A DNA stretch of 64,000 bases from an archaeon. Lineage in GTDB: Archaea; Nanobdellota; Nanobdellia; Woesearchaeales; UBA9642. Made by a program: the position numbers and the translations under genes. The DNA is taken from positions 88,776 to 152,775 of the forward strand of contig JAGVGF010000002.1 of the NCBI GenBank assembly GCA_020057295.1, written 5' to 3'. Shown piece after piece: positions 1-64,000 of the stretch; positions within the stretch are counted from its first letter, which is position 1; every line of letters begins with the position of its first letter. The notes under the pieces are model-generated. The model was not told where the DNA came from and did no database searches. It was given only the letters and a program-made list of their open reading frames with translations.

Positions 1-908
1 ATTTTTATTATTTGCTCGGTAATTTTATCTTTTGATATTCCGCTTAAATCTCTAAGATAATCCTGAGAACCTACTGTTTTAATGAATCCATGATCTATAG
101 AAAAACCTTTGAACAAGAAATCCTTATAGGTTGATGTAGCGATAATCTCTGATAGTAGACTACTCAAACCTCCTTCTTTAACGTGTTCTTCCAATGAAAA
201 GATGTATTTATACTTTTTTAATAAGTCTAGAATTTGTTTCTCATCAAATGGTTTTATTATCGGGCAACTTGATAAGGCAAAATTTTTACCATGCTTATTT
301 TTTAAATCTTCCACTATCTTTGTTCCCAATTCAAGCATGTTACCCGTAGTTAGGATAATACCATCTTCACCTTCAGAAATAGAAATAATGTTTTTAAGTT
401 CTACTTCCTCTTTATGAATATTTGGCTCTTTATTTTTTCCTAGCCTAATATAAAATGGTCCGCTATTTTCTATAGCATATTTTACTGATGCTTTAACTTC
501 AATAGGATCGCCAGGACAAAGAATTTTCATATTAGGTAAAGTCCTTAGTATTCCTATATCTTCAAATGCATGATGAGTACTTCCAGATTTACTATAGGAG
601 AAACCTCCTCCTACCCCGACTATAATTACATCTAGATTATGATATGCTATGTTGACTTTTATTTGTTCGAAACATCGGGCTGTTGCGAAAGGCGCAATCG
701 AATAAACAAATACTTTTTTGCCCGTCAAAGCCAAACCAGCTGCGACTCCTATAAGATTCTGCTCAGCCAACCCAACATTAATATAATTATTAGGATATTT
801 TTCCATAAATTCTTCAAATACAGAAAATCCTAAGTCCGCTGTCATGAAAATAATATTCTTATCTGTCTCAACAAACTTAGTTAATTCTTTTATAAATGTG
901 TTTCTCAT
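1..908 (-). CDS. Transketolase-like enzyme, C-terminal (pyrimidine-binding) subunit, 3' end cut by window
   Basis: Translating the reverse complement gives an open frame from an ATG at 908 to the window edge, about 302 residues, so only the last few residues are missing (the family is about 305-315 aa). It reads as the Pyr plus C-terminal domains of transketolase. GLAEQNLIGVAAGLAL carries the conserved Glu that activates the thiamine diphosphate aminopyrimidine ring; further on are FSYSKSGSTHHAFEDIG and a C-terminal domain near the end. The ATG overlaps the stop of the N-terminal subunit gene (ATGA), so the two are translationally coupled and form one heteromeric TPP enzyme. Split transketolases are common in archaea. 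Here the pair closes a deoxysugar gene run, so it may add a two-carbon branch to a sugar instead of serving pentose metabolism; that part is inference. Confidence 0.9.
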   Translation of the reverse strand, partial: MRNTFIKELTKFVETDKNIIFMTADLGFSVFEEFMEKYPNNYINVGLAEQNLIGVAAGLALTGKKVFVYSIAPFATARCFEQIKVNIAYHNLDVIIVGVGGGFSYSKSGSTHHAFEDIGILRTLPNMKILCPGDPIEVKASVKYAIENSGPFYIRLGKNKEPNIHKEEVELKNIISISEGEDGIILTTGNMLELGTKIVEDLKNKHGKNFALSSCPIIKPFDEKQILDLLKKYKYIFSLEEHVKEGGLSSLLSEIIATSTYKDFLFKGFSIDHGFIKTVGSQDYLRDLSGISKDKITEQIIK

Positions 909-1708
909 TTTAGTTCATCTAATGCACGTTGTAATTGTTCATCATTTAATGATTTATAATGCCACTCTAATTTATCTTCTATAAATCCTACTCCCTTTCC
1001 TTTAACAGTATGAGCAATAATAACCAGAGGCTTATCAGGATTTTCTCTAATTTCGTTAAGAGCGGATTTAATTTCATCAAAATTGTGTCCATCAATTTCT
1101 CTTACATTCCATCCAAAGGATTTCCATCTCAAAGAAAATTGTGTCATGTCAGAAAAATCACTCGTTCTTCCAAATCCTTGCAATTTGTTATAATCAATAA
1201 TTGCAATGAGATTTTTCAATTTTTGAACAGGTGCGAATGATGCTGCTTCCCATATCATTCCTTCGTTACATTCCCCGTCTCCAAGTAATACTATAGTTTT
1301 ATTGTTAAACCCATTCATTTTTGAAGATAATGCTATTCCTGATGCTACGGATAAACCATGCCCTAGAGACCCCAATGAATATTCAACTCCTTCTACTTGG
1401 CTGTTTATGTGATCTCCTAGATAACTTCCATCTACATCCACCTCTTCTATTTCTTTCTTGGATATTATCCCTTTATCAAATAAAATAGCGTATATAAGTA
1501 TAGAGCTATGTGCTTTGCTTAGTATAAAGTAGTCTCTGTCCGGTTTCTTTTTTGTCAGATCTAAATTCAAATGATCATAATATAGATAAACAAGTAATTC
1601 CACGGCTGAAAAAGCTGAACCAAGATGTGCAGACTTCGATCTGTGTTTAGATTTAATTATTATTCTTCTAATGTCTCTACACTTTTCTTTAAATTTAATA
1701 ATATCCAA
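905..1708 (-). CDS. Transketolase-like enzyme, N-terminal (PP-binding) subunit
   Basis: This 267-aa protein matches the diphosphate-binding half of transketolase. Its TPP/metal motif is GDGECNEGMIWEAA (around residues 144-157), preceded by SLGSLGHGLSVASGIA, and it has the early transketolase signature AHLGSAFSAVELLVYLY. The length is normal for the archaeal split form (about 270 aa). It sits 2 nt after the SDR gene and overlaps the C-terminal subunit by 4 nt, so it is part of the same leftward operon. The family transfers a two-carbon ketol unit using TPP. The substrate cannot be read from sequence; the glycan neighbourhood makes a nucleotide-sugar acceptor a reasonable alternative to sedoheptulose or xylulose phosphates. 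Confidence 0.9.
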   Translation of the reverse strand: MDIIKFKEKCRDIRRIIIKSKHRSKSAHLGSAFSAVELLVYLYYDHLNLDLTKKKPDRDYFILSKAHSSILIYAILFDKGIISKKEIEEVDVDGSYLGDHINSQVEGVEYSLGSLGHGLSVASGIALSSKMNGFNNKTIVLLGDGECNEGMIWEAASFAPVQKLKNLIAIIDYNKLQGFGRTSDFSDMTQFSLRWKSFGWNVREIDGHNFDEIKSALNEIRENPDKPLVIIAHTVKGKGVGFIEDKLEWHYKSLNDEQLQRALDELK

Positions 1709-1710
1709 TT

Positions 1711-2682
1711 TTACCTCTCATATATGTGCTCATTTTTTCTCATCCAATCTAATGTTTTTCTTAAACCTGATTCTAAATTGTGTTTAGGTTTCCACTTGAG
1801 AAGCTTTTCCATTTTTTTAATATCTGCACACCATCTATAATTTTCATTTTTTCTATTTTTAATAGCTCCAAATAATAGTTTTATATCACTAGAATAAACT
1901 TTTTTCATCAATTTTGCTGTGTCTCTTATAGAATTATCCTTTCCTGTTCCTATATTTAAGGTTTCGCCAGTTATTTTATTATGCATTTTTATTATTCTTA
2001 AATAAGCTTCAACAATATCCTCTATAAATATAAAATCTCTTGTTTGTAATCCTGAAGTTAAATTAATATTTTTATCATTTTTAACTATTGCCTTGACCAA
2101 ACTAGGAATAAATCTTGTTTCTTCTTCATAATATCCATATACTGAGAATAACCTAAGATGGATAATATTTTTGTTATATCTTCTATAAAGCATGTGTCCA
2201 TATAATTCTGTAGAAGCCTTTGTAACACCATATATATCTATTGGTTCCAAAACGTCGTTTTCGCTCATAGCTTCTTTTTTATGTCCATATTCTGAGGAGC
2301 TTCCTGTATTGATAAAACACTTATAATTAATGTTTTGGCACGCCTCCATTAAATTAATAGTTCCTAAAAGGTTGGTCCGAATAATTTTATCTCTTTCTGT
2401 CTGTTTATCTGGATATGCTCCATAAGTAGCAAGATGAAGTATATAATCTGGTTTAATTTTTTCTACCAGATTTCTTAATATTTGGAAGTCATTTAAATCA
2501 TTATAATGTATTTTTAGATTTTTATTTTTTAATAAATCATTTATTCTCCATAGATTAGAACTTTCCCTTATTATTATGTGAACTTCAAATTTTTTTAATT
2601 CTAGAAATTTTCTTAATAGATTTGCACCAACAAAACCTGTAGCTCCTGTTAAAAATATTATTTCATTATTTACTCTATCCAA
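1711..2682 (-). CDS. NAD-dependent epimerase/dehydratase (extended SDR), likely NDP-sugar ketoreductase/epimerase
   Basis: The 323-aa protein has an N-terminal Rossmann motif TGATGFVGANLL, a catalytic Ser region (NTGSSSEYG) and the YxxxK pair in DIYGVTKAS, all typical of extended short-chain dehydrogenases acting on nucleotide sugars. The start is unusual. No in-frame ATG precedes the Rossmann motif, and the first usable codon is TTG at 2682, which overlaps the 3' end of the upstream methyltransferase by 13 nt. In CDP-deoxysugar clusters an enzyme of this type usually reduces the 4-keto group at the last step, so it could complete the product of the dehydratase and C-methyltransferases next door. 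Epimerase activity is equally possible. Confidence 0.85.
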   Translation of the reverse strand: MDRVNNEIIFLTGATGFVGANLLRKFLELKKFEVHIIIRESSNLWRINDLLKNKNLKIHYNDLNDFQILRNLVEKIKPDYILHLATYGAYPDKQTERDKIIRTNLLGTINLMEACQNINYKCFINTGSSSEYGHKKEAMSENDVLEPIDIYGVTKASTELYGHMLYRRYNKNIIHLRLFSVYGYYEEETRFIPSLVKAIVKNDKNINLTSGLQTRDFIFIEDIVEAYLRIIKMHNKITGETLNIGTGKDNSIRDTAKLMKKVYSSDIKLLFGAIKNRKNENYRWCADIKKMEKLLKWKPKHNLESGLRKTLDWMRKNEHIYER

Positions 2683-3812
2683 TGAGGCACCCCTACAAGT
2701 GATCCTATCATGCCTTTAAAATGAAATTCATTCTTGAGCCTTAGTGTTATCTCATTTTCATATGTCATGCTTAATATTATTATAGCGTCTATTGAGGATA
2801 TTTTCTCTTCTGTAGGTTCAACTATTTTAATAGTTTTACCAAAAGTGTATCTCTCCCATTTATTAGGATCCGAATCGAATATACACTTCACATTTTCAGA
2901 ATTAATGTTTGCATAGTTTATTAGGCTGACTCCACCTCCTGATGCTCCCCAAAATGCAATTCTTTTATTTTTTAATGTAATCTCATTTATCATTTTATTT
3001 AGGTGTGTGTTGATTTTATCTTGTGATTCATTAAACTCCTTTAATTTTTTGTTTAATGTCACTTTTTTTACAATAGCAACTAAGTAATCATCATTCATAA
3101 CAGTATAATATTTTAATAATTCAAAACCATTTCTGTTTAGAACGTGAGTTAATGTGTTACCAGAAAAATAAATTACGTGTTCTCTAAAGAACTCGAAATA
3201 TCTCTTTTCTTTTAACATTTTTTCAAAACTTGGTACTTCTATAAGGCCAATTGCTCCTTCTTTACAGTTTTCGTTTATTAAGTTCAAAAATTCATTAGGT
3301 TTCGGTATGTGTTCTAATACAAATCTTATTACGAATCCATCAAATTTCTCTGGAAAAGTCGCAGTTTTTTTATCGAAATAATTATTGATAACTTTAACTC
3401 CTCTTTTTTCTGCTAAGAGAGATGCTGCTTTTGAAGGTTCAAACCCTGTTATGACTGCTCCTCTTTTCAATAATAACTCAGAAAATAATCCGTCTCCACA
3501 ACCAATTTCAACTATGTTTTTTTTCTCTAGGCCTTTTTGTAATGCTTCATAATTATTAATATTTTCTTCAATGAATGCTAATGCAGATTTTGAAAAAGAA
3601 GTATTTCTCTGATAATCATCCTCATAAGCTTCTTCAAAATCTTCACTTAATTGTATGGTATTACATTCCATGCATCGAAATACATGTATATCTGTAAGAT
3701 TTTCTTCATCTGATTCTGTTTTTTTAAGCGAAAATTTGTGACTAGATTTCGGACATGTAGAAGATTCAAAAATAATTTCTATTTTATTAGACTCGCAAAT
3801 TCTACAATTCAT
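2670..3812 (-). CDS. NDP-sugar C-methyltransferase (zinc-binding N-terminus, class I SAM domain), copy 1
   Basis: The 380-aa protein has the three-part layout of sugar C-methyltransferases such as TylC3 and NovU. An N-terminal zinc-binding segment has Cys pairs CRIC (residues 3-6) and CMEC (about 47-50). A class I SAM-dependent fold carries the SAM loop IVEIGCGDGLFSE. The C-terminal C-methyltransferase domain contains a second nucleotide-binding-like loop AFWGASGGGVSLINY. These enzymes methylate C3 (or C5) of a 4-keto-6-deoxyhexose nucleotide. It follows a close paralogue with a 1-nt junction and lies downstream of CDP-glucose 4,6-dehydratase, which would supply the 4-keto substrate. The carbon methylated cannot be deduced. 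Confidence 0.85.
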   Translation of the reverse strand: MNCRICESNKIEIIFESSTCPKSSHKFSLKKTESDEENLTDIHVFRCMECNTIQLSEDFEEAYEDDYQRNTSFSKSALAFIEENINNYEALQKGLEKKNIVEIGCGDGLFSELLLKRGAVITGFEPSKAASLLAEKRGVKVINNYFDKKTATFPEKFDGFVIRFVLEHIPKPNEFLNLINENCKEGAIGLIEVPSFEKMLKEKRYFEFFREHVIYFSGNTLTHVLNRNGFELLKYYTVMNDDYLVAIVKKVTLNKKLKEFNESQDKINTHLNKMINEITLKNKRIAFWGASGGGVSLINYANINSENVKCIFDSDPNKWERYTFGKTIKIVEPTEEKISSIDAIIILSMTYENEITLRLKNEFHFKGMIGSLVGVPHWIE

Positions 3813-4975
3813 TAGATCCTCCCTCTGATTTTAGTTAGTCTTGGTGATATTACATATATTTCTCCTTTGAAATTAATATCTTCTAGATGTTTCAGAATTT
3901 CTTTTTCATATGCCATCGCGGAAAGTATTATAACGTCGGTCTGATCCGATTTTATTTTCTCTGGAGAAAATATTTCAATATGCGATCCTGGCGAATATTT
4001 TCCTATTTTTTTTGTATCGGAATCAATAATGTATTTTATACTTTTGGAATCAAAATCACACATAGATAAAAGTGCTAAACCTTTTCCGCCGGCGCCCCAC
4101 ATTGATATGCTTTTATTTTCTGATATTAAATTTCTAACTTTTGTGTTGAAATCTTCTTTATATATATCAAATTCGCTTTTAAATCTTGATTCTTCTAACG
4201 GCGCAGTCTTCTTAAATATTATAACAAGGAATTCGTTGTTATAGGAATCAAAAATATCCAGAACCTTAAAGTTATTTCTAGTAACTAGGTGTACTAAAGA
4301 CTCTTTGGTATAATATGCCACATGATCAGCAAATATATCATAATATCTATCAAATTTTATAGCTTTCTCGAAAGACGGAACTTCTATTAATCCTATCCCG
4401 TCCTCTCTCAAAAATTTGTGCATTGCTTTTAATACTTCGTTAGGGTTCTTTAGGTGTTCGAATACCGCTCTACTAACTATAGCATCAACACTGTTCTTAG
4501 GTATTGAAAGATTCTCAGTAAAATATTCATAAACAACTGTTATTCCTTTTTCTTCTGCAAACTTTCCAAAAGCAGCAGATGGTTCTATTCCAACTGTTTG
4601 AGCTCCATGTTTATTTAGATATTCACAAAAAATACCGTCTCCACAGCCAATTTCGTATATTATTTTTTTATTAAGATCGTATTTTTCAATTAACGTTTTT
4701 GCTAGTTCTTCGATATACAGATTTATCTGTTTGGAAAAGGAAGTGGTCATTATGTAATCTTCGTAATAATCTTCGGGTACTACGGATAAGTCGCCTAGTT
4801 GATACAAATTACATGCAGTGCATCTAACTAGAGAGAGATTTATTTTGTGATCCTCTTCTAATTCATTTTTTTTAAGAAGTTTTTGGATATTTATAGGAGC
4901 ACCATCTATCTTAAGTATGGTAACAAGATTTTCACATTCGCATAGTATACATTTATGATTTTTCATTTTCTTCAA
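3812..4975 (-). CDS. NDP-sugar C-methyltransferase (zinc-binding N-terminus, class I SAM domain), copy 2
   Basis: This 387-aa paralogue of the next gene has the same order: N-terminal zinc-type Cys pairs (CILCECE near residue 9 and CTAC near 54), SAM loop IYEIGCGDGIFCE, a conserved EVPSFEKA segment, and a C-terminal domain with MWGAGGKGLALL. Two divergent copies side by side suggest two successive or alternative C-methylations, or two different sugars made by one locus. The start overlaps the end of the CDP-glucose dehydratase gene by 23 nt, so it belongs to the same transcript. The family is known for antibiotic and O-antigen branched sugars; the role here is inferred from that and from the neighbours. 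Confidence 0.85.
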   Translation of the reverse strand: MKKMKNHKCILCECENLVTILKIDGAPINIQKLLKKNELEEDHKINLSLVRCTACNLYQLGDLSVVPEDYYEDYIMTTSFSKQINLYIEELAKTLIEKYDLNKKIIYEIGCGDGIFCEYLNKHGAQTVGIEPSAAFGKFAEEKGITVVYEYFTENLSIPKNSVDAIVSRAVFEHLKNPNEVLKAMHKFLREDGIGLIEVPSFEKAIKFDRYYDIFADHVAYYTKESLVHLVTRNNFKVLDIFDSYNNEFLVIIFKKTAPLEESRFKSEFDIYKEDFNTKVRNLISENKSISMWGAGGKGLALLSMCDFDSKSIKYIIDSDTKKIGKYSPGSHIEIFSPEKIKSDQTDVIILSAMAYEKEILKHLEDINFKGEIYVISPRLTKIRGRI

Positions 4976-6038
4976 ACGTTTTAATAATATCTTCTGTATA
5001 TTTTGTTACGTCTTCACCCTCATAATATTTTTTATACCAGTTAAAAGTGTAATCTAAACCCCTATCTATACGAACTATCGGTCTCCACTTTAAAAAACTT
5101 TTTGCTTTTGTTGAGTCTAGATTTAGCATTGTAGCTTCGTGTTTACGATCGTCCTTAGGAGTTATTTCTATTTGACCTTCTCCAAGTATTTTTATGGCTC
5201 TATTAGCTACTTCTCTAACAGATATACAATCATCAAATTCTGGTCCAAAATTCCACGCATCAGCTACATCTGTTTTGCCTTCGTACAACAACTTTCCGAC
5301 AGTCAGATATCCGTATAGCGGAGACAAGACGAATTGCCATGGCCGAGTAGCTTCTGGAGATCTAATAACAAATTTAGTTTTTTTATCATAAATTGCTCTT
5401 ATTATATCGGGTATTAGTCTATCTTTTGACCAATCTCCTCCAGCGACAACATTACCTGCTCTTACTGTAGCAATTAAAGTGTTATGTGTTTTTCCATAAT
5501 CCTTCGGATTAAAAAATGAATCATGATAAGATCTAGCAATTAATTCAACACATGCTTTTGAGGTACTGTAGGGATCATATCCTCTCAGTTCATCTATTTC
5601 TCTATATGGCCACATCCATTCTCTATTATGATATACTTTGTCCGTTGTTATAATGACAATAGCTTTTACTGATTTAACTTCTCTAACCGCTTCCAAAAGA
5701 TTAATTATTCCAAAAATATTAGTGTCATAAGTATCTCTAGGATCATCGTAACTGATTCTTACAATAGGTTGAGCAGCTAAATGAAAAATTATTTCCGGTT
5801 GATTTTCCTTAACAAACTTTTTTAATTTATCAATATCTCTTATGTCTGCAAATTCATTAGCGGTCATTTTTTCTTCTAATTTTAGAATTTCAAAAATATT
5901 AGGAAATTCTTCCGGCTTCAATGCATAGCCATATATTTTTGCATTCATCATAGACAACCATTTGACTAACCATCCGCCTTTAAATCCGGTGTGACCAGTT
6001 ATAAGAACTTTTTTATTTTTATAGAATTCTTTCATCAT
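4953..6038 (-). CDS. rfbG: CDP-glucose 4,6-dehydratase
   Basis: The enzyme converts CDP-D-glucose to CDP-4-keto-6-deoxy-D-glucose using bound NAD. Near the N-terminus is the Rossmann motif KVLITGHTGFKGGWL, whose GHTGFKG form is typical of RfbG. The catalytic Thr-Asp-Lys stretch TTDKVY and the YxxxK motif in YDPYSTSKACVE follow, and RPWQFVLSPLYGYL is a further family signature. I place the start at the ATG at 6038 (361 aa), not the longer in-frame TTG at 6062. That ATG has GGAG spaced 3 nt upstream and overlaps the RfbF stop by 3 nt, which is normal coupling. With rfbF it forms the standard entry to CDP-deoxysugars. No RfbH-type 3-dehydrase is in the window, so the branch taken is not the 3,6-dideoxy one. 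Confidence 0.93.
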   Translation of the reverse strand: MMKEFYKNKKVLITGHTGFKGGWLVKWLSMMNAKIYGYALKPEEFPNIFEILKLEEKMTANEFADIRDIDKLKKFVKENQPEIIFHLAAQPIVRISYDDPRDTYDTNIFGIINLLEAVREVKSVKAIVIITTDKVYHNREWMWPYREIDELRGYDPYSTSKACVELIARSYHDSFFNPKDYGKTHNTLIATVRAGNVVAGGDWSKDRLIPDIIRAIYDKKTKFVIRSPEATRPWQFVLSPLYGYLTVGKLLYEGKTDVADAWNFGPEFDDCISVREVANRAIKILGEGQIEITPKDDRKHEATMLNLDSTKAKSFLKWRPIVRIDRGLDYTFNWYKKYYEGEDVTKYTEDIIKTFEENEKS

Positions 6039-6826
6039 TTTCTCCAAATCATCCACGGACAATTATTTTCTTTACACATTTTGTTTAATTCTTCATAATG
6101 CTTATATGTATCCATTGAAAACCAAAAATTACAATTTTTGTATGTAGCTAAACCACCTGCTTTTAATATATCCTTTAATGGTTTTTCTTCTAATACACAA
6201 TTTTCATCTTCTGATAAAAAGTCAAAAATTCTTTTATTACATATCATCCATCCACCGTTTATATGTCCCTCTAAAAAAGGTTTTTCCTTAAAAGATATAG
6301 CAAATTCTTCCTTGGAATCATGCTCTATCACTCCAAAAGGAGATTGTGCTCTAGTTGTGAGTAAAGTAACTACTGCGCCAAGTTTTTTATGTTTTTTGTA
6401 TCCCTCTAGAATATCAACATCAGCAACACCGTCGCCATATGTCAAGAAAAAATCTTCATCATCACCTAAATATTTTTTAATTTTTGCAACTCTAGCTCCT
6501 GTTGATTCGTTTTCTCCAGTATATGCAAAAGTAATTTTCCAATCTTCTATACTATTATCATTATTGTAGAAATATTCTTTATTATTATCAATAAGATTGA
6601 ATTTAAAATCATAAGCCATTTCGCGATAGTGAATAAAGTATTCCTTAATCATGTCCGATTTAAACCCGAGACAAAGAATAAACTCTGTTATGCCATAATG
6701 GGCATAAATTTTCATGATGTGCCATAGTATCGGTTTGCCACCTATCTCCACTAACGGTTTTGGTTTGTATTCGGTTTCTTCACGCAACCTAGTACCTTTA
6801 CCTCCACATAAAATAACTGCCTTCAT
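6035..6826 (-). CDS. rfbF: Glucose-1-phosphate cytidylyltransferase
   Basis: The 263-aa nucleotidyltransferase begins with the sugar-nucleotide pyrophosphorylase signature GGKGTRLREETEYKPKPLVEIGGKP and carries the metal-binding YGDGVADVD motif. Full length agrees with RfbF (about 257 aa), and FSMDTYKHYEELN at the end is characteristic of this subfamily. It makes CDP-glucose from CTP and glucose-1-phosphate, the committed step into CDP-deoxysugars, and is directly coupled to the dehydratase downstream. The 122-nt gap before it (6827-6948) contains no gene; it is very AT-rich with several TATA-like stretches, so an internal promoter for the sugar-biosynthesis half of the cluster could lie here. 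Confidence 0.95.
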   Translation of the reverse strand: MKAVILCGGKGTRLREETEYKPKPLVEIGGKPILWHIMKIYAHYGITEFILCLGFKSDMIKEYFIHYREMAYDFKFNLIDNNKEYFYNNDNSIEDWKITFAYTGENESTGARVAKIKKYLGDDEDFFLTYGDGVADVDILEGYKKHKKLGAVVTLLTTRAQSPFGVIEHDSKEEFAISFKEKPFLEGHINGGWMICNKRIFDFLSEDENCVLEEKPLKDILKAGGLATYKNCNFWFSMDTYKHYEELNKMCKENNCPWMIWRK

Positions 6827-6948
6827 TCTCTCAAATATAATTGATTATTTATTAACTTTTCGATATATTCTTATTATTTTATTGACTATAAGGTGTAATA
6901 CTATTCTTGAAATGTGTTATTTAAAAGCGTTCTTTAAAATTTTGATAA

Positions 6949-8055
6949 TTAGAACTTTTTTTGAAGAAATATAAACTTTACCTCTTCTATAAATAGTTTT
7001 TCATAGGCATAATCTTTCATTGCTCTTTTGTATCCAACTTTAGCTATTTCTATACGTTCTTTATGATTTTTTAGGTAATATTCAATTAACTGTATTGCTT
7101 CGGTCATATTATCGTAACAACATATTTCTTTTCCAACATTAAATAATCTCTGATGACCTTTAGGATTATCTGTAACTTGTAAAATACCATTTAAACACAA
7201 TTCATACGTCCTAGAATTACTAGGTCCCCATTTTTGATGGCAATTAAAGCCTATTTTAGATCTCTTGTAAATTTTCTTAACTTCTGACTCTTCCAAATAT
7301 TCAACTTTTGGTAGTGGATAAAACAAATTTATAAATTTGTAAGCCCATCCTATTACTCCTGATTCTTTTCTAGGATCATATCTTCCGTATAATTTAAATG
7401 TAGGAAATTTCTTATATATTTGGTGTAATCTTTTCCATTTCCTCCATTGAATCGCTCCGATATAGACTATGTCGATATCTTTCTCTTTATAATTAATTAT
7501 TTTATTATCATAATGCTTTGGATTAGGAAATATGGGCATAAATCTTACGTTTTTAACTCCAAAAGATTTTATTTTTTCTTGGATTGTAATGTTTTTGTTG
7601 AATTGTACTCCATGACATATAACTTTATCATATTTAGGCGCATAATTTTTTGTTATTAAATATGTATCCTCTGGATCATCAGCAAAATGTGTTATTAGTT
7701 GTACTTTGTTATTTCGCAATATTTTTAGATATTTGTCAGAAAATAGGAAATAAGGCATAACCACGTTTTTTATTTTGTTTTTGATTATAAATGAGACGGC
7801 ATCATCTCCAAATTTTTTATACCATTCAGCACTATCTGCTTTTTGAAGTGTTCCAACAGGAGTCTTGTGCCCGTTTATTGTCAGAACCTTTGGTATGTTT
7901 AAACTCAGATAATTAAAGTATTCGCTCGTCATATAGTATATTGTTAAATCTTTTTCTGAAGATATTTTTTTAAGTTCACTTGTTATTGCTATATTCCATC
8001 CAAAAAATATTTTTTTACTTCCGTTGCCAATACTCGAGAATTTATTTATATCCAT
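6949..8055 (-). CDS. Glycosyltransferase, CgeB/group 1-like (GT-B fold)
   Basis: The protein of about 368 aa has a GT-B-type layout. Its C-terminal half contains DIVYIGAIQWRKWKR, where the nucleotide-sugar domain begins. FNCHQKWGPSNSRTYELCLNGILQVTDNPKG resembles the acidic donor-binding stretch of CgeB/YkvP-like glycosyltransferases, where the RTYE glutamate is usual. I chose ATG 8055 over the overlapping GTG at 8058; the AGGTG just before it merges with the start codon, so the start is uncertain by a codon or two. It sits 5 nt after the methyltransferase gene. The expected role is cytoplasmic transfer of a sugar to a lipid-linked glycan; donor and acceptor are unknown. Confidence 0.75.
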   Translation of the reverse strand: MDINKFSSIGNGSKKIFFGWNIAITSELKKISSEKDLTIYYMTSEYFNYLSLNIPKVLTINGHKTPVGTLQKADSAEWYKKFGDDAVSFIIKNKIKNVVMPYFLFSDKYLKILRNNKVQLITHFADDPEDTYLITKNYAPKYDKVICHGVQFNKNITIQEKIKSFGVKNVRFMPIFPNPKHYDNKIINYKEKDIDIVYIGAIQWRKWKRLHQIYKKFPTFKLYGRYDPRKESGVIGWAYKFINLFYPLPKVEYLEESEVKKIYKRSKIGFNCHQKWGPSNSRTYELCLNGILQVTDNPKGHQRLFNVGKEICCYDNMTEAIQLIEYYLKNHKERIEIAKVGYKRAMKDYAYEKLFIEEVKFIFLQKKF

Positions 8056-8060
8056 CACCT

Positions 8061-8672
8061 TTATTTTTCAGCTATAAGATATACTTCCCATAAAAAGAAT
8101 CTTAAAGGCGGAAGTCTAAGATATCTTTGACTATTGTTATTAAACATTCTTACTAAGGAATATTTTGATTCTATAATCTTAAAATCAAAATTTTTTACTA
8201 GATTAACTAACTGTCCATGAGTACACGGTCTTACGTGTGTTTCATCCTCCCAGAAGTACGGGTTGTATGGTGTTGGAGAAAATATGTGTATTTTTCCTCC
8301 CTTCTTTAAAATTCTAGCACATTCTTTTATAAAATGTATTTGTTCATACGTTCCCATATGTTCTAAAATATGTGCACAGTAAATTGCATCAAACATTTTA
8401 TTGTTATATGGTATTTTTTCCTTTGAAACATCGCATTTTTTTACTATAAGTTTTTTCTTTCTACAAATATTTAAAAAGTAGTCATTATAATCTAATCCGT
8501 AATATTCTGCCTTTTTTTTGATAATATGTTCGGAAAGAGAACCGTTTGCACAACCAATGTCTAATACTTTCATTCCTGGAGAAATGTTGTCTAGTAATTT
8601 TTTAATTCTCCAATTAGGTTTTTTTTGTTTTACTGATATATCCTTTCTTTCAACATAATATTTAAGGTTCAT
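8061..8672 (-). CDS. Class I SAM-dependent methyltransferase (small)
   Basis: The 203-aa protein has a clear SAM-binding loop VLDIGCANGSLSEHI followed by an acidic residue in EYYGLDYND, the usual ribose contact, and then FDAIYCAHILEHMG. That pattern (methyltransferase type 11/25) is common in polysaccharide clusters. It has no zinc-binding N-terminus or extra C-terminal domain, unlike the two C-methyltransferases nearby, so an O-methyltransferase acting on a glycan or a lipid-linked sugar is more likely. It lies in the leftward operon between the flippase and a glycosyltransferase. The substrate cannot be assigned. Confidence 0.8.
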   Translation of the reverse strand: MNLKYYVERKDISVKQKKPNWRIKKLLDNISPGMKVLDIGCANGSLSEHIIKKKAEYYGLDYNDYFLNICRKKKLIVKKCDVSKEKIPYNNKMFDAIYCAHILEHMGTYEQIHFIKECARILKKGGKIHIFSPTPYNPYFWEDETHVRPCTHGQLVNLVKNFDFKIIESKYSLVRMFNNNSQRYLRLPPLRFFLWEVYLIAEK

Positions 8673-8716
8673 TGTATACTCCTCAAGTTTTATTTTAAAT
8701 AGTTATTGTTTTTTTT

Positions 8717-10195
8717 CTAGTTACGCATTTGTGTTATATAACTCATTATCTCTTTCAGATTTATTATCTTACATAGGAATAATATTATAATATAAGTTAA
8801 TATGCTTATAGCTGCTAGGCATCCAAAATATATTATTCCTGATCCGATGTATATTTTTTGTATAACTATACCTGATATAATTGTTAGGAAAGCTGCTACA
8901 GATGTTATTGCCCATTGTCTTATAGGTGAATTTATATCTAATATTTTTTTTAGTAATTGTGTAGATAATATTGCCGAGAAAATCACACTTATCATAGTTG
9001 CTACCGCAGCACCAACAATATCGTATTTTGGAATAAGTATAAAATTTAATATTATATTCATAACGGCAGCGTATATCATTATTTTTACGAAGTGTTTTGT
9101 ATGACCTGTTGCCGAAGTTATCATATTGTTTATACTGGTTATTGTAGAGAATAACATTGCTACAGATAAAACTTTCAAAACTGTTACAGCACCAAGATAT
9201 TTTTGGCCAAATAATATATTTATAAGTAATTCGGGGAATAAAAACAATATTATTGTAATAAGTGCTGATGCGATAAAAAAATATTTTTGTATTAGAACTA
9301 TCCCTTGATTAAGGGTTGATTTCTTTTTTTTCTTATACAATTCAGAAATCATAGGGTAAGCGACTGCAAATAACACTGGTATAAAATAAGTTACTAATGT
9401 GGCAATTGGAAGTGCTGCTTGATATATTCCTACGGACTCTAAACCTTTAAAGTATGTTAACATCAAAGTGTCTGTTTGGGTAAGTACTAATCCGATCATG
9501 CTTGTGATTGCAATATAAAATCCGTATTTGAATATTTTTTTGAATAAAATAGGATCAAACTTAGTTTTTATTTTGAAAAATTCTGGAAAAATTATTTTTA
9601 TAAATGGGAAATACACCACAAGTAAAGTTATATTCATAGAAAGATACGCTAAGAACGGACTTATTCTACCGATGTGTAAATATAAAAATAAAAGCGTAAA
9701 TGCTATAGCACTTATTTGGCGTAATAGTTCCATAGAAGAATTTAAGGCAGGTTTTTGAAATCCTAAAAATAAATTTGTAAAAAACATTGTTATGGGGACA
9801 GTTATAAACCATAAACTCATTATAATAAAAGATGTGGTGTCTGTTATATGAAATATTTTTGGTAATAAATATGGCGATAATATAAATAGAATAATACTAA
9901 TAATTATAGATACTGCTGTTTGAAAATAGAAAGAGTACACTATTATGCTCTTTATATCTCTTTTTCTTTTTTCTATTTTGAAATCAACTATGTGCTTAGA
10001 AACTGCTTGCATTAATCCTAAATCTGTAAATATCATAAAGATAGAAAAGAAGGCATAAAATGCATAAAATAAACCATATTCTGCAACAGTTAAGTTTCTA
10101 GCTAAAACTAATCTGAATAAATAAGCCGCTATGGAAGCGAAAATTGTTATCACAAAAACTATACTTATTCCTCTTAGTGCCTTCTTTAAATACAT
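8717..10195 (-). CDS. Polysaccharide flippase, Wzx/RfbX-like (MOP superfamily)
   Basis: The 492-aa protein is almost entirely hydrophobic, with about 12-14 predicted membrane helices in the spacing of the MATE/MOP-type Wzx family. Examples are GISIVFVITIFASIAAYLF at the start and a long run of helices to residue 485. The N-terminal ARNLTVAEYGLFYAFYA is the well-known Wzx signature (LTxxEYGxF). It would move lipid-linked oligosaccharides to the outer face of the cell membrane, the export step for the glycan made by the neighbouring genes. It is the first gene of the leftward run; its ATG at 10195 faces the divergent GT4 gene across 109 nt. Confidence 0.9.
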   Translation of the reverse strand: MYLKKALRGISIVFVITIFASIAAYLFRLVLARNLTVAEYGLFYAFYAFFSIFMIFTDLGLMQAVSKHIVDFKIEKRKRDIKSIIVYSFYFQTAVSIIISIILFILSPYLLPKIFHITDTTSFIIMSLWFITVPITMFFTNLFLGFQKPALNSSMELLRQISAIAFTLLFLYLHIGRISPFLAYLSMNITLLVVYFPFIKIIFPEFFKIKTKFDPILFKKIFKYGFYIAITSMIGLVLTQTDTLMLTYFKGLESVGIYQAALPIATLVTYFIPVLFAVAYPMISELYKKKKKSTLNQGIVLIQKYFFIASALITIILFLFPELLINILFGQKYLGAVTVLKVLSVAMLFSTITSINNMITSATGHTKHFVKIMIYAAVMNIILNFILIPKYDIVGAAVATMISVIFSAILSTQLLKKILDINSPIRQWAITSVAAFLTIISGIVIQKIYIGSGIIYFGCLAAISILTYIIILFLCKIINLKEIMSYITQMRN

Positions 10196-10304
10196 GAATT
10201 AGCAGGATATTTTTGGGTTTTTAAATCTTGTTAACTTTTGCTCTTATATTCCTCGTTTTATGGAAGATTGATTCACTAAATTAATAAATGCTTATTTTAG
10301 CTTT

Positions 10305-11492
10305 ATGTATGTGAAAAAGCCTGATAGTACCAAAAAAATTAAAGTCATCTGGATGGTTCATTGGCCTAATCCCATATACACTAATATTGCTAATAAATTA
10401 GGAAAAAAAGTTGACTTGACACTAGTTTTTCTAGATTATCATAAGGAAACAAATTTTTCAAAAAATAATTATACAGCTAAATTTTTGCCTTTTATAAAAA
10501 AACCTTTTAACATAATATTTTTTCCATATTATATAACGGCATGGTTTCATAAATTAAATTTGGATTTGCCTTTATTATTTTATTATACTAATTTGGATAA
10601 ATATTTGGATTCTCAGAAACCTGATGTTGTAATATCTAATTTATGGTATGAGCCTGGTACTGTGCAAGCTGCAATGTGGTGTAAAAAAAATCATGTATCA
10701 TTAATTCTACAGGATGAAACACAACGATGGCCAACCAACAATGTTGCAAGATTTGGAACAAAAATAATATCTAAAATTTTAAAGAATGTTCTATTCAGGC
10801 AGTCTAGTTACATTCTTCCTTGGACTAAAGACGGAGTAGATTTTGTAAAAAAGAATTTTACGCTAGATGCAAAAAAAGTGTTATTATTACCAGCGGGAAT
10901 CGATACGAAATTATTTTATCCTATATCTGTTAAAAAAAATTCTACGTCACTAAATTTATTATTAGTTGCCAGAATGGCTCCGTTTAAAAGACATGTGGAT
11001 GCGCTTCTTGCCATGAATTATCTAAAAGAAAAAAATAACATTAATGTCAAATTAAGTTTATTAGGAAGTGGAGTTGAAAAACTAGTACTTGAGAAAAAAA
11101 TAAAAGAATTACACCTGGAGAATTCTGTTCACATAATAGACGGTGTTCCTTATACAGAGATGAAAAAGTTATTTTGCAAACATGACATATTGATACTTCC
11201 TAGTTTCAACGAGGCTATTGGCATGGTGGTTCCGGAAGCTATGGCTTGTGGTTTACCTGCGATAATTTCTGATACTTGCGGAGCTAAAACATATATTCAA
11301 GATGGAGAAAATGGTTTCATATTCAAAACTTATGATTATAAAGATTTAGCAGAAAAGATATTACTTTTATCGGATAATAATCTTAGAAAAAAATTTAGTG
11401 AAAACGCTGAAAAAAATATTAAAGATAATTTTGATGTTGATGTTATTGCAGAGAAATTAAATAAAATAATAAAACAAAGCATAAAAAAATAG
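10305..11492 (+). CDS. Glycosyltransferase family 4 (GT-B)
   Basis: The 395-aa protein has the hallmarks of retaining GT4 enzymes: the domain-opening LLLVARMAPFKRHVDALLA, the hinge LPAGIDTKLFYP, and the EX7E motif in SFNEAIGMVVPEAMACGLPAIISD. It is the only rightward gene inside the glycan locus and ends directly against the stop of the 4-epimerase gene (convergent, no gap). A TATA-like TTAATAAAT at about 10281-10289 lies about 25 nt upstream of the ATG, so the message may be leaderless. It probably adds one sugar to the surface glycan; donor and acceptor are not deducible. Confidence 0.88.
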   Translation: MYVKKPDSTKKIKVIWMVHWPNPIYTNIANKLGKKVDLTLVFLDYHKETNFSKNNYTAKFLPFIKKPFNIIFFPYYITAWFHKLNLDLPLLFYYTNLDKYLDSQKPDVVISNLWYEPGTVQAAMWCKKNHVSLILQDETQRWPTNNVARFGTKIISKILKNVLFRQSSYILPWTKDGVDFVKKNFTLDAKKVLLLPAGIDTKLFYPISVKKNSTSLNLLLVARMAPFKRHVDALLAMNYLKEKNNINVKLSLLGSGVEKLVLEKKIKELHLENSVHIIDGVPYTEMKKLFCKHDILILPSFNEAIGMVVPEAMACGLPAIISDTCGAKTYIQDGENGFIFKTYDYKDLAEKILLLSDNNLRKKFSENAEKNIKDNFDVDVIAEKLNKIIKQSIKK

Positions 11493-12425
11493 TTAAATAG
11501 CTCTTTTGTACCATTCTATCGTTTCTTTTAATCCTTCTTCGAATGTTTTTATTGGCTCGTATCCTATAAGTTCTTTGGCTTTCGTTATCTGTGCTTTAGA
11601 ATGTTTTATATCTCCTTTTCTGTGTGGTACATATTGTGGTACTATGCTTGTTCCAAGATGTTTATTTATCATTTCTATTAATTGATTGAGTGTTACGCTT
11701 GAGCCGCAAGCTATGTTTATTACTTCTCCTGCACCTTTATGGCTCTTGGAAGCTAAAATGTTTGCATGTACATTATTTGCTACATACGTGAAGTCTCTAG
11801 ATGTTTCGCCATCACCATATATTGTTGGCTGTTCTCCTCTCATTATCATTGTGATAAATTTTGGTATAACGGCAGCATATTCGCTATTGGGATTTTGATA
11901 CGGTCCAAATACATTAAAATATCTTAGTGATATTGTTTCTAAACCGTATAGTTGATAGAATTGTCTCGCATATACTTCACCAGTTTGTTTTGTTAATGCA
12001 TAAGGTGATAATGGTGACGCTGGCAGATTTTCATGTTTAAATTCTACATTTGCATCACCATATGCAGAACTTGATGCAGCATAAACAACTCTTTTTACTC
12101 CTTGATCTCTTGCCGCTAATAATACATTTAATGTTCCTGTTGCATTATTATGATGACTTGCCATAGGATCAGCTATAGACCTTGGTACTGATGGTAAAGC
12201 TGCTTGATGTAACACATAATCTGCTCCCTTAAATTTCTCTTGTAGTAAAGCTAAATTCGTTATATCTCCTTCAATAAAATCTATTTTGTTCATTACGTTC
12301 TTTAAATTGTCTTTTCTACCAGTTAGCAAATTATCAATTACAGTAACTTCTTCTCCTAATTCTACTAATTTTCTGACAATATTTGAACCTATAAATCCTG
12401 CTCCACCAGTAACAATATATTTCAT
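11493..12425 (-). CDS. UDP-hexose 4-epimerase (WbpP/GalE-type SDR)
   Basis: The 310-aa extended SDR has N-terminal VTGGAGFIGSNIV, the catalytic AASSSAYGD, and YxxxK in SPYALTKQTGE. The HQAALPSVPRSIADP stretch and LRYFNVFGPYQNPNSEYAAVIPKF are typical of UDP-N-acetylglucosamine/UDP-N-acetylglucosaminuronate 4-epimerases (WbpP, TviC), rather than GalE acting only on galactose. A good SD (AAGGTGAT) precedes the ATG by 4 nt. It follows the UDP-sugar dehydrogenase gene after 9 nt, so the pair should convert a UDP-HexNAc to its uronic acid and 4-epimer. Substrate preference (acetylated or not) is inferred from family resemblance. Confidence 0.88.
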   Translation of the reverse strand: MKYIVTGGAGFIGSNIVRKLVELGEEVTVIDNLLTGRKDNLKNVMNKIDFIEGDITNLALLQEKFKGADYVLHQAALPSVPRSIADPMASHHNNATGTLNVLLAARDQGVKRVVYAASSSAYGDANVEFKHENLPASPLSPYALTKQTGEVYARQFYQLYGLETISLRYFNVFGPYQNPNSEYAAVIPKFITMIMRGEQPTIYGDGETSRDFTYVANNVHANILASKSHKGAGEVINIACGSSVTLNQLIEMINKHLGTSIVPQYVPHRKGDIKHSKAQITKAKELIGYEPIKTFEEGLKETIEWYKRAI

Positions 12426-12434
12426 TTTATCACC

Positions 12435-13715
12435 TTATAGTCTTATATAATTGTATTTATTTTTTAAAGCTTCGTTTTTATCGTAGTATCCTTTTACATC
12501 CACAAACAATTTCTCTCCGTTAAAAAATTTATCGTAGTCCTTAAATGTCATATTTGCAAATTCTTTGTGTGGAACTGTTAATATTATTCCGTCCACTTTT
12601 CCAACTTCTGATAATGAGATATTTTTTACTCCGAATTCTTCTTCATCAATTTCTTCTTGTGTAAGATACGGATCGTGTGCTATAATGTCTACACCATAGT
12701 TTCTTAACTCTTCGATTATATCTTTAGTTTTACTATTTCTATGGTCTCTTACGTTTTCTTTGAATGTCAATCCTAGAATAAGTACTTTGGATCCTTTAAT
12801 TGGTTTACCTATTTTGTTTAATCCCTTAACTGTTAATTCTGCAACGTGCTCGCCCATGCTATCGTTTATTGCTCTTCCGGCAAGTATTATTTGTGGCGTA
12901 TATCCTAATTCTTGTGCCTTATGTGTTAAGTAGTATGGATCTACACCAATACAGTGTCCTCCTACCAATCCTGGAGTGTATTTATGAAAATTCCATTTTG
13001 TTCCAGCAGCATTTAATACTTCTTTTAAGTCTATATTCATCTTATTAAATATTAATGATAATTCATTCATTAGTGCAATATTTAAGTCTCTTTGAATATT
13101 CTCAATTACTTTTGCAGCTTCTGCAACCTTGATGTTTTCTGCTCTATAAATCTTTGTAAAACTTCCATACACTTTTGCAATAATTTCTAAACTTTCAGCA
13201 TCTATTCCAGAAACTATTTTTGTGATTCTGTCAATGGTGTGTTCTTTATCTCCCGGGTTAACTCTTTCAGGACTATAACCTATCTTCCAATCTATTACAC
13301 ATTTCAATCCAGAATTTTTCTCAATTATAGGAATGCAAATATCTTCTGTAACTCCAGGATATACTGTGCTCTCATAAACAACTATGCTTCCTTTGCTGAT
13401 ATATTTTCCGACGGTTTCAGAGGCTTTAATTACAAGTGTTAAATCAGGAGTTTTAGCTTTAGTAATCGGTGTTGGAATAGCTACAATAACAAAGTTAGAT
13501 TCAGTGATTGATTTCGGATCTGTCGTGTAGATTATTTTAGAATTTTTTAGTTCTGATGCAGTCATTTCTCCCATAGGATCGATTCCTTGTTTCAGTGCAT
13601 CTATTTTTTTCTGGTTTATATCAAATCCACTTACTGGAAAATGTTTCGAAAGATTTATCGCTAATGGTAAGCCGACATATCCCATTCCTACGATACAAAC
13701 CCTAATATTATCCAT
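12435..13715 (-). CDS. UDP-N-acetylhexosamine 6-dehydrogenase (nucleotide-sugar dehydrogenase)
   Basis: The 426-aa enzyme has an N-terminal Rossmann motif VGMGYVGLPLAINL. The catalytic Cys lies in VGGHCIGVDPYYLTHKAQELGY, where the GGHCIGVDPYYL form marks the UDP-ManNAc/UDP-GlcNAc 6-dehydrogenase branch (WecC, WbpA, TviB) and not UDP-glucose dehydrogenase. The C-terminal domain has LGLTFKENVRDHRNSKT. It oxidises C6 to a carboxylate in two NAD-dependent steps. With the 2-epimerase at 17114 it could make UDP-ManNAcA; alone it could make UDP-GlcNAcA for the 4-epimerase. SD AAGGTGAT precedes the ATG, and a TATA-like element (13745-13756, minus) suggests a promoter in the divergent gap shared with the Lrp gene. 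Confidence 0.92.
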   Translation of the reverse strand: MDNIRVCIVGMGYVGLPLAINLSKHFPVSGFDINQKKIDALKQGIDPMGEMTASELKNSKIIYTTDPKSITESNFVIVAIPTPITKAKTPDLTLVIKASETVGKYISKGSIVVYESTVYPGVTEDICIPIIEKNSGLKCVIDWKIGYSPERVNPGDKEHTIDRITKIVSGIDAESLEIIAKVYGSFTKIYRAENIKVAEAAKVIENIQRDLNIALMNELSLIFNKMNIDLKEVLNAAGTKWNFHKYTPGLVGGHCIGVDPYYLTHKAQELGYTPQIILAGRAINDSMGEHVAELTVKGLNKIGKPIKGSKVLILGLTFKENVRDHRNSKTKDIIEELRNYGVDIIAHDPYLTQEEIDEEEFGVKNISLSEVGKVDGIILTVPHKEFANMTFKDYDKFFNGEKLFVDVKGYYDKNEALKNKYNYIRL

Positions 13716-13770
13716 AAAATCACCTTGCTATTGAGATAGTGTGGTATTATAAAAACATATCTGAGTAAAA

Positions 13771-13817
13771 ATACATAAAAACGAAGAATTTAAATATATA
13801 AATCTGTTTTTATGTAT
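13771..13817. promoter_or_regulatory. 12-bp perfect inverted repeat flanking the Lrp-gene TATA box (probable operator)
   Basis: ATACATAAAAAC (13771-13782) and its exact reverse complement GTTTTTATGTAT (13806-13817) flank AATTTAAATATATAAAT, the evident TATA box of the regulator gene. The centre of symmetry, about 13794, falls on the TATA box. The right arm covers the predicted transcription start and first codons; the left arm lies behind the divergent dehydrogenase promoter. Paired sites one to three helical turns apart are usual for Lrp/AsnC proteins, so autoregulation by the adjacent gene is likely. Confidence 0.7.
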
Positions 13818-14849
13818 ATTATGATTAAACTAGACTTAAAAGATAAGAAAATATTATTTATGCTTAGTAATGACGCTAGCCTTAATTATTCGAAAATTGC
13901 TAAACATCTACGAATGTCTAGAGATGTTGTTGTCAATAGAATTAAGAAACTTGAACAAGAAGGCATAATTAAAGCATACAAACTCGGATTAAACTATAAA
14001 TTATTAGGATATGACGAATATGATGTGTACATAAAATTAGTTGGTGTGAATGCAAAGATACAGCAAGAAATAATACATGAATTCGAATCGAACAAATATG
14101 TTAGTTGGATTGGCTCATGTTTTGGAAATTATGATTTAAGAATAAGTATCCAAGCAAAAACTAACGAACAAGCACTAATTGTGATATCACATATTTTATC
14201 TAAATATCGTGATCATGTTCAAGACCAAGAGATAGTATCTCTAACTAAAAAATATAAATTAAATGCTGAAGTGTTTGTCGTTGATTTATTCAAGGAATTA
14301 AAAGAGTTTAAAATTCCGGAAAAACGACTTAAACGAATCGATGTACCCGGAAAAATTTCTTTAGACAAGGAAGATAGAGAATTAATTAAAATACTTAATT
14401 CTAACCCTACTGCCTCTTTGGTTAATATTGCTGCAAAAATTGGGATGACTCCTGAAGGTGTAAAATATAAAATTACACGTCTTAAAGAACAAGGCGTAAT
14501 AACAAGAATTTATGCGATAATTGATGGTAATAAGTTAGATAGAATGTGGTGTACATTTGTATTCAAAATTAATATTAATGAAGATTTAGAAAAAGAAGTC
14601 GAATCTTATTTACTATCAATGAAAAATGCAACAGCTGCTGTAAGACTTATGGGTAAATGGGATTTAGGATTAACTATATATGCTCCATCAATACGTGAAA
14701 TTAACGAAGTTTTGAATGGCTTTAAAAATAAATTTAAGGATCACATCAAAGATTACGATGCGTTAATAATAATGGATATTTACAAGTATCCGCATATAGC
14801 TGAGGGTGTGCTTGAAGATAAACTTGTGAATAAACAAAAACCTTTATAA
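13812..14849 (+). CDS. Tandem Lrp/AsnC-family transcriptional regulator (two HTH-RAM units)
   Basis: The 345-aa protein is two Lrp/AsnC proteins joined end to end. Residues about 4-60 form an AsnC-type helix-turn-helix (LDLKDKKILFMLSNDASLNY, then SKIAKHLRMSRDVVVNRI), followed by a RAM-like ligand/oligomer domain to about 160. A second HTH (about 180-235: LDKEDRELIKILNSNPTASL, then VNIAAKIGMTPEGVKYKI) and a second RAM domain to about 330 follow. Ordinary Lrp proteins are 140-170 aa, so this is a fusion that could bind its DNA as a pseudo-dimer. Two starts are possible: ATG 13812, or ATG 13821 (MIKLDLKD), which fits better with the TATA box position if the message is leaderless. The inverted repeat at its promoter suggests autoregulation. 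It lies between the glycan locus and 5S rRNA; its targets are unknown. Confidence 0.88.
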   Translation: MYIMIKLDLKDKKILFMLSNDASLNYSKIAKHLRMSRDVVVNRIKKLEQEGIIKAYKLGLNYKLLGYDEYDVYIKLVGVNAKIQQEIIHEFESNKYVSWIGSCFGNYDLRISIQAKTNEQALIVISHILSKYRDHVQDQEIVSLTKKYKLNAEVFVVDLFKELKEFKIPEKRLKRIDVPGKISLDKEDRELIKILNSNPTASLVNIAAKIGMTPEGVKYKITRLKEQGVITRIYAIIDGNKLDRMWCTFVFKININEDLEKEVESYLLSMKNATAAVRLMGKWDLGLTIYAPSIREINEVLNGFKNKFKDHIKDYDALIIMDIYKYPHIAEGVLEDKLVNKQKPL

Positions 14850-14852
14850 ATA
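14843..14852 (+). promoter_or_regulatory. TATA box of the 5S rRNA gene, overlapping the Lrp stop codon
   Basis: TTTATAAATA at 14843-14852 sits 26-28 nt before the first paired base of the 5S rRNA, the canonical archaeal distance. It overlaps the TAA stop codon (14847-14849) of the regulator gene, so the 5S gene has its own promoter embedded in the end of the upstream gene. Confidence 0.75.
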
Positions 14853-14871
14853 AACTTTTGTTCCTATCTAT

Positions 14872-14987
14872 TGAACGGCCATAGCAGATTGGTTACACCC
14901 GATCCCATCTCGAACTCGGAAGTTAAGCAATCTCACGTTTCGTTGTGTACTGCACTCACGTGTGGGAAATTCGATTCGCTGTTCACC
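14872..14987 (+). rRNA. 5S ribosomal RNA (stand-alone gene)
   Basis: The sequence has the core universal 5S signatures GGTTACACCCGATCCCATC and TCGAACTCGGAAGTTAAGC in the right order and spacing. The ends close the terminal helix I: TGAACGGC (14872-14879) pairs with GCTGTTCA (14978-14985) with one G-U. The length, about 115 nt, is normal. No 16S or 23S lies nearby: the upstream neighbour is a regulator gene, the downstream one RmlC. It is transcribed from its own TATA box and ends at a T-tract. Separation of 5S from the other rRNA genes is common in DPANN and some other archaea. The exact ends are uncertain by 1-2 nt. Confidence 0.93.
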
Positions 14988-14994
14988 TTTTTTT
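14988..14994 (+). terminator. Oligo-T terminator after 5S rRNA
   Basis: A run of seven T residues begins right after the closing helix of the 5S rRNA. Archaeal RNA polymerase terminates at such U-tracts without needing a hairpin, so this is the likely 3' end signal. Confidence 0.7.
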
Positions 14995-15097
14995 ATAATT
15001 CTAATATTACATTAAATTCTAATCATACCTATTCCTATTTTTGTTCTTTAACAAACTATATAAATAATTATTTACTTCGTAATAGTAAGGTTAAATC

Positions 15098-15646
15098 ATG
15101 GCACCAAAGATTGAGTATATATCTGATTTATTAGTAATTGAACCAGAAGTTTTTTCAGATGATAGGGGAGAGTTTCTAGAAACGTATAATGAAGAAAGAT
15201 ATTTAAGACTTGGAATTCCTAAGTTAGTACAATTTAATCAATCTTACTCAAAAAGAGGAGTTCTACGCGGGTTACATTATCAAATAGCTCCACACGCTCA
15301 GGGAAAACTTGTTAGCGTAGTTTCTGGAAACGTGCAAGATGTTGCTGTAGATTTAAGATTATCTTCAGAAACTTTTTTAAGATATTTTGTTACAGAATTA
15401 TCAGGAGAAAATAAGAAACAAGTATGGATTCCTCCAGGATTCGCACACGGATTTTTAGTACAGTCGGATGGTGCCGTATTTCAGTACGGCTGTTCAAACT
15501 ATTATAGTAAAGAACATGAAAGAGGAATTATTTGGAATGATCCACAATTAAATGTTCCTTGGAACATAACTTGTATTGATGTGAATTGTTTGTCTGATAA
15601 AGATAAAGTTTGGCCATCATTAAAAAATGCAAAAGATTTTTTTTGA
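15098..15646 (+). CDS. rfbC: dTDP-4-dehydrorhamnose 3,5-epimerase-type cupin (RmlC)
   Basis: The 182-aa protein matches RmlC: FLETYNEERY, the catalytic His in RGLHYQIAPHAQGKLVSVVSG, the DVAVDLR strand, and the IPPGFAHGFLV motif. The family epimerises C3 and C5 of a 4-keto-6-deoxyhexose nucleotide. No RmlA, RmlB or RmlD is in the window. Either dTDP-rhamnose genes are elsewhere, or this enzyme epimerises the CDP-linked 4-keto sugar from the locus at 1-8 kb; sequence alone does not decide. A TATA box (ACTATATAAATA, about 15055-15066) lies upstream, giving a short leader with AAGGTTA before the ATG. Confidence 0.93.
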   Translation: MAPKIEYISDLLVIEPEVFSDDRGEFLETYNEERYLRLGIPKLVQFNQSYSKRGVLRGLHYQIAPHAQGKLVSVVSGNVQDVAVDLRLSSETFLRYFVTELSGENKKQVWIPPGFAHGFLVQSDGAVFQYGCSNYYSKEHERGIIWNDPQLNVPWNITCIDVNCLSDKDKVWPSLKNAKDFF

Positions 15647-15662
15647 GTAAAACTTTAGTTAT

Positions 15663-15833
15663 TTAACTCATCCATTCTTCAAATTTTTTTTGAGCTAGAT
15701 TTATGTCTGTGTAAATTCTTGTTTCATGTTGATTAATAATTTTTATCTCTCTCTGCACTAAATAAAAAATATTGTGGCCTTTCTGTACCTCAGAAATTTT
15801 CACTTCCCAGTTTTTCTTGTTAAAAGGCCACAT
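15663..15833 (-). CDS. Small hypothetical protein, 56 aa
   Basis: An ATG at 15833 opens a 56-codon frame (MWPFNKKNWEVKISEVQKGH... ending KKFEEWMS) that stops at 15663, 16 nt past the convergent RmlC gene. It begins 23 nt after the stop of the next gene (15857-16102) on the same strand, so the two look like a small operon. The composition is that of a soluble, charged, partly helical peptide with four Trp/Phe positions near the ends. There is no clear SD, and I recognise no family. It could be a real small protein or a chance frame; the good spacing and lack of any other content favour real. Confidence 0.45.
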   Translation of the reverse strand: MWPFNKKNWEVKISEVQKGHNIFYLVQREIKIINQHETRIYTDINLAQKKFEEWMS

Positions 15834-15856
15834 TTTATTTTGGGGTTGATTAAGAA

Positions 15857-16102
15857 TTACGCCACGCTCTCTTTTAAGTATTCTCTACCTTCCTTTATTA
15901 TATTCTTTATATCGTCGTCAGTTAATTCTTCCTCAGTAACTTTAATGCTGTTAGCAAGTACTGCTCTATAATAGTCTGTAGGCATTATGTGTGTAATTAT
16001 GGTTCTATGTATTAAGAACCTGCCATTCTTGCTTGTTGTTATTTTACTCTCAATTATTGGCATCTTTTTCAGATGTTTTTCTCTCTTATTGCTTAATCCC
16101 AT
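15857..16102 (-). CDS. Small conserved-looking hypothetical protein, 81 aa
   Basis: This 81-aa basic-then-acidic protein (MGLSNKREKHLKKMPIIESK... ending EGREYLKESVA) has a good SD (GGAGG, 9 nt before the ATG) and a TATA-like TCTATAAATC about 35 nt upstream, so it is very likely expressed. The N-terminal half is Lys/Arg-rich with a possible beta segment (SKNGRFLIHRTIITHIMP). The C-terminal half looks like two amphipathic helices (TEEELTDDDIKNIIKEGREYL). I do not recognise the family. It is followed by the 56-aa frame. No function can be assigned from sequence. Confidence 0.65.
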   Translation of the reverse strand: MGLSNKREKHLKKMPIIESKITTSKNGRFLIHRTIITHIMPTDYYRAVLANSIKVTEEELTDDDIKNIIKEGREYLKESVA

Positions 16103-16212
16103 ACAATCAATCCTCCATAATTTTTGATTGATTTATAGAATTAAATATTTTTAATAAGTCTATCTAGAAAAAATTCGTAAAATATACGTTAAGAATGAAA
16201 AATTTACGATAC

Positions 16213-17109
16213 TTATTCTTTTTTAACTAATTTTGCAATGAAAAATCCTTCAGTATCTGTTTTTTCTGGCCAGAATCTCTTACATTTAGAAATTTCAGGA
16301 TTTAATTTTTTATCAAATATTTTTGTTAGTCCAGAATCGCCAATTTTTAATCCTGTTTCTTCTAGCTTCATCTCAGGATATTTCGACAACACCCAATCTA
16401 TATTCATCTCATTTTCTTCAGGCTCTAAAGAACATGTGCTATATACTAATGTTCCTCCTTTTTTTAACACTTTAATTGCTGCCTTTAATAATTCTTTTTG
16501 CAATCTAGATCTTTCTCTGATTCCATCAACACTCTTCTTTAAGAAAAAATCCTCTTCAATAATATAATTACCAGAACATGGTGCATCTAGTAACACTCGA
16601 TCAAATTCTAGTTTAAGATCAAATACAAATCTAGCATCCTTCTTGTACAATATCATGTTATTGATACCACATCTTTCAAGATTATTTCTTAAGGCAAATA
16701 ATCTCCTAGGATTAGAATCTAATGCTACAATCATGCCCTTATTATTCATGTATTGTCCAATTTGTGTAGTCTTACTACCAGGAGCGGCACACATGTCTAG
16801 AATTTTTTCACCAGGCTTCGGATCAAGTACTTGTGCAGGAAGTTGTGATGCTGCTTCCTGAAGATAATAAAAGCCTTGTAGATACTCTGAAGTTGCTCCG
16901 AGTGAGAATTTTGATTCATAATAATATCCGAAATCTGTATAAGATATTTTTTCGAGTTTAACATTTAAATTTTTAAGTCGAGAAACTATCTCTTTTTCTT
17001 CAATCTTCAAAGTATTAACGCGAAGTGATGGTTTAAGTGTGATTATTTTACAACTACAACCAAGGGCATTATATCTTTTAACCAATGTATTATTTAATGG
17101 AATTTTCAT
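16213..17109 (-). CDS. RNA cytosine-C5 methyltransferase, NSUN/RsmB/Trm4 family
   Basis: The 298-aa enzyme has the SAM-binding signature DMCAAPGSKTTQIGQYM (about residues 105-121), motif IV LLDAPCSGN with Cys178, and motif VI VYSTCSLEPEENE with the catalytic Cys226. Both cysteines needed by m5C RNA methylases of this family are present. It lacks a PUA or NusB extension, so it is the short archaeal form, which in studied archaea modifies tRNA (Trm4-like) or rRNA. It is the last gene of the leftward run from nrdR, 4 nt after the 2-epimerase gene. The target RNA is uncertain. Confidence 0.9.
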   Translation of the reverse strand: MKIPLNNTLVKRYNALGCSCKIITLKPSLRVNTLKIEEKEIVSRLKNLNVKLEKISYTDFGYYYESKFSLGATSEYLQGFYYLQEAASQLPAQVLDPKPGEKILDMCAAPGSKTTQIGQYMNNKGMIVALDSNPRRLFALRNNLERCGINNMILYKKDARFVFDLKLEFDRVLLDAPCSGNYIIEEDFFLKKSVDGIRERSRLQKELLKAAIKVLKKGGTLVYSTCSLEPEENEMNIDWVLSKYPEMKLEETGLKIGDSGLTKIFDKKLNPEISKCKRFWPEKTDTEGFFIAKLVKKE

Positions 17110-17113
17110 TTTT

Positions 17114-18217
17114 TTATCTCTTCTTATGAATATTTTTTACTTGCTTCTTTATAATATCTACTATCCTCTCAGATGCTTTACCATCACCAAATAACGGTCT
17201 CCATATTATCTTCTTAGTCAACATTTTTGTAGAACATTCAAGTATCTTTTCTGGTGAAGCACCCGCAAGTAAATTCATTCCAAACTTGATAGTTTCCGGT
17301 CTCTCGGTGTTATCCCTAACAGTTACTGTTGGTACATGCATTATGCTGCATTCTTCTTGTAATCCGCCAGAATCAGTTATGCATAGGACAGCATTTTTTT
17401 CGAGTTGTAAGAATTCAAGAAAGCCTAAGGGTTTAATCATTCTAATATTAGAAGGCAATTTTAAATTATATTCTAGAATTTTATTAGATGTCCTTGGATG
17501 CATAGGAAATAATAGTTTGTACTCAGGAAATTTTTCTCCGACCATTTCTAATCCTCTGAGAATATTTTGTAATCTTTTTTTATCGTTCGTGTTTTCTGCC
17601 CTGTGAACAGTTATCAAAACGTATTTCTTTGATTTTAAATTTAATTTTTTAAGAATATTACATTTCCTATCAGCAATCTTACTATTTTGATATACTGCAT
17701 CAACAATAGTGTTCCCGGTCATAGAAGTGTAGTTAGCATTAACGCCTTCAGTATTAACATTCTTAATCGCATCCTTTGTCGGAAAAAATAAGAATTCAGA
17801 TAAATGATCTGTAAGTATTCTATTGACCTCTTCAGGCATTGTTAAATCATGACTTCGAAGACCTGCTTCGTGATGAGCTACAAGTATTCCTACCTTTTTA
17901 GCAGCTAGTGTACCCATCAAAACAGTCAAAGTATCACCTTGAACTAAAACTACGCCGGGTCTTTCCCTAATAAAATTTTTTTTCATGCCTTTCATCATCA
18001 TACCGACCTGCTGCCCGAAAGGTTTAGAACCAACATGTAAATTATACTTTGGTGCGGGTAATTCTAGTTCTTCAAAGAATATCTCATCCATATTATGATC
18101 ATAATGCTGTCCGCTATGAAGTATAAAGAAATCTATTTTTCGCTTCTGACACTCTCTGATTATTGGAGACATCTTTATTATCTCAGGTCTTGTTCCAACA
18201 ACAATGGCAATTTTCAT
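17114..18217 (-). CDS. wecB: UDP-N-acetylglucosamine 2-epimerase (non-hydrolysing)
   Basis: The 367-aa protein matches WecB/MnaA throughout: GTRPEIIKMSPIIREC at the N-terminus, LHSGQHYDHNMDEIFFEEL, VQGDTLTVLMGTLAA, HHEAGLRSHD, MTGNTIVDAVYQN, and the UDP-binding DSGGLQEECSIMHVPTVTVRDNTERPE near the C-terminus. It interconverts UDP-GlcNAc and UDP-ManNAc. With the dehydrogenase at 12435 it would give UDP-ManNAcA for the surface glycan, although the two genes are 3.4 kb apart. Its start overlaps the NFACT gene stop by 4 nt (ATGA), so a sugar gene is embedded in a translation-related operon. Confidence 0.95.
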   Translation of the reverse strand: MKIAIVVGTRPEIIKMSPIIRECQKRKIDFFILHSGQHYDHNMDEIFFEELELPAPKYNLHVGSKPFGQQVGMMMKGMKKNFIRERPGVVLVQGDTLTVLMGTLAAKKVGILVAHHEAGLRSHDLTMPEEVNRILTDHLSEFLFFPTKDAIKNVNTEGVNANYTSMTGNTIVDAVYQNSKIADRKCNILKKLNLKSKKYVLITVHRAENTNDKKRLQNILRGLEMVGEKFPEYKLLFPMHPRTSNKILEYNLKLPSNIRMIKPLGFLEFLQLEKNAVLCITDSGGLQEECSIMHVPTVTVRDNTERPETIKFGMNLLAGASPEKILECSTKMLTKKIIWRPLFGDGKASERIVDIIKKQVKNIHKKR

Positions 18218-19347
18218 TTTTTTATCTCTATGATTATTTCACTGTTCTTCTCGTCAATATCTTTAACAAATTTTTTTATGTCTGAACTGTTATCAATTTT
18301 TTGTTTTATTTCTTTCCAAGAATATTTTTTACGTGCTTCTTTTACTGTGTCAACTATTTGTTTTACTTCTTGATATTTTTCATATAATATTTCCCCTTTG
18401 GCCTGATTTTCCTCGTATGATTGCTGGCATTCTAATAAAATTTTGTTTTGGTCATCAATAACTGAAGCAATTTTTTCTATATTTTTATTGTGAACCGTAT
18501 TGTCCTTAAGTACTTTTATTTTAGAATAATTTTCTCTGATTGCTTCACTAAAAGAATCATAAGTCTTTTTATCTTTATTATCAAATGATTTTAATTCAAA
18601 TGGGAAAATATTCTCGTCTACAAAGTTAGCGTTTGTTTTGTTGTTGAAAAGTTTCTTGAAATTTTTATAAAGTATATCAAAATCTTTATCCGACAAATCT
18701 TTTACTTTGATATTTTTGTCAACCTTACTATTTAGACAAATTTCCTCAGCAAATGTTCCTCCTAATGAAAGTACTATTGCTAATGTTTTAACTAATGATT
18801 CTTTGTTGGAATTTTTTACTCGATCGAAAAATTCTTCGAGTGATAATTCAGCTACATTAAATTGTGCCTTAGGATAGATATATATTTCATCTTTTTTGAG
18901 TTCTCTATCTTTCCAATGTTGTGTTTCAAGTAAGTTTAATATCTTGTATTTCTCGTCGCAAAATATTATGTTTCCCTTGCTAAATAGTTCTATTATTAAA
19001 TAATATTTTATCAGTTTATCTTCAACTTTTTTTTCTAGAATTAATTCTATGATTCTTTCGAATCCGATTTGTGATATTCCTTTTAATCTTGAACCTTCTA
19101 AATATTTTCTTAACATCATACATAAACCTGTAGGAGTATCCGCTGTATCTTTACCTTCATCAAGAAATATTATGCTCGGTAATATTGTTCTTAGAAATTT
19201 TTTGCCTGTACCACTAATATGAAATCCTATAACTAATTCTCTAGACGAATTCTTAGAATGGAATATTCTATCTACTTTAGAATCCTTCAATATCTGTAAT
19301 TCATTAATCAGATAATACAATTCCAGTGATGATATTTCGTTTTTCAT
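18214..19347 (-). CDS. NFACT-N domain protein (Rqc2/NEMF/FbpA relative), lacking the NFACT-R domain
   Basis: The first 120 residues match the NFACT-N fold of Rqc2-type ribosome quality-control factors: SSLELYYLINELQILKDSKV, then VDRIFHSKNSSRELVIGFH, PTGLCMMLRKYLEGSRLKGI and GFERIIELILE. A helical middle follows, ending in a coiled-coil-like segment (about 280-350). The protein stops at 377 aa, whereas full archaeal homologues are about 600-700 aa with a C-terminal NFACT-R (DUF814) domain. I see no such domain here, nor a separate gene for it in the window. These factors bind 50S subunits carrying stalled peptidyl-tRNA; NFACT-R is the part that contacts tRNA/RNA. The neighbour upstream is a Fap7-like ribosome-maturation gene, which suits a ribosome role. 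Confidence 0.8.
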   Translation of the reverse strand: MKNEISSLELYYLINELQILKDSKVDRIFHSKNSSRELVIGFHISGTGKKFLRTILPSIIFLDEGKDTADTPTGLCMMLRKYLEGSRLKGISQIGFERIIELILEKKVEDKLIKYYLIIELFSKGNIIFCDEKYKILNLLETQHWKDRELKKDEIYIYPKAQFNVAELSLEEFFDRVKNSNKESLVKTLAIVLSLGGTFAEEICLNSKVDKNIKVKDLSDKDFDILYKNFKKLFNNKTNANFVDENIFPFELKSFDNKDKKTYDSFSEAIRENYSKIKVLKDNTVHNKNIEKIASVIDDQNKILLECQQSYEENQAKGEILYEKYQEVKQIVDTVKEARKKYSWKEIKQKIDNSSDIKKFVKDIDEKNSEIIIEIKK

Positions 19348-19372
19348 GTTTTTCTTATTTGTTATTATATAT

Positions 19373-19879
19373 TCAGTTCTTTACTAGTATTATGTTTCTC
19401 TTTAAAGCTTTTGCCTCTTCTAAACATATGTTGAATATTTCCGAAGCAATATTGTCTTGAATTTTTTTATCAGCATATTTACGTTTTCTTAATCTTTTAC
19501 TGATATTTGTTATATCGCTGTTTACAATTATACAATAGTCGGATTTAATATAATGGCTCATGTGACTGTCTATTATTATCCCTTTGAGCTTTTTCTTTTC
19601 CAATAATTTGATAAAATCTTCACTAATGATTGTCGTGTCTAACATTTTATCAAATATTTTATCTTTAGAACTTTGTTTAGTCACAATTGGCTCTAATTTT
19701 TTTACTAATTTCTTAATATCTACTTCGTAAGTTTTATCTGCCTTATTGTATAAATCATATAATTTGTTTGCACGTACATATTTGTTTAAATCAAAATATT
19801 TCAGTCCAGTACTTTTAGCTATTTTTTCAGAAATGTATGTTTTGCCTGTTCCGGGCGTTCCGCTAATCGTTATTATCAT
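19373..19879 (-). CDS. Adenylate kinase-like ATPase, AK6/Fap7 family
   Basis: The 168-aa P-loop protein has ISGTPGTGKTYISEKIAKSTG (Walker A at residues 6-13), DLNKYVRANKLYDLY, an IIDSHMSHY motif and RLRKRKYADKKIQDNI near the lid. This pattern and the small size match archaeal Fap7/AK6 (hCINAP), which binds Rps14/uS11 and takes part in late small-subunit maturation and has adenylate kinase activity. It lies between a 59-aa membrane protein gene (33-nt gap) and the NFACT gene (25-nt gap). The family assignment is firm; the choice between ribosome assembly and nucleotide metabolism is from known homologues. Confidence 0.88.
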   Translation of the reverse strand: MIITISGTPGTGKTYISEKIAKSTGLKYFDLNKYVRANKLYDLYNKADKTYEVDIKKLVKKLEPIVTKQSSKDKIFDKMLDTTIISEDFIKLLEKKKLKGIIIDSHMSHYIKSDYCIIVNSDITNISKRLRKRKYADKKIQDNIASEIFNICLEEAKALKRNIILVKN

Positions 19880-19912
19880 ACTATAAGTTAGAATGTTGAT
19901 ATTATAAAGTTT

Positions 19913-20092
19913 CTACTTTTTAAGCCAATTCATTACAGGAAATGCTATGATTGCAAATACTATAATAACTATCCAGAATGTTGCATCACCATACGTATTA
20001 GTAAATCTAAGTATGGTATTTGTGACTATTCCTAATATAGAGATTATTCCCAAAGTTTTTCTTAAAACTAAGTTTTTCTCTTTAACTTTCAT
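19913..20092 (-). CDS. Small membrane protein, 59 aa, two transmembrane segments
   Basis: An ATG at 20092 overlaps the nrdR stop (ATGA) and opens a 59-codon frame starting MKVKEKNLVLRKTLGIISIL and ending FPVMNWLKK, stop TAG at 19913-19915. It has a basic N-terminus and two hydrophobic stretches (about 13-28 and 39-53) separated by a short polar loop (RFTNTYGDA), so a two-pass membrane protein with both ends inside is likely. The tight coupling to nrdR upstream and the next gene after 33 nt support it being real. I recognise no family. Confidence 0.65.
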   Translation of the reverse strand: MKVKEKNLVLRKTLGIISILGIVTNTILRFTNTYGDATFWIVIIVFAIIAFPVMNWLKK

Positions 20093-20532
20093 TTCATACT
20101 CTTTAATTCTTTTTCTAAATCATGAATATCCTTAAATTGTCTATAAACTGAAGCAAATCTAATATATGCTATTTCATTAAATTTCTTCAAGTGCTTCATT
20201 ACAATATCTCCAACTATTGTGCTATTAATCTCGTTAGATTCCATCCTAAACAATTCTGCCTCTATTTCATCTACAATCTTGTTTATCTCTTCAGAACTTA
20301 TAGCGAGTTTTTCACAAGAAGTGATTATACCCTTAAGTATTTTAGAACGATCGTAAGGTTGTCTTCTACCATCTTTCTTAACAATTTTCAAATCAAGCAT
20401 TTCTACACGTTCATAAGTCGTGAACCTTTTGCTGCAAGAAATACATTCTCTTCTCCTACGTTCTGTATCTTCATCAGATTCTCTCTTATCTATAACTTTT
20501 AACTCTTTAGAACCGCAAAATGGACATTTCAT
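20089..20532 (-). CDS. nrdR: NrdR-type transcriptional repressor of ribonucleotide reductase genes
   Basis: The 147-aa protein is a textbook NrdR: an N-terminal zinc ribbon (CPFCGS at residues 3-8, CISC at 31-34), the signature DTERRRRECISCSKRFTTYERVE, then an ATP-cone domain (LKIVKKDGRRQPYDRSKILKGI). In bacteria NrdR senses ATP/dATP through the cone and binds tandem NrdR boxes upstream of RNR genes. The gene lies directly downstream of the class II reductase on the same strand, and a near-perfect NrdR box precedes that reductase. It appears to have its own promoter (a TATA-like TTTTTTATATTAG at about 20562-20574, minus) and SD AAGGTG. NrdR is mainly bacterial, so transfer or an old shared gene is likely. 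Confidence 0.96.
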   Translation of the reverse strand: MKCPFCGSKELKVIDKRESDEDTERRRRECISCSKRFTTYERVEMLDLKIVKKDGRRQPYDRSKILKGIITSCEKLAISSEEINKIVDEIEAELFRMESNEINSTIVGDIVMKHLKKFNEIAYIRFASVYRQFKDIHDLEKELKSMK

Positions 20533-20577
20533 GAATACACCTTAAAGAATCAATACACGCACTAATATAAAAAAGTA

Positions 20578-20627
20578 ATGAAAATTAAGATAAAGCTTAA
20601 TTTTCATATAAGAACTTAAAAAGTTCT
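20578..20627. other. Two adjacent hairpins between the reductase gene and nrdR
   Basis: ATGAAAATTAAG (20578-20589) and CTTAATTTTCAT (20596-20607) form a perfect 12-bp stem with a 6-nt loop. Next to it AGAACTT and AAGTTCT (20611-20627) form a 7-bp stem with a 3-nt loop. They follow the reductase stop and T-tract on the minus strand and precede the nrdR promoter. They may stabilise or define the reductase mRNA 3' end, or act as DNA sites. Confidence 0.6.
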
Positions 20628-20647
20628 ATAATGAAAATAAAGATAAT

Positions 20648-20654
20648 AAAAAAA
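20648..20654 (-). terminator. Oligo-U terminator after ribonucleotide reductase
   Basis: On the minus strand the reductase stop codon (20665-20663) is followed within 10 nt by seven consecutive T residues within a longer T-rich stretch, the usual archaeal termination signal. Some readthrough into nrdR remains possible. Confidence 0.55.
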
Positions 20655-20662
20655 TTAAAAAT

Positions 20663-23623
20663 TTATTCTCCGCAGCCTCCTCCTTTCTTGCAATGTGGAC
20701 ACTTTGTACATTTACCATCTTGTATTAACATTGTGCCACATTCATCACATGTGCCTCCTGTAAGTTTTCCAGAGATTTGAATTTCTGAAGAACTATCTTT
20801 GCCCCATTTTCTTGTTCTCTTGATTTTTTCTAATGTTTGTCTAGTATCTAATCCATCTTCTTCATCAATCCAGAAGTTTTTCCCTGATACTTTTACAACT
20901 GTTTCCTCAAGAGATGGTGCTCCAGGATAAACTTTGTGGCCTCCTACTGTAGGGAATAAATGTAGTTTAGGCACTTTTTGATATATTCTCAATTCTGTTG
21001 GTAAAGGTCTGAGCTCACGTAGATGATTTTTTTCTATGAAAGATATATCTCCTAAATAATGTGCGCTAAGCCATTCATGTAAAAATCCTTCAATTCCTCT
21101 AGCAGATGTTACGAAAGGATGATCTGTGAATCCACCAATCTGTGATTTTCCTGCCTTACTAAATATTTCTAGAGCCTCTCTTAACGGCATACCGTACTGT
21201 AACTTTTCAGAGAATTGTATTGCTGCTTCATTTAGTAATCTGTTAATTTCTGATCCTCTTTCTAAGGAATCCACAAATACTTCTCCTAATCTTCCATCAA
21301 TGTATTCTCCAGTTCTGATAAACACAGGTCTACCGCCTAATTTTACTTTCTGTGTTATACCATACCTTGTTGATGGTAATGATTCCCTTTCTCCTCTTCC
21401 TAATGTTATAATTGAAGATCCCTTCTTTGTCTTTAGAGGTTGAGAGGCTTTACTTCCATCTCTATATATGGCTACAGCTTTCACACCTAGTTTCCATGAA
21501 TCATAGAACATCTTTTCTATTTCTTCTACTGTGGTGTTTTCTGGGCAGTTTACAGTTTTTGATATTGCTCCAGATACGTGTGGTTGAATAGCTGCCAACA
21601 TTCTTATATGTCCCATTGGAGAAATAGACCTGACGCCTTTTCCACCAGTCACTGCACAATCAAATATAGACAAGTGTTCTGCCTTCAAGTATGGTGCTCC
21701 TTCTATAGTATCATTCTTCTTTATGTATTCTTCAATTTCAACTATTTGATCAGCCGAATACTTTAATTTCTTTAATCCTTTTTTGATACTACCATTAACT
21801 ATGGTCATGTATCCGCCACCAGATAATTCCTTATATGATTTAGCTGCAAATGTTGGTTCTCCACCAGTTGTGTCAACATCCATCATAAATCCAATCGTTC
21901 CTGTTGGAGCCAATAATGTTAACTGAGAGTTTCTTATACCATATTTTTCTGCACGTTCTATTGCTTCATCATAAGTTTTTACTGCAGTACCTACTAAACT
22001 CTCTAGACCATTTTTCCTTGAGATACTTTTAGCTGCATCTCTATGCATTCGTAATACTTCCAATACTGACTCTTTATTTTTCTCATATTCTTGGAATGGA
22101 CCTACTTTTTCTGCTAATCTTGTAGATTGCAAGAATGCTTCCGCATTCATGTTTGCAGTTATTGCTGCTGCAAGATTTCTTCCATCATCAGAATCATATG
22201 CTAATCCTTCAGAAGTCAACAATGCTCCTAAGTTAGCATATCCTAATCCTAAAGGTCTGAACAAGTGACTGTTCAATGCTACTTCTTCAGTAGGATATGA
22301 TGCTTTTGACACAAAAATATCTTGTGCTGTAATATATACATCTACATCTTTTTTGAATGCAGTTATATCAAAAGTTCCATCTTCTCTCTTGTATTTCATT
22401 AAATTTAACGAAGCTAAATTACATGCAGTATTGTTCAAGAACATATATTCAGAGCAAGGGTTTGATGCCCATATATCTCCAGAGGCTTTACATGTATTCC
22501 ATCTGTTTATTATTGTATGATTTTGTATTCCTGGGTCACCCATAGCGTGTGCTGTGAATGCCATTAATTGAGCTAAATCTCTAGCTCTTACCATTTTAAC
22601 TTCTTTACCTTTAACTTGTCTAACAGGATAGTCTATATCAGCTTCATATGCTTGCCAGAATGCATCATCAGTTCTTACAGAATAATTTGCATTTTGTCCC
22701 CGCAAATTTTGGAAAGTATGGCTTTCCCAATGATTTGGAGATCCTGCTTCAAGAAGTATTCTTCCCTTCTCTTCTTCAGCATATTTATCTATAATAAATT
22801 CAGGCATATCTGGATGCCAAACGCTTATACTCTGCATTGTTGCTGCTCTTCTTGTTTTTCCACCAGATTTTATTACTCTTCCAACAGCATCTTGTACATC
22901 CATAAATCTTTTGGCTCCTGAAGCAACTCCGCCTCCCGATATAAATTCTCCAGCAGATCTTACCTGACTCCAGTCTCCACCGATTCCTGAACCATTTTTG
23001 TAAATTGTTGAACTCACATTAGCTGCAACCTTAATCATATCTTTAATAGAATCTTCGGGTGATGAAATAAAGCACGCTGATATTTGAGGATGTGCGTGTA
23101 TATTTTCTACTTGAATTGGTTTTCCATCTGGACCAATATAAAATGTTTCACCCTCTTGTTTTATTCCGTACGAGTCTAATCCTAAATTAAACCAAACTGG
23201 AGAATTGAATGAACCTCTTTGTGATAATGTTGACATCATTAATTCATCTTCGAGAATTTTTCCTGTTTCTGGAGTAAAGTATCCTTGTTCTACACCCCAT
23301 CTGTTTGCTGTTTGTGCCACTCTTCCTGCTAATTGTCTCATGTCTATTTCTCTTCCTCTAGGGCCGGGAACATCTGTTCTTCTGAAATATTTTGTTCCTA
23401 CAGTGTTTGAAGAGTTATAACTCCAATTTTGTGGGAAAAGAGCATTTTGAATTGTTTCAATAGCTTCGCCTTTATCATTTGTGACTGTAACATCTCTTGG
23501 CCCAACTTCAAAAACTGCAGCATCGTAAGGATCAATAACTGTTAATATATTTCCTTGTGCGTCTCTTGAGACAGAAAGATTTCTTTCAATTCTTAGAACA
23601 TTTTCAGCAACTCCATCACTCAT
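20663..23623 (-). CDS. nrdJ: Adenosylcobalamin-dependent (class II) ribonucleotide reductase
   Basis: The 986-aa enzyme makes deoxynucleotides with an AdoCbl-generated thiyl radical. Visible landmarks: the reducing Cys in HPQISACFISSPEDSIKDM, the FNSPVWFNLG substrate-site signature, the radical Cys in SNPCSEYMFLNN (about residue 390), its partner in TACNLASLNLMKY, LLAPTGTIGFMMDVDTTG, and a C-terminal Cys-rich tail (CDECG, CTKCPHCKK, CGE) that is both zinc-ribbon-like and the likely redox relay. No ATP-cone is recognised in the enzyme, so dATP sensing may rest on NrdR. I choose ATG 23623 (GGGTGA 4 nt upstream) over an in-frame TTG at 23650. No NrdB-type subunit is present. Upstream lie a TATA box, paired inverted repeats and a NrdR box. 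Confidence 0.95.
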   Translation of the reverse strand: MSDGVAENVLRIERNLSVSRDAQGNILTVIDPYDAAVFEVGPRDVTVTNDKGEAIETIQNALFPQNWSYNSSNTVGTKYFRRTDVPGPRGREIDMRQLAGRVAQTANRWGVEQGYFTPETGKILEDELMMSTLSQRGSFNSPVWFNLGLDSYGIKQEGETFYIGPDGKPIQVENIHAHPQISACFISSPEDSIKDMIKVAANVSSTIYKNGSGIGGDWSQVRSAGEFISGGGVASGAKRFMDVQDAVGRVIKSGGKTRRAATMQSISVWHPDMPEFIIDKYAEEEKGRILLEAGSPNHWESHTFQNLRGQNANYSVRTDDAFWQAYEADIDYPVRQVKGKEVKMVRARDLAQLMAFTAHAMGDPGIQNHTIINRWNTCKASGDIWASNPCSEYMFLNNTACNLASLNLMKYKREDGTFDITAFKKDVDVYITAQDIFVSKASYPTEEVALNSHLFRPLGLGYANLGALLTSEGLAYDSDDGRNLAAAITANMNAEAFLQSTRLAEKVGPFQEYEKNKESVLEVLRMHRDAAKSISRKNGLESLVGTAVKTYDEAIERAEKYGIRNSQLTLLAPTGTIGFMMDVDTTGGEPTFAAKSYKELSGGGYMTIVNGSIKKGLKKLKYSADQIVEIEEYIKKNDTIEGAPYLKAEHLSIFDCAVTGGKGVRSISPMGHIRMLAAIQPHVSGAISKTVNCPENTTVEEIEKMFYDSWKLGVKAVAIYRDGSKASQPLKTKKGSSIITLGRGERESLPSTRYGITQKVKLGGRPVFIRTGEYIDGRLGEVFVDSLERGSEINRLLNEAAIQFSEKLQYGMPLREALEIFSKAGKSQIGGFTDHPFVTSARGIEGFLHEWLSAHYLGDISFIEKNHLRELRPLPTELRIYQKVPKLHLFPTVGGHKVYPGAPSLEETVVKVSGKNFWIDEEDGLDTRQTLEKIKRTRKWGKDSSSEIQISGKLTGGTCDECGTMLIQDGKCTKCPHCKKGGGCGE

Positions 23624-23670
23624 ATTTTCACCCAATCCTTTCCACGTCAATTATCTTAAAATGTGTTAGA

Positions 23671-23713
23671 CCACAACAGGTTGTGGTTTGTTTTGTTGTT
23701 TAATACAACCTGT
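23671..23713. promoter_or_regulatory. Overlapping inverted repeats in the reductase leader
   Basis: CCACAACAGGTTGTGG (23671-23686) is a near-palindrome (7-bp arms, 2-nt centre). The overlapping ACAGGTTGT (23676-23684) is also an exact inverted repeat of ACAACCTGT (23705-23713). The two pairings share bases, so they exclude each other. They lie between the predicted start site (about 23710) and the reductase ATG, so they could act as alternative RNA hairpins or as an operator. No cobalamin-riboswitch core is visible. Confidence 0.5.
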
Positions 23714-23730
23714 AGGGTCCTGGTATTGAA

Positions 23731-23743
23731 CTTATATATAAAG
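23731..23743 (-). promoter_or_regulatory. TATA box of the ribonucleotide reductase gene
   Basis: Read on the minus strand, the stretch is CTTTATATATAAG, a strong archaeal TATA box about 110 nt upstream of the ATG at 23623. That predicts a start near 23710 and a leader of about 90 nt holding the inverted repeats. Confidence 0.6.
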
Positions 23744-23780
23744 ATTATTGTGCTTTAATTCATATGTTCAAAAAGAAATA

Positions 23781-23828
23781 ACACAACATATAGTGTTTTT
23801 AGTTATGAATAAACACAACTAAAGGGAA
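23781..23828. promoter_or_regulatory. NrdR box and a degenerate second box, canonical 16-bp linker
   Basis: ACACAACATATAGTGT (23781-23796) matches the published NrdR-box consensus (ACACWATATATWGTGT) at 15 of 16 positions, including all the most conserved ones. A weaker half-matching element begins ACACAAC at 23813, exactly 16 bp further on, the linker length typical of bacterial tandem NrdR boxes. It lies in the divergent gap between nrdJ (leftward) and a membrane protein gene (rightward) and is the obvious target of the nrdR product encoded nearby. Confidence 0.8.
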
Positions 23829-23901
23829 AAACATACAAATATTTAATCACTCTTAAGTAATTAATCGATACATTTATAATTTCTTTATATCTTCTAAAAT
23901 C

Positions 23902-24615
23902 ATGTCAAAATATGAACTTAAACGCCCTTTATATTATACTAAAGAATCAAGCTTAGTTGACAGATTACGTAATGATATGTTCTATTCTTATCAAGATTGT
24001 AAAAATACGTTTCTCGAATCAGTTTCAGATTCATATAATGGAACTTTAGATATGCTTGTTAAAGCCAAAAAAGTTAATTCTGCACTTGTTATGGGAACAT
24101 TAGCTAGTATAACATTCAACATTTTAAGCACACATCATGCCGCAACTAATGGTTATGATTATAATGATACAAAGTGGGCTTCATATATTGGCGAGTCAGC
24201 TGTTAACTCAATAGTATTTGCTGCAACATTTTTGTATGAATCAAGAAAAGAAGGAAAAACATGGGCACAATCTGGCAAAGATCTTTTAAGTCTTTTACCT
24301 GTAACATTCACTTTAAGTTTAGGACCATATAGAATGAGTAAAAATCTTTTAGTAGATTATTTAACAGCATGGGGATTGCCAATAGAAGGAGCAGCTCCTA
24401 TAGCACAAATCGCATTGTTAGCTCCTTTCGCTCTTTCAGTAGACTATTGTTTGAAGAAATTAAAATATTTTAAAAAAAATCCTGAAGTAATCACGCAATC
24501 AATAATTGCTGGAACAGAAAAAGTTACAGATGGTGCCACAAATATTGGTAGAGCTGTTAAGTATAGGAACATAAAACGTAAAAGAAAAAATTTACGCTCT
24601 AAAAATAAGAATTAA
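23902..24615 (+). CDS. Hypothetical multi-pass membrane protein, 237 aa
   Basis: I do not recognise the family. The first 55 residues are hydrophilic (MSKYELKRPLYYTKESSLVD...). Then come hydrophobic segments at about 58-75 (SALVMGTLASITFNILST), 98-113, 130-145 and 166-185, and a Lys/Arg-rich C-terminal tail (RKRKNLRSKNKN). It is probably a three- or four-helix membrane protein with a basic cytoplasmic tail. A TATA box (ATTTATAAT, 23872-23880) sits 26 nt before the ATG, so the message is likely leaderless. It is divergent from the reductase and shares the intergenic region with the NrdR box, but no link to nucleotide metabolism can be read from the protein. Its end overlaps the Elp3 stop by 4 nt (convergent). 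Confidence 0.7.
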   Translation: MSKYELKRPLYYTKESSLVDRLRNDMFYSYQDCKNTFLESVSDSYNGTLDMLVKAKKVNSALVMGTLASITFNILSTHHAATNGYDYNDTKWASYIGESAVNSIVFAATFLYESRKEGKTWAQSGKDLLSLLPVTFTLSLGPYRMSKNLLVDYLTAWGLPIEGAAPIAQIALLAPFALSVDYCLKKLKYFKKNPEVITQSIIAGTEKVTDGATNIGRAVKYRNIKRKRKNLRSKNKN

Positions 24616-26324
24616 ATCTTCTTAATCATATATGGTCCTTCTAATTCATATCCTGTTTTTCTATAATATTCTCGAACGCCAACTCCTGAAATAATTATCA
24701 TCTTATTACGATTATTTTGTTTAGCTATCTCTTCAGCTTTAAGCATAAGTTTTCTTCCTATTCCTTTATGCTGTGTTTTTGTATCTTCAGAAGTTCCAAT
24801 GCTGACAACTTGTCCGTAAACATGCAATTCTCTGATTAGTGCTGATGTTTCTGTAATTACTGTATGTAACGTACGATTTGGTATTCTTAATCTTACAAAT
24901 CCTAGTAATCTATTATCAGATTCCATACTAATAAAATATTCTTTACCATCAGAAGCATCATACTCTCTAATAACTAATTCTGGTTCTCCAGTGATTTTGT
25001 CAAGTCTGATTTCTCTAGCACTAATATCTCTACCAACTATTTGCCGTTCCTTAGCTAGAGTGTCTACATATTGTCTCAAGTTTGTTCTACCAACACCTGC
25101 ACTTGTAGCATATGTTGGGATGTCTCTCTGAATTCTCATAATTCTACAATATTCAGGTATGAATCTTAATGATTCAACTATTATTTCTGCAGCCTCTTCA
25201 GTACTTAACGGTTTAAAAATTCCTTTCTCATACTGTTTTAATAAAGCTGTTCCAGGCATGACCATGCAAGGATATATCTTTAACATGTCAGGTCTAAATG
25301 CTGGATCATCAAAAAGAGTTTTTAGACTTTGAATATCTTTTTCTAAACTTATTCTTTGATTATTTTCATCTGGTAATCCTGGCATCATATGAAAATTTAA
25401 CTTAAATCCTAAATCTCTCAAATCTGCAATAGCTTTCTTAGAATCTTCAATACCATGACCTCTATTTACTGCCTTTAAGATATTATCATAAACTGTCTGT
25501 ATGCCAAGTTCAATTCTTGTAGCACCTAAATTAAGTAGATATATTCCTTGATCTGCAAATGCCCAATCTGGCTTTGTCTCAATTGTTAAACCTATACATC
25601 TTATAGCAGCAGTTTCATTAATTTTATGTTCCTCTTCCAAACTTTTAATATTCTCTTTTTTTAGTTTCAAGACTTTTTCTTTAATTCTCTCAGTTCTACC
25701 TTTATCATTAATATCTCCTGGTAATTCAAAAAATTCTTTAAATTTATTAATATCAAATTCTTTAACTCCATTAACTTCTTTGAAAAATTTGGTAGAAAAA
25801 TCATTATATGCCTTAAATGAAAAATAAACATATTCCTCTTGATATTGTCTTGGAAATGCTGTGAATGTTCCTCCCATAATAATCTGATCAACTTTATCGG
25901 GGTTTTGTCCGATAACAATATACTGTTCAAGTCTGTTAAATATTATCCTGTAAGGATCATAATCATTTCTAATTCCACGCATTGTACTTGGTTCTTTCCC
26001 AGTATAACTTTTAGGAGTGTCCCCAAAAAAACTATTTAATCCGCCAGGACAGTAAGTACAAGAACCATGAGGACAATTAATTGGCTTGGTCATCGTAGCA
26101 ATAACAGTAACTCCAGAAGCAGTTCTTCCAGGTTTAGTTTGAAGACAAGTTCTAATTATTTGTGCATCATCAGAATTTGCCTGTAAATATATCTCGATAT
26201 CAGTAGGAATATCTTTAATCTTATATTTCTTACACAAATCTTTCTTATGTCTAGCTAACGCTTGTTTATCTGGTTTATTTTCTTTAATCCATTCAATTAA
26301 TTCATTAAAAATTTCAGCAGTCAT
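24612..26324 (-). CDS. elp3: Elp3: radical-SAM/acetyltransferase tRNA U34 modification enzyme
   Basis: The 570-aa protein has the Elp3 order. The N-terminal helical region is followed by the radical-SAM cluster motif CPHGSCTYCPGG with Cys84, 89 and 92 (spacing CX4CX2C, specific to Elp3). GKEPSTMRG, LGIQTVYDNILKAVNRGHG and FHMMPGLPD follow, then a C-terminal GNAT domain (about 430-570) with GIGRKLMLKAEEIA binding acetyl-CoA. Single archaeal Elp3 proteins carry out the first step of cm5/mcm5 formation on wobble uridine without Elp1 or Elp2. It follows the E1-like gene by 35 nt, in the same direction as TtuA/Ncs6 and the ubiquitin-like gene, so the U34 carbon-5 and 2-thio modifications are encoded together. 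Confidence 0.96.
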   Translation of the reverse strand: MTAEIFNELIEWIKENKPDKQALARHKKDLCKKYKIKDIPTDIEIYLQANSDDAQIIRTCLQTKPGRTASGVTVIATMTKPINCPHGSCTYCPGGLNSFFGDTPKSYTGKEPSTMRGIRNDYDPYRIIFNRLEQYIVIGQNPDKVDQIIMGGTFTAFPRQYQEEYVYFSFKAYNDFSTKFFKEVNGVKEFDINKFKEFFELPGDINDKGRTERIKEKVLKLKKENIKSLEEEHKINETAAIRCIGLTIETKPDWAFADQGIYLLNLGATRIELGIQTVYDNILKAVNRGHGIEDSKKAIADLRDLGFKLNFHMMPGLPDENNQRISLEKDIQSLKTLFDDPAFRPDMLKIYPCMVMPGTALLKQYEKGIFKPLSTEEAAEIIVESLRFIPEYCRIMRIQRDIPTYATSAGVGRTNLRQYVDTLAKERQIVGRDISAREIRLDKITGEPELVIREYDASDGKEYFISMESDNRLLGFVRLRIPNRTLHTVITETSALIRELHVYGQVVSIGTSEDTKTQHKGIGRKLMLKAEEIAKQNNRNKMIIISGVGVREYYRKTGYELEGPYMIKKI

Positions 26325-26359
26325 ATTATCACTTTTAGCATATTTAGTATTTTAAAAAA

Positions 26360-27046
26360 TTATTTTTTACTACATGTTTTACAATCCACATTTTTCTTGA
26401 CATTTATTTTCATCAATGTATTATCATTGAAATTTATTCGTAACAATTTATCTTCAATTTTTCCATTAACTAAATAATTTATTGCAATATTTGTAGTCAT
26501 TGATGCAATCATTACAACAATTGAATTTAATACACCTATTTCGCACGATGTTTCTCCGTCTTTGTTTTGTTGCAAACATTCATAGCACGGACTGTTATTT
26601 TTATTGTCAACAAAAAATATTGCGCCGATGTTACTAACCGCTCCTGAATATATCCAATTAATTTTATTTTTATTACAGTATTTATTAATTAATAATCTAG
26701 TCTTGACATTATCTGTGCAGTCAATAACTAAATCGATATTTTTTGAAATTATTTTTTGAATATTCTTTTCGACCAATTCTTCATTGATGCTTTTTATTTC
26801 TGTAAATTGTGATAGTTTTTCTTTAACACACGAAACTTTAGATTTTAACAAATCGTTTTTATCATATAATATTTGTCTTTCAAGATTTGTATCATCGACT
26901 ATATCGTGATCAACGACGATTAATTTTATTCCAACTCTCGCAAGTAAATTTGCAACAGTACATCCAAGTCCTCCAACACCTACTATCAACACTTGTTTAT
27001 TTTTTATTTTTTCAGTATTTTTTCCTAGGACTTTTTTAGTTGACAT
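26360..27046 (-). CDS. E1-like activating enzyme, ThiF/MoeB/UbaA family
   Basis: The 228-aa protein has the adenylating core of E1-like enzymes: the nucleotide-binding VLIVGVGGLGCTVANLLARVG, the DTNLERQILYD motif with the conserved Arg, and the VIDCTDNVKTR stretch. A zinc site is formed by CYEC (about 153-156) and CKTC (C-terminal), and SCEIGVLNS matches the usual SCAEAGVLG position. It should adenylate the C-terminal glycine of the small ubiquitin-like protein encoded two genes upstream and pass sulfur to tRNA thiolation. No rhodanese domain is attached. The start has GGTGA 3 nt before ATG and overlaps the TtuA/Ncs6 gene by 11 nt. Confidence 0.92.
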   Translation of the reverse strand: MSTKKVLGKNTEKIKNKQVLIVGVGGLGCTVANLLARVGIKLIVVDHDIVDDTNLERQILYDKNDLLKSKVSCVKEKLSQFTEIKSINEELVEKNIQKIISKNIDLVIDCTDNVKTRLLINKYCNKNKINWIYSGAVSNIGAIFFVDNKNNSPCYECLQQNKDGETSCEIGVLNSIVVMIASMTTNIAINYLVNGKIEDKLLRINFNDNTLMKINVKKNVDCKTCSKK

Positions 27047-27980
27047 TTTTCACCAAAGACAATTCTTCCTCTAACTTACACGAATTACAAACTTCTCCCG
27101 AGCATGCATCATTACATTTTTTACAGTAATTAAATGTTCTCTTTTGTTTTTTTTCTCTATAGTGTTCTTTTAATAAAGGAAGAATTTCTAAAAAAGAATT
27201 TACAATTCCGTTCTTTGCTCCAGGCATCTTGTTTTCAATTGCATTTATTTCGTCTCGAATTACTGCTCTAAACGACATATTAATATTTGGACATTCAGTA
27301 AATTCTACTTTAAATCCTTTTAGCAACGCAAATAATCTTGTTTCTTTCTCTAGCATAAAATATAATGGTTTTACTCTAGCAACGAATTTATCATTATTAC
27401 TTAGTCCAGTTATTGGACCGAGTGATGCATTATGCGACATGTTCCCTAGAAGTGTATTCATCATAAAACTTTGCGCTTCATCGTCTAAATTATGTCCTGT
27501 TACTAATTTTGTTGCTCCAAGTTCTCTCGCCGAACGGTTTAGTAATGTTCGACGGAAAATTCCACACACCGTACACGGTTTTTTATTACGTTCAGTTATT
27601 GCTTTATCTTTTATATTATCTAGTGTATCTCCAAATTTATCTTTGAATGATACAACATGCAATTTAACATCATACTTCTCGCAGAAAATTCTTAAATCAT
27701 CTAGTGTATGATCTCTATATCCTGCTATTCCCTCATCAATTGCTAAAGCAAAGCATTCTATGTCATATTTTTTACAGTAAAGATTTGTCATATACAAAAC
27801 TGCAAGAGAATCTTTTCCCCCAGATGTTGCAACACAAACTTTATCACCTTTTTCTAAGAGATTATTTCTGCTAATAGTTTTTGTAACTTTGCTTTCAAAA
27901 TATTCTAAGAAGTGTGATTTACAATAATTCTGTCCTTGTCCAGCATATACTGCTTTTTTATCGCATTTAGTGCATTTCAT
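27036..27980 (-). CDS. tRNA 2-thiolation enzyme, TtuA/NcsA (Ncs6/CTU1) family
   Basis: The 314-aa protein carries an N-terminal zinc finger (CTKCDK and CKSH), the PP-loop SGGKDS at residues 53-58 for ATP-dependent adenylation of the tRNA, and three Cys expected to bind a [4Fe-4S] cluster (Cys136 and Cys139 in KPCTVCG, Cys230 in FTECPN). A second zinc finger follows at the C-terminus (CKKCNDACSGEVCNSC). This is the full TtuA/NcsA set. The family makes s2U34 in archaea and eukaryotes (or s2T54 in thermophiles). With Elp3, E1 and Ubl genes alongside, the wobble position is the likelier target. No promoter is seen before it other than the one upstream of the Ubl gene 72 nt away. Confidence 0.94.
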   Translation of the reverse strand: MKCTKCDKKAVYAGQGQNYCKSHFLEYFESKVTKTISRNNLLEKGDKVCVATSGGKDSLAVLYMTNLYCKKYDIECFALAIDEGIAGYRDHTLDDLRIFCEKYDVKLHVVSFKDKFGDTLDNIKDKAITERNKKPCTVCGIFRRTLLNRSARELGATKLVTGHNLDDEAQSFMMNTLLGNMSHNASLGPITGLSNNDKFVARVKPLYFMLEKETRLFALLKGFKVEFTECPNINMSFRAVIRDEINAIENKMPGAKNGIVNSFLEILPLLKEHYREKKQKRTFNYCKKCNDACSGEVCNSCKLEEELSLVKNVN

Positions 27981-28051
27981 TTTTTATCCTCTGTATTTGT
28001 GTATTCGAAATAAAAAATGAAATTTTGAACGTAGTGAATATATTTCATTTC

Positions 28052-28249
28052 TTATCCGCCGCTAACGACAGATAATATTTTTATATCATCGTCGTTCTCT
28101 AATATTTCATCCTCTAATACTACTTCATCGTTTTTTACAATTAAAACTGTAGATGAATTTATTTTCAAATTTTCAAGAAGCTGTTTACCTGTAATTTTAT
28201 CAAATTTTAAATTCAAAGACCTACTATCTTTTTCTACAAAAACTTTCAT
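28052..28249 (-). CDS. Ubiquitin-like sulfur carrier (MoaD/ThiS/SAMP-like), C-terminal Gly-Gly
   Basis: The 65-aa protein has the size and beta-grasp pattern of ThiS/MoaD/SAMP proteins and ends in VVSGG. The exposed Gly-Gly is adenylated and thiocarboxylated by an E1 such as the one at 26360. As first gene of the run it is preceded by GGGAG spaced 6 nt from the ATG and by a TATA-like TTTATAAAG (about 28298-28306, minus). A 9-bp inverted repeat (AAATGAAAT at 28015-28023, ATTTCATTT at 28042-28050) separates it from the thiolation gene and may set the level of the downstream message. It most likely delivers sulfur to TtuA/NcsA; protein conjugation is also possible. Confidence 0.88.
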   Translation of the reverse strand: MKVFVEKDSRSLNLKFDKITGKQLLENLKINSSTVLIVKNDEVVLEDEILENDDDIKILSVVSGG

Positions 28250-28374
28250 TTTATCTCCCTGAGACTAATTCCCAGTTCAATGATGGAAATAAAATTGTCT
28301 TTATAAATTTGACCCTCTTTTATTTGTTATAAATAATCACAACATTTTTATTCTTGTGGCTCTAAATAATATTA

Positions 28375-29253
28375 ATGGCTTCGGGTAAAAAGACGGTGAC
28401 GAGTATTCCTAAACTAGTCAAATACAAATTTAGTTGGGGAGAACAGGCACCTGTATCAGGAATATATGAGTGTTCTATATGTGAGAATTTGGAGGCATTC
28501 AAGAAAGGAGAATTCTTTGCGCAATGTCAAGAATGTATTAATACTCACGAAGAAAAAGAGAACAAATGGTATGTAACCAATGATTTTGTTTTTTTCATGT
28601 CAAAAAATTCTAACGAAGAGTTTGAAGAAGAAGCAAGCTTTCATATGAAAATTGCACACATCATTAGTGAATGGGCAGGAAATATATGGTTTGTATATTT
28701 ACACATTATTTGGTTTGGTGTATGGATACTCGCCAATGATGGTGCGTTTGGTTTAGTATATATTTTTGATCCATTTCCTTACGGACTTCTAACAATGATA
28801 GTATCGTTGGAAGCAATATTCTTATCAACATTTATTTTAATGAGTCAGAATTTGTTATCTCAAAAAACGGAATTAAGATCAGAGCATGAATATCAGGTAA
28901 ATCTTGAAGCGGAAAGAAATGTTGCAGAGATATATGCCATTGTTAAAGAAATGAAAGAAAATATTAAACTAAATCAAGCTGCTGTAGAAGAAATACGTGA
29001 TACAATACACACTATGGCTTCTGCAAGCACTCCAGATTCTACACAAACTGAACCAACAGTGGATAGTGTTCCATTAGAAGCAATAGAGAAGGAACATTTC
29101 GAAGAGCATGAACAGTTACTTGAAGAAGCAGGCATAGATGTAATCCCAGAATCAGCACCGCCAGTAGTTTTAGAGGAACAGATACGAAAAAAACGTGGAA
29201 GAAAAAAGAAATTAGTAGAAGAAACTGTCGAAGACAAATTTGAGAATATGTGA
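28375..29253 (+). CDS. DUF1003 membrane protein with zinc-finger-like N-terminus and charged tail
   Basis: The 292-aa protein has a Cys-rich N-terminal segment (CSIC at about 30-33, CQEC at 48-51), which looks like a zinc ribbon. Then follows the DUF1003 core with two membrane helices (about 113-130 and 146-164): HIISEWAGNIWFVYLHIIWF and YGLLTMIVSLEAIFLSTF, ending SQKTELRSEHEYQVNLEAE as in that family. The C-terminal third is a predicted coiled coil and an acidic region with a basic KKRGRKKK patch. DUF1003 has no established function. A TATA box (TTATAAATAA, about 28328-28337) lies upstream. Its stop abuts the stop of the convergent phosphoglycerate mutase gene. Confidence 0.85.
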   Translation: MASGKKTVTSIPKLVKYKFSWGEQAPVSGIYECSICENLEAFKKGEFFAQCQECINTHEEKENKWYVTNDFVFFMSKNSNEEFEEEASFHMKIAHIISEWAGNIWFVYLHIIWFGVWILANDGAFGLVYIFDPFPYGLLTMIVSLEAIFLSTFILMSQNLLSQKTELRSEHEYQVNLEAERNVAEIYAIVKEMKENIKLNQAAVEEIRDTIHTMASASTPDSTQTEPTVDSVPLEAIEKEHFEEHEQLLEEAGIDVIPESAPPVVLEEQIRKKRGRKKKLVEETVEDKFENM

Positions 29254-30768
29254 TTACTTAATAATACTTTTACCTGTCATTTCTTTTGGACTCTTTATAT
29301 CCATAATTTTTAGTACAGTTGGTGCTATATCTTTTAACCCGCAACCTTTTTTTAACTTTATTTTTTGTAATTTTTGGTCTTTAGAAACAACTATGAATGG
29401 TATAGGATTAGTAGTATGACTTGTTGCCCATTTTGGACTTTTATCCTCGACATTTCCATGATCTGCAAATACTAATAGTATATAGTTGTGTTCTAATCCT
29501 GCTTTGATGATTTTTCCTAATGCTGTATCAACAGCAATGACTGCTTTGCGAATAGCTTCTTTTATTCCAGTATGACCGACCATATCTCCATTAACTAAAT
29601 TTGTAACAATTAAATCATATTTTTCTGTGTTAATCTCTTGAACCAGTCTATCTGTAACTTCATATACGCTCATCTCAGGTTTCAAATCATATGTTGCAAC
29701 CTTTGGTGAAGGTATTAAAATTCTTTCTTCGTTAGAATTTGGTTGTTCAGTTTGTCCGTTGAAAAAGAATGTTATGTGTGCATATTTTTCAGTTTCAGAT
29801 ATTCTTAATTGTTTTAATCCGCTCTGTGCTATGACTTCTCCAAGCAAATTTTTAAGTTTTTCATCTTTGAATGCCACGTTACAATTCATAGGATCATAAT
29901 ATTGTGTCATAGCTACATAAAAAATATTTTTTTTAGTTCTTTGCCAACCATCAAAATTGTTTTCAACCATTGCTTGAGTGAATTGTCTTGGTCTATCTGT
30001 TCTAAAATTATAGAATATCATTGAGTCATTATCTTTAACTCCGCTGTACCATTCAGCTTTTCTAGGAATTATGAATTCATCATTCTCTTTATTTGCATGA
30101 CATGTTTTTATTTGTTGCATCGCATCTTTAAATTTTTCCGTACATTGACCATCAATAATACAATCATATGCTTGTTTTGTTCTTTCCCATCTTTTATCTC
30201 TATCCATGGTGTAATATCTTCCAGATATAGTAACAATTTTTCCAACACTTACTTTTTTAATCTTATCTATAAGTTTCTTAACATGTTTCTCACTATCTGT
30301 TACTGGTGCATCTCTTCCATCGGTTATTACATGTATATACACATCGTTAAATTTTTCCTTCTTACATAAATCAAGTATTGCGAATAAGTGATCTTCGTGT
30401 GCGTGAACTCCTTCTACTTGAAGTAATCCAATAATGTGTAAATTGCTTTTATTTTTTTTACAATTTTCTATCGCTTTCAAGAATTCAGGTATCTTAAAGA
30501 ACACTTTATCTTTTATGCTCTTGTTGATTTTTTCTAGTGACTGAAATATTATTCTTCCAGATCCAATAGTCATATGTCCTACTTCAGAATTACCTTGGTA
30601 TCCTTTTGGCACACCTACGGCTTCACCAGAAGCATCTAATAGTACATTAGGATAATTATTCATTATTTTATCTGTGTTTGGAGTTGGAACTTCGAAAAGG
30701 GCATTATTTTTTTTGTTTTTTCTGTATCCCCATCCATCTCGTATTACTAGAATAACTTTGTTTTTCAT
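29254..30768 (-). CDS. gpmI: 2,3-bisphosphoglycerate-independent phosphoglycerate mutase
   Basis: The 504-aa enzyme interconverts 3- and 2-phosphoglycerate through a phosphoserine intermediate using two Mn ions. Seen: the metal site VIRDGWGYR (Asp11), active Ser61 in YQGNSEVGHMTIGSGRI, HEDHLFAILDLC, VITDGRDAPVTDSEKH, the ISGRYYTMDRDKRWERT stretch, and C-terminal metal ligands in VNGDMVGHTG and FADHGNVED with TSHTTNPIPF. The length is that of bacterial GpmI (about 510 aa), not the shorter archaeal ApgM (about 400), so this is the bacterial-type enzyme. It is a single gene, convergent with the DUF1003 gene and facing a 400-nt intergenic region upstream. Confidence 0.96.
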   Translation of the reverse strand: MKNKVILVIRDGWGYRKNKKNNALFEVPTPNTDKIMNNYPNVLLDASGEAVGVPKGYQGNSEVGHMTIGSGRIIFQSLEKINKSIKDKVFFKIPEFLKAIENCKKNKSNLHIIGLLQVEGVHAHEDHLFAILDLCKKEKFNDVYIHVITDGRDAPVTDSEKHVKKLIDKIKKVSVGKIVTISGRYYTMDRDKRWERTKQAYDCIIDGQCTEKFKDAMQQIKTCHANKENDEFIIPRKAEWYSGVKDNDSMIFYNFRTDRPRQFTQAMVENNFDGWQRTKKNIFYVAMTQYYDPMNCNVAFKDEKLKNLLGEVIAQSGLKQLRISETEKYAHITFFFNGQTEQPNSNEERILIPSPKVATYDLKPEMSVYEVTDRLVQEINTEKYDLIVTNLVNGDMVGHTGIKEAIRKAVIAVDTALGKIIKAGLEHNYILLVFADHGNVEDKSPKWATSHTTNPIPFIVVSKDQKLQKIKLKKGCGLKDIAPTVLKIMDIKSPKEMTGKSIIK

Positions 30769-31010
30769 ATTTTTTTCTGTATCTTTGTTTTATATAAATC
30801 TTTTTAATGTTAAATCTGTGCTTATTTTTCTATGTGTGTACAAAAGACTAAAAATATTACATGAAGATTACATAAAGCATACATTAAGATTACTGTCTGT
30901 TTTTGCTCTTATTGTTATCTTAAATAGTAATCTTTATAAATCCTAAGCTCCAGTTATATGGAATACATTAGAAATACAATTATTGAATAAAAGGTTAACA
31001 TTAAGCATAC
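30769..31010. other. Intergenic region with promoter elements and short repeats
   Basis: No gene is supported here. On the minus strand TTTATATAAAAC (about 30788-30799) is a TATA candidate for gpmI. On the plus strand CTTTATAAATCC (30931-30942) is a good TATA box for the rightward transcript. AAGCATACAT occurs at 30875-30884 and again at 31003-31012, and AAGATTAC twice at 30863-30895; these could be binding sites. Confidence 0.45.
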
Positions 31011-31163
31011 ATGGACTTTGGTGGGGACCAAGGTTTTAATCCATGAGAGAATTACAAGAACGACATCCATAACAAATATGCTCAGTGGCCGCTGCCGGGA
31101 ATAAATCCACGTCCAAGAATTTTCCAAGCAATCCTCCAGGTGGCGGTCCTAAAATTTAAGTGA
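31011..31163 (+). pseudogene. Interrupted small reading frame (or structured leader RNA), about 50 codons
   Basis: From ATG 31011 the frame reads MDFGGDQGFNP, hits TGA at 31044, then continues naturally as ENYKNDIHNKYAQWPLPGIN and on to TGA at 31161. A different frame gives a more protein-like end, NFPSNPPGGGPKI, stopping at TAA 31157. Joining them needs one nonsense change (TGG to TGA gives NPWENY) and one frameshift, so this looks like a recently broken Gly/Pro-rich small gene. The stretch is clearly richer in G+C than its surroundings and can also fold: 31015-31021 with 31028-31034, and 31087-31096 with 31139-31148 (10 bp including 3 G-U). A structured leader RNA for the RHH genes is therefore the alternative. 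Confidence 0.4.
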
Positions 31164-31171
31164 CTAGCAAA

Positions 31172-31330
31172 ATGAGTGAGAAAATAGAAACCGTTAACAT
31201 CCGTTTATCCCCTGAATTAATTAAGATTATAGATTCCTTAATTGCACAAGGACTATATAGTTCTCGAAGTGAATTTATTCGTGATATATGTAGGAATTAT
31301 GTTCTAGAAGAGAGGTATAAGAATGAGTAA
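31172..31330 (+). CDS. Ribbon-helix-helix (CopG-type) regulator, 52 aa
   Basis: The small frame MSEKIETVNIRLSPELIKII continues with DSLIAQGLYSSRSEFIRDIC and ends EERYKNE. It is a complete ribbon-helix-helix fold: one beta strand (TVNIRLS), helix A (PELIKIIDSLIAQG) and helix B (SRSEFIRDICRNYVLEE). Such proteins bind DNA as dimers through the strand. The stop (31328-31330) overlaps the start of the next RHH gene, so they are co-translated and may heterodimerise. They head the large rightward surface-protein gene series and are candidates for its control. Confidence 0.85.
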   Translation: MSEKIETVNIRLSPELIKIIDSLIAQGLYSSRSEFIRDICRNYVLEERYKNE

Positions 31331-31652
31331 GACTCTCTCCAAAACTCGTAAGGACACAATTGTTTCTGTACGTCTGCCTAAAAGTTTAGTCGAAGAACTA
31401 AAAGATATTCAGCAAATAAATCATTTCATGGATTTAAGCGATGAGATAAGGTTTGTTGTTCGAAGATATTGTTTAAGCTTCCTAAATAGTCAGGATCAAA
31501 ATTTAACACAAGCAAAACCTCCTATAGAATTACTTGCAGAACAAAAACGTAAAGAAAAATTAATTGACGATCTTTCAAAAATTATTGAAAACTTAAAGGG
31601 AAACAAACAAACTATACCCGCTAATCAAAATCAAAACAATTCAAATGAATAA
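31323..31652 (+). CDS. Ribbon-helix-helix regulator with C-terminal helical extension, 109 aa
   Basis: Residues about 12-52 (DTIVSVRLPKSLVEELKDIQ, then MDLSDEIRFVVRRYCLSF) form a second ribbon-helix-helix domain. The DLSDEIRFVVRRY helix fits the usual S(D/E)xIRxxVRxY pattern of CopG proteins. A hydrophilic tail follows with a helix (ELLAEQKRKEKLIDDLSKII) and an Asn/Gln-rich end. It overlaps the upstream RHH gene by 8 nt and the downstream 1058-aa surface-protein gene by 8 nt, so three genes are translationally chained and the regulator is co-expressed with the membrane protein. Confidence 0.85.
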   Translation: MSKTLSKTRKDTIVSVRLPKSLVEELKDIQQINHFMDLSDEIRFVVRRYCLSFLNSQDQNLTQAKPPIELLAEQKRKEKLIDDLSKIIENLKGNKQTIPANQNQNNSNE

Positions 31653-34600
31653 AAAAACAATCATCGGAATAGGAATATTCGTTATTTTAGTTACACTACT
31701 ATTAACATTCGGATTAACTAAAACAGTAAATGCACAATCAATAATAACAAACAACAGCAATACAGCATTAAATAGCATAACATATCAATTAGATATTGCT
31801 GAGTTAAATCTTTCAAACATCAACAATATGCAGTTCGATTCAAACACTAATACAACCACCATAACTAATATTAGTAATATAATAAATTATGAATGTAGTT
31901 TAGGAATAAATAATTATACTTATCTAAATGGAGGATCAACAACAACGTTAAACGCTTTAATAAATATAATGCAATCGTTAAACATTACATTAACAGATAA
32001 TTATTATGCTTTGGCATTAAATTGTACATATAATATAACTTCATTTAACACAACCACATATATTGTTTTATATTATAATGAAACGAGCAATGATACATAC
32101 AACATTACTAATATCTCATCATATAATGTTTCATCACAAACATTCATTCCTACAATAAAAAATATTTTAGTAGATACAAGCAATCCTATGATTTTATTGT
32201 ATGCTCCAATAAATAGTAGCATATATACAAATAATTCCAACACCACTGTTACACTAAATTTCACGATTAGTGATTTATCACAAACAAACTGTACGTTGTC
32301 TTTGAACAATAATACCGATAATTTACAATCTAATATTACTAGTATTCAATATATTTTGCCTTTAGGAAATTACACATATAATCTATCTTGTATAGATGCG
32401 TTAAATAATTCAAACCTCAACAGTTCAAACTTTAAGGTATTAAGTAATGTGACACCTGTAGAAGATGTATTCTTAAACATTCAATTAACAAAACCCTCAT
32501 TTGGTTTAGGTGAGATTGGACAGTATATTATTAATGCAAATAATAATTCCAATGTTACAATAACCATTTGTCCTGTGGCTTCTGGATGGGTGCAATGTTA
32601 TGTTACTCCTGTATTTGTAAATTATACTTATCCGCTAACACAAGCATTACCTTATACTAATAAAACTGGAAAGTATATGATTCAAGCCGTAATGAATTAC
32701 AAAAATTATACTCTAAGCACCAATACAACATACGATACAGCAAATACAATTACTGCTACTATAACTGCATCAAACATTACTGTTGGTGTTGGTAGTATAA
32801 TAACATTCAATGCCGTAGCAAGTGGAGGAATTGGAACTTACTCTTACAAATGGACAATGCATGATAATACAAGATTTGATGGAACGTCCGCATATAAGAA
32901 TTACACTTCATCAGGCACTTACAAAGTGAACTTGAATGTTAATGATAGTCAGGGAAATCAATACAATACATCAATAGATGTAGTAATAAAAAATTATTAT
33001 ACACTAACCGTTGTGGTTACAGATAAAGACACAGGTTCAAGAATTACTGATTCAAAAGTAGAAGTGAATAATGATATAAGACAAACAGATAGTAATGGTA
33101 TAGCAACATTTAGACTATTAGACAATTCATATGATATATATGTTTCAAAAAACAATTACGGAGGATATGTTAATAGTGTAGGATTGAGTGCTGATCGAAC
33201 AGTATATATGAATATGTCATTCCAGGATGTTGTACCTCCAAGAATTACTTTATTAACTGATAATGATTTCGTATTCTCTCAAGATAATGTTAAATTAAAG
33301 TTTAAGGCTGATGATGCTACAAATGTTGCTTGTTCACTATACACAGCATCAATGAACGATAGTTGGTATACTCTAAAAGATTCTGGAGATAATTTACTTG
33401 CAAACACTGAATACACATTTGAGCTTACAAATTTATCATATGGAGGCTACAAGTGGCGTGTAGAATGTTTTGATACAGAAAAGAATAAAGGTGTTAGTGA
33501 AGAGAGAAAGTTTGTGATATCAGATAGTAATACAGCTCTAGTCTTACAATATACTAACAGCAATTCTGATGCCATAAATACTGCATTAGATAATCTGAAT
33601 AAGTTATCTGGTGAAGAATCAGAAGTTGCTGATATATTAACTGTACGTGAAGATTTAAAAGATTTGCTTGAAAGAATCAACAGAATGGACAAAGATATTC
33701 ATGATCTAGCTTTCAGAAGAGATTTGGATGAAAAAGGAAAACAGGACGTTCAACAAAACCTTACCCAAACCTTAGAATATATGAAATATAATACTCCAAT
33801 AAATATACAAATCAGTGATTCTAAAACTTTTGTAAAATATATCAAGGATATTGATTTAAACATATTGCTTGAAGAGTATATAAGCATAAAGAATATGAAT
33901 GTTAACAAAAAAGCATTCTTGGAATCAACTAAGAGTGTTCAATCTAAAGCAGTAATTTCTACACGTGTAAGAAGTGTGGTATTACATTATCTTGATGGTA
34001 AAACTAAAGAAATAACTTTAGTCACAAAAACTATTAAACCATCAACTTCAGATGATGAATTATTGTTTGAAAATTCTAAAACTATAACTTTTGTAGAAGT
34101 CGTTCCTAAAAGTATTGCATCATCTATGAAACAATTGAACATGTTAAATAAAGAGTACACGGTCCTCAAAGATGATCCTGTTATAGAATTTGCCCCAAAT
34201 ATTAAAACTATAAATTATTATATTGATAAAAAGGTTGATGCTCAAGATTTCCAAAAAGTTGATACTGTAATAATTGATAAAAATATTAATGCTTTAAGAT
34301 CTCCTACAGGATTGGCAATACTTGGTGTTGATAATATTTCTGATATTCCTATAGATGGTCAAACTATAATGATAGTACTAATTTTAGTGTTGTTAATGTT
34401 CTATTTGGTTTTACATTTCGAATTAATAGATAAATTACGTAGTATAGGATTTGGATCAAAAAAGAAAATCACGTATGTTAAAGTTTTAATTAACGATGCT
34501 CTCGATTATTTGGAGGCTGAAGATTATGAGAAAGCAGCATTCGTATATAGAGAGATAAAATTATCTTATGAAAGTTCAAATAGTTTTGTTAGAAAAAAGG

Positions 34601-34821
34601 TATATACTGAATCTTATGAATTATGTAATAAATTAGATCTAAAATATACTGAATATTTACTAGAACATATAGAATCTTATATTAGACAGGAGAATAAAAC
34701 TGCTGCAATATTAGAATTTGATAAGTTAGAAAAAACTTACAATAGATTAGATGACTCTTATAAGGCTAGAATTAGTGATAAATTCAAAAATGCCTTAGAA
34801 AAAATAAAAACAGTACTATAG
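31645..34821 (+). CDS. Large membrane-anchored surface protein with PKD-like and Ig-like domains, 1058 aa
   Basis: The N-terminus is a signal or anchor helix (MNKKTIIGIGIFVILVTLLL). An Asn/Thr/Ser-rich region full of N-glycosylation sequons follows, then a PKD-like domain (about 385-445, GGIGTYSYKWTMHDN, SGTYKVNLNVND) and a carboxypeptidase-regulatory-like domain (about 450-525, VTDKDTGSRITDSKVEV, TDSNGIATFRLLDNSYDIYV). After that come an Ig-like domain (about 530-625), a helical segment (about 640-730) and further beta-rich sequence. A C-terminal membrane helix (about 905-928, TIMIVLILVLLMFYLVLHF) is followed by a 125-aa helical cytoplasmic tail with two TPR-like units (LEAEDYEKAAFVYREIKLSY). 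The extracellular receptor-like body joined to an inside helical tail suggests interaction with cytoplasmic parts of the next gene's system. I know no named homologue. Confidence 0.75.
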   Translation: MNKKTIIGIGIFVILVTLLLTFGLTKTVNAQSIITNNSNTALNSITYQLDIAELNLSNINNMQFDSNTNTTTITNISNIINYECSLGINNYTYLNGGSTTTLNALINIMQSLNITLTDNYYALALNCTYNITSFNTTTYIVLYYNETSNDTYNITNISSYNVSSQTFIPTIKNILVDTSNPMILLYAPINSSIYTNNSNTTVTLNFTISDLSQTNCTLSLNNNTDNLQSNITSIQYILPLGNYTYNLSCIDALNNSNLNSSNFKVLSNVTPVEDVFLNIQLTKPSFGLGEIGQYIINANNNSNVTITICPVASGWVQCYVTPVFVNYTYPLTQALPYTNKTGKYMIQAVMNYKNYTLSTNTTYDTANTITATITASNITVGVGSIITFNAVASGGIGTYSYKWTMHDNTRFDGTSAYKNYTSSGTYKVNLNVNDSQGNQYNTSIDVVIKNYYTLTVVVTDKDTGSRITDSKVEVNNDIRQTDSNGIATFRLLDNSYDIYVSKNNYGGYVNSVGLSADRTVYMNMSFQDVVPPRITLLTDNDFVFSQDNVKLKFKADDATNVACSLYTASMNDSWYTLKDSGDNLLANTEYTFELTNLSYGGYKWRVECFDTEKNKGVSEERKFVISDSNTALVLQYTNSNSDAINTALDNLNKLSGEESEVADILTVREDLKDLLERINRMDKDIHDLAFRRDLDEKGKQDVQQNLTQTLEYMKYNTPINIQISDSKTFVKYIKDIDLNILLEEYISIKNMNVNKKAFLESTKSVQSKAVISTRVRSVVLHYLDGKTKEITLVTKTIKPSTSDDELLFENSKTITFVEVVPKSIASSMKQLNMLNKEYTVLKDDPVIEFAPNIKTINYYIDKKVDAQDFQKVDTVIIDKNINALRSPTGLAILGVDNISDIPIDGQTIMIVLILVLLMFYLVLHFELIDKLRSIGFGSKKKITYVKVLINDALDYLEAEDYEKAAFVYREIKLSYESSNSFVRKKVYTESYELCNKLDLKYTEYLLEHIESYIRQENKTAAILEFDKLEKTYNRLDDSYKARISDKFKNALEKIKTVL

Positions 34822-34856
34822 TTAATATTTTTTTGAAATGTTATGTGAAATAAAAT

Positions 34857-37800
34857 ATGAATCGAAAAATTGATGATTTAATAGAGAAGCGTAAGGACAA
34901 AAAGAATTTATTAGCTATTGCTCTAATATTTTTTATAGTTTTAGGTTCAATATTTGGATTGATATTGTTGTCAACATTTATTGGCTACGTTTTTGAAAAT
35001 TATATCGCTGGACAGGCAGGTTATGTATATAATGTTGTTCTGGAATATCATGAATGTGCTACACTATGGTCTGGAGTTTATGGAGCGGCTGTAATGGTGT
35101 TGGGATATAATAATCAAGATGATGTAATCGTATCCTCATGTGGGATGTATGACCCGAATTTCCTGTTTAAATGTTTGCAACCAAATGCTGAACATGTATT
35201 GATGGCATCATTAACTCCTCCTGATGCTATAGATTTTAACACTTTACAACCAGCTACTGCTTTAGATGTAGATAATTATTTAGGTGTTGATGCACTAAAT
35301 ATGATGTCTGGCAGCAAAACATTTTTACAAACAGTATCTTACACCATTGATAGTACACAATATAATGTTCCTGGAACGTATACTTATAACAGTAGTAAAA
35401 ATCCTTCATTTGATTTAGGTATATTAAAGGATGGTAATGGTTCTCTTATATTTATTACTCATATAAATGCAAATTTTAGTAGAGGATTCAATAATAAATT
35501 ATATAATTATCAGATGATACTTCCTGTACGTAATAATACTAATCCTGATTATTATTTTTTTACAGATCCAAGTTATGTTTGTCCAGCTGGAGAAGGTACT
35601 AATCCTAACTCTGGATATGTTATTGGTAATGTTACTAGTAATACTGGGGAAAGATTATCAGGAGTAATAGTTGATATCGCTGGTAAAACTACAGCAACAG
35701 ATATCAATGGATTTTATAATCTTACAGCATATGGCGGGAATTATTATATCTATGGTATAAAGACAGGATATCAAGCATATGTCAGCAATATCACTGTATT
35801 ATCTGGCAACCTTACTGTTCATGATTTTGTTATGATTCCTGCAACTATCCCTAATCCTAATACTGGTCCTGGTGTTGGCCCTGGTGTTGGTCAAGGTCCT
35901 GGTATTGGTCCAGGCCAAGATGTTGGTCCGGGTGAAGCTCCAAGAGTTCCAATTGTTGAACAGCCAAAAAAAATTGAAGGTATAGACTATATTATATCTA
36001 TATCAAAAATTGATAGAAAACTAATTATAGGAAATTTCCTACAAGAAATTATAGCATTTTATAGTTATAAGAAAAACACTGCAAGTTTACAGTTTAGTAT
36101 AGAAGATGATAATAGTACTAATAGTACTGATTTCATGTTATCCAAACTTATAAAATTAGATAAACCATCAATGGCAGTATTCCCAAATACAAATGATCAA
36201 TTAACATTAACAGTTTTCGGGGATGGAATTCCTGGAGTATATAATGGATCATTAGTTATTGATGGAGATTTAAAAGAAAAGATACCTATACGAATAGAAT
36301 TATTAGATAAAGAAAGATTGCCTGTGCAAGCATTATTAATAACTTTAGATTTAGATAAACGTAGCATATTCTCTAGTGATAAATTAAAATTTAAGACAGA
36401 TTTACATAATTTATTGTCAGATCAATCTTATCCTGTGTCTTTACAATTTACGATTCAGGATAGTAAAGGAAAAACTGTATGGGCTGATTCTGCTAATGTT
36501 TATGTTCAAACATCATTTTCATTACTAAAATCTGCACAACTTCCAGATAATATTCCTACAGGCGATTATGTGTTAAGAGTTACGGCTAATTATTTAGGAT
36601 TATCTGGTGGTTCAAGTACAGTATTTAGTGTGGTATTGCCATTTTACGAAGTAATATTCTGGGGATTAAAACTATGGATATGGGCTGCAATAATATTAGC
36701 ATTACTAACCATTGGACTTGCATATTTCTTAATTAGAAGATATATCCAAAGCAAAAAGAGATATGCATTCAAGCTTGAAATGTCAGAACTACCGAAACCT
36801 GGACCAAGATCTGCATGGGTTGGTAAAGTTGCAGAGACAGAACATAAGACATACTTCGATTTAGAACAATTTAAAGTACACACTATTGTTGCAGGAGCAA
36901 CTGGTGGTGGTAAATCTGTAGCTGCACAAGTAATTGTTGAAGAAGCACTTTTAAAGAATGTTGCAGTCATAGTGTTCGATCCAACAGCGCAATGGTCTGG
37001 AATGTTAAGAAAATGTAATGATAAATTTATGTTGAGTTTATATCCTAATTTTGGAATGAAGCCATCAATGGCCAGAGCATTTAACGGTAATGTTAAACAA
37101 ATAACTAATGCGCTTGAATTAATTGATATTAAAAAATATATTAAGCCTGGAGAAATTCAAATATTAGCATGTAATAAATTAGATCCTAAAGATATTGATA
37201 TATTTGTTGCCAACAGTATTAGAGAAGTATTCCACGCAAATTTTGGTGAAGCACCAGAACTAAGATTATTATTAGTTTACGATGAAGTACACAGATTATT
37301 ACCTAAATTCGGAGGATCTGGAGAAGGATTCTTACAAATAGAAAGAGGATGCAGAGAATTCAGAAAATGGGGTATTGGAATATTAATGATTTCACAAGTA
37401 TTAGCAGACTTCGTTGGACAAATTAAAGCAAACATAAACACAGAAATACAGATGAGAACTAGAGATGAAGGAGATTTAGGAAGGATTAAAGAAAAATATG
37501 GTGTAGAAGTATTACAAGGCTTAGTTAAAGCTAGTGTAGGTTCTGGAATGGTAGAAAATCCTACATATAATAGGGGTAGACCTTATTTCGTAGCATTCAG
37601 ACCATTATTACACAATACACAAAGATTACCAGATGAAGAATTGGAAAAATACAATAAATGGAATGAGATAATTGCAGATATGGGATATCAAATAGAACAA
37701 TTAGAAGACTTAAAACAAGATGTATTCGATCTAAAATTACAGTTAAAACTTTCCTTAGATAAGGTTAAATCTGGAAATTTCAACATGGTAGAAATATATT

Positions 37801-38750
37801 TACAAGAAGTAACTCCTAGATTAATTAAACTTTGGGACAAATTAGGAAAGAAACCTAAGAAGAGAGAAGTAAAAACTGTAGACTTAAATGCATTAAAAGA
37901 AGAAATGCGTAAGGGAGAGGAAGAACGTAAGAAGGCTGCAGCACAGGAAAAGAAAGATCATCCAGAAGGCGAAGCTGCAAAAGCTGAAGAGAAAAAAGTC
38001 TTAAAGTATGATTATGTTGTTGATATTAAAGATAATTTAAATTTCAGTAATGGTGTTGCAATAGCAAGTTTACAAGAATTATCTGATGTAATGCCAAATA
38101 TTACTGGGCCAACACTAAAACATCATGTTGGAAAGGACAAGAACGAAATTGCAGATTGGGTTAGAGATAAATTTGGTGATGTTGAACTTGGAGAGAAATT
38201 ACGTGTTTGTAAAACTACAGAAGAATTTGTCAAAGTAATAACAGAAGATAAATCTAAAAATAATAAACCATTTACACCAACAAAATCAGGAGCTGCACCA
38301 GTAGCTGTTCCACCAACTCCATCTGTTACAGCGTCTCCTATAATTTCATCAGTTCCTATAACTCCACAAATTAATCCTGATACAGGAGAAGGTGAAAGTG
38401 TAGCATGGAACGATATAAAGCCAAAACTTAAATCTTTGAATAGTGACGAACAGATAGCATTATTAGAAAAATCTGTAAAAAAATATCCTCAAGATATCAA
38501 TATAAAATTCCCATTAGCATTATTACATCATAAAACAAAAGATTATGACAAAGCAGAAAAAATGTATAAGGAAATACTAGAATTATATCCGAAAAATACT
38601 AAAGCATTATTCTACCTTGGTGGATTAATGAAATCTAAAAAGAGTTATGATGATGCACTAAAATATTTTAATATATATCTTGAATTAAAAAAGAATGATT
38701 CAAAAGTTAAAGACTTAATAAAACAGATTGAAGAAAAAAATAAGAAATAG
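34857..38750 (+). CDS. Membrane-bound HerA/FtsK-family ATPase with extracellular region, KNDFANW-type module and TPRs, 1297 aa
   Basis: Order of parts: membrane helix (about 20-47); extracellular domain starting AGQAGYVYNVVLEYHECATL; a carboxypeptidase-regulatory-like domain (about 253-327); a Gly/Pro linker (about 334-365); Ig-like sequence; membrane helix (about 598-622). Then the ATPase follows with Walker A GATGGGKS (about 680-687), Walker B LLLVYDE (Asp809, Glu810) and the HerA-type sensor region ISQVLADF...NTEIQMRTRDEGDL. A charged coil comes next, one module with HHVGKDKNEIADWVRDKFG (about 1060-1130) and C-terminal TPRs (about 1183-1290). HerA/FtsK hexamers move DNA or protein. Two membrane spans and an outer domain are not typical of HerA; conjugation or secretion ATPases and FtsK are the nearest analogies. 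A protein-secretion or surface-assembly motor is my inference. Confidence 0.82.
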   Translation: MNRKIDDLIEKRKDKKNLLAIALIFFIVLGSIFGLILLSTFIGYVFENYIAGQAGYVYNVVLEYHECATLWSGVYGAAVMVLGYNNQDDVIVSSCGMYDPNFLFKCLQPNAEHVLMASLTPPDAIDFNTLQPATALDVDNYLGVDALNMMSGSKTFLQTVSYTIDSTQYNVPGTYTYNSSKNPSFDLGILKDGNGSLIFITHINANFSRGFNNKLYNYQMILPVRNNTNPDYYFFTDPSYVCPAGEGTNPNSGYVIGNVTSNTGERLSGVIVDIAGKTTATDINGFYNLTAYGGNYYIYGIKTGYQAYVSNITVLSGNLTVHDFVMIPATIPNPNTGPGVGPGVGQGPGIGPGQDVGPGEAPRVPIVEQPKKIEGIDYIISISKIDRKLIIGNFLQEIIAFYSYKKNTASLQFSIEDDNSTNSTDFMLSKLIKLDKPSMAVFPNTNDQLTLTVFGDGIPGVYNGSLVIDGDLKEKIPIRIELLDKERLPVQALLITLDLDKRSIFSSDKLKFKTDLHNLLSDQSYPVSLQFTIQDSKGKTVWADSANVYVQTSFSLLKSAQLPDNIPTGDYVLRVTANYLGLSGGSSTVFSVVLPFYEVIFWGLKLWIWAAIILALLTIGLAYFLIRRYIQSKKRYAFKLEMSELPKPGPRSAWVGKVAETEHKTYFDLEQFKVHTIVAGATGGGKSVAAQVIVEEALLKNVAVIVFDPTAQWSGMLRKCNDKFMLSLYPNFGMKPSMARAFNGNVKQITNALELIDIKKYIKPGEIQILACNKLDPKDIDIFVANSIREVFHANFGEAPELRLLLVYDEVHRLLPKFGGSGEGFLQIERGCREFRKWGIGILMISQVLADFVGQIKANINTEIQMRTRDEGDLGRIKEKYGVEVLQGLVKASVGSGMVENPTYNRGRPYFVAFRPLLHNTQRLPDEELEKYNKWNEIIADMGYQIEQLEDLKQDVFDLKLQLKLSLDKVKSGNFNMVEIYLQEVTPRLIKLWDKLGKKPKKREVKTVDLNALKEEMRKGEEERKKAAAQEKKDHPEGEAAKAEEKKVLKYDYVVDIKDNLNFSNGVAIASLQELSDVMPNITGPTLKHHVGKDKNEIADWVRDKFGDVELGEKLRVCKTTEEFVKVITEDKSKNNKPFTPTKSGAAPVAVPPTPSVTASPIISSVPITPQINPDTGEGESVAWNDIKPKLKSLNSDEQIALLEKSVKKYPQDINIKFPLALLHHKTKDYDKAEKMYKEILELYPKNTKALFYLGGLMKSKKSYDDALKYFNIYLELKKNDSKVKDLIKQIEEKNKK

Positions 38751-38781
38751 AAATACTATAAAAAATAGAAATACTATAAAA
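38747..38781 (+). repeat. Tandem repeat carrying two TATA-like boxes
   Basis: ATAGAAATACTATAAAA occurs at 38747 and again at 38765 (18-bp period). Each copy has an ACTATAAAA TATA-like element, and the first copy includes the stop codon of the ATPase gene. The copies lie 32-57 nt before the ATG of the next gene, so they probably form a duplicated promoter for it. Confidence 0.6.
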
Positions 38782-38812
38782 GATAACACATCAATTGAGA
38801 GAAAAATAAAAT

Positions 38813-40039
38813 ATGAGTAAACTTTCAGAAATCACAAAACCAGAGAATAAATTCTATACTGTAGATGGTCAATCATTAGTAATATTACAAGATTTAGTGA
38901 ATTATTTATTGATTTGTGATGAAGATTTATATGCATATCATGTTAATGATACTAAGAATGATTTTGCAAATTGGGTTAGAGAAGTATTGGTTCATCCAGA
39001 TTTATCAGAATCAATGATGAAATGCAAAAATGTTAAAGAATGTAGAAATATTTTATTAGAATTCTTAAAAATATTAGATAATAACTCTTCATCCATAAGT
39101 AAAGAGAAGAATTTTTACACTTATGACGGTATTAGATTAAGGAATCTACACGAATTATATTATTATATTAATAATTCCGATGAGCACGCGTATAATATGC
39201 ATGTTAATTCAGAAAAGAATGATTTTGCTAATTGGATTAATGATGTTTTATTATTTTCTAAATTAGCCGTACAATTAAGAGAGATAAAAGATCGTGAAGA
39301 ATTTCTACATACTTTAAAACAATTTTTAAAAGATAATTTAAGTTATAATGTGGATAATCATAAAGATGTTGCTGACTCTGAAAATAGAAATGTTGAAGCA
39401 ACTGTTGAAAAAGACATAGAAAAAAAGATAGAGTCTAAAAAATTATTTATCGAAAAACCTAATATCGAAGAGTCTAAACTTCAAGAGCCTGTTGCGGAAT
39501 CTAAAGTTTCAGTCGTAAAATCTGACTCGGTAAGTATCTCTAATCCTATAGAAAAAGTTGTAAAAATTCAAAAAGTGGAAAATGCTATAAATCTAAATAC
39601 TAAACTACAACCTATTCCAGAAGAACCAGAGCCAGAAAATAAAGATAATCAAACAATAGATATAAGTAAGTTTAGACAATTTACAGATGAAGAACTCGAA
39701 AAGTTCGTAAATTTTTCAAGACATGAAACTGTTGATACTGTTAACATAAAGGTCGAATATTTAAAATCCGTGCTTCAAGAATTGAAAAATATGATTAAAG
39801 ATTTGAGAAGATCAGAAAAAGATCCATTGGTTGCAGATTTGCTTGCTAGGGCTATAGCTCCGAAAATAGATTATTACGCATTAACTAAAAGCGTGGATGA
39901 TTACAATTATATTATTACTTCAATGAAAGAGATACAGCATGAGATTGAAGAATGTGACGTTCAAAAACATTATAATATTGCTGAAGAAATATTGAAAGAC
40001 TTGAAACTTCAAGGAATAGCTATGAAGAAAGCATTATAA
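38813..40039 (+). CDS. Soluble protein with two KNDFANW-type (DUF5752-like) modules and a helical C-terminus, 408 aa
   Basis: Two copies of one module of about 80 aa occupy residues about 14-90 and 101-180. Each begins FYTxDG and contains HVNxxKNDFANWIxxVL followed by a helical ending. The same module is present in the C-terminal part of the upstream HerA-like ATPase and in the protein at 41232. Residues about 190-285 are a charged, low-complexity linker. The rest is helical (LEKFVNFSRHETVDTVNIKV, EYLKSVLQELKNMIKDLRRS). There is no signal peptide, so it is cytoplasmic. I believe this corresponds to the Pfam family of unknown function DUF5752, but could not check. By shared module and synteny it is likely a partner or adaptor of the ATPase. 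Confidence 0.75.
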   Translation: MSKLSEITKPENKFYTVDGQSLVILQDLVNYLLICDEDLYAYHVNDTKNDFANWVREVLVHPDLSESMMKCKNVKECRNILLEFLKILDNNSSSISKEKNFYTYDGIRLRNLHELYYYINNSDEHAYNMHVNSEKNDFANWINDVLLFSKLAVQLREIKDREEFLHTLKQFLKDNLSYNVDNHKDVADSENRNVEATVEKDIEKKIESKKLFIEKPNIEESKLQEPVAESKVSVVKSDSVSISNPIEKVVKIQKVENAINLNTKLQPIPEEPEPENKDNQTIDISKFRQFTDEELEKFVNFSRHETVDTVNIKVEYLKSVLQELKNMIKDLRRSEKDPLVADLLARAIAPKIDYYALTKSVDDYNYIITSMKEIQHEIEECDVQKHYNIAEEILKDLKLQGIAMKKAL

Positions 40040-40095
40040 TTGCATAAGAAAGTATATAAACTATTAGTTACTGTTTGTTTATTTAGAGGTGAGGA

Positions 40096-41151
40096 ATGTT
40101 TTGGTTTAAGAAAAAGGAAAAAGAAATAACTCCGCAAGAAGAATCTGCTGATAGTGAGGATGATAGTTCTGGAGAACAGAAACCTGCTATTAGTGGCAAT
40201 ATAGAAGCTGAGTTAACTAAGATAAAATCCTCTCTTGAAGCACTTAATGAAGTTAGAAAAGCTAATTCTGATCAATTTACACGTATTAGTGAACAGATAG
40301 GAGAATTACGTGGCGCTTTAATGGATACTAACAAAGCTGTTGGTACTATAGAAGTAGCATCCACAAAAGCTATTGATATGGTAAATTCTGTTCAACCTGA
40401 TAAATTAATGATTGAAGTTAGAAAAACAGACAGTAAAGTTGAAGCGTTAAGAGCTAATATTGAAGCTAATGAAACAATAATGAAAGATATAATGAGAGAA
40501 ATGAAAGAGATGCGTGCACAAATGGGTTTCTATAAAGGTGTTGATCAAGTTGTTAAGATGAATAATGAAATTAAACAAGAATTAATTGACATTAAAAAGA
40601 CTGAAGGTTTAGTTGGTAAACATGCTGATCGTGTAGAAACTATATTTGTAGAGGTTGAGAAGAAATTTTATGATTTCGAGAAATTTAATGAAGCTGTAAA
40701 AGAATTAGATAGATCTTTTAAGAAAATTTCTTCAGATTTTGATAAGATAAGGGTGGGTGTTGATGAGAAAGCCGATAAAAAAGAATTTGTTAAAATGGTT
40801 GATAAATTTGGTGACTTCGAAAAACATACCTCAAACATACTGAAGTTACTTGATCAAAAATCTAAAAACACACTCGTAGAATTGAATGCATCATTTGATG
40901 AATTAAAGAAACAACTTGAAGGTAATTATGATAAAAAATTAGATGTTAAAGGTCTTAAGATTGATGATGCTCCTGGAGCCTCTCTAGGCACTGGAACTCC
41001 TGTAGACCCTGCATTATCAACTTTAAGTACTGAAAGTACTAAGAAAAGTGAGTCTGTAGCTTCAACTGACAAAGCGTCTGCTGTTAATAATTCCTTAAAT
41101 GGTGCTGTTGATAAAGTTAAAGGTATGTTTAGTGGATTGAAAAAATCCTGA
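40096..41151 (+). CDS. Cytoplasmic coiled-coil protein, 351 aa
   Basis: The start is secured by an excellent SD (GAGGTGA, 3 nt before ATG), with a TATA-like AGTATATAAAC at about 40051-40061. After a short MFWFKKKEKE head and an acidic segment, residues about 30-285 are long heptad-type helices (EAELTKIKSSLEALNEVRKA, ELRGALMDTNKAVGTIEVAS, VKELDRSFKKISSDFDKI). The protein ends in a Ser/Thr/Ala-rich tail and a short amphipathic helix (VDKVKGMFSGLKKS). There are no membrane segments. It lies between two genes encoding KNDFANW-type modules, so a scaffold for the ATPase complex is plausible. The partial gene at the window end begins similarly (MFELFKK). I recognise no named family. Confidence 0.7.
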   Translation: MFWFKKKEKEITPQEESADSEDDSSGEQKPAISGNIEAELTKIKSSLEALNEVRKANSDQFTRISEQIGELRGALMDTNKAVGTIEVASTKAIDMVNSVQPDKLMIEVRKTDSKVEALRANIEANETIMKDIMREMKEMRAQMGFYKGVDQVVKMNNEIKQELIDIKKTEGLVGKHADRVETIFVEVEKKFYDFEKFNEAVKELDRSFKKISSDFDKIRVGVDEKADKKEFVKMVDKFGDFEKHTSNILKLLDQKSKNTLVELNASFDELKKQLEGNYDKKLDVKGLKIDDAPGASLGTGTPVDPALSTLSTESTKKSESVASTDKASAVNNSLNGAVDKVKGMFSGLKKS

Positions 41152-41231
41152 TATACTTTTAACATATAATATTTTAAAAAATTAGACATAATTAAAGAAA
41201 TTAAAAATAATTAAAGAGATTAAGGTGTATT

Positions 41232-41750
41232 ATGATTGATGATAATCCAAAACTGAAATTTTTGTCAAAAGTTCCTCCTCAGAATAATTTTGGTTTTTCT
41301 AATGGAAAAGTAGCTGAGGATATTCAAGGATTATATGATATCATAAAGGGTTCTGATGACAATAATTTTTATGAACACGTTAATGATACTAAGAATGATT
41401 TCGCCAACTGGATAAGATCTTGTGTGTTGCATATAGAATTAGCTGATAAACTTTACAATATTAAGAAAAAAGAAGATTTTTTGCAAGCATTAGGTCAGGA
41501 GATTGAAACAATAAAGAATTATTCCATTGCTCCAGTAGTTCCAACGGCATCTGTTAATCTAGCTCCTCCTATCTCTAGTCCTATCATACAGTCTGTTCCC
41601 GCGGCTTCTGCTGTGCCTGCAAGTTCTCCTGCTCCTTCGAACCAAACTACAAATCCTGTTGCTATATTAGTTGAGGAAATATTTGAATTTGAGGAGATAT
41701 TCAAATCTTTAATAGATGAACTTGAAAAAGAAATATTTTCTGAACAGTAA
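41232..41750 (+). CDS. Single KNDFANW-type (DUF5752-like) module protein, 172 aa
   Basis: Residues about 20-100 hold one copy of the module, with FGFSNGKVAEDIQGLYDIIK, the motif HVNDTKNDFANWIRSCVLHI and ELADKLYNIKKKEDFLQALG. The motif block is nearly identical to copy 1 of the protein at 38813. A Pro/Ala/Ser-rich linker (about 105-145) and a short acidic helix (VEEIFEFEEIFKSLIDELEK) complete it. SD AAGGTG lies 4 nt before the ATG. It is cytoplasmic by absence of a signal. It is the third gene of the series with this module, so its role is tied to the same ATPase system. Confidence 0.75.
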   Translation: MIDDNPKLKFLSKVPPQNNFGFSNGKVAEDIQGLYDIIKGSDDNNFYEHVNDTKNDFANWIRSCVLHIELADKLYNIKKKEDFLQALGQEIETIKNYSIAPVVPTASVNLAPPISSPIIQSVPAASAVPASSPAPSNQTTNPVAILVEEIFEFEEIFKSLIDELEKEIFSEQ

Positions 41751-41792
41751 TTTCCAAAATATTTAAATGTACGAGTAGTTATTTTGTTCTTA

Positions 41793-42173
41793 ATGAAAAT
41801 ATTTAACACCCTTTTACGTAATTTTAATCGTAGACAAAAATTTTTTGTTGCGTTAACACTTTCAATATTAATTATTGGTTTATTTTTATGGTTGTTTATT
41901 GCTAATAGTAAATCTGCCTCAAATTTTGATGTAGAATCGGATGTTGATACAATTGCGAGAGCAAGTATTGCTAATGATGAATATTTTGTAAAGTATGGGG
42001 GATATGATTTGAAATTAGATAGTGTGGAAAGATCTTGTTTGAATTGTGCTACGTTAACTTATACATATAAGATAAATACTACTTTGCTAATAAAGTCAAT
42101 TAAAGGATTTAAAGTTATAATTCAAATACAAAACAACACATTAGTCGATTATAGAAATGTAAGATTAACATAA
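41793..42173 (+). CDS. Small single-span membrane protein with extracytoplasmic domain, 126 aa
   Basis: I start at ATG 41793, which has a TATA-like ATATTTAAATG (about 41759-41769) at leaderless distance, and not at the in-frame TTG at 41784. A basic N-terminus (NTLLRNFNRRQKFF) precedes one membrane helix (about 18-36, FVALTLSILIIGLFLWLFI). The remaining 90 residues look beta-rich and extracytoplasmic, with a Cys pair (RSCLNCATLTYTY) that could form a disulfide. The single N-terminal helix plus small beta domain resembles minor pilin or pseudopilin-like or adaptor proteins in layout, but no class III signal site is evident. Family unknown. It probably belongs to the ATPase-centred system. Confidence 0.65.
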   Translation: MKIFNTLLRNFNRRQKFFVALTLSILIIGLFLWLFIANSKSASNFDVESDVDTIARASIANDEYFVKYGGYDLKLDSVERSCLNCATLTYTYKINTTLLIKSIKGFKVIIQIQNNTLVDYRNVRLT

Positions 42174-42509
42174 GTTCACCCTTTTTTAAAGTTTTATTTA
42201 TAGTTCTATCAGATTCTGAATATTTTTTGAAAGCTTTATAAAGATTAAATTATAATAACAGATTATTAGATATATGTTTTGTTGAGGGGTAGTTAGATTT
42301 GTTGATTTAATATTATTTTAGGCTGAAATAACATTATACTAAAAAAGATATAATAGACCTTTTATATCATTATGCGTTTTTAACGTCTATGTTTTTTAGT
42401 ATTGTGTGTGTCTTTTGCTGATATAATGAAAAGCTTTATAAATAAAAAGTATAATATTATACTAATTACTATATAATTAATATTTGGTGAGTATTGCTGG
42501 TAGGATTGC
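42174..42509 (+). promoter_or_regulatory. 336-nt intergenic region with duplicated promoters and a palindrome
   Basis: No protein gene is seen. TGAAAGCTTTATAAA (42228-42242) and TGAAAAGCTTTATAAAT (42427-42443) are two copies of one BRE/TATA-type element; their GCTTTATAAA cores are exactly 200 bp apart. The second is correctly placed to drive the regulator gene (start near 42462). The first would start an RNA near 42263, with a possible small hairpin (GATATAA...TTATATC, about 42347-42368). ATTATACT at 42333-42340 repeats a half of the palindrome at 42448-42463. Just before the coding start lies a GGTGAGTATTG motif shared with the 63.7-kb gene. Confidence 0.55.
42448..42463. promoter_or_regulatory. 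16-bp perfect palindrome at the predicted transcription start of the winged-helix gene
   Basis: AGTATAATATTATACT is identical to its reverse complement and lies directly downstream of the TATA box at 42435-42443, covering the expected start site. Such a position blocks RNA polymerase in archaea, so it is a likely operator, most simply for the winged-helix protein encoded next. AT palindromes arise by chance more often in this AT-rich sequence, but the position is specific. Confidence 0.6.
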
Positions 42510-43172
42510 ATGATTGGTAATAAGCTTGAACAATCGATAATTTCAGTATTTCAGTATAATCTTAGTAAAACCTTTAGTATAAATGAGATTTCTAAACAGC
42601 TAAGAAAGTCTTACCCTACAATTAATCATAAATCAAACTTTTTTCTAAAAGAAGGAATATTAAAAAAGATTGATATCGGAAGATCATACCAATGTTTTCT
42701 AAATTTATCAAACGATAAGACAAAGATATTAATATCGACAAATGAAGTGAATAATAAAGAAGTATTTCTTGAAAAAAATAGGGATTTTAGCATAACTTAT
42801 GAGAAAATATCAAGCATTTGCGAATCTCAAAGTTACAAAAAGAAAATATCTTTTGTTTTACTTTACGGTATGGAGATAATTTTTGTACTAGACAGTTTAG
42901 ACCAGGAAATTGTGACTGAAATTCAGAGTTCTGTCCCTGCTTCTACAAAATATAAATTCTTATTCTTAACAGAAGAATTATTCAAAGTAGAATTTCTGAA
43001 CAATAATGCTTTACAAAAAAATCATGTTTTACTGTTTAATATACCTTCATATGTACAATTACTTGAAAGTATGGTTGATAAATTATTGACTCGCGGATTT
43101 ATTAATTTAACAAAGAATGATGATATTAAAAAAAATATCAATAAAAAAGAGTTATACAAAAACAAAACATAA
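42510..43172 (+). CDS. Winged-helix DNA-binding regulator with nucleotidyltransferase-like C-terminal region, 220 aa
   Basis: Residues 1-65 form a winged helix-turn-helix (SIISVFQYNLSKTFSINEIS, KQLRKSYPTINHKSNFFLKE, GILKKIDIGRSYQCFLN). Residues about 105-190 (KKISFVLLYGMEIIFVLDSL, KYKFLFLTEELFKVEFLNNN, HVLLFNIPSYVQLLESM) follow the pattern of archaeal regulators in which an HTH is fused to a degenerate nucleotidyltransferase-like domain; the usual GSxARG catalytic motif is absent, so no catalysis is expected. The ATG is preceded by GGTAGGATTGC and by an 8-codon TTG-started frame. It is 40 nt upstream of the giant surface-protein gene and probably co-transcribed, so it likely controls that operon and itself through the palindrome at 42448. 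Confidence 0.7.
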   Translation: MIGNKLEQSIISVFQYNLSKTFSINEISKQLRKSYPTINHKSNFFLKEGILKKIDIGRSYQCFLNLSNDKTKILISTNEVNNKEVFLEKNRDFSITYEKISSICESQSYKKKISFVLLYGMEIIFVLDSLDQEIVTEIQSSVPASTKYKFLFLTEELFKVEFLNNNALQKNHVLLFNIPSYVQLLESMVDKLLTRGFINLTKNDDIKKNINKKELYKNKT

Positions 43173-43212
43173 TCGTGCTGTATATTGTTTTGAAGATTTA
43201 GATGATAAAAAT

Positions 43213-46200
43213 ATGAATAACAATAAAAATTTTGGAAACAGGATGTTGATGAGTGTGTTGTTCCTATTAGTTATACTTTTATCTTTTTCTGTACATTCCG
43301 TTTATGCTGTCAAGCTTCAATCAGAATTAAAAGACACTAATATAATTTTATCTTTAGATGACTCAAAATTTAATGGAGTAGACCTTGGTGAAAATTATGA
43401 GCTTATGATGTCTTTAGGAAATCAAAATTATAAATATTTTGGCGGAATGATATTTCCTATAATTATAAATACAAATGGAGAAGGATTATATTCTTTTAAA
43501 TTATTAAATAAGTCTAATCAAGAAATATTATCGGAAATAAGTGTATCAAAAACATTTGACTGTGATAAACTTTCATTAAATGTTGCTCCTTCAACAAAAT
43601 CTTCAAATAATGATGTCGGAACATACTCTGTTGGAGAAGAAATAAGTATACACCTATTCGAAGGACAAATAGCATTGAGTAATATTCCACAATTTATTAT
43701 TATTTCAATAATTGCACAAAATAATTCTGATAAAGTTTATAGACTTTCTGGAGATATAACATCTAAATTTATACCTTCAGAGTCCGGAACGTATACTGTG
43801 TCTTTGTACTGTAACAGTGGTGCAATATATTCTAAGGATATTGTCGTTAAATCATCTGATGCCTCGAGTGATGTTAGTATGGGTAATGTTAGTATTATCG
43901 AACCTTACACGCAAAATAATGACTTAGTTCATAGTAATATAGAAAACAACGGTGCAAATTATTCCATTAAAAGAATAACTGTGAAGAATTCTCGTAACGA
44001 AGTTTTCATTGGAGATGTCAAAGCATACAACATAAGGAGTGAAGCGCCGGTAGGAATACGTCAAAAAATATTGTCTCTTTTATCATCGAATTCTGGTAAG
44101 GAAATAATAGGTAAAATCGAGATGGATTTAAATGGTGTTAGCGGATTAGAAAATACGAAACTATCTTTGAATGATGTTGACAGCACAAGTAATACGGTGC
44201 TTATAGAGTCAATAAGTAAAAAAAATATTGAAGAAAAAAATACTATAAATTTAGAAGGAAGTATAGAAGGATCTATTGTTGATGCTTATGCTCTGGACTT
44301 GTCAGCATTAAGTTTTACAAATGGAACTTTAACAAAAACAGCAAAAGGCAGAGTATTGTGGAAATGTAAAGATTGGAATTTTGCACAACAAACATGTTTT
44401 GGTAAATGGATTGAAGTAATGAATATTAGACCTGGAGAAGATTATTCTTTTGAGGTTTCTCCTAATGATCCAGGATTTATTGAGACAGGATTGGCAACAA
44501 TAAATACTGACAAATCAATATATCAAATTGGAGAGAGTGCTAAAATAAGTGCAGTTGTTCTGGATACTCAAGGATATTTAGTTAGTAATGCTACAGTAAA
44601 CATTATGATAACAACACCAGGAAACACAGTATACTTCTTTGATAATGTTGCTGAATCAAAAAGAGGAATATATGAAATAATATTCAATCACAATGATATT
44701 ATAGGAAATTATACTATGCAAGTATCAGCATATAAGAATGAAACAAATCTTGGAATGACGCAGTATGTAAATTATTCAATGATTTCAGATTTCTCTGTTA
44801 TGGAATATTATGATTTTGATATAATAAGAAATATTCCTATAACTACAGATCCATTCAGAAAACCATTATATGCAAAAATATTGATTCATCCATTAAATGA
44901 AAATATTACTAATTATAATTTCACAGAAGTAATACCGAGTGATTTATTGGTAATTGATGCACCAGGAGCGACAATTTCAAATGCTGGAAATGAAACGCAT
45001 TTAACATGGACTGGATTAAATGGAAATGTTACATTAAATTATACTACTCAGCCTCCATTAATAACTCCTAACTTATTAATATTAGGAAAAGCATTTATAG
45101 AATATGTAATTAATTCTGCTACATATATTTTTGTAGAATTTAGAAATTGGTTTATAGCTGTAGATCCAACTGTTACTAGAGATCAAGGACTTGTAGTATA
45201 TGCAGATAGAACGGATGACGGATTTATAAAATATAGAAATTGGACAGGATCGACATTACAATCTGAAGTTAATTCAGGTGTTGATTTTGGTAATCGAATA
45301 GCCTGGTTAAAATTTAGATGTCTTGTTAATCGCGAACAATGTATACTTGTTGGTTCAGATACTGGTGCCGATATTAATTTTAATGTATTTTATACAAATA
45401 ATTGGACATGGTCAACAAATACTCAATTAGATGGTTCTAGTGAGACTTCGCAAAGTAATATAGATCTTGATTGTGAATCTCTTTCAGGACAATGTATTGT
45501 TGTTTATGAAGATAGTACCAATAATGATGCAGTGTTTGTATATAGAATTTGGAATGGAACAGATATTAGTGGAATTAATACTGTAACAATTACTGGTGGA
45601 GAGAATAACGAAATAGATTGGATAAATTTGTATCCTCAAAAAGGAACAAATAATATCGGAATTGCAATCCAAAATGATGGTGGAGGAGTAAATACTGATA
45701 CTCCTGCAATATATTCTGCAATTTGGAATGGGACTAATTTTACTAATTGGAGAACATTAACTGCTAACAGTCCTGCTGATGGTACGTCAAGAACATTTTA
45801 TAGACATTATGATTGTGCTTGGGAAGGTGGCACAGGATATTTTGGATGTTTCTATGCTAATGATACATTAAATGCAATTTTATTTGATAGATTTAATGGA
45901 ACAAACTGGAATTATATGGGGCGAATATTTAATACGAGTGGTGAACCTCGTGAAATTTCTGCGTGCGGTCAAGAAGGATTAAGTTCTTTTAATCATAGTT
46001 ACATTGGTTTAATGTTTTGTGATTCAGCAAATGATTTAGACGGCACAATTTGGAATGGAACAAGTTTACTTAAAACAACTCACGCTGCAAGTCCTGCTCA
46101 AAATACAAATGCTGAGTGTGGTGACTCAAATAAAGGTGCAACTGAGTACGCTCAAAATTTTAAATGTACTTGGGAAGATGATGGGTCTAAAGCATTATTT

Positions 46201-49200
46201 GTTTGGGTAAATAATGGTGTAACTTATCTAACCTCCGGATCATATACGAAAGCTACGAGTACATTTTCAAATCCTAATTGGACTTCTGGAACGCAAATTG
46301 TTGCAAATGGTGCAGGAGCACTTAGATCTGCATATCTTGTTTCCAATCCTGCATCAAATAGTGTATTTTTAACATATACTGATGGTGCAAGAGATGGTGG
46401 ATGTTCATTATGGACTGGCACGACTTGGGATGGTTCAGGATGTAATAGTGCAACAGTATTTGAAACAACCGGTCCAAATGTTGGAGTAGCATGGTTAGTT
46501 TTTGATTGGTTTAGAAATCCTCCTCCTCAACCAGAAATAACAATAATAACTCCAACAAATTCAATTGGTTATATAAATTATACTGGAATAACAAATCCTA
46601 GTTCAACAAGTATTGCGTGGGATAATGGAACTACTGCTCTTCCTCCGCCTGGCGCTTCTGCTCCAATTACTGGAGTAGAATTCCCTTCTGCTGAATATGT
46701 AAAGATAACTTCAAGTAATGACATAAGACATATAACAACTGTTACAGGAACTGCTGGAAGATATGCTTATCAAAGTTTTAATTTTACTGTTACTGAATCA
46801 ACAGTAAATATGCAATCAATAATTGTAACTCATGAAGGTTATGCCACTCAAACAACAAGTCTTACTGCAAGTCAATTTTATATTTATGGATATAATTGGA
46901 GTTCAGATTCGTATGTTTTATTAAAAACAGTATTTGCAAGTTCAGTTGATGTTACTAGTGAAGTAACTATTGATGCAGGATTTAATGATTTTGTTAGAAA
47001 TAGACAAATGTATGTTCTTGTTCAGGGAAGTTTTGCAATAGGTGTTGGAGCAAATGCTAGAGCTGATATAAACACAGACTATATGGGTTTAACAGTAGAA
47101 ACTATTCCAATGCTTTCACAAAATATTACTGTGAATGCTTCCGCAATTGACGATGATGGTATAAGTAAATGTGAATGGATTTTCTATAATTCTACAAATG
47201 GTAATCCAAATAGTTTAATAGGAATGATAAATACTTTTGGAGATTATTATTATAATTTTAGTTCTATATCAGGAGTTCCTGATGGATATTATAATTTAAC
47301 TGTATTTTGTAATGATACATTAAGCGCAAGAACAAATGAATCTGTATATGTTTATATAGATTCAACTCCTCCAGCAATAATATTATATAATCCTACAAAC
47401 AATTCTAATATCACTGTAAACTATGCATTGTTTTCTTGGAATGCGACAGATATATTATATGCTAATTTAGTTTGTAATTTAACAATTGATGGAACTGTCA
47501 GAGCGACAAATGTTGTATCTGCACATGCAGAAAATATTAGTAGAAATATTACAAGTATTACTGATGGAACACACTACTGGAACGTCACGTGTAGAGATGA
47601 CGCTGGAAATAGGAATATTTCTCAAACCTGGAGATTTGATTCTGATACTATAGGACCTGCTGTGACTCTTAATAGTCCAAGCGCCTCATCTTACACTAAT
47701 AAAAATCCTTTAGATTTGAATTTCACTGCAACAGATTCACATACGATTGTTAATTGTTCATTATATCTTGACGGATCATTAAATCAAACAATAACTTCTG
47801 TTACTAGCGGCATTATGACTAATTTTACATTTACAAATTTAAATCAGGGAGTTCACAATTGGAATGTTAGTTGTTATGATAGCTTTGGATTACGTGGAAA
47901 TTCAACAAGTAGAAATTTCACTTATGATACGATATTGCCTACTGTGTATTTAAATATTTCAACTGGATACATTTTCAATGGAACGATTCCAATATTAAAT
48001 TATACTGTAATTGATAATATTGATTCTAATCTAACATGTAATATTACTGTTAATAGTGTTATAGAACTTGCAAATATTGCATCAACAAATAATACTTTAA
48101 TATCAAGATCAGTTCCATTACTTGATGGATTTAAACAATGGAATGTTACATGTGTTGATGATGCAGGAAACGTTAACACTTCTGAAACAAGAATTTTTCA
48201 AGTCATAGGCGGTCCTCTTGTAACGCTTCAAACTCCTGTTAATGGAACGATAGGTAATGGAACAAATATAACTTTAAAATATTACGCTCAAGATGGGAAT
48301 GGAGTTGCAAATTGCTCGTTATATATTAATGATGTTCTAAATCAAACAAATACTAGCATTACAAGTGGAGCAAATAATACTTTTTTAATTTCAAGTCTTA
48401 ATGAAGGAAGATATAATTGGAGCGTAACATGTTACGATACTAATGGTTATCCGGGTTATTCTAGTACTTGGCAAATTATTTCAGACAGATCAAAACCTTC
48501 AATAAATTTAAGTGCTCCAATTTCAGGACAGGTATTAACTACTACGCCAACATATTTTAATTTCACACTCTTAGATTTTTATTCCACAAATGCTACGTGT
48601 AATTTGACTATTGATGGAATTGTAAATGCCGGTAATCAAAATTTTGTAGCATTAAATGGTTCTGTAACTACTAGATCTCAAACTGTAACAAATGGATTGC
48701 ATTATTGGAATGTTACATGTATAGATTTAGGATATAATTTTAACACTTCTTTAACGCGGAATTTTACTATAAATGTTACATTCCCTGTAAGTGTTACTGT
48801 AGTTGCTGACAAGACCCAATACCAAGAAGGAGAAATTGCTCAAATAAATATTACCACAAAAAATGAAACTTCAGGAAATATTGCTACAAATATAACTTTG
48901 GATTATATATACACCAATAATACTTATACTGATATTCCTTGGTGGAATACTTCTTGGAATTATAGAAAGTCCATTGTTTTGAATCAAACAAATAATACTT
49001 TAATCTCTAGTAAAGCAATACTTGTAAATGTTACAGTTCCATATGGCACAATTACTAATTGTCATGAACTTCGAGTAGTTTCTGATTCAGATTTAAGTTT
49101 TGTAGATTCTAATGTTATAACTGGTGATGATGTTACATTTTGCTACATTTATTTTATTGGAACAGTTACTGCAAATGCAGTTAATGAAAATAATTATCAC

Positions 49201-52200
49201 GTGTATTACGGAAATGTAAATGCATCATATTCAACGCAAAGCGTGTATGTTTCCGGAAATTATATTTTAGAACAATTGTTTTATGATGATTTTTCAACTG
49301 CATCAATAACTTCAAATTGGACTGTAAGTTCTGGATGGGACGCATCTAATGCAAATCCCTTAGCTGGAGATCACGCTCATATTCAAGGAACTGTTACAGA
49401 TGCGACGATTAGACTTACAAATTCTTTAAATTTGTTAAATTATGATTTTGTAAATCTATCATTTACGTGGGGTATAGATGCATCATGGGATGCTGGTGCT
49501 CCTCTTGATTATTTACGTTATGATTATAGTAATGATTCTGCAAGTACGTGGACTGGAAGCGGAGGAGTAGGAACATTAAACGGGAACGGTGTTGCTCAAA
49601 CACAAACAGTAAATACTCAATTAAATAGTTCTTATAAGATAAATGGATTCAATTTAAGATTTAGAGCAACAACAAATAATGCAAATGAAGATGGGGGATT
49701 TGATACTTTTAATATTACAGGACAGTATGCTGTACAATCAAGTGTAAATTCAAATGTCGGAAATCATCAAGTTTGGATTTTAAGAACTACAAATGTTACA
49801 AATTCTTCTGGACAGTATAATACAACATTTACCACTCTTGGAAGAACTTATGGAAATTATAGTGCTGTAGGATACGCTTATCCTCCAAATGTTAATTTAC
49901 GTCAAGGATGGGGATATGATTATTTTGATTTAATTGCGGATCAATTTGGTCCTGTGATTACTTTGTTATATCCAACTAATGCAACAACTCTTAGAAGTGG
50001 AAATATCACTTTCAATTATACTGCTGTAGATTATGCAAATAATGTGGCAAATTGTTCATTATACATAAACGGAGTATTTAATCAATCAAATTCTACAATA
50101 AATGAATCTATAACTAACAATTTTACTTCTGAATTATTCGAAGGACAATATTATTGGTTGATTAATTGCTTTGACTCTTTAGGTTCACAAACAAATTCTT
50201 CAAGATACAATTTAACAATAGATGATACTCCTCCAATAGTTAGTCTAATAAGTCCAAATAATTCTGTTCTTCCATCTGGAACAATTACTTTTAACTTTAA
50301 TGTAACTGATAATTTTGATACTACGATTTTGTGTAATATCACAGTTGATTCTGGAAATTACTCAAAACTTTTCAACACTTCAAATGGTGTAAATTCTACA
50401 ACAATTGCAAATATTACTGATGGATTGCATTATTGGAATATGACTTGTTATGATAATATAAATAATAATGCGACTAGCACAACATTAAATTTCACAACAG
50501 CAACAATTCCTATTGTTACTTTGCATTCTCCGGCCACAAATTATGGCGTGAATAGTACAAATATTACTTTGTATTATAATTTATCCTCTGTCAATGTTGA
50601 TAATTGTTCGTTAGTATTGAATGGTCAATACAATCAAACAGTAAATAGTACACAGATTCCATTTAAGGCAAATGATGGACAAAATGTATTCAATTTAACT
50701 GGAATGGGTTACGGAATATACAATTGGACAGTAATATGCTTTGACTCAAATAATTTTAACGGAACCGATACGACAAGAATTTTCCATTTAGATAATGCTT
50801 TCCCTATAATTAATTTATCATATCCTGCAAATAATCAAACAATATTTAGCAGAAATATTAATTTCACATTCAACGTTACAGATATTGATGATGTATTAGT
50901 ATGTAATTTAACAATTGATGGTGTTGTGAATAAAAGCAATCAAAATATTTCTTCTAATAATTCTGGGAAAGTAGGAAGTATATATGTTACTGGACTTTCT
51001 GTAACTAATCATAATTGGAGCGTTGCATGTGCTGACAATGTAGGATTTTCTACTACTTCTGTAACTTGGAATTTTACCATTGACTCAAGTGTAAGCATTT
51101 CTCTTACGAGCCCCGCAAATAATTTCCTATCTAGTTCTGGAAGCGTAAATTTCATTTATGTTCCAAGCAGTCCTGCGGATTTTGATTTAGGATTCTGTGA
51201 TTTATACATTAATGATTCAATATATGCAACGCATGTAGCTTTAACTTCAGGATCACCAGACACTTTTGCTGTCGCTGGATTAGGAGAAGGTAGGTATAAT
51301 TGGTCGATTAATTGTACTGATAGCGTCGGAAAAAATGGTGCTAGTGAAACAAGAAATTTCACGCTTGATATGACTGGTCCGATTGTAACAAATTATTATC
51401 CTAATGGAAATGTCTTTACAAATAGTTCAGTATTTTTCAATTGGTCTGCAACAGATAATTATGATGCAAACATGAGCTGTACAATACTTGTTAATGGAAC
51501 AGCGCAATCACCAATTGTTTATTCGTTAAATGGAACTGTAACGAATCATACTTATTCAAATTTCCGTGACGGATTATTATTCTGGAATGTTACATGTACT
51601 GATGATGCAGGAAATAATGGAACAAGCAGTTTGAAAAATTTCACTGTACAAGAACCTCCAGCAATTACTTTAAATTCTCCCTCTAACAATAATCGAACTA
51701 AAAATAGGAATATAACGTTTTATTACACTCCGACAGATAATTCTGGAAATATAAGTTCATGTAGCATAATATTTGACGGTTTATTAAATCAGACAAATTC
51801 GACACAATTAGCTTCAGGTGTGCAGAGAAACTTTACAATAAATAATATTGCTGCTGGAAATCATACCTGGTCAATTAACTGTACTGACCCTTCAGGAAAT
51901 ATAGGATCATCAATAAATTATACTTTCTATATAGATCTATATGCTCCAACAATTGTTTTAGATAGACCTATTGAGGGAGATTTCTTAAATACAAATGATG
52001 TATTCTTTAACTGGACAGCAACAGATTATTCTGGAACAACAATAAATTGTTCATTATATGTTGATAATTTATTCAAAAATTCAACAGCTAGAACGAGCGG
52101 ATCATCATTTAATATAACAGCATATAATCTAACTGATGGACCACATAATTGGAGTGTTAATTGTTCTGATGATTTAGCCAATTATTTAATGAGTGAAACA

Positions 52201-55128
52201 AGAAATTTCACAATAAATCAACCTGACTTATACATAGATAATAATAGAATAATTTTCAATAACACAAATCCTGATGAAAATAGCACTATTAACATAACTG
52301 TGAACGTTACGAATATAGGTGGAGTTCCCGCAAACAATATTCTTGTAGAGTTTTGGGATGGACTTCCAAATGTGGGAACATATATTGGTAATGATACAGG
52401 AACTGTTGCTGTAAATGGTTCAAGAATATATTCAGTATTATGGAATATTACATTAGGATATCATAATATTTGGGTTATTGTTGATCCATATAATACTCAA
52501 GGAGAACTTAATGAATCTAATAATAATGCCACGAAAAACATTTCCATATTAAGATCTATAATTAATAGTCCTTTAAATGGTACTGCATCTATAAATTCTA
52601 ATGTTACAATAAATTTCACGCTACAAGATTTCACTACAGGCAATATTAATTATTCAGTATTTGTTGATGGATCCTTTAATGGACAGAATGGTTCAGTGGT
52701 TGATAATGTATCAACGTTACTAAATGTTACATTAACGCAAGGGTTACATTATATACAAATTCAAGCTAGAGATTTACTTGGCAGATATAAAAATTCCACC
52801 AGAGTATATATCACTATAGATTATACTGCACCACAACCTGTTATTAACACAGTAAATTATACATGGTACAATTATAGTATTCCTCAAATAAATATTAGCG
52901 CAACAGATAATGTTTATACAAACATTTCTTACAGAGTTTACGTTAATGGTACAGAAAATATTAATGGCACAATAACCAATGGAACTTCAAAGTTTGTAAA
53001 CCTATCAACTTTAAGCGATGGATATTATGTATTAATAATGGAAGCATGGGATTTCTTGAATAATACTGCTAACAGTACACCAAAATATATCTATGTCGAC
53101 ACAACAAAGCCCACAATTACATTAAATAGCCCGGGTAATAATGCAAATATTACAAATAGAACTGTACAATTAAACTTTACAGTTAATGATAATTTAGCAA
53201 ATAATGCTACATGCAATATCACATTAGATGGTTTGATAGTTAGTTTTCCTACTGTAAACATTAGTCAGCCATATATTTATACAGCGAACAATTTGATTGA
53301 GGGAACACATTATTGGAATGTTACATGTATGGATCAAGCACTAAATATTAACACAAGTGTTACAAATTCTTTTAACGTTTATATTGCTCCAAATATTACT
53401 CTTGTAAGTCCATCTAACAATCAATGGAGTAATACAGCAAATAACACTTTCTATTTCAATGTCAGTGATGAAACAGGATTAGAGAATTGTTCAATAATAT
53501 TAAATGGCGTGATTAATCAGACAAAAACTACTGCACAATTGGTAAACAACGGGACAAATAATTTTACAATTACGGAAATGATTTCTGGAAATCATACATG
53601 GAGCATTGAATGTTATGATAATACATTATATCATACATATAGCATAAGCAGTAATAGAACATTGTACGTTGATTTAATTAGACCACAACCAAATATCGAA
53701 ACACTAAATAATTCATGGTTTAATACTGCCACTCCTTTGATAACATTTAATATCACAGATAATATGGCATTAACGATAAATTATACACTATTTGTTAATG
53801 GTTCCGGTAATACTAATGGTGTGGTTACAAATGGTTCAACAATTTCAGTAAATTTACAGCCATTACAAAATGGAACTTACTCAGTAATATTACAAGGCAC
53901 TGATTTAGCAGGCAACGTTCAAAATTCTACACCTATAATAATCTATATAGATACAATATTACCATCAATAAATTTAACATATCCCGCTAATGATACAAAT
54001 ATTACTGCAAGTTATACTAACTTAAACTTTACACCATCAGACAATATGGCATCATACTTAATGTGTAATGTTACATTAGATGGAAATAATGTTGGCTTGA
54101 ATATTAATGTAACTAATGGTCAAAATCAGAATGTGAGCGTTTCATCAATTAATGGAGGATATCATTATTGGAATGTTACATGTATGGATCAAGCAGGTAA
54201 TAAAAATACTAGTCAGACATTCAGATTCTACATCCAAATGCCAGATTTGTATATAAACACTAGTTCAATATATTTTAGTAACAATAATCCTATAGAAAAC
54301 GAAACAATAAATATCACAGCAACAATATATAATATAGGAAATATTGATGCATTCAACTTCATAGCAGAGATACGTGCTATAAACCAGACAGGACCGATAG
54401 TAGCTAATGTTACATTAAATTTATCTGCAGGAAATTATACAAATATCACAGGAAGTTATATGTTACCAATAGGAGATACATCGTTCTATGTCTTAGTTGA
54501 TACTCCTATAACAACAAACGGTTCAGTTCAAGAAGAAAATGAATCAAACAATAATGCAAGTAAAACAATTCATGTAGGATTATGGGAATATGTTGTGGGA
54601 ACTACAATTGACAAACTGGCTTTAATAAATAACTTATCAATATATGATTGGATAGTGAATAATGCTACAGGAAGCAATTTGTATGTTACAGATGCAGATT
54701 CAAATATTAACTGGTTTACACTACAAGCGCTAGGTAGAAACATATCGAACGGAACGTCAGGAACTGATTTCTACACATTTGACACAAAAATAAATTCTAC
54801 AATACTCACAGATTCAGTGAATAGAACATATACTTTAGGAGGACAGCCTATAGAAACTATAAATTACACAGTCTTTAGAAGATTTATTACCAACATTCCG
54901 ATTGTTAATAGTACAAATAATACTAATTTCAAAACAGGATTACTATGGGATACAGGAGATGGTGGAATAGCGTATAATGGAACACAAGATGTGGTTCTCA
55001 TATCGAAAATAAGTAAATCGACGCAGGGATACAATGCTACTGTAGATTATGAATTAAGAGTGCCTGCAACACTCAGATCGTATAAGGGATCTGTTAATCA
55101 AGTAGTATTTTATGGAGAAATTAATTAA
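43213..55128 (+). CDS. Giant secreted surface protein (adhesin-like), 3971 aa
   Basis: I start at ATG 43213, which gives a clean signal peptide (MNNNKNFGNRMLMSVLFLLV, then VHSVYA); the in-frame codons upstream overlap the regulator gene. Parts: N-terminal beta region; LWKCKDWNFAQQTCFGKWIE (about 382-402) shared with the next gene; a WxG-rich repeat block that may be a beta-propeller (about 653-1095); then at least 17 Ig-like repeats of about 90 aa from about 1106 on (pattern PxIxLxSPxNN...FNxTxxD...CxLxxDG...HxWNVTCxDxxGN). These are interrupted by a DUF2341-like domain (WWNTSWNYRKSI, about 1910-2010) and two CARDB-like domains (about 3005-3110 and 3677-3790). A C-terminal domain ends YELRVPATLRSYKGSVNQVV. 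There is no C-terminal membrane helix. Sequons are extremely dense. Function in adhesion or predatory/symbiotic contact is inferred. Confidence 0.85.
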   Translation: MNNNKNFGNRMLMSVLFLLVILLSFSVHSVYAVKLQSELKDTNIILSLDDSKFNGVDLGENYELMMSLGNQNYKYFGGMIFPIIINTNGEGLYSFKLLNKSNQEILSEISVSKTFDCDKLSLNVAPSTKSSNNDVGTYSVGEEISIHLFEGQIALSNIPQFIIISIIAQNNSDKVYRLSGDITSKFIPSESGTYTVSLYCNSGAIYSKDIVVKSSDASSDVSMGNVSIIEPYTQNNDLVHSNIENNGANYSIKRITVKNSRNEVFIGDVKAYNIRSEAPVGIRQKILSLLSSNSGKEIIGKIEMDLNGVSGLENTKLSLNDVDSTSNTVLIESISKKNIEEKNTINLEGSIEGSIVDAYALDLSALSFTNGTLTKTAKGRVLWKCKDWNFAQQTCFGKWIEVMNIRPGEDYSFEVSPNDPGFIETGLATINTDKSIYQIGESAKISAVVLDTQGYLVSNATVNIMITTPGNTVYFFDNVAESKRGIYEIIFNHNDIIGNYTMQVSAYKNETNLGMTQYVNYSMISDFSVMEYYDFDIIRNIPITTDPFRKPLYAKILIHPLNENITNYNFTEVIPSDLLVIDAPGATISNAGNETHLTWTGLNGNVTLNYTTQPPLITPNLLILGKAFIEYVINSATYIFVEFRNWFIAVDPTVTRDQGLVVYADRTDDGFIKYRNWTGSTLQSEVNSGVDFGNRIAWLKFRCLVNREQCILVGSDTGADINFNVFYTNNWTWSTNTQLDGSSETSQSNIDLDCESLSGQCIVVYEDSTNNDAVFVYRIWNGTDISGINTVTITGGENNEIDWINLYPQKGTNNIGIAIQNDGGGVNTDTPAIYSAIWNGTNFTNWRTLTANSPADGTSRTFYRHYDCAWEGGTGYFGCFYANDTLNAILFDRFNGTNWNYMGRIFNTSGEPREISACGQEGLSSFNHSYIGLMFCDSANDLDGTIWNGTSLLKTTHAASPAQNTNAECGDSNKGATEYAQNFKCTWEDDGSKALFVWVNNGVTYLTSGSYTKATSTFSNPNWTSGTQIVANGAGALRSAYLVSNPASNSVFLTYTDGARDGGCSLWTGTTWDGSGCNSATVFETTGPNVGVAWLVFDWFRNPPPQPEITIITPTNSIGYINYTGITNPSSTSIAWDNGTTALPPPGASAPITGVEFPSAEYVKITSSNDIRHITTVTGTAGRYAYQSFNFTVTESTVNMQSIIVTHEGYATQTTSLTASQFYIYGYNWSSDSYVLLKTVFASSVDVTSEVTIDAGFNDFVRNRQMYVLVQGSFAIGVGANARADINTDYMGLTVETIPMLSQNITVNASAIDDDGISKCEWIFYNSTNGNPNSLIGMINTFGDYYYNFSSISGVPDGYYNLTVFCNDTLSARTNESVYVYIDSTPPAIILYNPTNNSNITVNYALFSWNATDILYANLVCNLTIDGTVRATNVVSAHAENISRNITSITDGTHYWNVTCRDDAGNRNISQTWRFDSDTIGPAVTLNSPSASSYTNKNPLDLNFTATDSHTIVNCSLYLDGSLNQTITSVTSGIMTNFTFTNLNQGVHNWNVSCYDSFGLRGNSTSRNFTYDTILPTVYLNISTGYIFNGTIPILNYTVIDNIDSNLTCNITVNSVIELANIASTNNTLISRSVPLLDGFKQWNVTCVDDAGNVNTSETRIFQVIGGPLVTLQTPVNGTIGNGTNITLKYYAQDGNGVANCSLYINDVLNQTNTSITSGANNTFLISSLNEGRYNWSVTCYDTNGYPGYSSTWQIISDRSKPSINLSAPISGQVLTTTPTYFNFTLLDFYSTNATCNLTIDGIVNAGNQNFVALNGSVTTRSQTVTNGLHYWNVTCIDLGYNFNTSLTRNFTINVTFPVSVTVVADKTQYQEGEIAQINITTKNETSGNIATNITLDYIYTNNTYTDIPWWNTSWNYRKSIVLNQTNNTLISSKAILVNVTVPYGTITNCHELRVVSDSDLSFVDSNVITGDDVTFCYIYFIGTVTANAVNENNYHVYYGNVNASYSTQSVYVSGNYILEQLFYDDFSTASITSNWTVSSGWDASNANPLAGDHAHIQGTVTDATIRLTNSLNLLNYDFVNLSFTWGIDASWDAGAPLDYLRYDYSNDSASTWTGSGGVGTLNGNGVAQTQTVNTQLNSSYKINGFNLRFRATTNNANEDGGFDTFNITGQYAVQSSVNSNVGNHQVWILRTTNVTNSSGQYNTTFTTLGRTYGNYSAVGYAYPPNVNLRQGWGYDYFDLIADQFGPVITLLYPTNATTLRSGNITFNYTAVDYANNVANCSLYINGVFNQSNSTINESITNNFTSELFEGQYYWLINCFDSLGSQTNSSRYNLTIDDTPPIVSLISPNNSVLPSGTITFNFNVTDNFDTTILCNITVDSGNYSKLFNTSNGVNSTTIANITDGLHYWNMTCYDNINNNATSTTLNFTTATIPIVTLHSPATNYGVNSTNITLYYNLSSVNVDNCSLVLNGQYNQTVNSTQIPFKANDGQNVFNLTGMGYGIYNWTVICFDSNNFNGTDTTRIFHLDNAFPIINLSYPANNQTIFSRNINFTFNVTDIDDVLVCNLTIDGVVNKSNQNISSNNSGKVGSIYVTGLSVTNHNWSVACADNVGFSTTSVTWNFTIDSSVSISLTSPANNFLSSSGSVNFIYVPSSPADFDLGFCDLYINDSIYATHVALTSGSPDTFAVAGLGEGRYNWSINCTDSVGKNGASETRNFTLDMTGPIVTNYYPNGNVFTNSSVFFNWSATDNYDANMSCTILVNGTAQSPIVYSLNGTVTNHTYSNFRDGLLFWNVTCTDDAGNNGTSSLKNFTVQEPPAITLNSPSNNNRTKNRNITFYYTPTDNSGNISSCSIIFDGLLNQTNSTQLASGVQRNFTINNIAAGNHTWSINCTDPSGNIGSSINYTFYIDLYAPTIVLDRPIEGDFLNTNDVFFNWTATDYSGTTINCSLYVDNLFKNSTARTSGSSFNITAYNLTDGPHNWSVNCSDDLANYLMSETRNFTINQPDLYIDNNRIIFNNTNPDENSTINITVNVTNIGGVPANNILVEFWDGLPNVGTYIGNDTGTVAVNGSRIYSVLWNITLGYHNIWVIVDPYNTQGELNESNNNATKNISILRSIINSPLNGTASINSNVTINFTLQDFTTGNINYSVFVDGSFNGQNGSVVDNVSTLLNVTLTQGLHYIQIQARDLLGRYKNSTRVYITIDYTAPQPVINTVNYTWYNYSIPQINISATDNVYTNISYRVYVNGTENINGTITNGTSKFVNLSTLSDGYYVLIMEAWDFLNNTANSTPKYIYVDTTKPTITLNSPGNNANITNRTVQLNFTVNDNLANNATCNITLDGLIVSFPTVNISQPYIYTANNLIEGTHYWNVTCMDQALNINTSVTNSFNVYIAPNITLVSPSNNQWSNTANNTFYFNVSDETGLENCSIILNGVINQTKTTAQLVNNGTNNFTITEMISGNHTWSIECYDNTLYHTYSISSNRTLYVDLIRPQPNIETLNNSWFNTATPLITFNITDNMALTINYTLFVNGSGNTNGVVTNGSTISVNLQPLQNGTYSVILQGTDLAGNVQNSTPIIIYIDTILPSINLTYPANDTNITASYTNLNFTPSDNMASYLMCNVTLDGNNVGLNINVTNGQNQNVSVSSINGGYHYWNVTCMDQAGNKNTSQTFRFYIQMPDLYINTSSIYFSNNNPIENETINITATIYNIGNIDAFNFIAEIRAINQTGPIVANVTLNLSAGNYTNITGSYMLPIGDTSFYVLVDTPITTNGSVQEENESNNNASKTIHVGLWEYVVGTTIDKLALINNLSIYDWIVNNATGSNLYVTDADSNINWFTLQALGRNISNGTSGTDFYTFDTKINSTILTDSVNRTYTLGGQPIETINYTVFRRFITNIPIVNSTNNTNFKTGLLWDTGDGGIAYNGTQDVVLISKISKSTQGYNATVDYELRVPATLRSYKGSVNQVVFYGEIN

Positions 55129-58100
55129 TGAATATACATTTGCCTGAGTATCGGAAGAAGAATATAATACTTGCTGAAACACTTAAGAATACATCTTTAT
55201 TTGTATTCTTTGTGACTTTATTATTTTTAATAGTCACTCCCTCAGTTACAAGTATTCCGATGATGAGTTTTGACAAAAATTATTATGTAACAAATGATGT
55301 TGTTAGCATATTAACAAAAGATCCTTCTCCATTGACTATATCTGGTTCATTAACTCTTGAAGTTTCAATAAAGGAAGATACTAATTATTATTTTAAATAT
55401 CTTGGATCTGTTAATGAGATTATATCATTTATTCCCACACAGTCTGGGGAATATATTTTTAGATTATATAATGAAAATGGAAATTTAATTGATGAAAAGA
55501 GTTTCCTTGTCTATGATAAAAGTGTCGATTCGTGTGCAACTCATAAACTAGGATCTCAAATATTGATTGATTTAGAAGAATACGCTTTTGATTTAGGATC
55601 AAAACTTCCTTCGGAAATAGAATTAATATATTCAAATGCATTGTCAACTAACAAAATAGTTTATAATGGCGGGATAACTCCACAGATATATTATACTCCT
55701 AGTATTATTGGAAAATACTCGTTATACGCTGACGGAATATATCTTGCTTGTTATGACATAATAGATGATTTCGCAATAGAAAATTCTAAGATAATACACT
55801 CTACAAATGAAAATTTAAACAATATTACTTATTTAAATAATCAAATCAGTAATCAAACTAGCAATAGTATGAACAAAACTACTTTTATTAATGGATTAAA
55901 TATTTCTCTTATCTCAAACCAGTATGATTCAAAAAACACTTCTTCAATTGTTATAGATCTTAATAATTCGCTTATTCAGTCAGAAACAGGAAGATTAAAG
56001 AAAAAAATTATTCTATTCAAGATAAAAAATAGTCTAAACGAAAGTTTGAACGCTGATACTTTTGTTTATGAGAAAGAAAAAATCGTTGGTACAATTCAAA
56101 ACACTAATTCAAATAACAAAGATTACGCTTCGAATGTAAAAGATAATATTTTAGAAAACAATTTATTATTAAATACGAGGATTTCTGTTATTGATTATAC
56201 TGCAAACACTTCAATTTCTAATAATGCTTACACTCCTGATTTTCTCGTTATTAATGATACAAGCGCGAGTTTACAAAATGCATCACTTGACGCAGATATA
56301 GAATTTGTTTCTGGAAGTGTTAAGAAAATAAATTTCAAAAATTTGGAATATAAAGAAAATATGGAAGTAGGAGTTGATGAAGTTACTGAAAAATTATCTT
56401 CTAATAAATTATTGGAAAAATCAGAAAAAAAAGAGTTGAAAGCTTACGCTGTAAATCTTTATGATTTGAATTTTACTGCTGCTTCTTTTACAAGTATTGC
56501 TGTAGGAACAGAATTGTGGAAATGTAAAGATTGGAATTTTACGACACAATCATGCTTTGGAACATGGAGTAAATTAATGGATATTATTCCTGGTCAAGAA
56601 TATAATGTAAGTTTATTCCCTGGAGATCCAGGATTTATTGAAACATTTGATGTAAATGTAGCAATAGATATAGATATTCTTGCTCTTGATAATAACACTG
56701 TGGTTCTAGCATGGATAAAGAATGGAACAACCGTAACCGGAAATTTTGAAATATGGAATACTAATGGATCCATAATTGTTAATGATACAACATTTGATGC
56801 AGGAATGGATACTCAAAGTCGAGTTTCGCTTGATTTAATTAATACTAATGATTTTATAATTGCTTCAATTGATGGTTCAACAAATATTTCAAATTTCTAT
56901 TTTTATAATCGTACAGGCAGTATGATTCAAAGTGCAACAACAATTAGTGCTAATGTTGGAGATTTTAATGATTTATCTGTATGTCAATTGGGCGATAGAT
57001 TTATTTATTCTTATATTGATGCAAATCCTGCACAGTTTGATGGTTCATTTCAAATAGTGAATAACTCTGGAAATTTTATAGGTACAATAACTGATGTTGA
57101 TACAACAGTTACAACAACTACTGCTCTACAAAACTTTGTATCTTGTGCTGCAATTAATATTACTAACTGGGTATATTTATACTATGATGTTACATCATCA
57201 GATGTAACACTTAATGCACGTACAAATACTGGAACTAATGTTGTTCTAACTGATTTAAATGCTAATGTAGGTACAACATCACAAGTTGCCGTCGCAACAT
57301 CAAGAAATGAATATATTGCGAATTTATATTATAATTCCGTTGCTGCAACTCAAGATGTAATATTAAATATACGACAATTGAATGGCGCAGTTCTTACTAA
57401 TATTGCAACAGTTACTCCTGATGCGACAGCTGGCGCAAATATTCGTCTGGATATTGCAGAAATTGATGCTTTAGGAACCAGCTACTTTGTTCCGACGTGG
57501 TATGATGCAGGAGATACAACAATAAAAGCGGCAGTGTACAATGAAACCGGAGGACAAATAACTGCTCCATTTATTGTTACAACCACACCTAACACCGGAT
57601 ATAGAATTGTTGCAGTTGCAGGATATAATTCTAATGCAGAACTCGGACTTTGCAATGGAACATTTGTAATTGCATATACAAATAGTAGTGGAAATGCCAT
57701 ATTTAATAAATATTTAATTAATGGATCTCAATGGAATGGAATTTGTCCTGATGTAACGCCTCCAACTGTCAATCTAACGTATCCTTCAAATGATTCTATT
57801 GTCGAAAATAATAATATTTCATTTAATTTCACAGTAATTGATGATAGAGATGTTGTACTCCCTAATTGTAGTTTATATACAAATTTCACAGGAAATTTCA
57901 TAATTAACAAAACAATATATAATGTAACTTCTGGAATAGAAACATCAATTAATGTCACAAATATCGATGATGGAAAATATATTTGGAATATTAGATGTTA
58001 TGATAATTCATCAAATAACGCTTTTGCCATAAATGCTCCAAACAATTTTACGTTGTATATTAACAAAAATATTCCCTCAATAACCAACCCTCTAATAAAT

Positions 58101-61100
58101 AGAACTGTTTTAAATCAAAGTAATTACGTGCAACTTAATGTGACAATTAGTGATAGTTTTGGAATAAGCAATGCATTATTAACGATGTTATATCCTAATG
58201 GTACAAAAATAAATTATACTCTTAGTAATTCTGGAAATAATTATTATTATAATTTTAATAATACTGTTCAATTAGGGATATATAACATTACTTTAGTTTG
58301 GGCAAATGACACTTTAGGACAATCAAATCAAAATAACACGTTGATTTTATCTTTTAATGTTACTGCAAGCCCTCCGTCGGATTTCAATCTTTTAGCCCCT
58401 ACGAATGCAACAGTTTCCACTAATCTAATTCCGAATATGAATTGGCAGCAAACAACTGATGAAACATTTGCAAATTACACGTTAATTCTAGATAAGGATT
58501 CAACATTTGCAACTCCAGATTATACTTATGCAATTTCTCCAATAACAAATACTTCTTACATATTAGGATTTGCACTTGATGTAAATTCTGTATATTATTG
58601 GAGAGTTATAGCATACGATATTTTTGGAAATAGTAAAAATTCAACAAACGATTTTATATACATCACAGATAACTCAGGCCCACTTATTACTCTAAACATT
58701 CCTGAAACTAATTCTTTTGTACTTATGAGCAATGTGTTATTTAATTATACTCCGATTGATGCAAATACTATTTCGAATTGTACATTATATACAAATGCTA
58801 CAGGAACATTTTCTCCAAACCAAACAAATTTTACTATTGCAAATACTCTTCCTAATTATTTATCTATGAACTTAAATGACGGATATTATTTATGGAATAT
58901 TTTATGTTTTGATCAAGTTGGAAATTATAAATTTTCAAATAATAATTTTACATTAAAAATTGATACTACTCCTCCTAATGTTACAATACTAAATCCTCAA
59001 AATAATACTTATGAAAATAATACTAACAATGTGTTATTTTATGGAAATGCAACAGACGTAATGACTGGTGTGGACAATTGTTCTCTAATAATAAATAACA
59101 CTGTTAGACAAACCAAATCCGTAACTGAAGGAATAGTTTTTAATTTTACAGAATTTGTTTCTAATGGTAATTATGTATGGAACATAAATTGTACAGATTC
59201 AAATGGATTTATTGGAAGTTCAGTTAATTATTTTATCAATGTAAGTGTCGTTGATACTAATCCTCCACTTATACAATTGAATACTCCGACAAACAATGAA
59301 TATATTAATACCTCGACAATAATATTTAATTATACTGTAGATGATGCCTCAGGAATAGAAAATTGTTCTATTTTTATAGGTGGAATATTAAATTCTACAA
59401 ATTATACTGTTAGTAATCATCAAGATAATTTATTTACTATTTCAGAATTTACTTTCGGAACAAAAAATTGGCGTATAGCGTGCTATGATAATACTACAGA
59501 AAGAAATTATCGTCTAAGTTCTACAAGAAATTTCATTGTAGATTTAACAAATCCTGTTGTGACATTAAATATTCCAGGAAATTCAACAACTCCCTTATAT
59601 CTAAATTACTCGACTATAGAATTTAATTATACTCCTAGTGATGCAAATCTTTATTCTTGCGCATTATATGCTAATTTTACAGGATCATTTATAGAAGAAC
59701 AAATAAATTTAACTCCAACAAATTCTCAAAATAATTATTTTACTCAAACAATTAATGACGGTAATTATGCTTGGAATATTTTATGTACTGATTTATCATC
59801 AAGAAGTAGTTTTGCTTTACAAAATTATTTAATATTAGTTGATACACATGCTCCTGATTACTCAAATATTAATGTTTCTCCATATTCTAATTCGCCGTAT
59901 AATTCATCAAAAAAATATTTCTTTAATATTACTTGGACGGATAATTTTGAAATTTCTCAAGTTATTTTTGAATCAGATATTGATTCGTATGCATTATATG
60001 GTATTTCTGGAAATTTAACAAATTATACAATTAACAGTTCTGACTTAGGAAGTTCAAAAAATTATAGTATTAATTTTACTAATATTGCTGCAGGAAATTA
60101 TGTTTATACATGGTATGCAATAGATGCTGCAGGAAATTTAAATAAGACCGAGCTTTTAACTTACAATGTTTCGCAAGAAAATTCTAGTGTGAATTTATTA
60201 ATTAATGGCTCAGATGCCAATTTTAGTATTAATGAAGGAAATTATGTTAATTTAACAGGAACATTATTAGTTCCATTAATAGGAGTAATAGATTTGTATG
60301 TGGGTGAATCATTAATAAATTCAGGAATTGCTCCGATTTATAATATTACATTATTTGAAAATCCGGGTATATATAATGTGACTGCATTTTATAATTATTC
60401 TCAAAATTATTCTTCAAGTTCTGATACACATTTTGTTATTGTGAGTGATATAAGTTCTCCGCTAATAACGTTAAATGTTCCCATAACTAATTCTCCAATA
60501 GCTTCAGGAGAAATAACTTTGCAGTATATTGTGAATGATAAATCCGATATTGCTAATTGTAGTTTATATATCAATGGAACATTAAATCAAACAGATAATT
60601 CTATTACTAGAAATGTGACGCAATTCTTTGTAGTTTCCTTACCCCAAGGAAATTACACCTGGACTGTAGATTGTTATGATAATTCTTCAAACCATAATTA
60701 CAATATTTCTACTACATGGATATTCAGGGCACTTGACGCATCAGTCATTAATCTAGTCGTGTCTCCATTAGAATCACAATATGAAATAGTAGAAAATGCT
60801 ATAATCGAGATAAATACTACCGGGCAATTTAATGACACATTAAACACTAATTTTACAGCTGATATAATATATGGAAATACTTCCCTTCCTTGGTGGAATA
60901 CGAGCTTTAAGTATAGAAAGAATCTGTTATTTACAGAAAATTATAATAATTCAAGAGATGTGACTATGGATGTAAATATAACAGGATTAAGCGCATTAAT
61001 AAATAATTGTACTACTCAAACAAGAATTGTCGAGATTGTTATATATAACGGAACGATAAATCAATCTATTATTCCATTTGAAATTCTTTCAGGAGATGAT

Positions 61101-63581
61101 AGTAATAATTGTTTTGTAAGATTTAATGTAAATATATCTGCACTTCAAAATAATCAAACAAGATATCTAATATACTATGATAATACAAGTACAACCTCTG
61201 CTACTCAAACAGTTCCATTAAAGGGAATAAATATTCAAAGAGATACTGTTTCTGCAACAGGAGCTACTCTTACTGTCGGCATTACTAGTGCAAATCGTAG
61301 TAAATCTTTCATTTTATTTACTTCAAGAGTTGGTTCAACAGGACCAAATCAACACGAGATAACCAGTGATATGCTTATTGATACTCAGATAAGATTCGAG
61401 AGATATCTTGGCACTACTGCTGCTAATATTTATTGGCAATTAATAGAAGGTTCAGATATTAATGTTCAAAGAGGATTGACTTCTTTTATAGCTACAGACG
61501 CAAATATTAATGTAACTGTAAACTCTGTTAATTTATCAAATTCATTTTTGATAATTAATGGACGTGTTAATTCTGGAACCGCAGGTCAAGCACCTAGAGG
61601 AATATTTGAAGGACGATTTATTAATTCAACAACAATTTCTCTATCAAGAGGAATTACGGGAACGGCAGCAATTGCGGGATGGCAAGTTGTTGAATGGTCT
61701 AAGACTAATGTTCAATCAAATAATTTAACTTTAACTGCTAATCCTGTTATTGTTAATATTAATCCTGTAGTTGTTAATAGATCTTTTTTAATAATATCTA
61801 GAACCACTACAGGAGATACTGGTGCAGATACCAATTATGTTTTAGGATATATAATAAATTCTACTGCAATAAATATTTCACGTGTTGGAACTACAGGTTC
61901 TACAGTTGTTACATGGTTTGTTGTTGAATTACCTAATGAATATTATATTCAATCAGGTCAAGTCTCTACAACAAATTCTGTAAACCAAGCAATAACTTCT
62001 GTGGATATGTCACAAACTTTTAATTCAGAATCTTGGTCTTCTACTCAGACAGGAACAACTTATACTAATGCAATGATGACTTCTTTTTTGACGAATTCTA
62101 CTAATATGAATTATACAAAACAAACCGCAGTAAATACAAATGTTATAGGATGGTTTGCAATACAATCAAGAGATCCACAATATTCTATAGATGATACTCA
62201 TAAATTTATAACTCGAGAATCAAATGTTACTGGAGCCCTCGGAACATATAATTTGGTTTGGAATACTGCTAATCAATCATTTGGAAATTATTCTGTTGTT
62301 GTGACAGCAACAAAAGCGAATTATACTACCGCATATGATTATGGAACATTTGAATTAATACCTGATCAAACTCCCCCAAATGTTACTCTTTTAACTCCAC
62401 TAAATGCTACGGTCTCTGGATCGGGATATTTTAATTTTACTTATGTTCCATTTGATTTGACTCTCGCAAGTTGTACATTATATATGGATATAAACGGGAT
62501 TTTTGGACCTCAAGCTACAAATCTTAGTCCAATAAATAATGCCTCAAACACTTTTTCTTCCATCTATGTTGGTGCGGGATTCTTTAATTGGAATATAAAT
62601 TGTACTGATTTATATAATAATTCAGGATTCTCTCCTTATAATTATACTCTTAATATTACTGGACCAGACTTGGTTATTACAAGAGATGATATATGGTTTA
62701 GCAATGATTCGAGATTAGAATTTGGAAATATAACCTTATTTGCAAATATCACAAATCAAGGGTTGAGTCCAGCAAATAGATCATTCATTGTACAATTTTT
62801 TAGAGGAGATCCTGATACTACAGGAATTCAAATCGGATCGAATATTACAATAATCAACATGACTGTCGGAGAAGTTATAACAATAAACACTACATATTTA
62901 TTGACTTCTGGGTTAAATAATATTTTTGTGAAGTTGGATTCAAATAATTTATTAAATGAATCAGAAGAATCTAATAATAAAGCAAATAATAGTTTAAATA
63001 TTGGACTATATCAATATTATTTTGGGAATGTGTCACGAAATTTTGTATTCGGATCTCCTTCTGGAAATTTAACTGTATTCTATTCAGAAGTTAATAGTAC
63101 TCCTAATGGCTACTTATTTATAGCAGATGCAGATAGTGTCTTTTCGTTCGCAAATCTACAAGCATTGTCTAGAAATATAAATAATAATTCTGTAAATAAT
63201 GATTTTTCTGATTTGGATATATCGTTGAATAGTACTGGATCTTCCGGCTCTATAAATGAAGTGTGGACCAATAATACAGATTCTCCTTTGCATGTTGATA
63301 TAATTAATTTAACTTCAAAAATAATAAACGATGTTCCTTTTATAAATAGCACTACGAATAGTAGTTTTGAAACAGGCATATTATGGGATACTAGTGATGA
63401 TTTGTCATTAAACTTACAATATGATCCCACAGATAAAGAAGATGTCGTATTTGTTACTAAAATATCGACACCAATGATTGGAAGTTATGGTACATACAAT
63501 TACGAGTTGAAAATACCTTCCAACTTAAGATCTTATTCCGGTAGCGTTAATATGGTAACATTTTATTATGAATTGAAATAA
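55128..63581 (+). CDS. Giant secreted surface protein, paralogue, 2817 aa
   Basis: The ATG overlaps the stop of the first giant gene (TAATG), so the two are coupled. A signal-type helix lies at about 22-42 (LFVFFVTLLFLIVTPSVTSI). The same layout as the upstream protein recurs: LWKCKDWNFTTQSCFGTWSK (about 463), a propeller-like repeat block (about 508-870) and Ig-like repeats (from about 877). A DUF2341-like domain (WWNTSFKYRKNL, about 1921-2030), one CARDB-like domain (about 2513-2620) and the shared C-terminal domain ending YELKIPSNLRSYSGSVNMVT follow. Unlike its partner it has four tandem repeats of about 75 aa at about 2052-2350 with FWVVE-like endings. No membrane anchor at the end. Paired paralogues may form a hetero-assembly or offer alternative binding faces. 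Confidence 0.85.
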   Translation: MNIHLPEYRKKNIILAETLKNTSLFVFFVTLLFLIVTPSVTSIPMMSFDKNYYVTNDVVSILTKDPSPLTISGSLTLEVSIKEDTNYYFKYLGSVNEIISFIPTQSGEYIFRLYNENGNLIDEKSFLVYDKSVDSCATHKLGSQILIDLEEYAFDLGSKLPSEIELIYSNALSTNKIVYNGGITPQIYYTPSIIGKYSLYADGIYLACYDIIDDFAIENSKIIHSTNENLNNITYLNNQISNQTSNSMNKTTFINGLNISLISNQYDSKNTSSIVIDLNNSLIQSETGRLKKKIILFKIKNSLNESLNADTFVYEKEKIVGTIQNTNSNNKDYASNVKDNILENNLLLNTRISVIDYTANTSISNNAYTPDFLVINDTSASLQNASLDADIEFVSGSVKKINFKNLEYKENMEVGVDEVTEKLSSNKLLEKSEKKELKAYAVNLYDLNFTAASFTSIAVGTELWKCKDWNFTTQSCFGTWSKLMDIIPGQEYNVSLFPGDPGFIETFDVNVAIDIDILALDNNTVVLAWIKNGTTVTGNFEIWNTNGSIIVNDTTFDAGMDTQSRVSLDLINTNDFIIASIDGSTNISNFYFYNRTGSMIQSATTISANVGDFNDLSVCQLGDRFIYSYIDANPAQFDGSFQIVNNSGNFIGTITDVDTTVTTTTALQNFVSCAAINITNWVYLYYDVTSSDVTLNARTNTGTNVVLTDLNANVGTTSQVAVATSRNEYIANLYYNSVAATQDVILNIRQLNGAVLTNIATVTPDATAGANIRLDIAEIDALGTSYFVPTWYDAGDTTIKAAVYNETGGQITAPFIVTTTPNTGYRIVAVAGYNSNAELGLCNGTFVIAYTNSSGNAIFNKYLINGSQWNGICPDVTPPTVNLTYPSNDSIVENNNISFNFTVIDDRDVVLPNCSLYTNFTGNFIINKTIYNVTSGIETSINVTNIDDGKYIWNIRCYDNSSNNAFAINAPNNFTLYINKNIPSITNPLINRTVLNQSNYVQLNVTISDSFGISNALLTMLYPNGTKINYTLSNSGNNYYYNFNNTVQLGIYNITLVWANDTLGQSNQNNTLILSFNVTASPPSDFNLLAPTNATVSTNLIPNMNWQQTTDETFANYTLILDKDSTFATPDYTYAISPITNTSYILGFALDVNSVYYWRVIAYDIFGNSKNSTNDFIYITDNSGPLITLNIPETNSFVLMSNVLFNYTPIDANTISNCTLYTNATGTFSPNQTNFTIANTLPNYLSMNLNDGYYLWNILCFDQVGNYKFSNNNFTLKIDTTPPNVTILNPQNNTYENNTNNVLFYGNATDVMTGVDNCSLIINNTVRQTKSVTEGIVFNFTEFVSNGNYVWNINCTDSNGFIGSSVNYFINVSVVDTNPPLIQLNTPTNNEYINTSTIIFNYTVDDASGIENCSIFIGGILNSTNYTVSNHQDNLFTISEFTFGTKNWRIACYDNTTERNYRLSSTRNFIVDLTNPVVTLNIPGNSTTPLYLNYSTIEFNYTPSDANLYSCALYANFTGSFIEEQINLTPTNSQNNYFTQTINDGNYAWNILCTDLSSRSSFALQNYLILVDTHAPDYSNINVSPYSNSPYNSSKKYFFNITWTDNFEISQVIFESDIDSYALYGISGNLTNYTINSSDLGSSKNYSINFTNIAAGNYVYTWYAIDAAGNLNKTELLTYNVSQENSSVNLLINGSDANFSINEGNYVNLTGTLLVPLIGVIDLYVGESLINSGIAPIYNITLFENPGIYNVTAFYNYSQNYSSSSDTHFVIVSDISSPLITLNVPITNSPIASGEITLQYIVNDKSDIANCSLYINGTLNQTDNSITRNVTQFFVVSLPQGNYTWTVDCYDNSSNHNYNISTTWIFRALDASVINLVVSPLESQYEIVENAIIEINTTGQFNDTLNTNFTADIIYGNTSLPWWNTSFKYRKNLLFTENYNNSRDVTMDVNITGLSALINNCTTQTRIVEIVIYNGTINQSIIPFEILSGDDSNNCFVRFNVNISALQNNQTRYLIYYDNTSTTSATQTVPLKGINIQRDTVSATGATLTVGITSANRSKSFILFTSRVGSTGPNQHEITSDMLIDTQIRFERYLGTTAANIYWQLIEGSDINVQRGLTSFIATDANINVTVNSVNLSNSFLIINGRVNSGTAGQAPRGIFEGRFINSTTISLSRGITGTAAIAGWQVVEWSKTNVQSNNLTLTANPVIVNINPVVVNRSFLIISRTTTGDTGADTNYVLGYIINSTAINISRVGTTGSTVVTWFVVELPNEYYIQSGQVSTTNSVNQAITSVDMSQTFNSESWSSTQTGTTYTNAMMTSFLTNSTNMNYTKQTAVNTNVIGWFAIQSRDPQYSIDDTHKFITRESNVTGALGTYNLVWNTANQSFGNYSVVVTATKANYTTAYDYGTFELIPDQTPPNVTLLTPLNATVSGSGYFNFTYVPFDLTLASCTLYMDINGIFGPQATNLSPINNASNTFSSIYVGAGFFNWNINCTDLYNNSGFSPYNYTLNITGPDLVITRDDIWFSNDSRLEFGNITLFANITNQGLSPANRSFIVQFFRGDPDTTGIQIGSNITIINMTVGEVITINTTYLLTSGLNNIFVKLDSNNLLNESEESNNKANNSLNIGLYQYYFGNVSRNFVFGSPSGNLTVFYSEVNSTPNGYLFIADADSVFSFANLQALSRNINNNSVNNDFSDLDISLNSTGSSGSINEVWTNNTDSPLHVDIINLTSKIINDVPFINSTTNSSFETGILWDTSDDLSLNLQYDPTDKEDVVFVTKISTPMIGSYGTYNYELKIPSNLRSYSGSVNMVTFYYELK

Positions 63582-63738
63582 TATACTAGCTAAAACGATA
63601 AATAAATTAAAGATATACAAATATATATAAATTTTTAAATAAACAATAACATAAACATATAAAATGAGGAGAGGTGAGTATTGAATAGGAATTGTTCTAA
63701 CACTATTGCTATTTTAGCTAGGTTTACCTATTATTATC
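63582..63738 (+). promoter_or_regulatory. Promoter and leader region of the last gene, with a 21-codon upstream frame
   Basis: ATATATATAAATTTTTAAAT (about 63621-63645) provides TATA boxes. GAGGTGAGTATTG at 63671-63683 is an SD plus a TTG that opens a 21-codon frame (63681-63746) starting MNRNCSNTIAILARF and ending at a TGA that overlaps the ATG of the next gene. The same GGTGAGTATTG occurs before the winged-helix gene at 42486-42496. Confidence 0.45.
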
Positions 63739-64000
63739 ATGTTTGAATTATTCAAAAAGACGGACGAAGAAAAAAATTTAGATAAAAATGCGGATAAGCA
63801 AAAATTAGTAATGAGTAGTTCTTCAGATACCGCTATGGCATCTTTAGATCCTCCTTCAACATTGCCTGAATTAGCGAAAGACTTGTACGAGAAAGAAGAG
63901 GAAAAGAAATCAACTGTCAATGAACCTGTTGAATCTGTAAAACTTTCCGAATCAAAGATTCCCAAAATTTCTATGAACAATATTCCTAAAATTACCTTTC
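63739..64000 (+). CDS. Partial gene, cytoplasmic protein start (MFELFKK type), cut by window end
   Basis: The frame from ATG 63739 is open to the window edge (87 codons). It starts MFELFKKTDEEKNLDKNADK and continues with a Ser/Pro-rich and acidic/basic linker (PPSTLPELAKDLYEKEEEKK, ESVKLSESKIPKIS). There is no signal peptide. The head resembles that of the coiled-coil protein at 40096 (MFWFKKKEKE), so it may be another cytoplasmic member of the surface-system series. No domain is visible in the part present. Confidence 0.6.
   Translation, partial: MFELFKKTDEEKNLDKNADKQKLVMSSSSDTAMASLDPPSTLPELAKDLYEKEEEKKSTVNEPVESVKLSESKIPKISMNNIPKITF

What the first reader, a model, noticed from the sequence alone, without database searches (positions are those of the whole stretch)
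31172..64000. Candidate undescribed archaeal system: membrane HerA-like ATPase plus module proteins plus giant surface paralogues
About 33 kb of one-direction genes join two overlapping RHH regulators, a receptor-like membrane protein, a membrane-embedded HerA/FtsK-type ATPase, two proteins sharing a module with that ATPase, a coiled-coil scaffold, a small anchored protein, a winged-helix regulator and two giant secreted Ig-array proteins. I know no named secretion, pilus or archaellum system with this gene set. Simplest model: the ATPase complex exports, assembles or retracts the giant adhesins, or couples outside contact to an inside motor.
Basis: partly seen in the sequence, partly recalled or inferred. 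Interest (0 to 1): 0.87.

Follow-up and report, generated by a model that had tools for sequence, protein, structure and literature searches.

The report
Split giant-adhesin motor of symbiotic archaea
A tiny, probably host-dependent archaeon carries a conserved gene set in which a membrane ATP-driven motor and separate giant surface proteins share one unusual extracellular domain, apparently an unfused version of the giant motor-adhesin (SPEARE) proteins thought to let such archaea grip or tap other cells.

Summary
The gene set is real and conserved; it is more than a chance neighbourhood. Around a membrane HerA-type ATPase (ATP), 32 sampled Nanobdellota genomes from 16 families hold the same four partners: receptor-like REC, ATP, coiled-coil CC and a family of small secreted S proteins. 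Most also have giants like G1/G2. (1) The same genome has a second locus in which a homologous ATPase (42% identical over 673 aa) is the C-terminal end of one 8055-aa surface protein, again followed by CC. That architecture matches the nanohaloarchaeal SPEARE proteins, so the core idea is partly known. (2) One extracellular domain (S-domain), with no Pfam, NCBIfam, PDB or fold match, forms the N-terminal end of the ATPase ectodomain, the last ~185 residues of both giants, and six tandem small secreted proteins just beyond the window. In the whole genome it occurs only there. Unfused ATPases track S-domain giants (odds ratio 32); fused-only ATPases do not (1.2). Best reading: a split SPEARE, with giants docked to an ATPase ring outside the cell by S-domains instead of covalently, working as a contact or transport machine. 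What is moved is unknown. The DUF5752 'module' is genome-wide and not diagnostic.

The parts
31172..31330 (+). RHH regulator 1 (52 aa, CopG-like RHH_1)
   Evidence: Pfam RHH_1 E 1.4e-7; overlaps the next gene by 8 nt
31323..31652 (+). RHH-like regulator 2 (109 aa), heads the motor unit
   Evidence: homologue directly upstream of REC in 14 compared loci; homologues hit RHH_1
31645..34821 (+). REC, receptor-like membrane protein (1058 aa): Ig/PKD ectodomain, TM ~907, cytosolic helical tail
   Evidence: PKD E 4e-9; homologue next to ATP in 16 compared loci; in 34 of 36 unfused-ATP genomes
34857..38750 (+). ATP, membrane HerA-like ATPase (1297 aa)
   Evidence: DUF87 E 2.6e-10; profile matches solved HerA 4d2i E 4e-11; 42% identical over 673 aa to the C-terminal part of the 8055-aa fused paralogue
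34962..35591 (+). S-domain in the ATPase ectodomain (residues 36-245)
   Evidence: hhalign to S proteins 99.5%, E 9e-23; S profile hits it at E 5e-8, the only non-S hit in the whole genome; AF2 pLDDT ~80-90 over most of it
36819..37886 (+). HerA-type ATPase domain: Walker A GATGGGKS, Walker B LLVYDE, REFRKWG motif
   Evidence: alignments A1 and A2
38001..38378 (+). DUF5752-like module of ATP (residues 1049-1174)
   Evidence: blastp to MOD2 E 6e-11; module found elsewhere in the genome
38813..40039 (+). MOD1 (408 aa), two DUF5752-like modules
   Evidence: Pfam DUF5752 E 2e-7, two stretches
40096..41151 (+). CC, conserved cytosolic coiled-coil protein (351 aa), EQxGELR motif
   Evidence: in 47 of 53 ATPase-bearing genomes and beside both fused and unfused ATPases; also in Altiarchaeota
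41232..41750 (+). MOD2 (172 aa), one DUF5752-like module
   Evidence: Pfam E 6e-4; blastp to MOD1 1e-13 and MOD3 1e-14
41784..42173 (+). SMALL, single-TM anchored protein (129 aa), not seen in the compared relatives
   Evidence: TM at 21; no homologue in compared loci
42510..43172 (+). WH, winged-helix-like regulator (220 aa) heading the giant unit
   Evidence: homologue in 6 other compared genomes, usually directly upstream of a giant
43117..55128 (+). G1, giant secreted Ig-array protein (4003 aa)
   Evidence: signal/TM only at N-terminus; Big_13, Big_7, CARDB
54568..55125 (+). S-domain at the C-terminus of G1
   Evidence: hhalign to S proteins 98.7%, E 2.7e-16; AF2 pLDDT 90.9, pTM 0.86; no significant fold match
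55128..63581 (+). G2, second giant secreted Ig-array protein (2817 aa)
   Evidence: paralogous to G1 in several segments and over the last ~400 aa
63021..63578 (+). S-domain at the C-terminus of G2
   Evidence: alignment A6; profile hit E 6e-101
63739..64000 (+). start of MOD3 (389 aa, runs past the window to C2:153683; DUF5752-like C-terminus); S1-S6 follow at C2:154001-161253

Best explanation
This is a split SPEARE-type contact machine of a probably episymbiotic (DPANN, Woesearchaeota-related) archaeon. Shown by sequence: a two-TM HerA-family ATPase with its motor inside and a ~560-aa ectodomain outside, a conserved coiled-coil partner, a receptor-like membrane partner, and Sec-type giant Ig-array proteins. 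The S-domain is shared by the ATPase ectodomain, the giants' C-termini and tandem small secreted proteins. Inferred: the ATPase forms a ring (HerA relatives are hexamers). S-domains outside the membrane bind one another, so giants dock C-terminally on the ring or on an S-protein collar around it and their Ig arrays reach the partner cell; in the fused paralogue this bond is covalent. CC couples the ring to the cytosol. Host contact through the giants or REC then licenses ATP-driven movement of a substrate (protein or nucleic acid) through, or force on, the assembly.
For: Fused paralogue in the same genome and recurrent fused ATPases in 12 sampled genomes. S-domain shared three ways: hhalign 99.5%, 98.7% and 96.9% against 2.5% for REC as a control, with independent profile hits. 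In the 1.2-Mb genome the S profile finds only S1-S6 and ATP; the giant C-terminal profile finds only G1, G2 and S proteins. Same strand/helix order in the two models. Unfused ATP tracks giants, S and REC (odds ratios 32, 323, 396); fused-only ATP tracks CC (50) but not giants, S or REC (about 1). Conserved order RHH-REC-ATP-MOD-CC with giants downstream. Tree: nearly all unfused Nanobdellota ATPases form one clade (98/96), with fused ones branching outside it.
Against: No localisation, binding or activity data. S-domain self-association is inferred from co-distribution only. In 15 genomes S-domain giants occur without ATPase or CC, and 9 of 36 unfused-ATP genomes lack detected S-domain giants (some are fragmentary). 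Related genomes inflate the odds ratios. Nothing shows which substrate moves, or whether the ATPase moves one at all. Altiarchaeota have ATPase+CC with no S-domain detected, so the S-domain may be a later addition to a core whose job is unknown.
Confidence: 0.6

Rival explanations
1. Surface-protein island with a generic anchor: the S-domain is only a sorting or surface-lattice domain for holding secreted proteins, and the ATPase is a neighbour with a separate task.
For: 15 genomes have S-domain giants without ATPase or CC; six S paralogues look like a surface coat.
Against: In this genome the S-domain is limited to this locus and sits on the ATPase itself. S and REC co-occur in 40 genomes with only 5 exceptions. 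Fused relatives join giant and motor in one chain.
Confidence: 0.17
2. DNA transfer machine: a HerA/VirB4-like pump for DNA uptake or conjugation-like exchange, with giants as mating adhesins, as in Ced/Ted import or type IV secretion.
For: Closest solved relatives are HerA proteins, DNA translocases among them; weak hits to TraD, CedD and TrwB models.
Against: No relaxase, VirB6/8/9/10-like channel or pilin was recognised in the cluster; the Ced and TraD matches are far below curated cut-offs.
Confidence: 0.13
3. Mechanical device without transport: the ATPase ring only pulls on, releases or unfolds giant adhesins to control attachment.
For: Giants joined to the motor covalently or, by inference, through S-domains; in tandem variants a partner ATPase with a Walker-B Glu-to-Gly change carries the S-domain.
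Against: I know of no HerA-family member that works this way; P-loop, Walker B and central motor motifs are conserved as in translocases.
Confidence: 0.1

Closest known systems
SPEARE giant proteins of Nanohaloarchaeota (PMC6642349; reinterpreted in PMC10266531)
   Same: Giant extracellular repeat region, TM near the C-terminus, cytosolic P-loop ATPase as the conserved part; the 8055-aa paralogue even gives a ResIII hit, in line with the old 'restriction' reading.
   Different: In the window, motor and giants are separate genes linked by a shared S-domain, with REC, CC, S proteins and regulators. Reva et al. call the ATPase VirB4/TraG-like and report a second VirB4-like ATPase downstream; here the profile matches HerA and the immediate downstream partner is a coiled coil.
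HerA (HerA-NurA DNA-end processing)
   Same: Motor domain family (DUF87; 4d2i E 4e-11).
   Different: Membrane-anchored with a large ectodomain; no HAS-barrel hit and no NurA in the cluster.
VirB4 / VirD4-TraD / CedB-type secretion and DNA-import ATPases
   Same: Two N-terminal TMs around an external loop, then a cytosolic motor, as in VirD4-type coupling proteins (own knowledge).
   Different: External part ~560 aa of S-domain plus Ig; no channel, relaxase or pilin genes recognised; only weak sub-threshold hits.
DPANN attachment organelles seen by cryo-ET (PMC11420986, PMC11104419)
   Same: DPANN episymbionts with a large structure bridging to the host; genes not assigned in the passages searched.
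   Different: No evidence here that this locus builds that structure; different lineages.

Membership tests
SPEARE | Single giant, mostly extracytoplasmic protein with TM toward the C-terminus | tested here: not met
   Window ATP is 1297 aa with separate giants. Met by the paralogue G3 at C4:13992-38159, 8055 aa, TM at 7321
SPEARE | Conserved cytosolic P-loop ATPase region | tested here: met
   ATP and G3 share it at 42% identity over 673 aa; DUF87 and ResIII hits in G3
SPEARE | At least one laminin-G domain in the ectodomain (Hamm et al.) | tested here: not met
   No LamG hit at E 1e-3 in G3, or at the thresholds used in ATP and G1; beta-helix, NEW3 and Ig found instead
SPEARE | Direct sequence homology to a nanohaloarchaeal SPEARE | not testable with these tools
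   No nanohaloarchaeal SPEARE sequence was returned by the one genome-contig scan
HerA | DUF87/HerA central motor domain | tested here: met
   E 2.6e-10; 4d2i E 4e-11
HerA | Soluble protein with HAS-barrel, next to nurA | tested here: not met
   Two TMs and an Ig/S ectodomain; no HAS-barrel or NurA hit in the cluster
VirB4 / T4SS | VirB4 N-terminal domain (PF03135) and T4SS channel genes | tested here: not met
   No PF03135 hit in ATP at E 0.1 and no channel genes recognised in the cluster
HerA-type hexameric translocase | Ring assembly and substrate translocation | not testable with these tools
   Only monomer models possible; motor motifs conserved

The most novel reading that the evidence does not exclude
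A distinct contact and transport machine of Nanobdellota. A membrane HerA-type ring is surrounded by a collar of small S-domain proteins of a new fold, giants plug in interchangeably through their C-terminal S-domains, and SPEARE proteins are the fused form of the same machine.
Probability: 0.35. Interest if true: 0.92.

Novelty: new variant of a known kind. Interest (0 to 1): 0.78.

Why it matters
How DPANN archaea attach to and exploit host cells is a long-standing open question; cryo-ET shows large organelles whose genes are unassigned, and SPEARE proteins were known mainly as lone giants. This gives a defined gene set (REC, ATP, CC and S proteins together in 32 genomes of 16 families, most with S-domain giants), a docking domain of apparently new fold, and binding tests on ~185-aa domains that need no culture of the organism. 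It also offers a rule that splits the family: unfused motors travel with S-domain giants, fused ones do not.

Tried and rejected
Treating the DUF5752 module as the system's glue: rejected, it is genome-wide. T4SS/VirB4 membership: no N-terminal VirB4 domain or channel genes recognised; HerA is the closest solved relative. A fold match for the S-domain in PDB and viral models: none (best E 0.09 and 0.02, TM at most 0.27 among rows shown), nor by sequence in PDB. The full ATP ectodomain matched only generic Ig/FnIII proteins such as RbmA. Literature for genes of attachment organelles: none named in the passages found. Coiled-coil proteins next to type IV pili in PMC11291902 were considered and set aside, because here CC sits beside the ATPase with no pilus genes.

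Full report
Setting. The window is C2:88776-152775 of a 1.20-Mb, ~100% complete, 6-contig archaeal genome.

Observation. The described genes exist as stated. The layout suggests units headed by regulators: RHH-RHH-REC-ATP-MOD1-CC-MOD2-SMALL (overlaps or gaps under 90 nt), then a 336-nt gap, then WH-G1-G2 (overlapping). Beyond the window come MOD3, S1-S4, an ArsR-like HTH gene, S5-S6 and further secreted proteins. Transcript borders are inferred from spacing only.

A fused paralogue. ATP matches a second place in the genome over its Ig-TM-ATPase part. That place is one open frame of 8055 aa at C4:13992-38159: N-terminal signal/TM, beta-helix and NEW3-type ectodomain, TM at 7321, the same ATPase, and a DUF835 tail. 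It is followed 23 nt later by a 398-aa coiled-coil protein homologous to CC (E 5e-28). This is the architecture of SPEARE proteins, described as up to 8553 aa with a 'restriction' C-terminus (PMC6642349) and reinterpreted as a VirB4/TraG-like ATPase on a 9409-aa protein (PMC10266531). Hamm et al. already noted similar intracellular sequences in Woesearchaeota and Altiarchaeales. By profile the ATPase is closest to HerA among solved structures.

Distribution. In 279 Nanobdellota genomes, 53 have a strong ATPase relative: 36 with an unfused S-domain-type locus and 12 with ATPases at the end of frames of 2103-12283 codons (the largest contains two stops), two genomes having both. CC is in 47 of the 53, and 41 of 44 same-contig pairs lie within 6 kb. 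Neighbourhoods of unfused ATPases show the order RHH-REC-ATP-MOD-CC, with WH and giants downstream in many. ATPase+CC pairs also occur in the phylum of an Altiarchaeales genome (10 of 29 genomes have the ATPase; CC adjacent in 4 of 7 loci examined). In the ATPase tree the unfused Nanobdellota ATPases, apart from one partial sequence (G105), form one clade (98/96) with fused ones branching outside it.

The S-domain. The last ~185 residues of G1, G2 and giants in other genomes are one domain. It is homologous to the six tandem small secreted proteins S1-S6 (hhalign 98.7%) and to residues 36-245 of ATP (99.5% to S, 96.9% to the giant C-terminus; REC as control 2.5%). Plain HMM searches agree. In the whole genome the S profile finds S1-S6 and ATP only, and the giant C-terminal profile finds G1, G2 and S proteins only. 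Pfam, NCBIfam, PDB sequence and fold searches give nothing significant for the domain, although the model is confident (pLDDT 90.9, pTM 0.86). The strand/helix order of the ATP S-domain model matches it. That the fold is new is therefore likely but not proven, since no library of cellular predicted structures was available.

Prediction and contrast. If the S-domain joins separate giants to the motor, unfused ATPases should travel with S-domain giants and S proteins, and fused ones need not. Observed: unfused ATP with giants 27/36 (odds ratio 32, p 4e-17), with S 33/36 (323), with REC 34/36 (396). Fused-only ATP shows 2/10, 1/10 and 1/10 (odds ratio about 1 each), while CC accompanies 9 of 10. 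All four of unfused ATP, REC, CC and S occur together in 32 genomes of 16 families. These tests do not correct for relatedness, the classes were set partly by frame length, and four genomes with split ATPase frames were assigned to the unfused class by hand, so p values are descriptive.

Variants. Some genomes have tandem ATPases: one short with an intact Walker B, and one long carrying the S-domain with Walker B Glu changed to Gly (YDGIH; G206, and FDGIH/IDGIH in G022 and G172; G014 has a changed one beside CC). This suggests mixed rings with an inactive docking subunit (inference). In G126 a separate 765-aa membrane protein with an S-domain stands next to a 2958-aa fused protein.

Mechanism. 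Shown: gene set, predicted topology, motor family, shared domain, co-distribution. Inferred: ring assembly, S-S docking, host contact and substrate movement. What is moved is open; HerA kinship favours nucleic acid, and published proposals for SPEARE favour effector export.

Limits. No experiments. Neighbourhood counts rest on sampled genomes with contig breaks. The paper library lacks preprints and most subscription journals, so an earlier description of the split form cannot be excluded.

Noticed in passing
C5:18543-19973, C5:28185-29999, C3:112989-113977, C1:209872-210828 (outside the window; L021, L022, L023): The DUF5752-like module is attached to many unrelated proteins: acetate kinase N-terminus, ABC-2-type permease C-terminus, a signal-peptidase-like protein, and small proteins beside a glycogen-synthase-like gene. 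It looks like a general regulatory or interaction module.
   Followed up: partly
Loci L088/L089 (G022), L090 (G172), L091 (G206), L076/L077 (G014): Long S-domain-bearing ATPase paralogues have a Walker B Glu-to-Gly change (DGIH instead of DEVH), in three loci next to a short intact ATPase: possible heteromeric rings with a catalytically dead subunit.
   Followed up: partly
C4:44035-58244 (outside the window, L019): A second run of one-direction large secreted or membrane proteins (1611, 787, 1090, 210, 262, 775 aa) after the fused giant locus; the 1611- and 1090-aa proteins are paralogous.
   Followed up: no
L096, L133-L140 (Altiarchaeota): A minimal ~690-aa membrane HerA-like ATPase with CC close by and, in two loci, an Ig-type protein with a C-terminal TM upstream; perhaps the ancestral core.
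   Followed up: partly
window 43117-43172: G1's first ATG overlaps WH by 56 nt; a start about 31-41 codons later, just before the hydrophobic signal, is more plausible.
   Followed up: no

What the first reader, a model, noticed from the sequence alone, without database searches (positions are those of the whole stretch)
34857..38750. HerA-type ATPase fused to an extracellular receptor-like region and TPRs
Normal HerA is a soluble DNA translocase of about 500-600 aa. Here two membrane helices bracket roughly 550 residues of extracellular sequence (regulatory beta domain, Gly/Pro linker, Ig-like part) before the motor, and docking modules follow it. That layout suits signal-dependent or substrate-gated transport of protein across the membrane.
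Basis: partly seen in the sequence, partly recalled or inferred. Interest (0 to 1): 0.7.

Follow-up and report, generated by a model that had tools for sequence, protein, structure and literature searches.

The report
Compact SPEARE-type membrane HerA motor
A single protein of a tiny symbiont-type archaeon joins an outside sticky or sensing arm, two membrane helices and an inside ring-type ATP motor; it is the short form of the giant 'SPEARE' surface proteins thought to connect such archaea to their hosts, so it offers a handle of practical size on how that contact machine works.

Summary
Window 34857-38750 encodes 1297 aa: TM1, about 550 aa outside, TM2, an intact HerA-group ATPase, a DUF5752-like module and TPRs. 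It is no assembly fusion: the same layout recurs in dozens of genomes. The motor is not the repair HerA; the genome has separate HerA-like and NurA genes, and the family forms its own clade.

It is a compact version of something already described. The same motor, at E about 1e-155, ends the published giant 'SPEARE' proteins of nanohaloarchaea; I recovered 9,409 aa (SVXNc_0300) and 8,880 aa (BNXNv_0298) exactly. The window's own genome also carries an 8,055-aa version.

New here: the compact form with its conserved operon (RHH, two-TM receptor, motor, DUF5752, coiled coil); a coiled-coil gene beside most variants, giants included; assignment of the motor to the HerA/CedD group rather than VirB4; and lineages in which the long receptor-bearing subunit has lost the Walker B glutamate while a short one keeps it, suggesting mixed rings.

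Best reading: a contact-gated membrane translocase of DPANN archaea. Substrate (protein or DNA), direction and ring assembly are inferred, not shown. New variant of a known kind, interest 0.58.

The parts
34857..38750 (+). Compact SPEARE-type protein, 1297 aa: TM1 - ectodomain - TM2 - HerA-group ATPase - DUF5752-like - TPR
34908..34982 (+). TM1 (about aa 18-42), N terminus inside
   Evidence: hydropathy; K/R-rich before it
35025..35591 (+). Conserved extracellular beta domain (about aa 57-245); part of it matches a secreted-type ~250-aa protein encoded elsewhere in the genome
   Evidence: alignment A5; model; 39% match to a 259-aa frame at C2:157060
35625..35834 (+). Carboxypeptidase-regulatory-like beta domain (aa 257-326); more copies in some relatives
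   Evidence: E 9e-4, below Pfam cut-off
35859..35972 (+). Gly/Pro-rich linker (about aa 335-372), predicted disordered
   Evidence: sequence; pLDDT under 50 at 331-375
35973..36641 (+). Two membrane-proximal Ig-like beta-sandwich domains (about aa 373-595)
   Evidence: NEW3 in the giant paralogue
36672..36755 (+). TM2 (aa 606-633 in the model), 70-79 aa before Walker A in most members
36819..37736 (+). HerA-group ATPase (about aa 655-960): Walker A GATGGGKS 680-687, Walker B VYDEVH 807-812, REFRKWG 833-839
37998..38378 (+). DUF5752-like module (about aa 1048-1174), also present in neighbouring genes
   Evidence: E 1.2e-10 to the 41232 ORF
38439..38735 (+). TPR repeats (about aa 1195-1293)
31323..31652 (+). 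RHH-like small protein (cluster c4), probable autoregulator
   Evidence: cluster of 18 loci
31645..34821 (+). Two-TM receptor-like partner (c2, 1058 aa, PKD ectodomain, helical cytosolic tail)
   Evidence: upstream of 20 of 28 compact loci with enough sequence
38813..40039 (+). Cytosolic protein with two DUF5752 domains (c3)
40096..41151 (+). Coiled-coil protein (c1), partner beside most variants including the giants
41232..41750 (+). Second DUF5752 protein (c3)
41784..42173 (+). Small single-TM protein at the end of the operon (TTG start), no known domain
42510..43172 (+). Conserved protein c5, winged-helix-like by eye; precedes the giant surface gene
   Evidence: cluster of 9; no Pfam match
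43117..55128 (+). 4003-aa secreted Ig-repeat protein (c7) with relatives beside other compact loci; possible client or fellow adhesin

Best explanation
The protein is a compact member of the SPEARE-type family of DPANN archaea: a membrane-anchored motor of the HerA group. Two membrane helices per subunit hold a HerA-like ring on the inner face of the membrane; the ectodomain reaches outside (about 550 aa here, 7,000 to 9,000 aa in the giants) and binds or senses a surface, most likely a partner cell. Contact, passed through the two membrane-proximal Ig domains and TM2, gates the ring, which uses ATP to thread a polymer (effector protein or DNA) across the membrane. The c1 coiled coil, the DUF5752 proteins and the TPR tail form the cytosolic platform that loads substrate, and the two-TM c2 protein is a co-receptor. 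Shown: layout, intact catalytic motifs, family membership, conserved gene partners. Inferred: hexamer, gating, transport, substrate, direction, and the roles of the partners.
For: Same motor family as the giants of cultured nanohaloarchaea (exact 9,409 and 8,880 aa, E about 1e-155), which published work ties to host contact. Motor motifs intact in 63 of 70 readable motors, REFRKWG in all 70. Best PDB matches by sequence profile and by fold are hexameric HerA; the best NCBIfam model for the nanohaloarchaeal motors is CedD, a membrane-anchored HerA-clade ATPase essential for DNA import in Saccharolobus (PMC11868833). Conserved operon and c1 partner. Long subunits with dead Walker B occur with short intact partners, as expected of mixed rings.
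Against: No experiment on this family's ATPase. No conserved multi-TM channel (CedA/VirB6-like) next to it, so the pore would have to be its own TM ring or an unlinked protein. No nuclease, relaxase or recognisable effector seen in the operon. The HAS barrel of HerA seems absent (TM2 closely precedes the motor), so HerA biochemistry may not carry over. The 20-sequence AF2 model is monomeric (pTM 0.58).
Confidence: 0.5

Rival explanations
1. DNA uptake motor: it works like CedB/CedD and pulls DNA from a contacted cell into the archaeon as nucleotide source or for repair.
For: Motor is HerA-group; CedD is the best NCBIfam match of SVXNc_0299 and of the SVXNc_0300 motor (45.5 and 41.5 bits); CedD has TM plus HerA-like ATPase and is needed for DNA import only.
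Against: Scores lie far below the CedD cut-off (600). No CedA/CedA1-like channel or pilin, and no nuclease, seen in the operon. NurA is encoded elsewhere.
Confidence: 0.25
2. Adhesin with a regulatory or mechanical ATPase: the ring remodels, retracts or signals through the surface arms, and nothing crosses the membrane.
For: Ectodomain length varies from about 250 aa to over 9,000 aa while the motor stays constant; cytosolic tails are docking modules (TPR, DUF5752, DUF835); no channel gene.
Against: The HerA/FtsK group is known for translocation, not for such a role (general knowledge); the motor motifs are conserved.
Confidence: 0.2
3. Dedicated exporter or assembly motor for the archaeon's own giant surface proteins.
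For: Giant secreted Ig-repeat genes lie just downstream in several compact loci (c7, c16).
Against: The two giant proteins of the window have N-terminal hydrophobic segments of Sec type; c7 relatives are in only 6 loci; giants with their own motor lack such neighbours in the sample.
Confidence: 0.1
4. Ordinary HerA of DNA repair, or an assembly fusion of two genes.
For: Pfam name DUF87/HerA only.
Against: Separate HerA-like gene (527 aa) and NurA in the same genome; own clade with support 100; the layout recurs in dozens of genomes.
Confidence: 0.02

Closest known systems
SPEARE / giant membrane-anchored proteins of nanohaloarchaea (Hamm et al. 2019, PMC6642349; Reva et al. 2023, PMC10266531)
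   Same: N-terminal signal or TM, ectodomain, TM, cytosolic ATPase; same motor family at about 1e-155; coiled-coil gene downstream
   Different: Ectodomain about 550 aa instead of several thousand; extra DUF5752 and TPR modules; operon with RHH, c2 and DUF5752. The cytosolic domain was called a restriction enzyme (2019) or VirB4/TraG (2023); here it ranks as HerA-group
CedB/CedD of Sulfolobales (PMC11868833, PMC9905601)
   Same: Membrane-anchored HerA-clade ATPase of archaea; CedD is the best NCBIfam match for the nanohaloarchaeal motors
   Different: Score far under cut-off; no large ectodomain described in CedD; no CedA/CedA1-like partner beside it here
HerA of the HerA-NurA pathway
   Same: Motor fold and motifs; top PDB matches
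   Different: Separate clade; two TM helices; no NurA linkage; motor preceded by TM2
VirB4 / VirD4 (TraC, TraD, TrwB) of type IV secretion
   Same: Same ATPase superfamily; VirD4 also has N-terminal TM helices (general knowledge)
   Different: Weaker profile matches (VirB4-like 4ag5 E 0.1, TrwB E 0.63); no PF03135 match in SVXNc_0299; no other T4SS genes seen in the operon

Membership tests
SPEARE-type giant ATPase proteins | Cytosolic C-terminal motor homologous to that of published SPEARE proteins | tested here: met
   A2 profile hits the 9,409-aa (SVXNc_0300), 8,880-aa (BNXNv_0298) and SG9-like ORFs (starts giving 8,553 and 3,315 aa) at 1e-154 to 1e-163; one clade
SPEARE-type giant ATPase proteins | Outside part between N-terminal hydrophobic segment and a TM, C terminus with motor inside | tested here: met
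   Two TM segments, 553 aa between them; but 670 aa inside exceed the outside part, unlike the giants
SPEARE-type giant ATPase proteins | Giant size, laminin-G and other adhesion domains (original definition) | tested here: not met
   1297 aa; no laminin-G match. Hence 'compact relative', not a SPEARE in the original sense
HerA (NurA-linked repair helicase) | Groups with canonical HerA; linked to NurA | tested here: not met
HerA-FtsK superfamily, HerA group | Walker A and B, conserved Arg motif, closest to HerA in sequence and fold | tested here: met
HerA-FtsK superfamily, HerA group | Hexameric ring | not testable with these tools
   no multimer prediction available
CedD/CedB DNA import ATPases | Over the curated cut-off of the CedD or CedB model | tested here: not met
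   28.4 bits (window) to 45.5 bits (SVXNc_0299) against 600
Type IV secretion system | VirB4 N-terminal domain PF03135 in the paired ATPase | tested here: not met
   No match at E up to 1 in SVXNc_0299 or BNXNv_0297
Type IV secretion system | Channel, pilin and relaxase genes nearby | tested here: inconclusive
   No conserved gene with 4 or more TM in the neighbourhoods; pilins, relaxases and unlinked genes were not searched for with models

The most novel reading that the evidence does not exclude
A self-contained contact machine in which one polypeptide supplies adhesin or receptor, membrane pore (ring of 12 TM helices) and HerA-type motor, in some lineages as a mixed ring of ATPase-dead receptor subunits and live short subunits, and which moves DNA or protein between a DPANN archaeon and its partner cell without any type IV secretion channel.
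Probability: 0.3. Interest if true: 0.87.

Novelty: new variant of a known kind. Interest (0 to 1): 0.58.

Why it matters
How DPANN archaea exchange material with their hosts is open. The leading candidate machine, the SPEARE giants, is too large to clone or solve whole. A 1.3-kaa version with the same motor, the same coiled-coil partner and a conserved operon makes ring formation, ATPase activity, substrate and gating directly testable. It also revises the reading of the motor (HerA/CedD group, not restriction enzyme and probably not VirB4), which keeps DNA open as a possible cargo.

Tried and rejected
Canonical HerA or assembly fusion: rejected. VirB4/T4SS membership: PF03135 not found, profile and fold ranks favour HerA. 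Restriction enzyme: 9 of 20 motors give ResIII matches, but DUF87 matches all 20. A 15,809-aa homologue (G028:C41) was dropped as a record length because 5,549 codons are N. Tree placement of FtsK, TraC, TraD and YjgR is unreliable (very long branches), so the HerA-group claim rests on profile and fold ranks. c1 has no convincing Pfam family. Ectodomain fold search gave only generic Ig-like matches with low TM-scores. Literature searches for giant genes in Woesearchaeota and for DUF5752 found nothing. A T4SS-like channel neighbour was sought and not found.

Full report
Observation. The ORF at 34857-38750 (+) is real and uninterrupted (1297 aa). Pfam finds DUF87 over its cut-off, a weak carboxypeptidase-regulatory domain and TPRs. 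Hydropathy gives two TM segments that bracket about 550 residues; charge flanks and sequon density agree with inside-outside-inside topology. A C-terminal module (about 1048-1174) matches the 41232 ORF (E 1e-10); the 38813 ORF carries DUF5752 above the cut-off and the 41232 ORF just below it, and in the relatives two of 20 motor tails match DUF5752.

It is not an artefact or a repair HerA. The ATPase with the TM2 region was aligned from 29 loci, and the compact ectodomain from nine records (TM1, beta domain, one or several carboxypeptidase-regulatory domains, linker, two Ig-like domains, TM2). TM2 lies 70-79 aa before Walker A in most members. The host genome (1.2 Mb) has another HerA-like gene of 527 aa, a 468-aa DUF87 gene, and NurA on another contig. 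In a tree of 63 motors the family is one clade (SH-aLRT 100) apart from the ~510-aa HerA set and the ~450-aa DUF87 set. The positions of the bacterial references in that tree are unsafe (long branches). By profile the best PDB matches are all HerA (4d2i 5e-14), then FtsK (2e-3), VirB4-like 4ag5 (0.1) and TrwB (0.6). By fold (AF2, pLDDT 83) Foldseek ranks HerA first, with FtsK and the coupling protein TcpA lower.

It is a compact form of a published family. The same genome has an 8,055-aa homologue (C4:13992-38159, no N) with TM at 11-29 and 7321-7339, beta-helix repeats and a NEW3 domain outside, and DUF835 inside. Relatives have open frames from about 620 aa to over 12,000 aa; the longest (15,809) contains N runs and should not be trusted, and the other very long frames beyond the published ones were not checked over their whole length. 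Hamm et al. 2019 (PMC6642349) described SPEARE proteins of 5,998, 8,553, 4,057, 3,315 and 655 aa, with a cytosolic part read as type III restriction enzyme. Reva et al. 2023 (PMC10266531) described SVXNc_0300 (9,409 aa) and BNXNv_0298 (8,880 aa), re-read that part as VirB4/TraG-like, and proposed effector secretion 'straws'. In the nanohaloarchaeal phylum 15 of 28 genomes carry the family; I recovered ORFs of exactly 9,409 and 8,880 aa, and SG9-like ORFs with starts giving 8,553 and 3,315 aa, all matching the window family at 1e-154 to 1e-163, each locus with a c1 coiled-coil gene downstream. The restriction-enzyme reading is explained: 9 of 20 motors give ResIII matches while DUF87 matches 20 of 20. 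The PF03135 claim for SVXNc_0299 is not reproduced; its best NCBIfam match is CedD, 45.5 bits, far below the cut-off. CedD is a membrane-anchored HerA-clade ATPase essential for DNA import (PMC11868833).

Distribution. 67 of 371 sampled genomes of the window's phylum, 15 of 28 nanohaloarchaeal, 5 of 146 in the phylum of a Micrarchaeota record, 1 of 148 in the phylum of a 'Euryarchaeota' record (could be transfer or misbinning). Named records are nearly all DPANN: Woesearchaeota, Nanoarchaeota, Nanohaloarchaea, Micrarchaeota, Diapherotrites.

Operon. Around compact genes the order RHH (c4) - two-TM receptor (c2) - motor - DUF5752 (c3) - coiled coil (c1) recurs. With enough flank, c1 follows 22 of 28 compact and 9 of 10 giant loci, and c2 precedes 20 of 28 compact loci; many c1 and c2 hits were used to build the profiles, so these are descriptive counts. 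c1 has no known family. No conserved multi-TM channel gene accompanies the motor, which argues against a classical T4SS.

Dead and live subunits. Of 70 readable motors in the neighbourhood set, 63 keep DE in Walker B; the seven exceptions (DG or DS) are all long receptor-bearing subunits of 1413-1702 aa that still have the Walker A lysine and REFRKWG. An eighth is G019's 1421-aa protein. In four loci (L110-L113) a short subunit with DE lies next to or near the dead one, and in two more genomes (G019, G395) elsewhere in the genome; for G303 a 783-aa second copy exists but its Walker B was not read, and the genome of L055 was not searched. The five dead ones in the tree fall in one clade (98), so this is probably one event kept since, not independent events. 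Separately, giant and short motors of one locus are each other's closest relatives in several lineages (L114, L123, L126, G407, G414), as expected of repeated local duplication or conversion. Both patterns suggest mixed rings; neither proves them. The window protein itself is of the intact kind.

Mechanism. Shown: topology signals, intact motor motifs, family, partners. Inferred: a hexamer at the membrane, gating by the ectodomain, and passage of protein or DNA. I give about 0.5 to a contact-gated translocase in general, 0.25 to the more specific DNA-import version and 0.2 to a non-transport adhesin role (the first two overlap in part).

Noticed in passing
G000:C4:13992-38159 (L009, L010): 8,055-aa homologue in the same genome, with DUF835 tail and its own downstream coiled-coil gene.
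   Followed up: yes
L110, L111, L112, L113, L054, L055, L132, L024: Receptor-bearing motors with Walker B DE changed to DG/DS; where a partner was read, a short motor keeps DE.
   Followed up: partly
G000:C2:154001-161253 (L012): Island of about six similar-looking ~250-aa secreted proteins; one matches the window protein's outer beta domain.
   Followed up: no
window about 31180-31329: A second short RHH-like frame just upstream of, and overlapping the start of, the c4 gene.
   Followed up: no
L059:3-2994 (also L030/L039, G003:C8): The compact gene is split into two overlapping frames, a frameshift or sequencing error in this genome.
   Followed up: no
window 55128-63581: 2817-aa second giant surface protein whose start codon overlaps the last base of the 4003-aa gene's stop codon.
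   Followed up: no
window 1-19000: Sugar and surface polysaccharide genes (epimerases, methyltransferase, flippase-like, glycosyltransferase), then a class II ribonucleotide reductase at 20663-23650.
   Followed up: partly
L061 / G392: 'Euryarchaeota' record with family members (5,850-aa frame), the only one of 148 genomes of its phylum sample; transfer or misbinning.
   Followed up: partly
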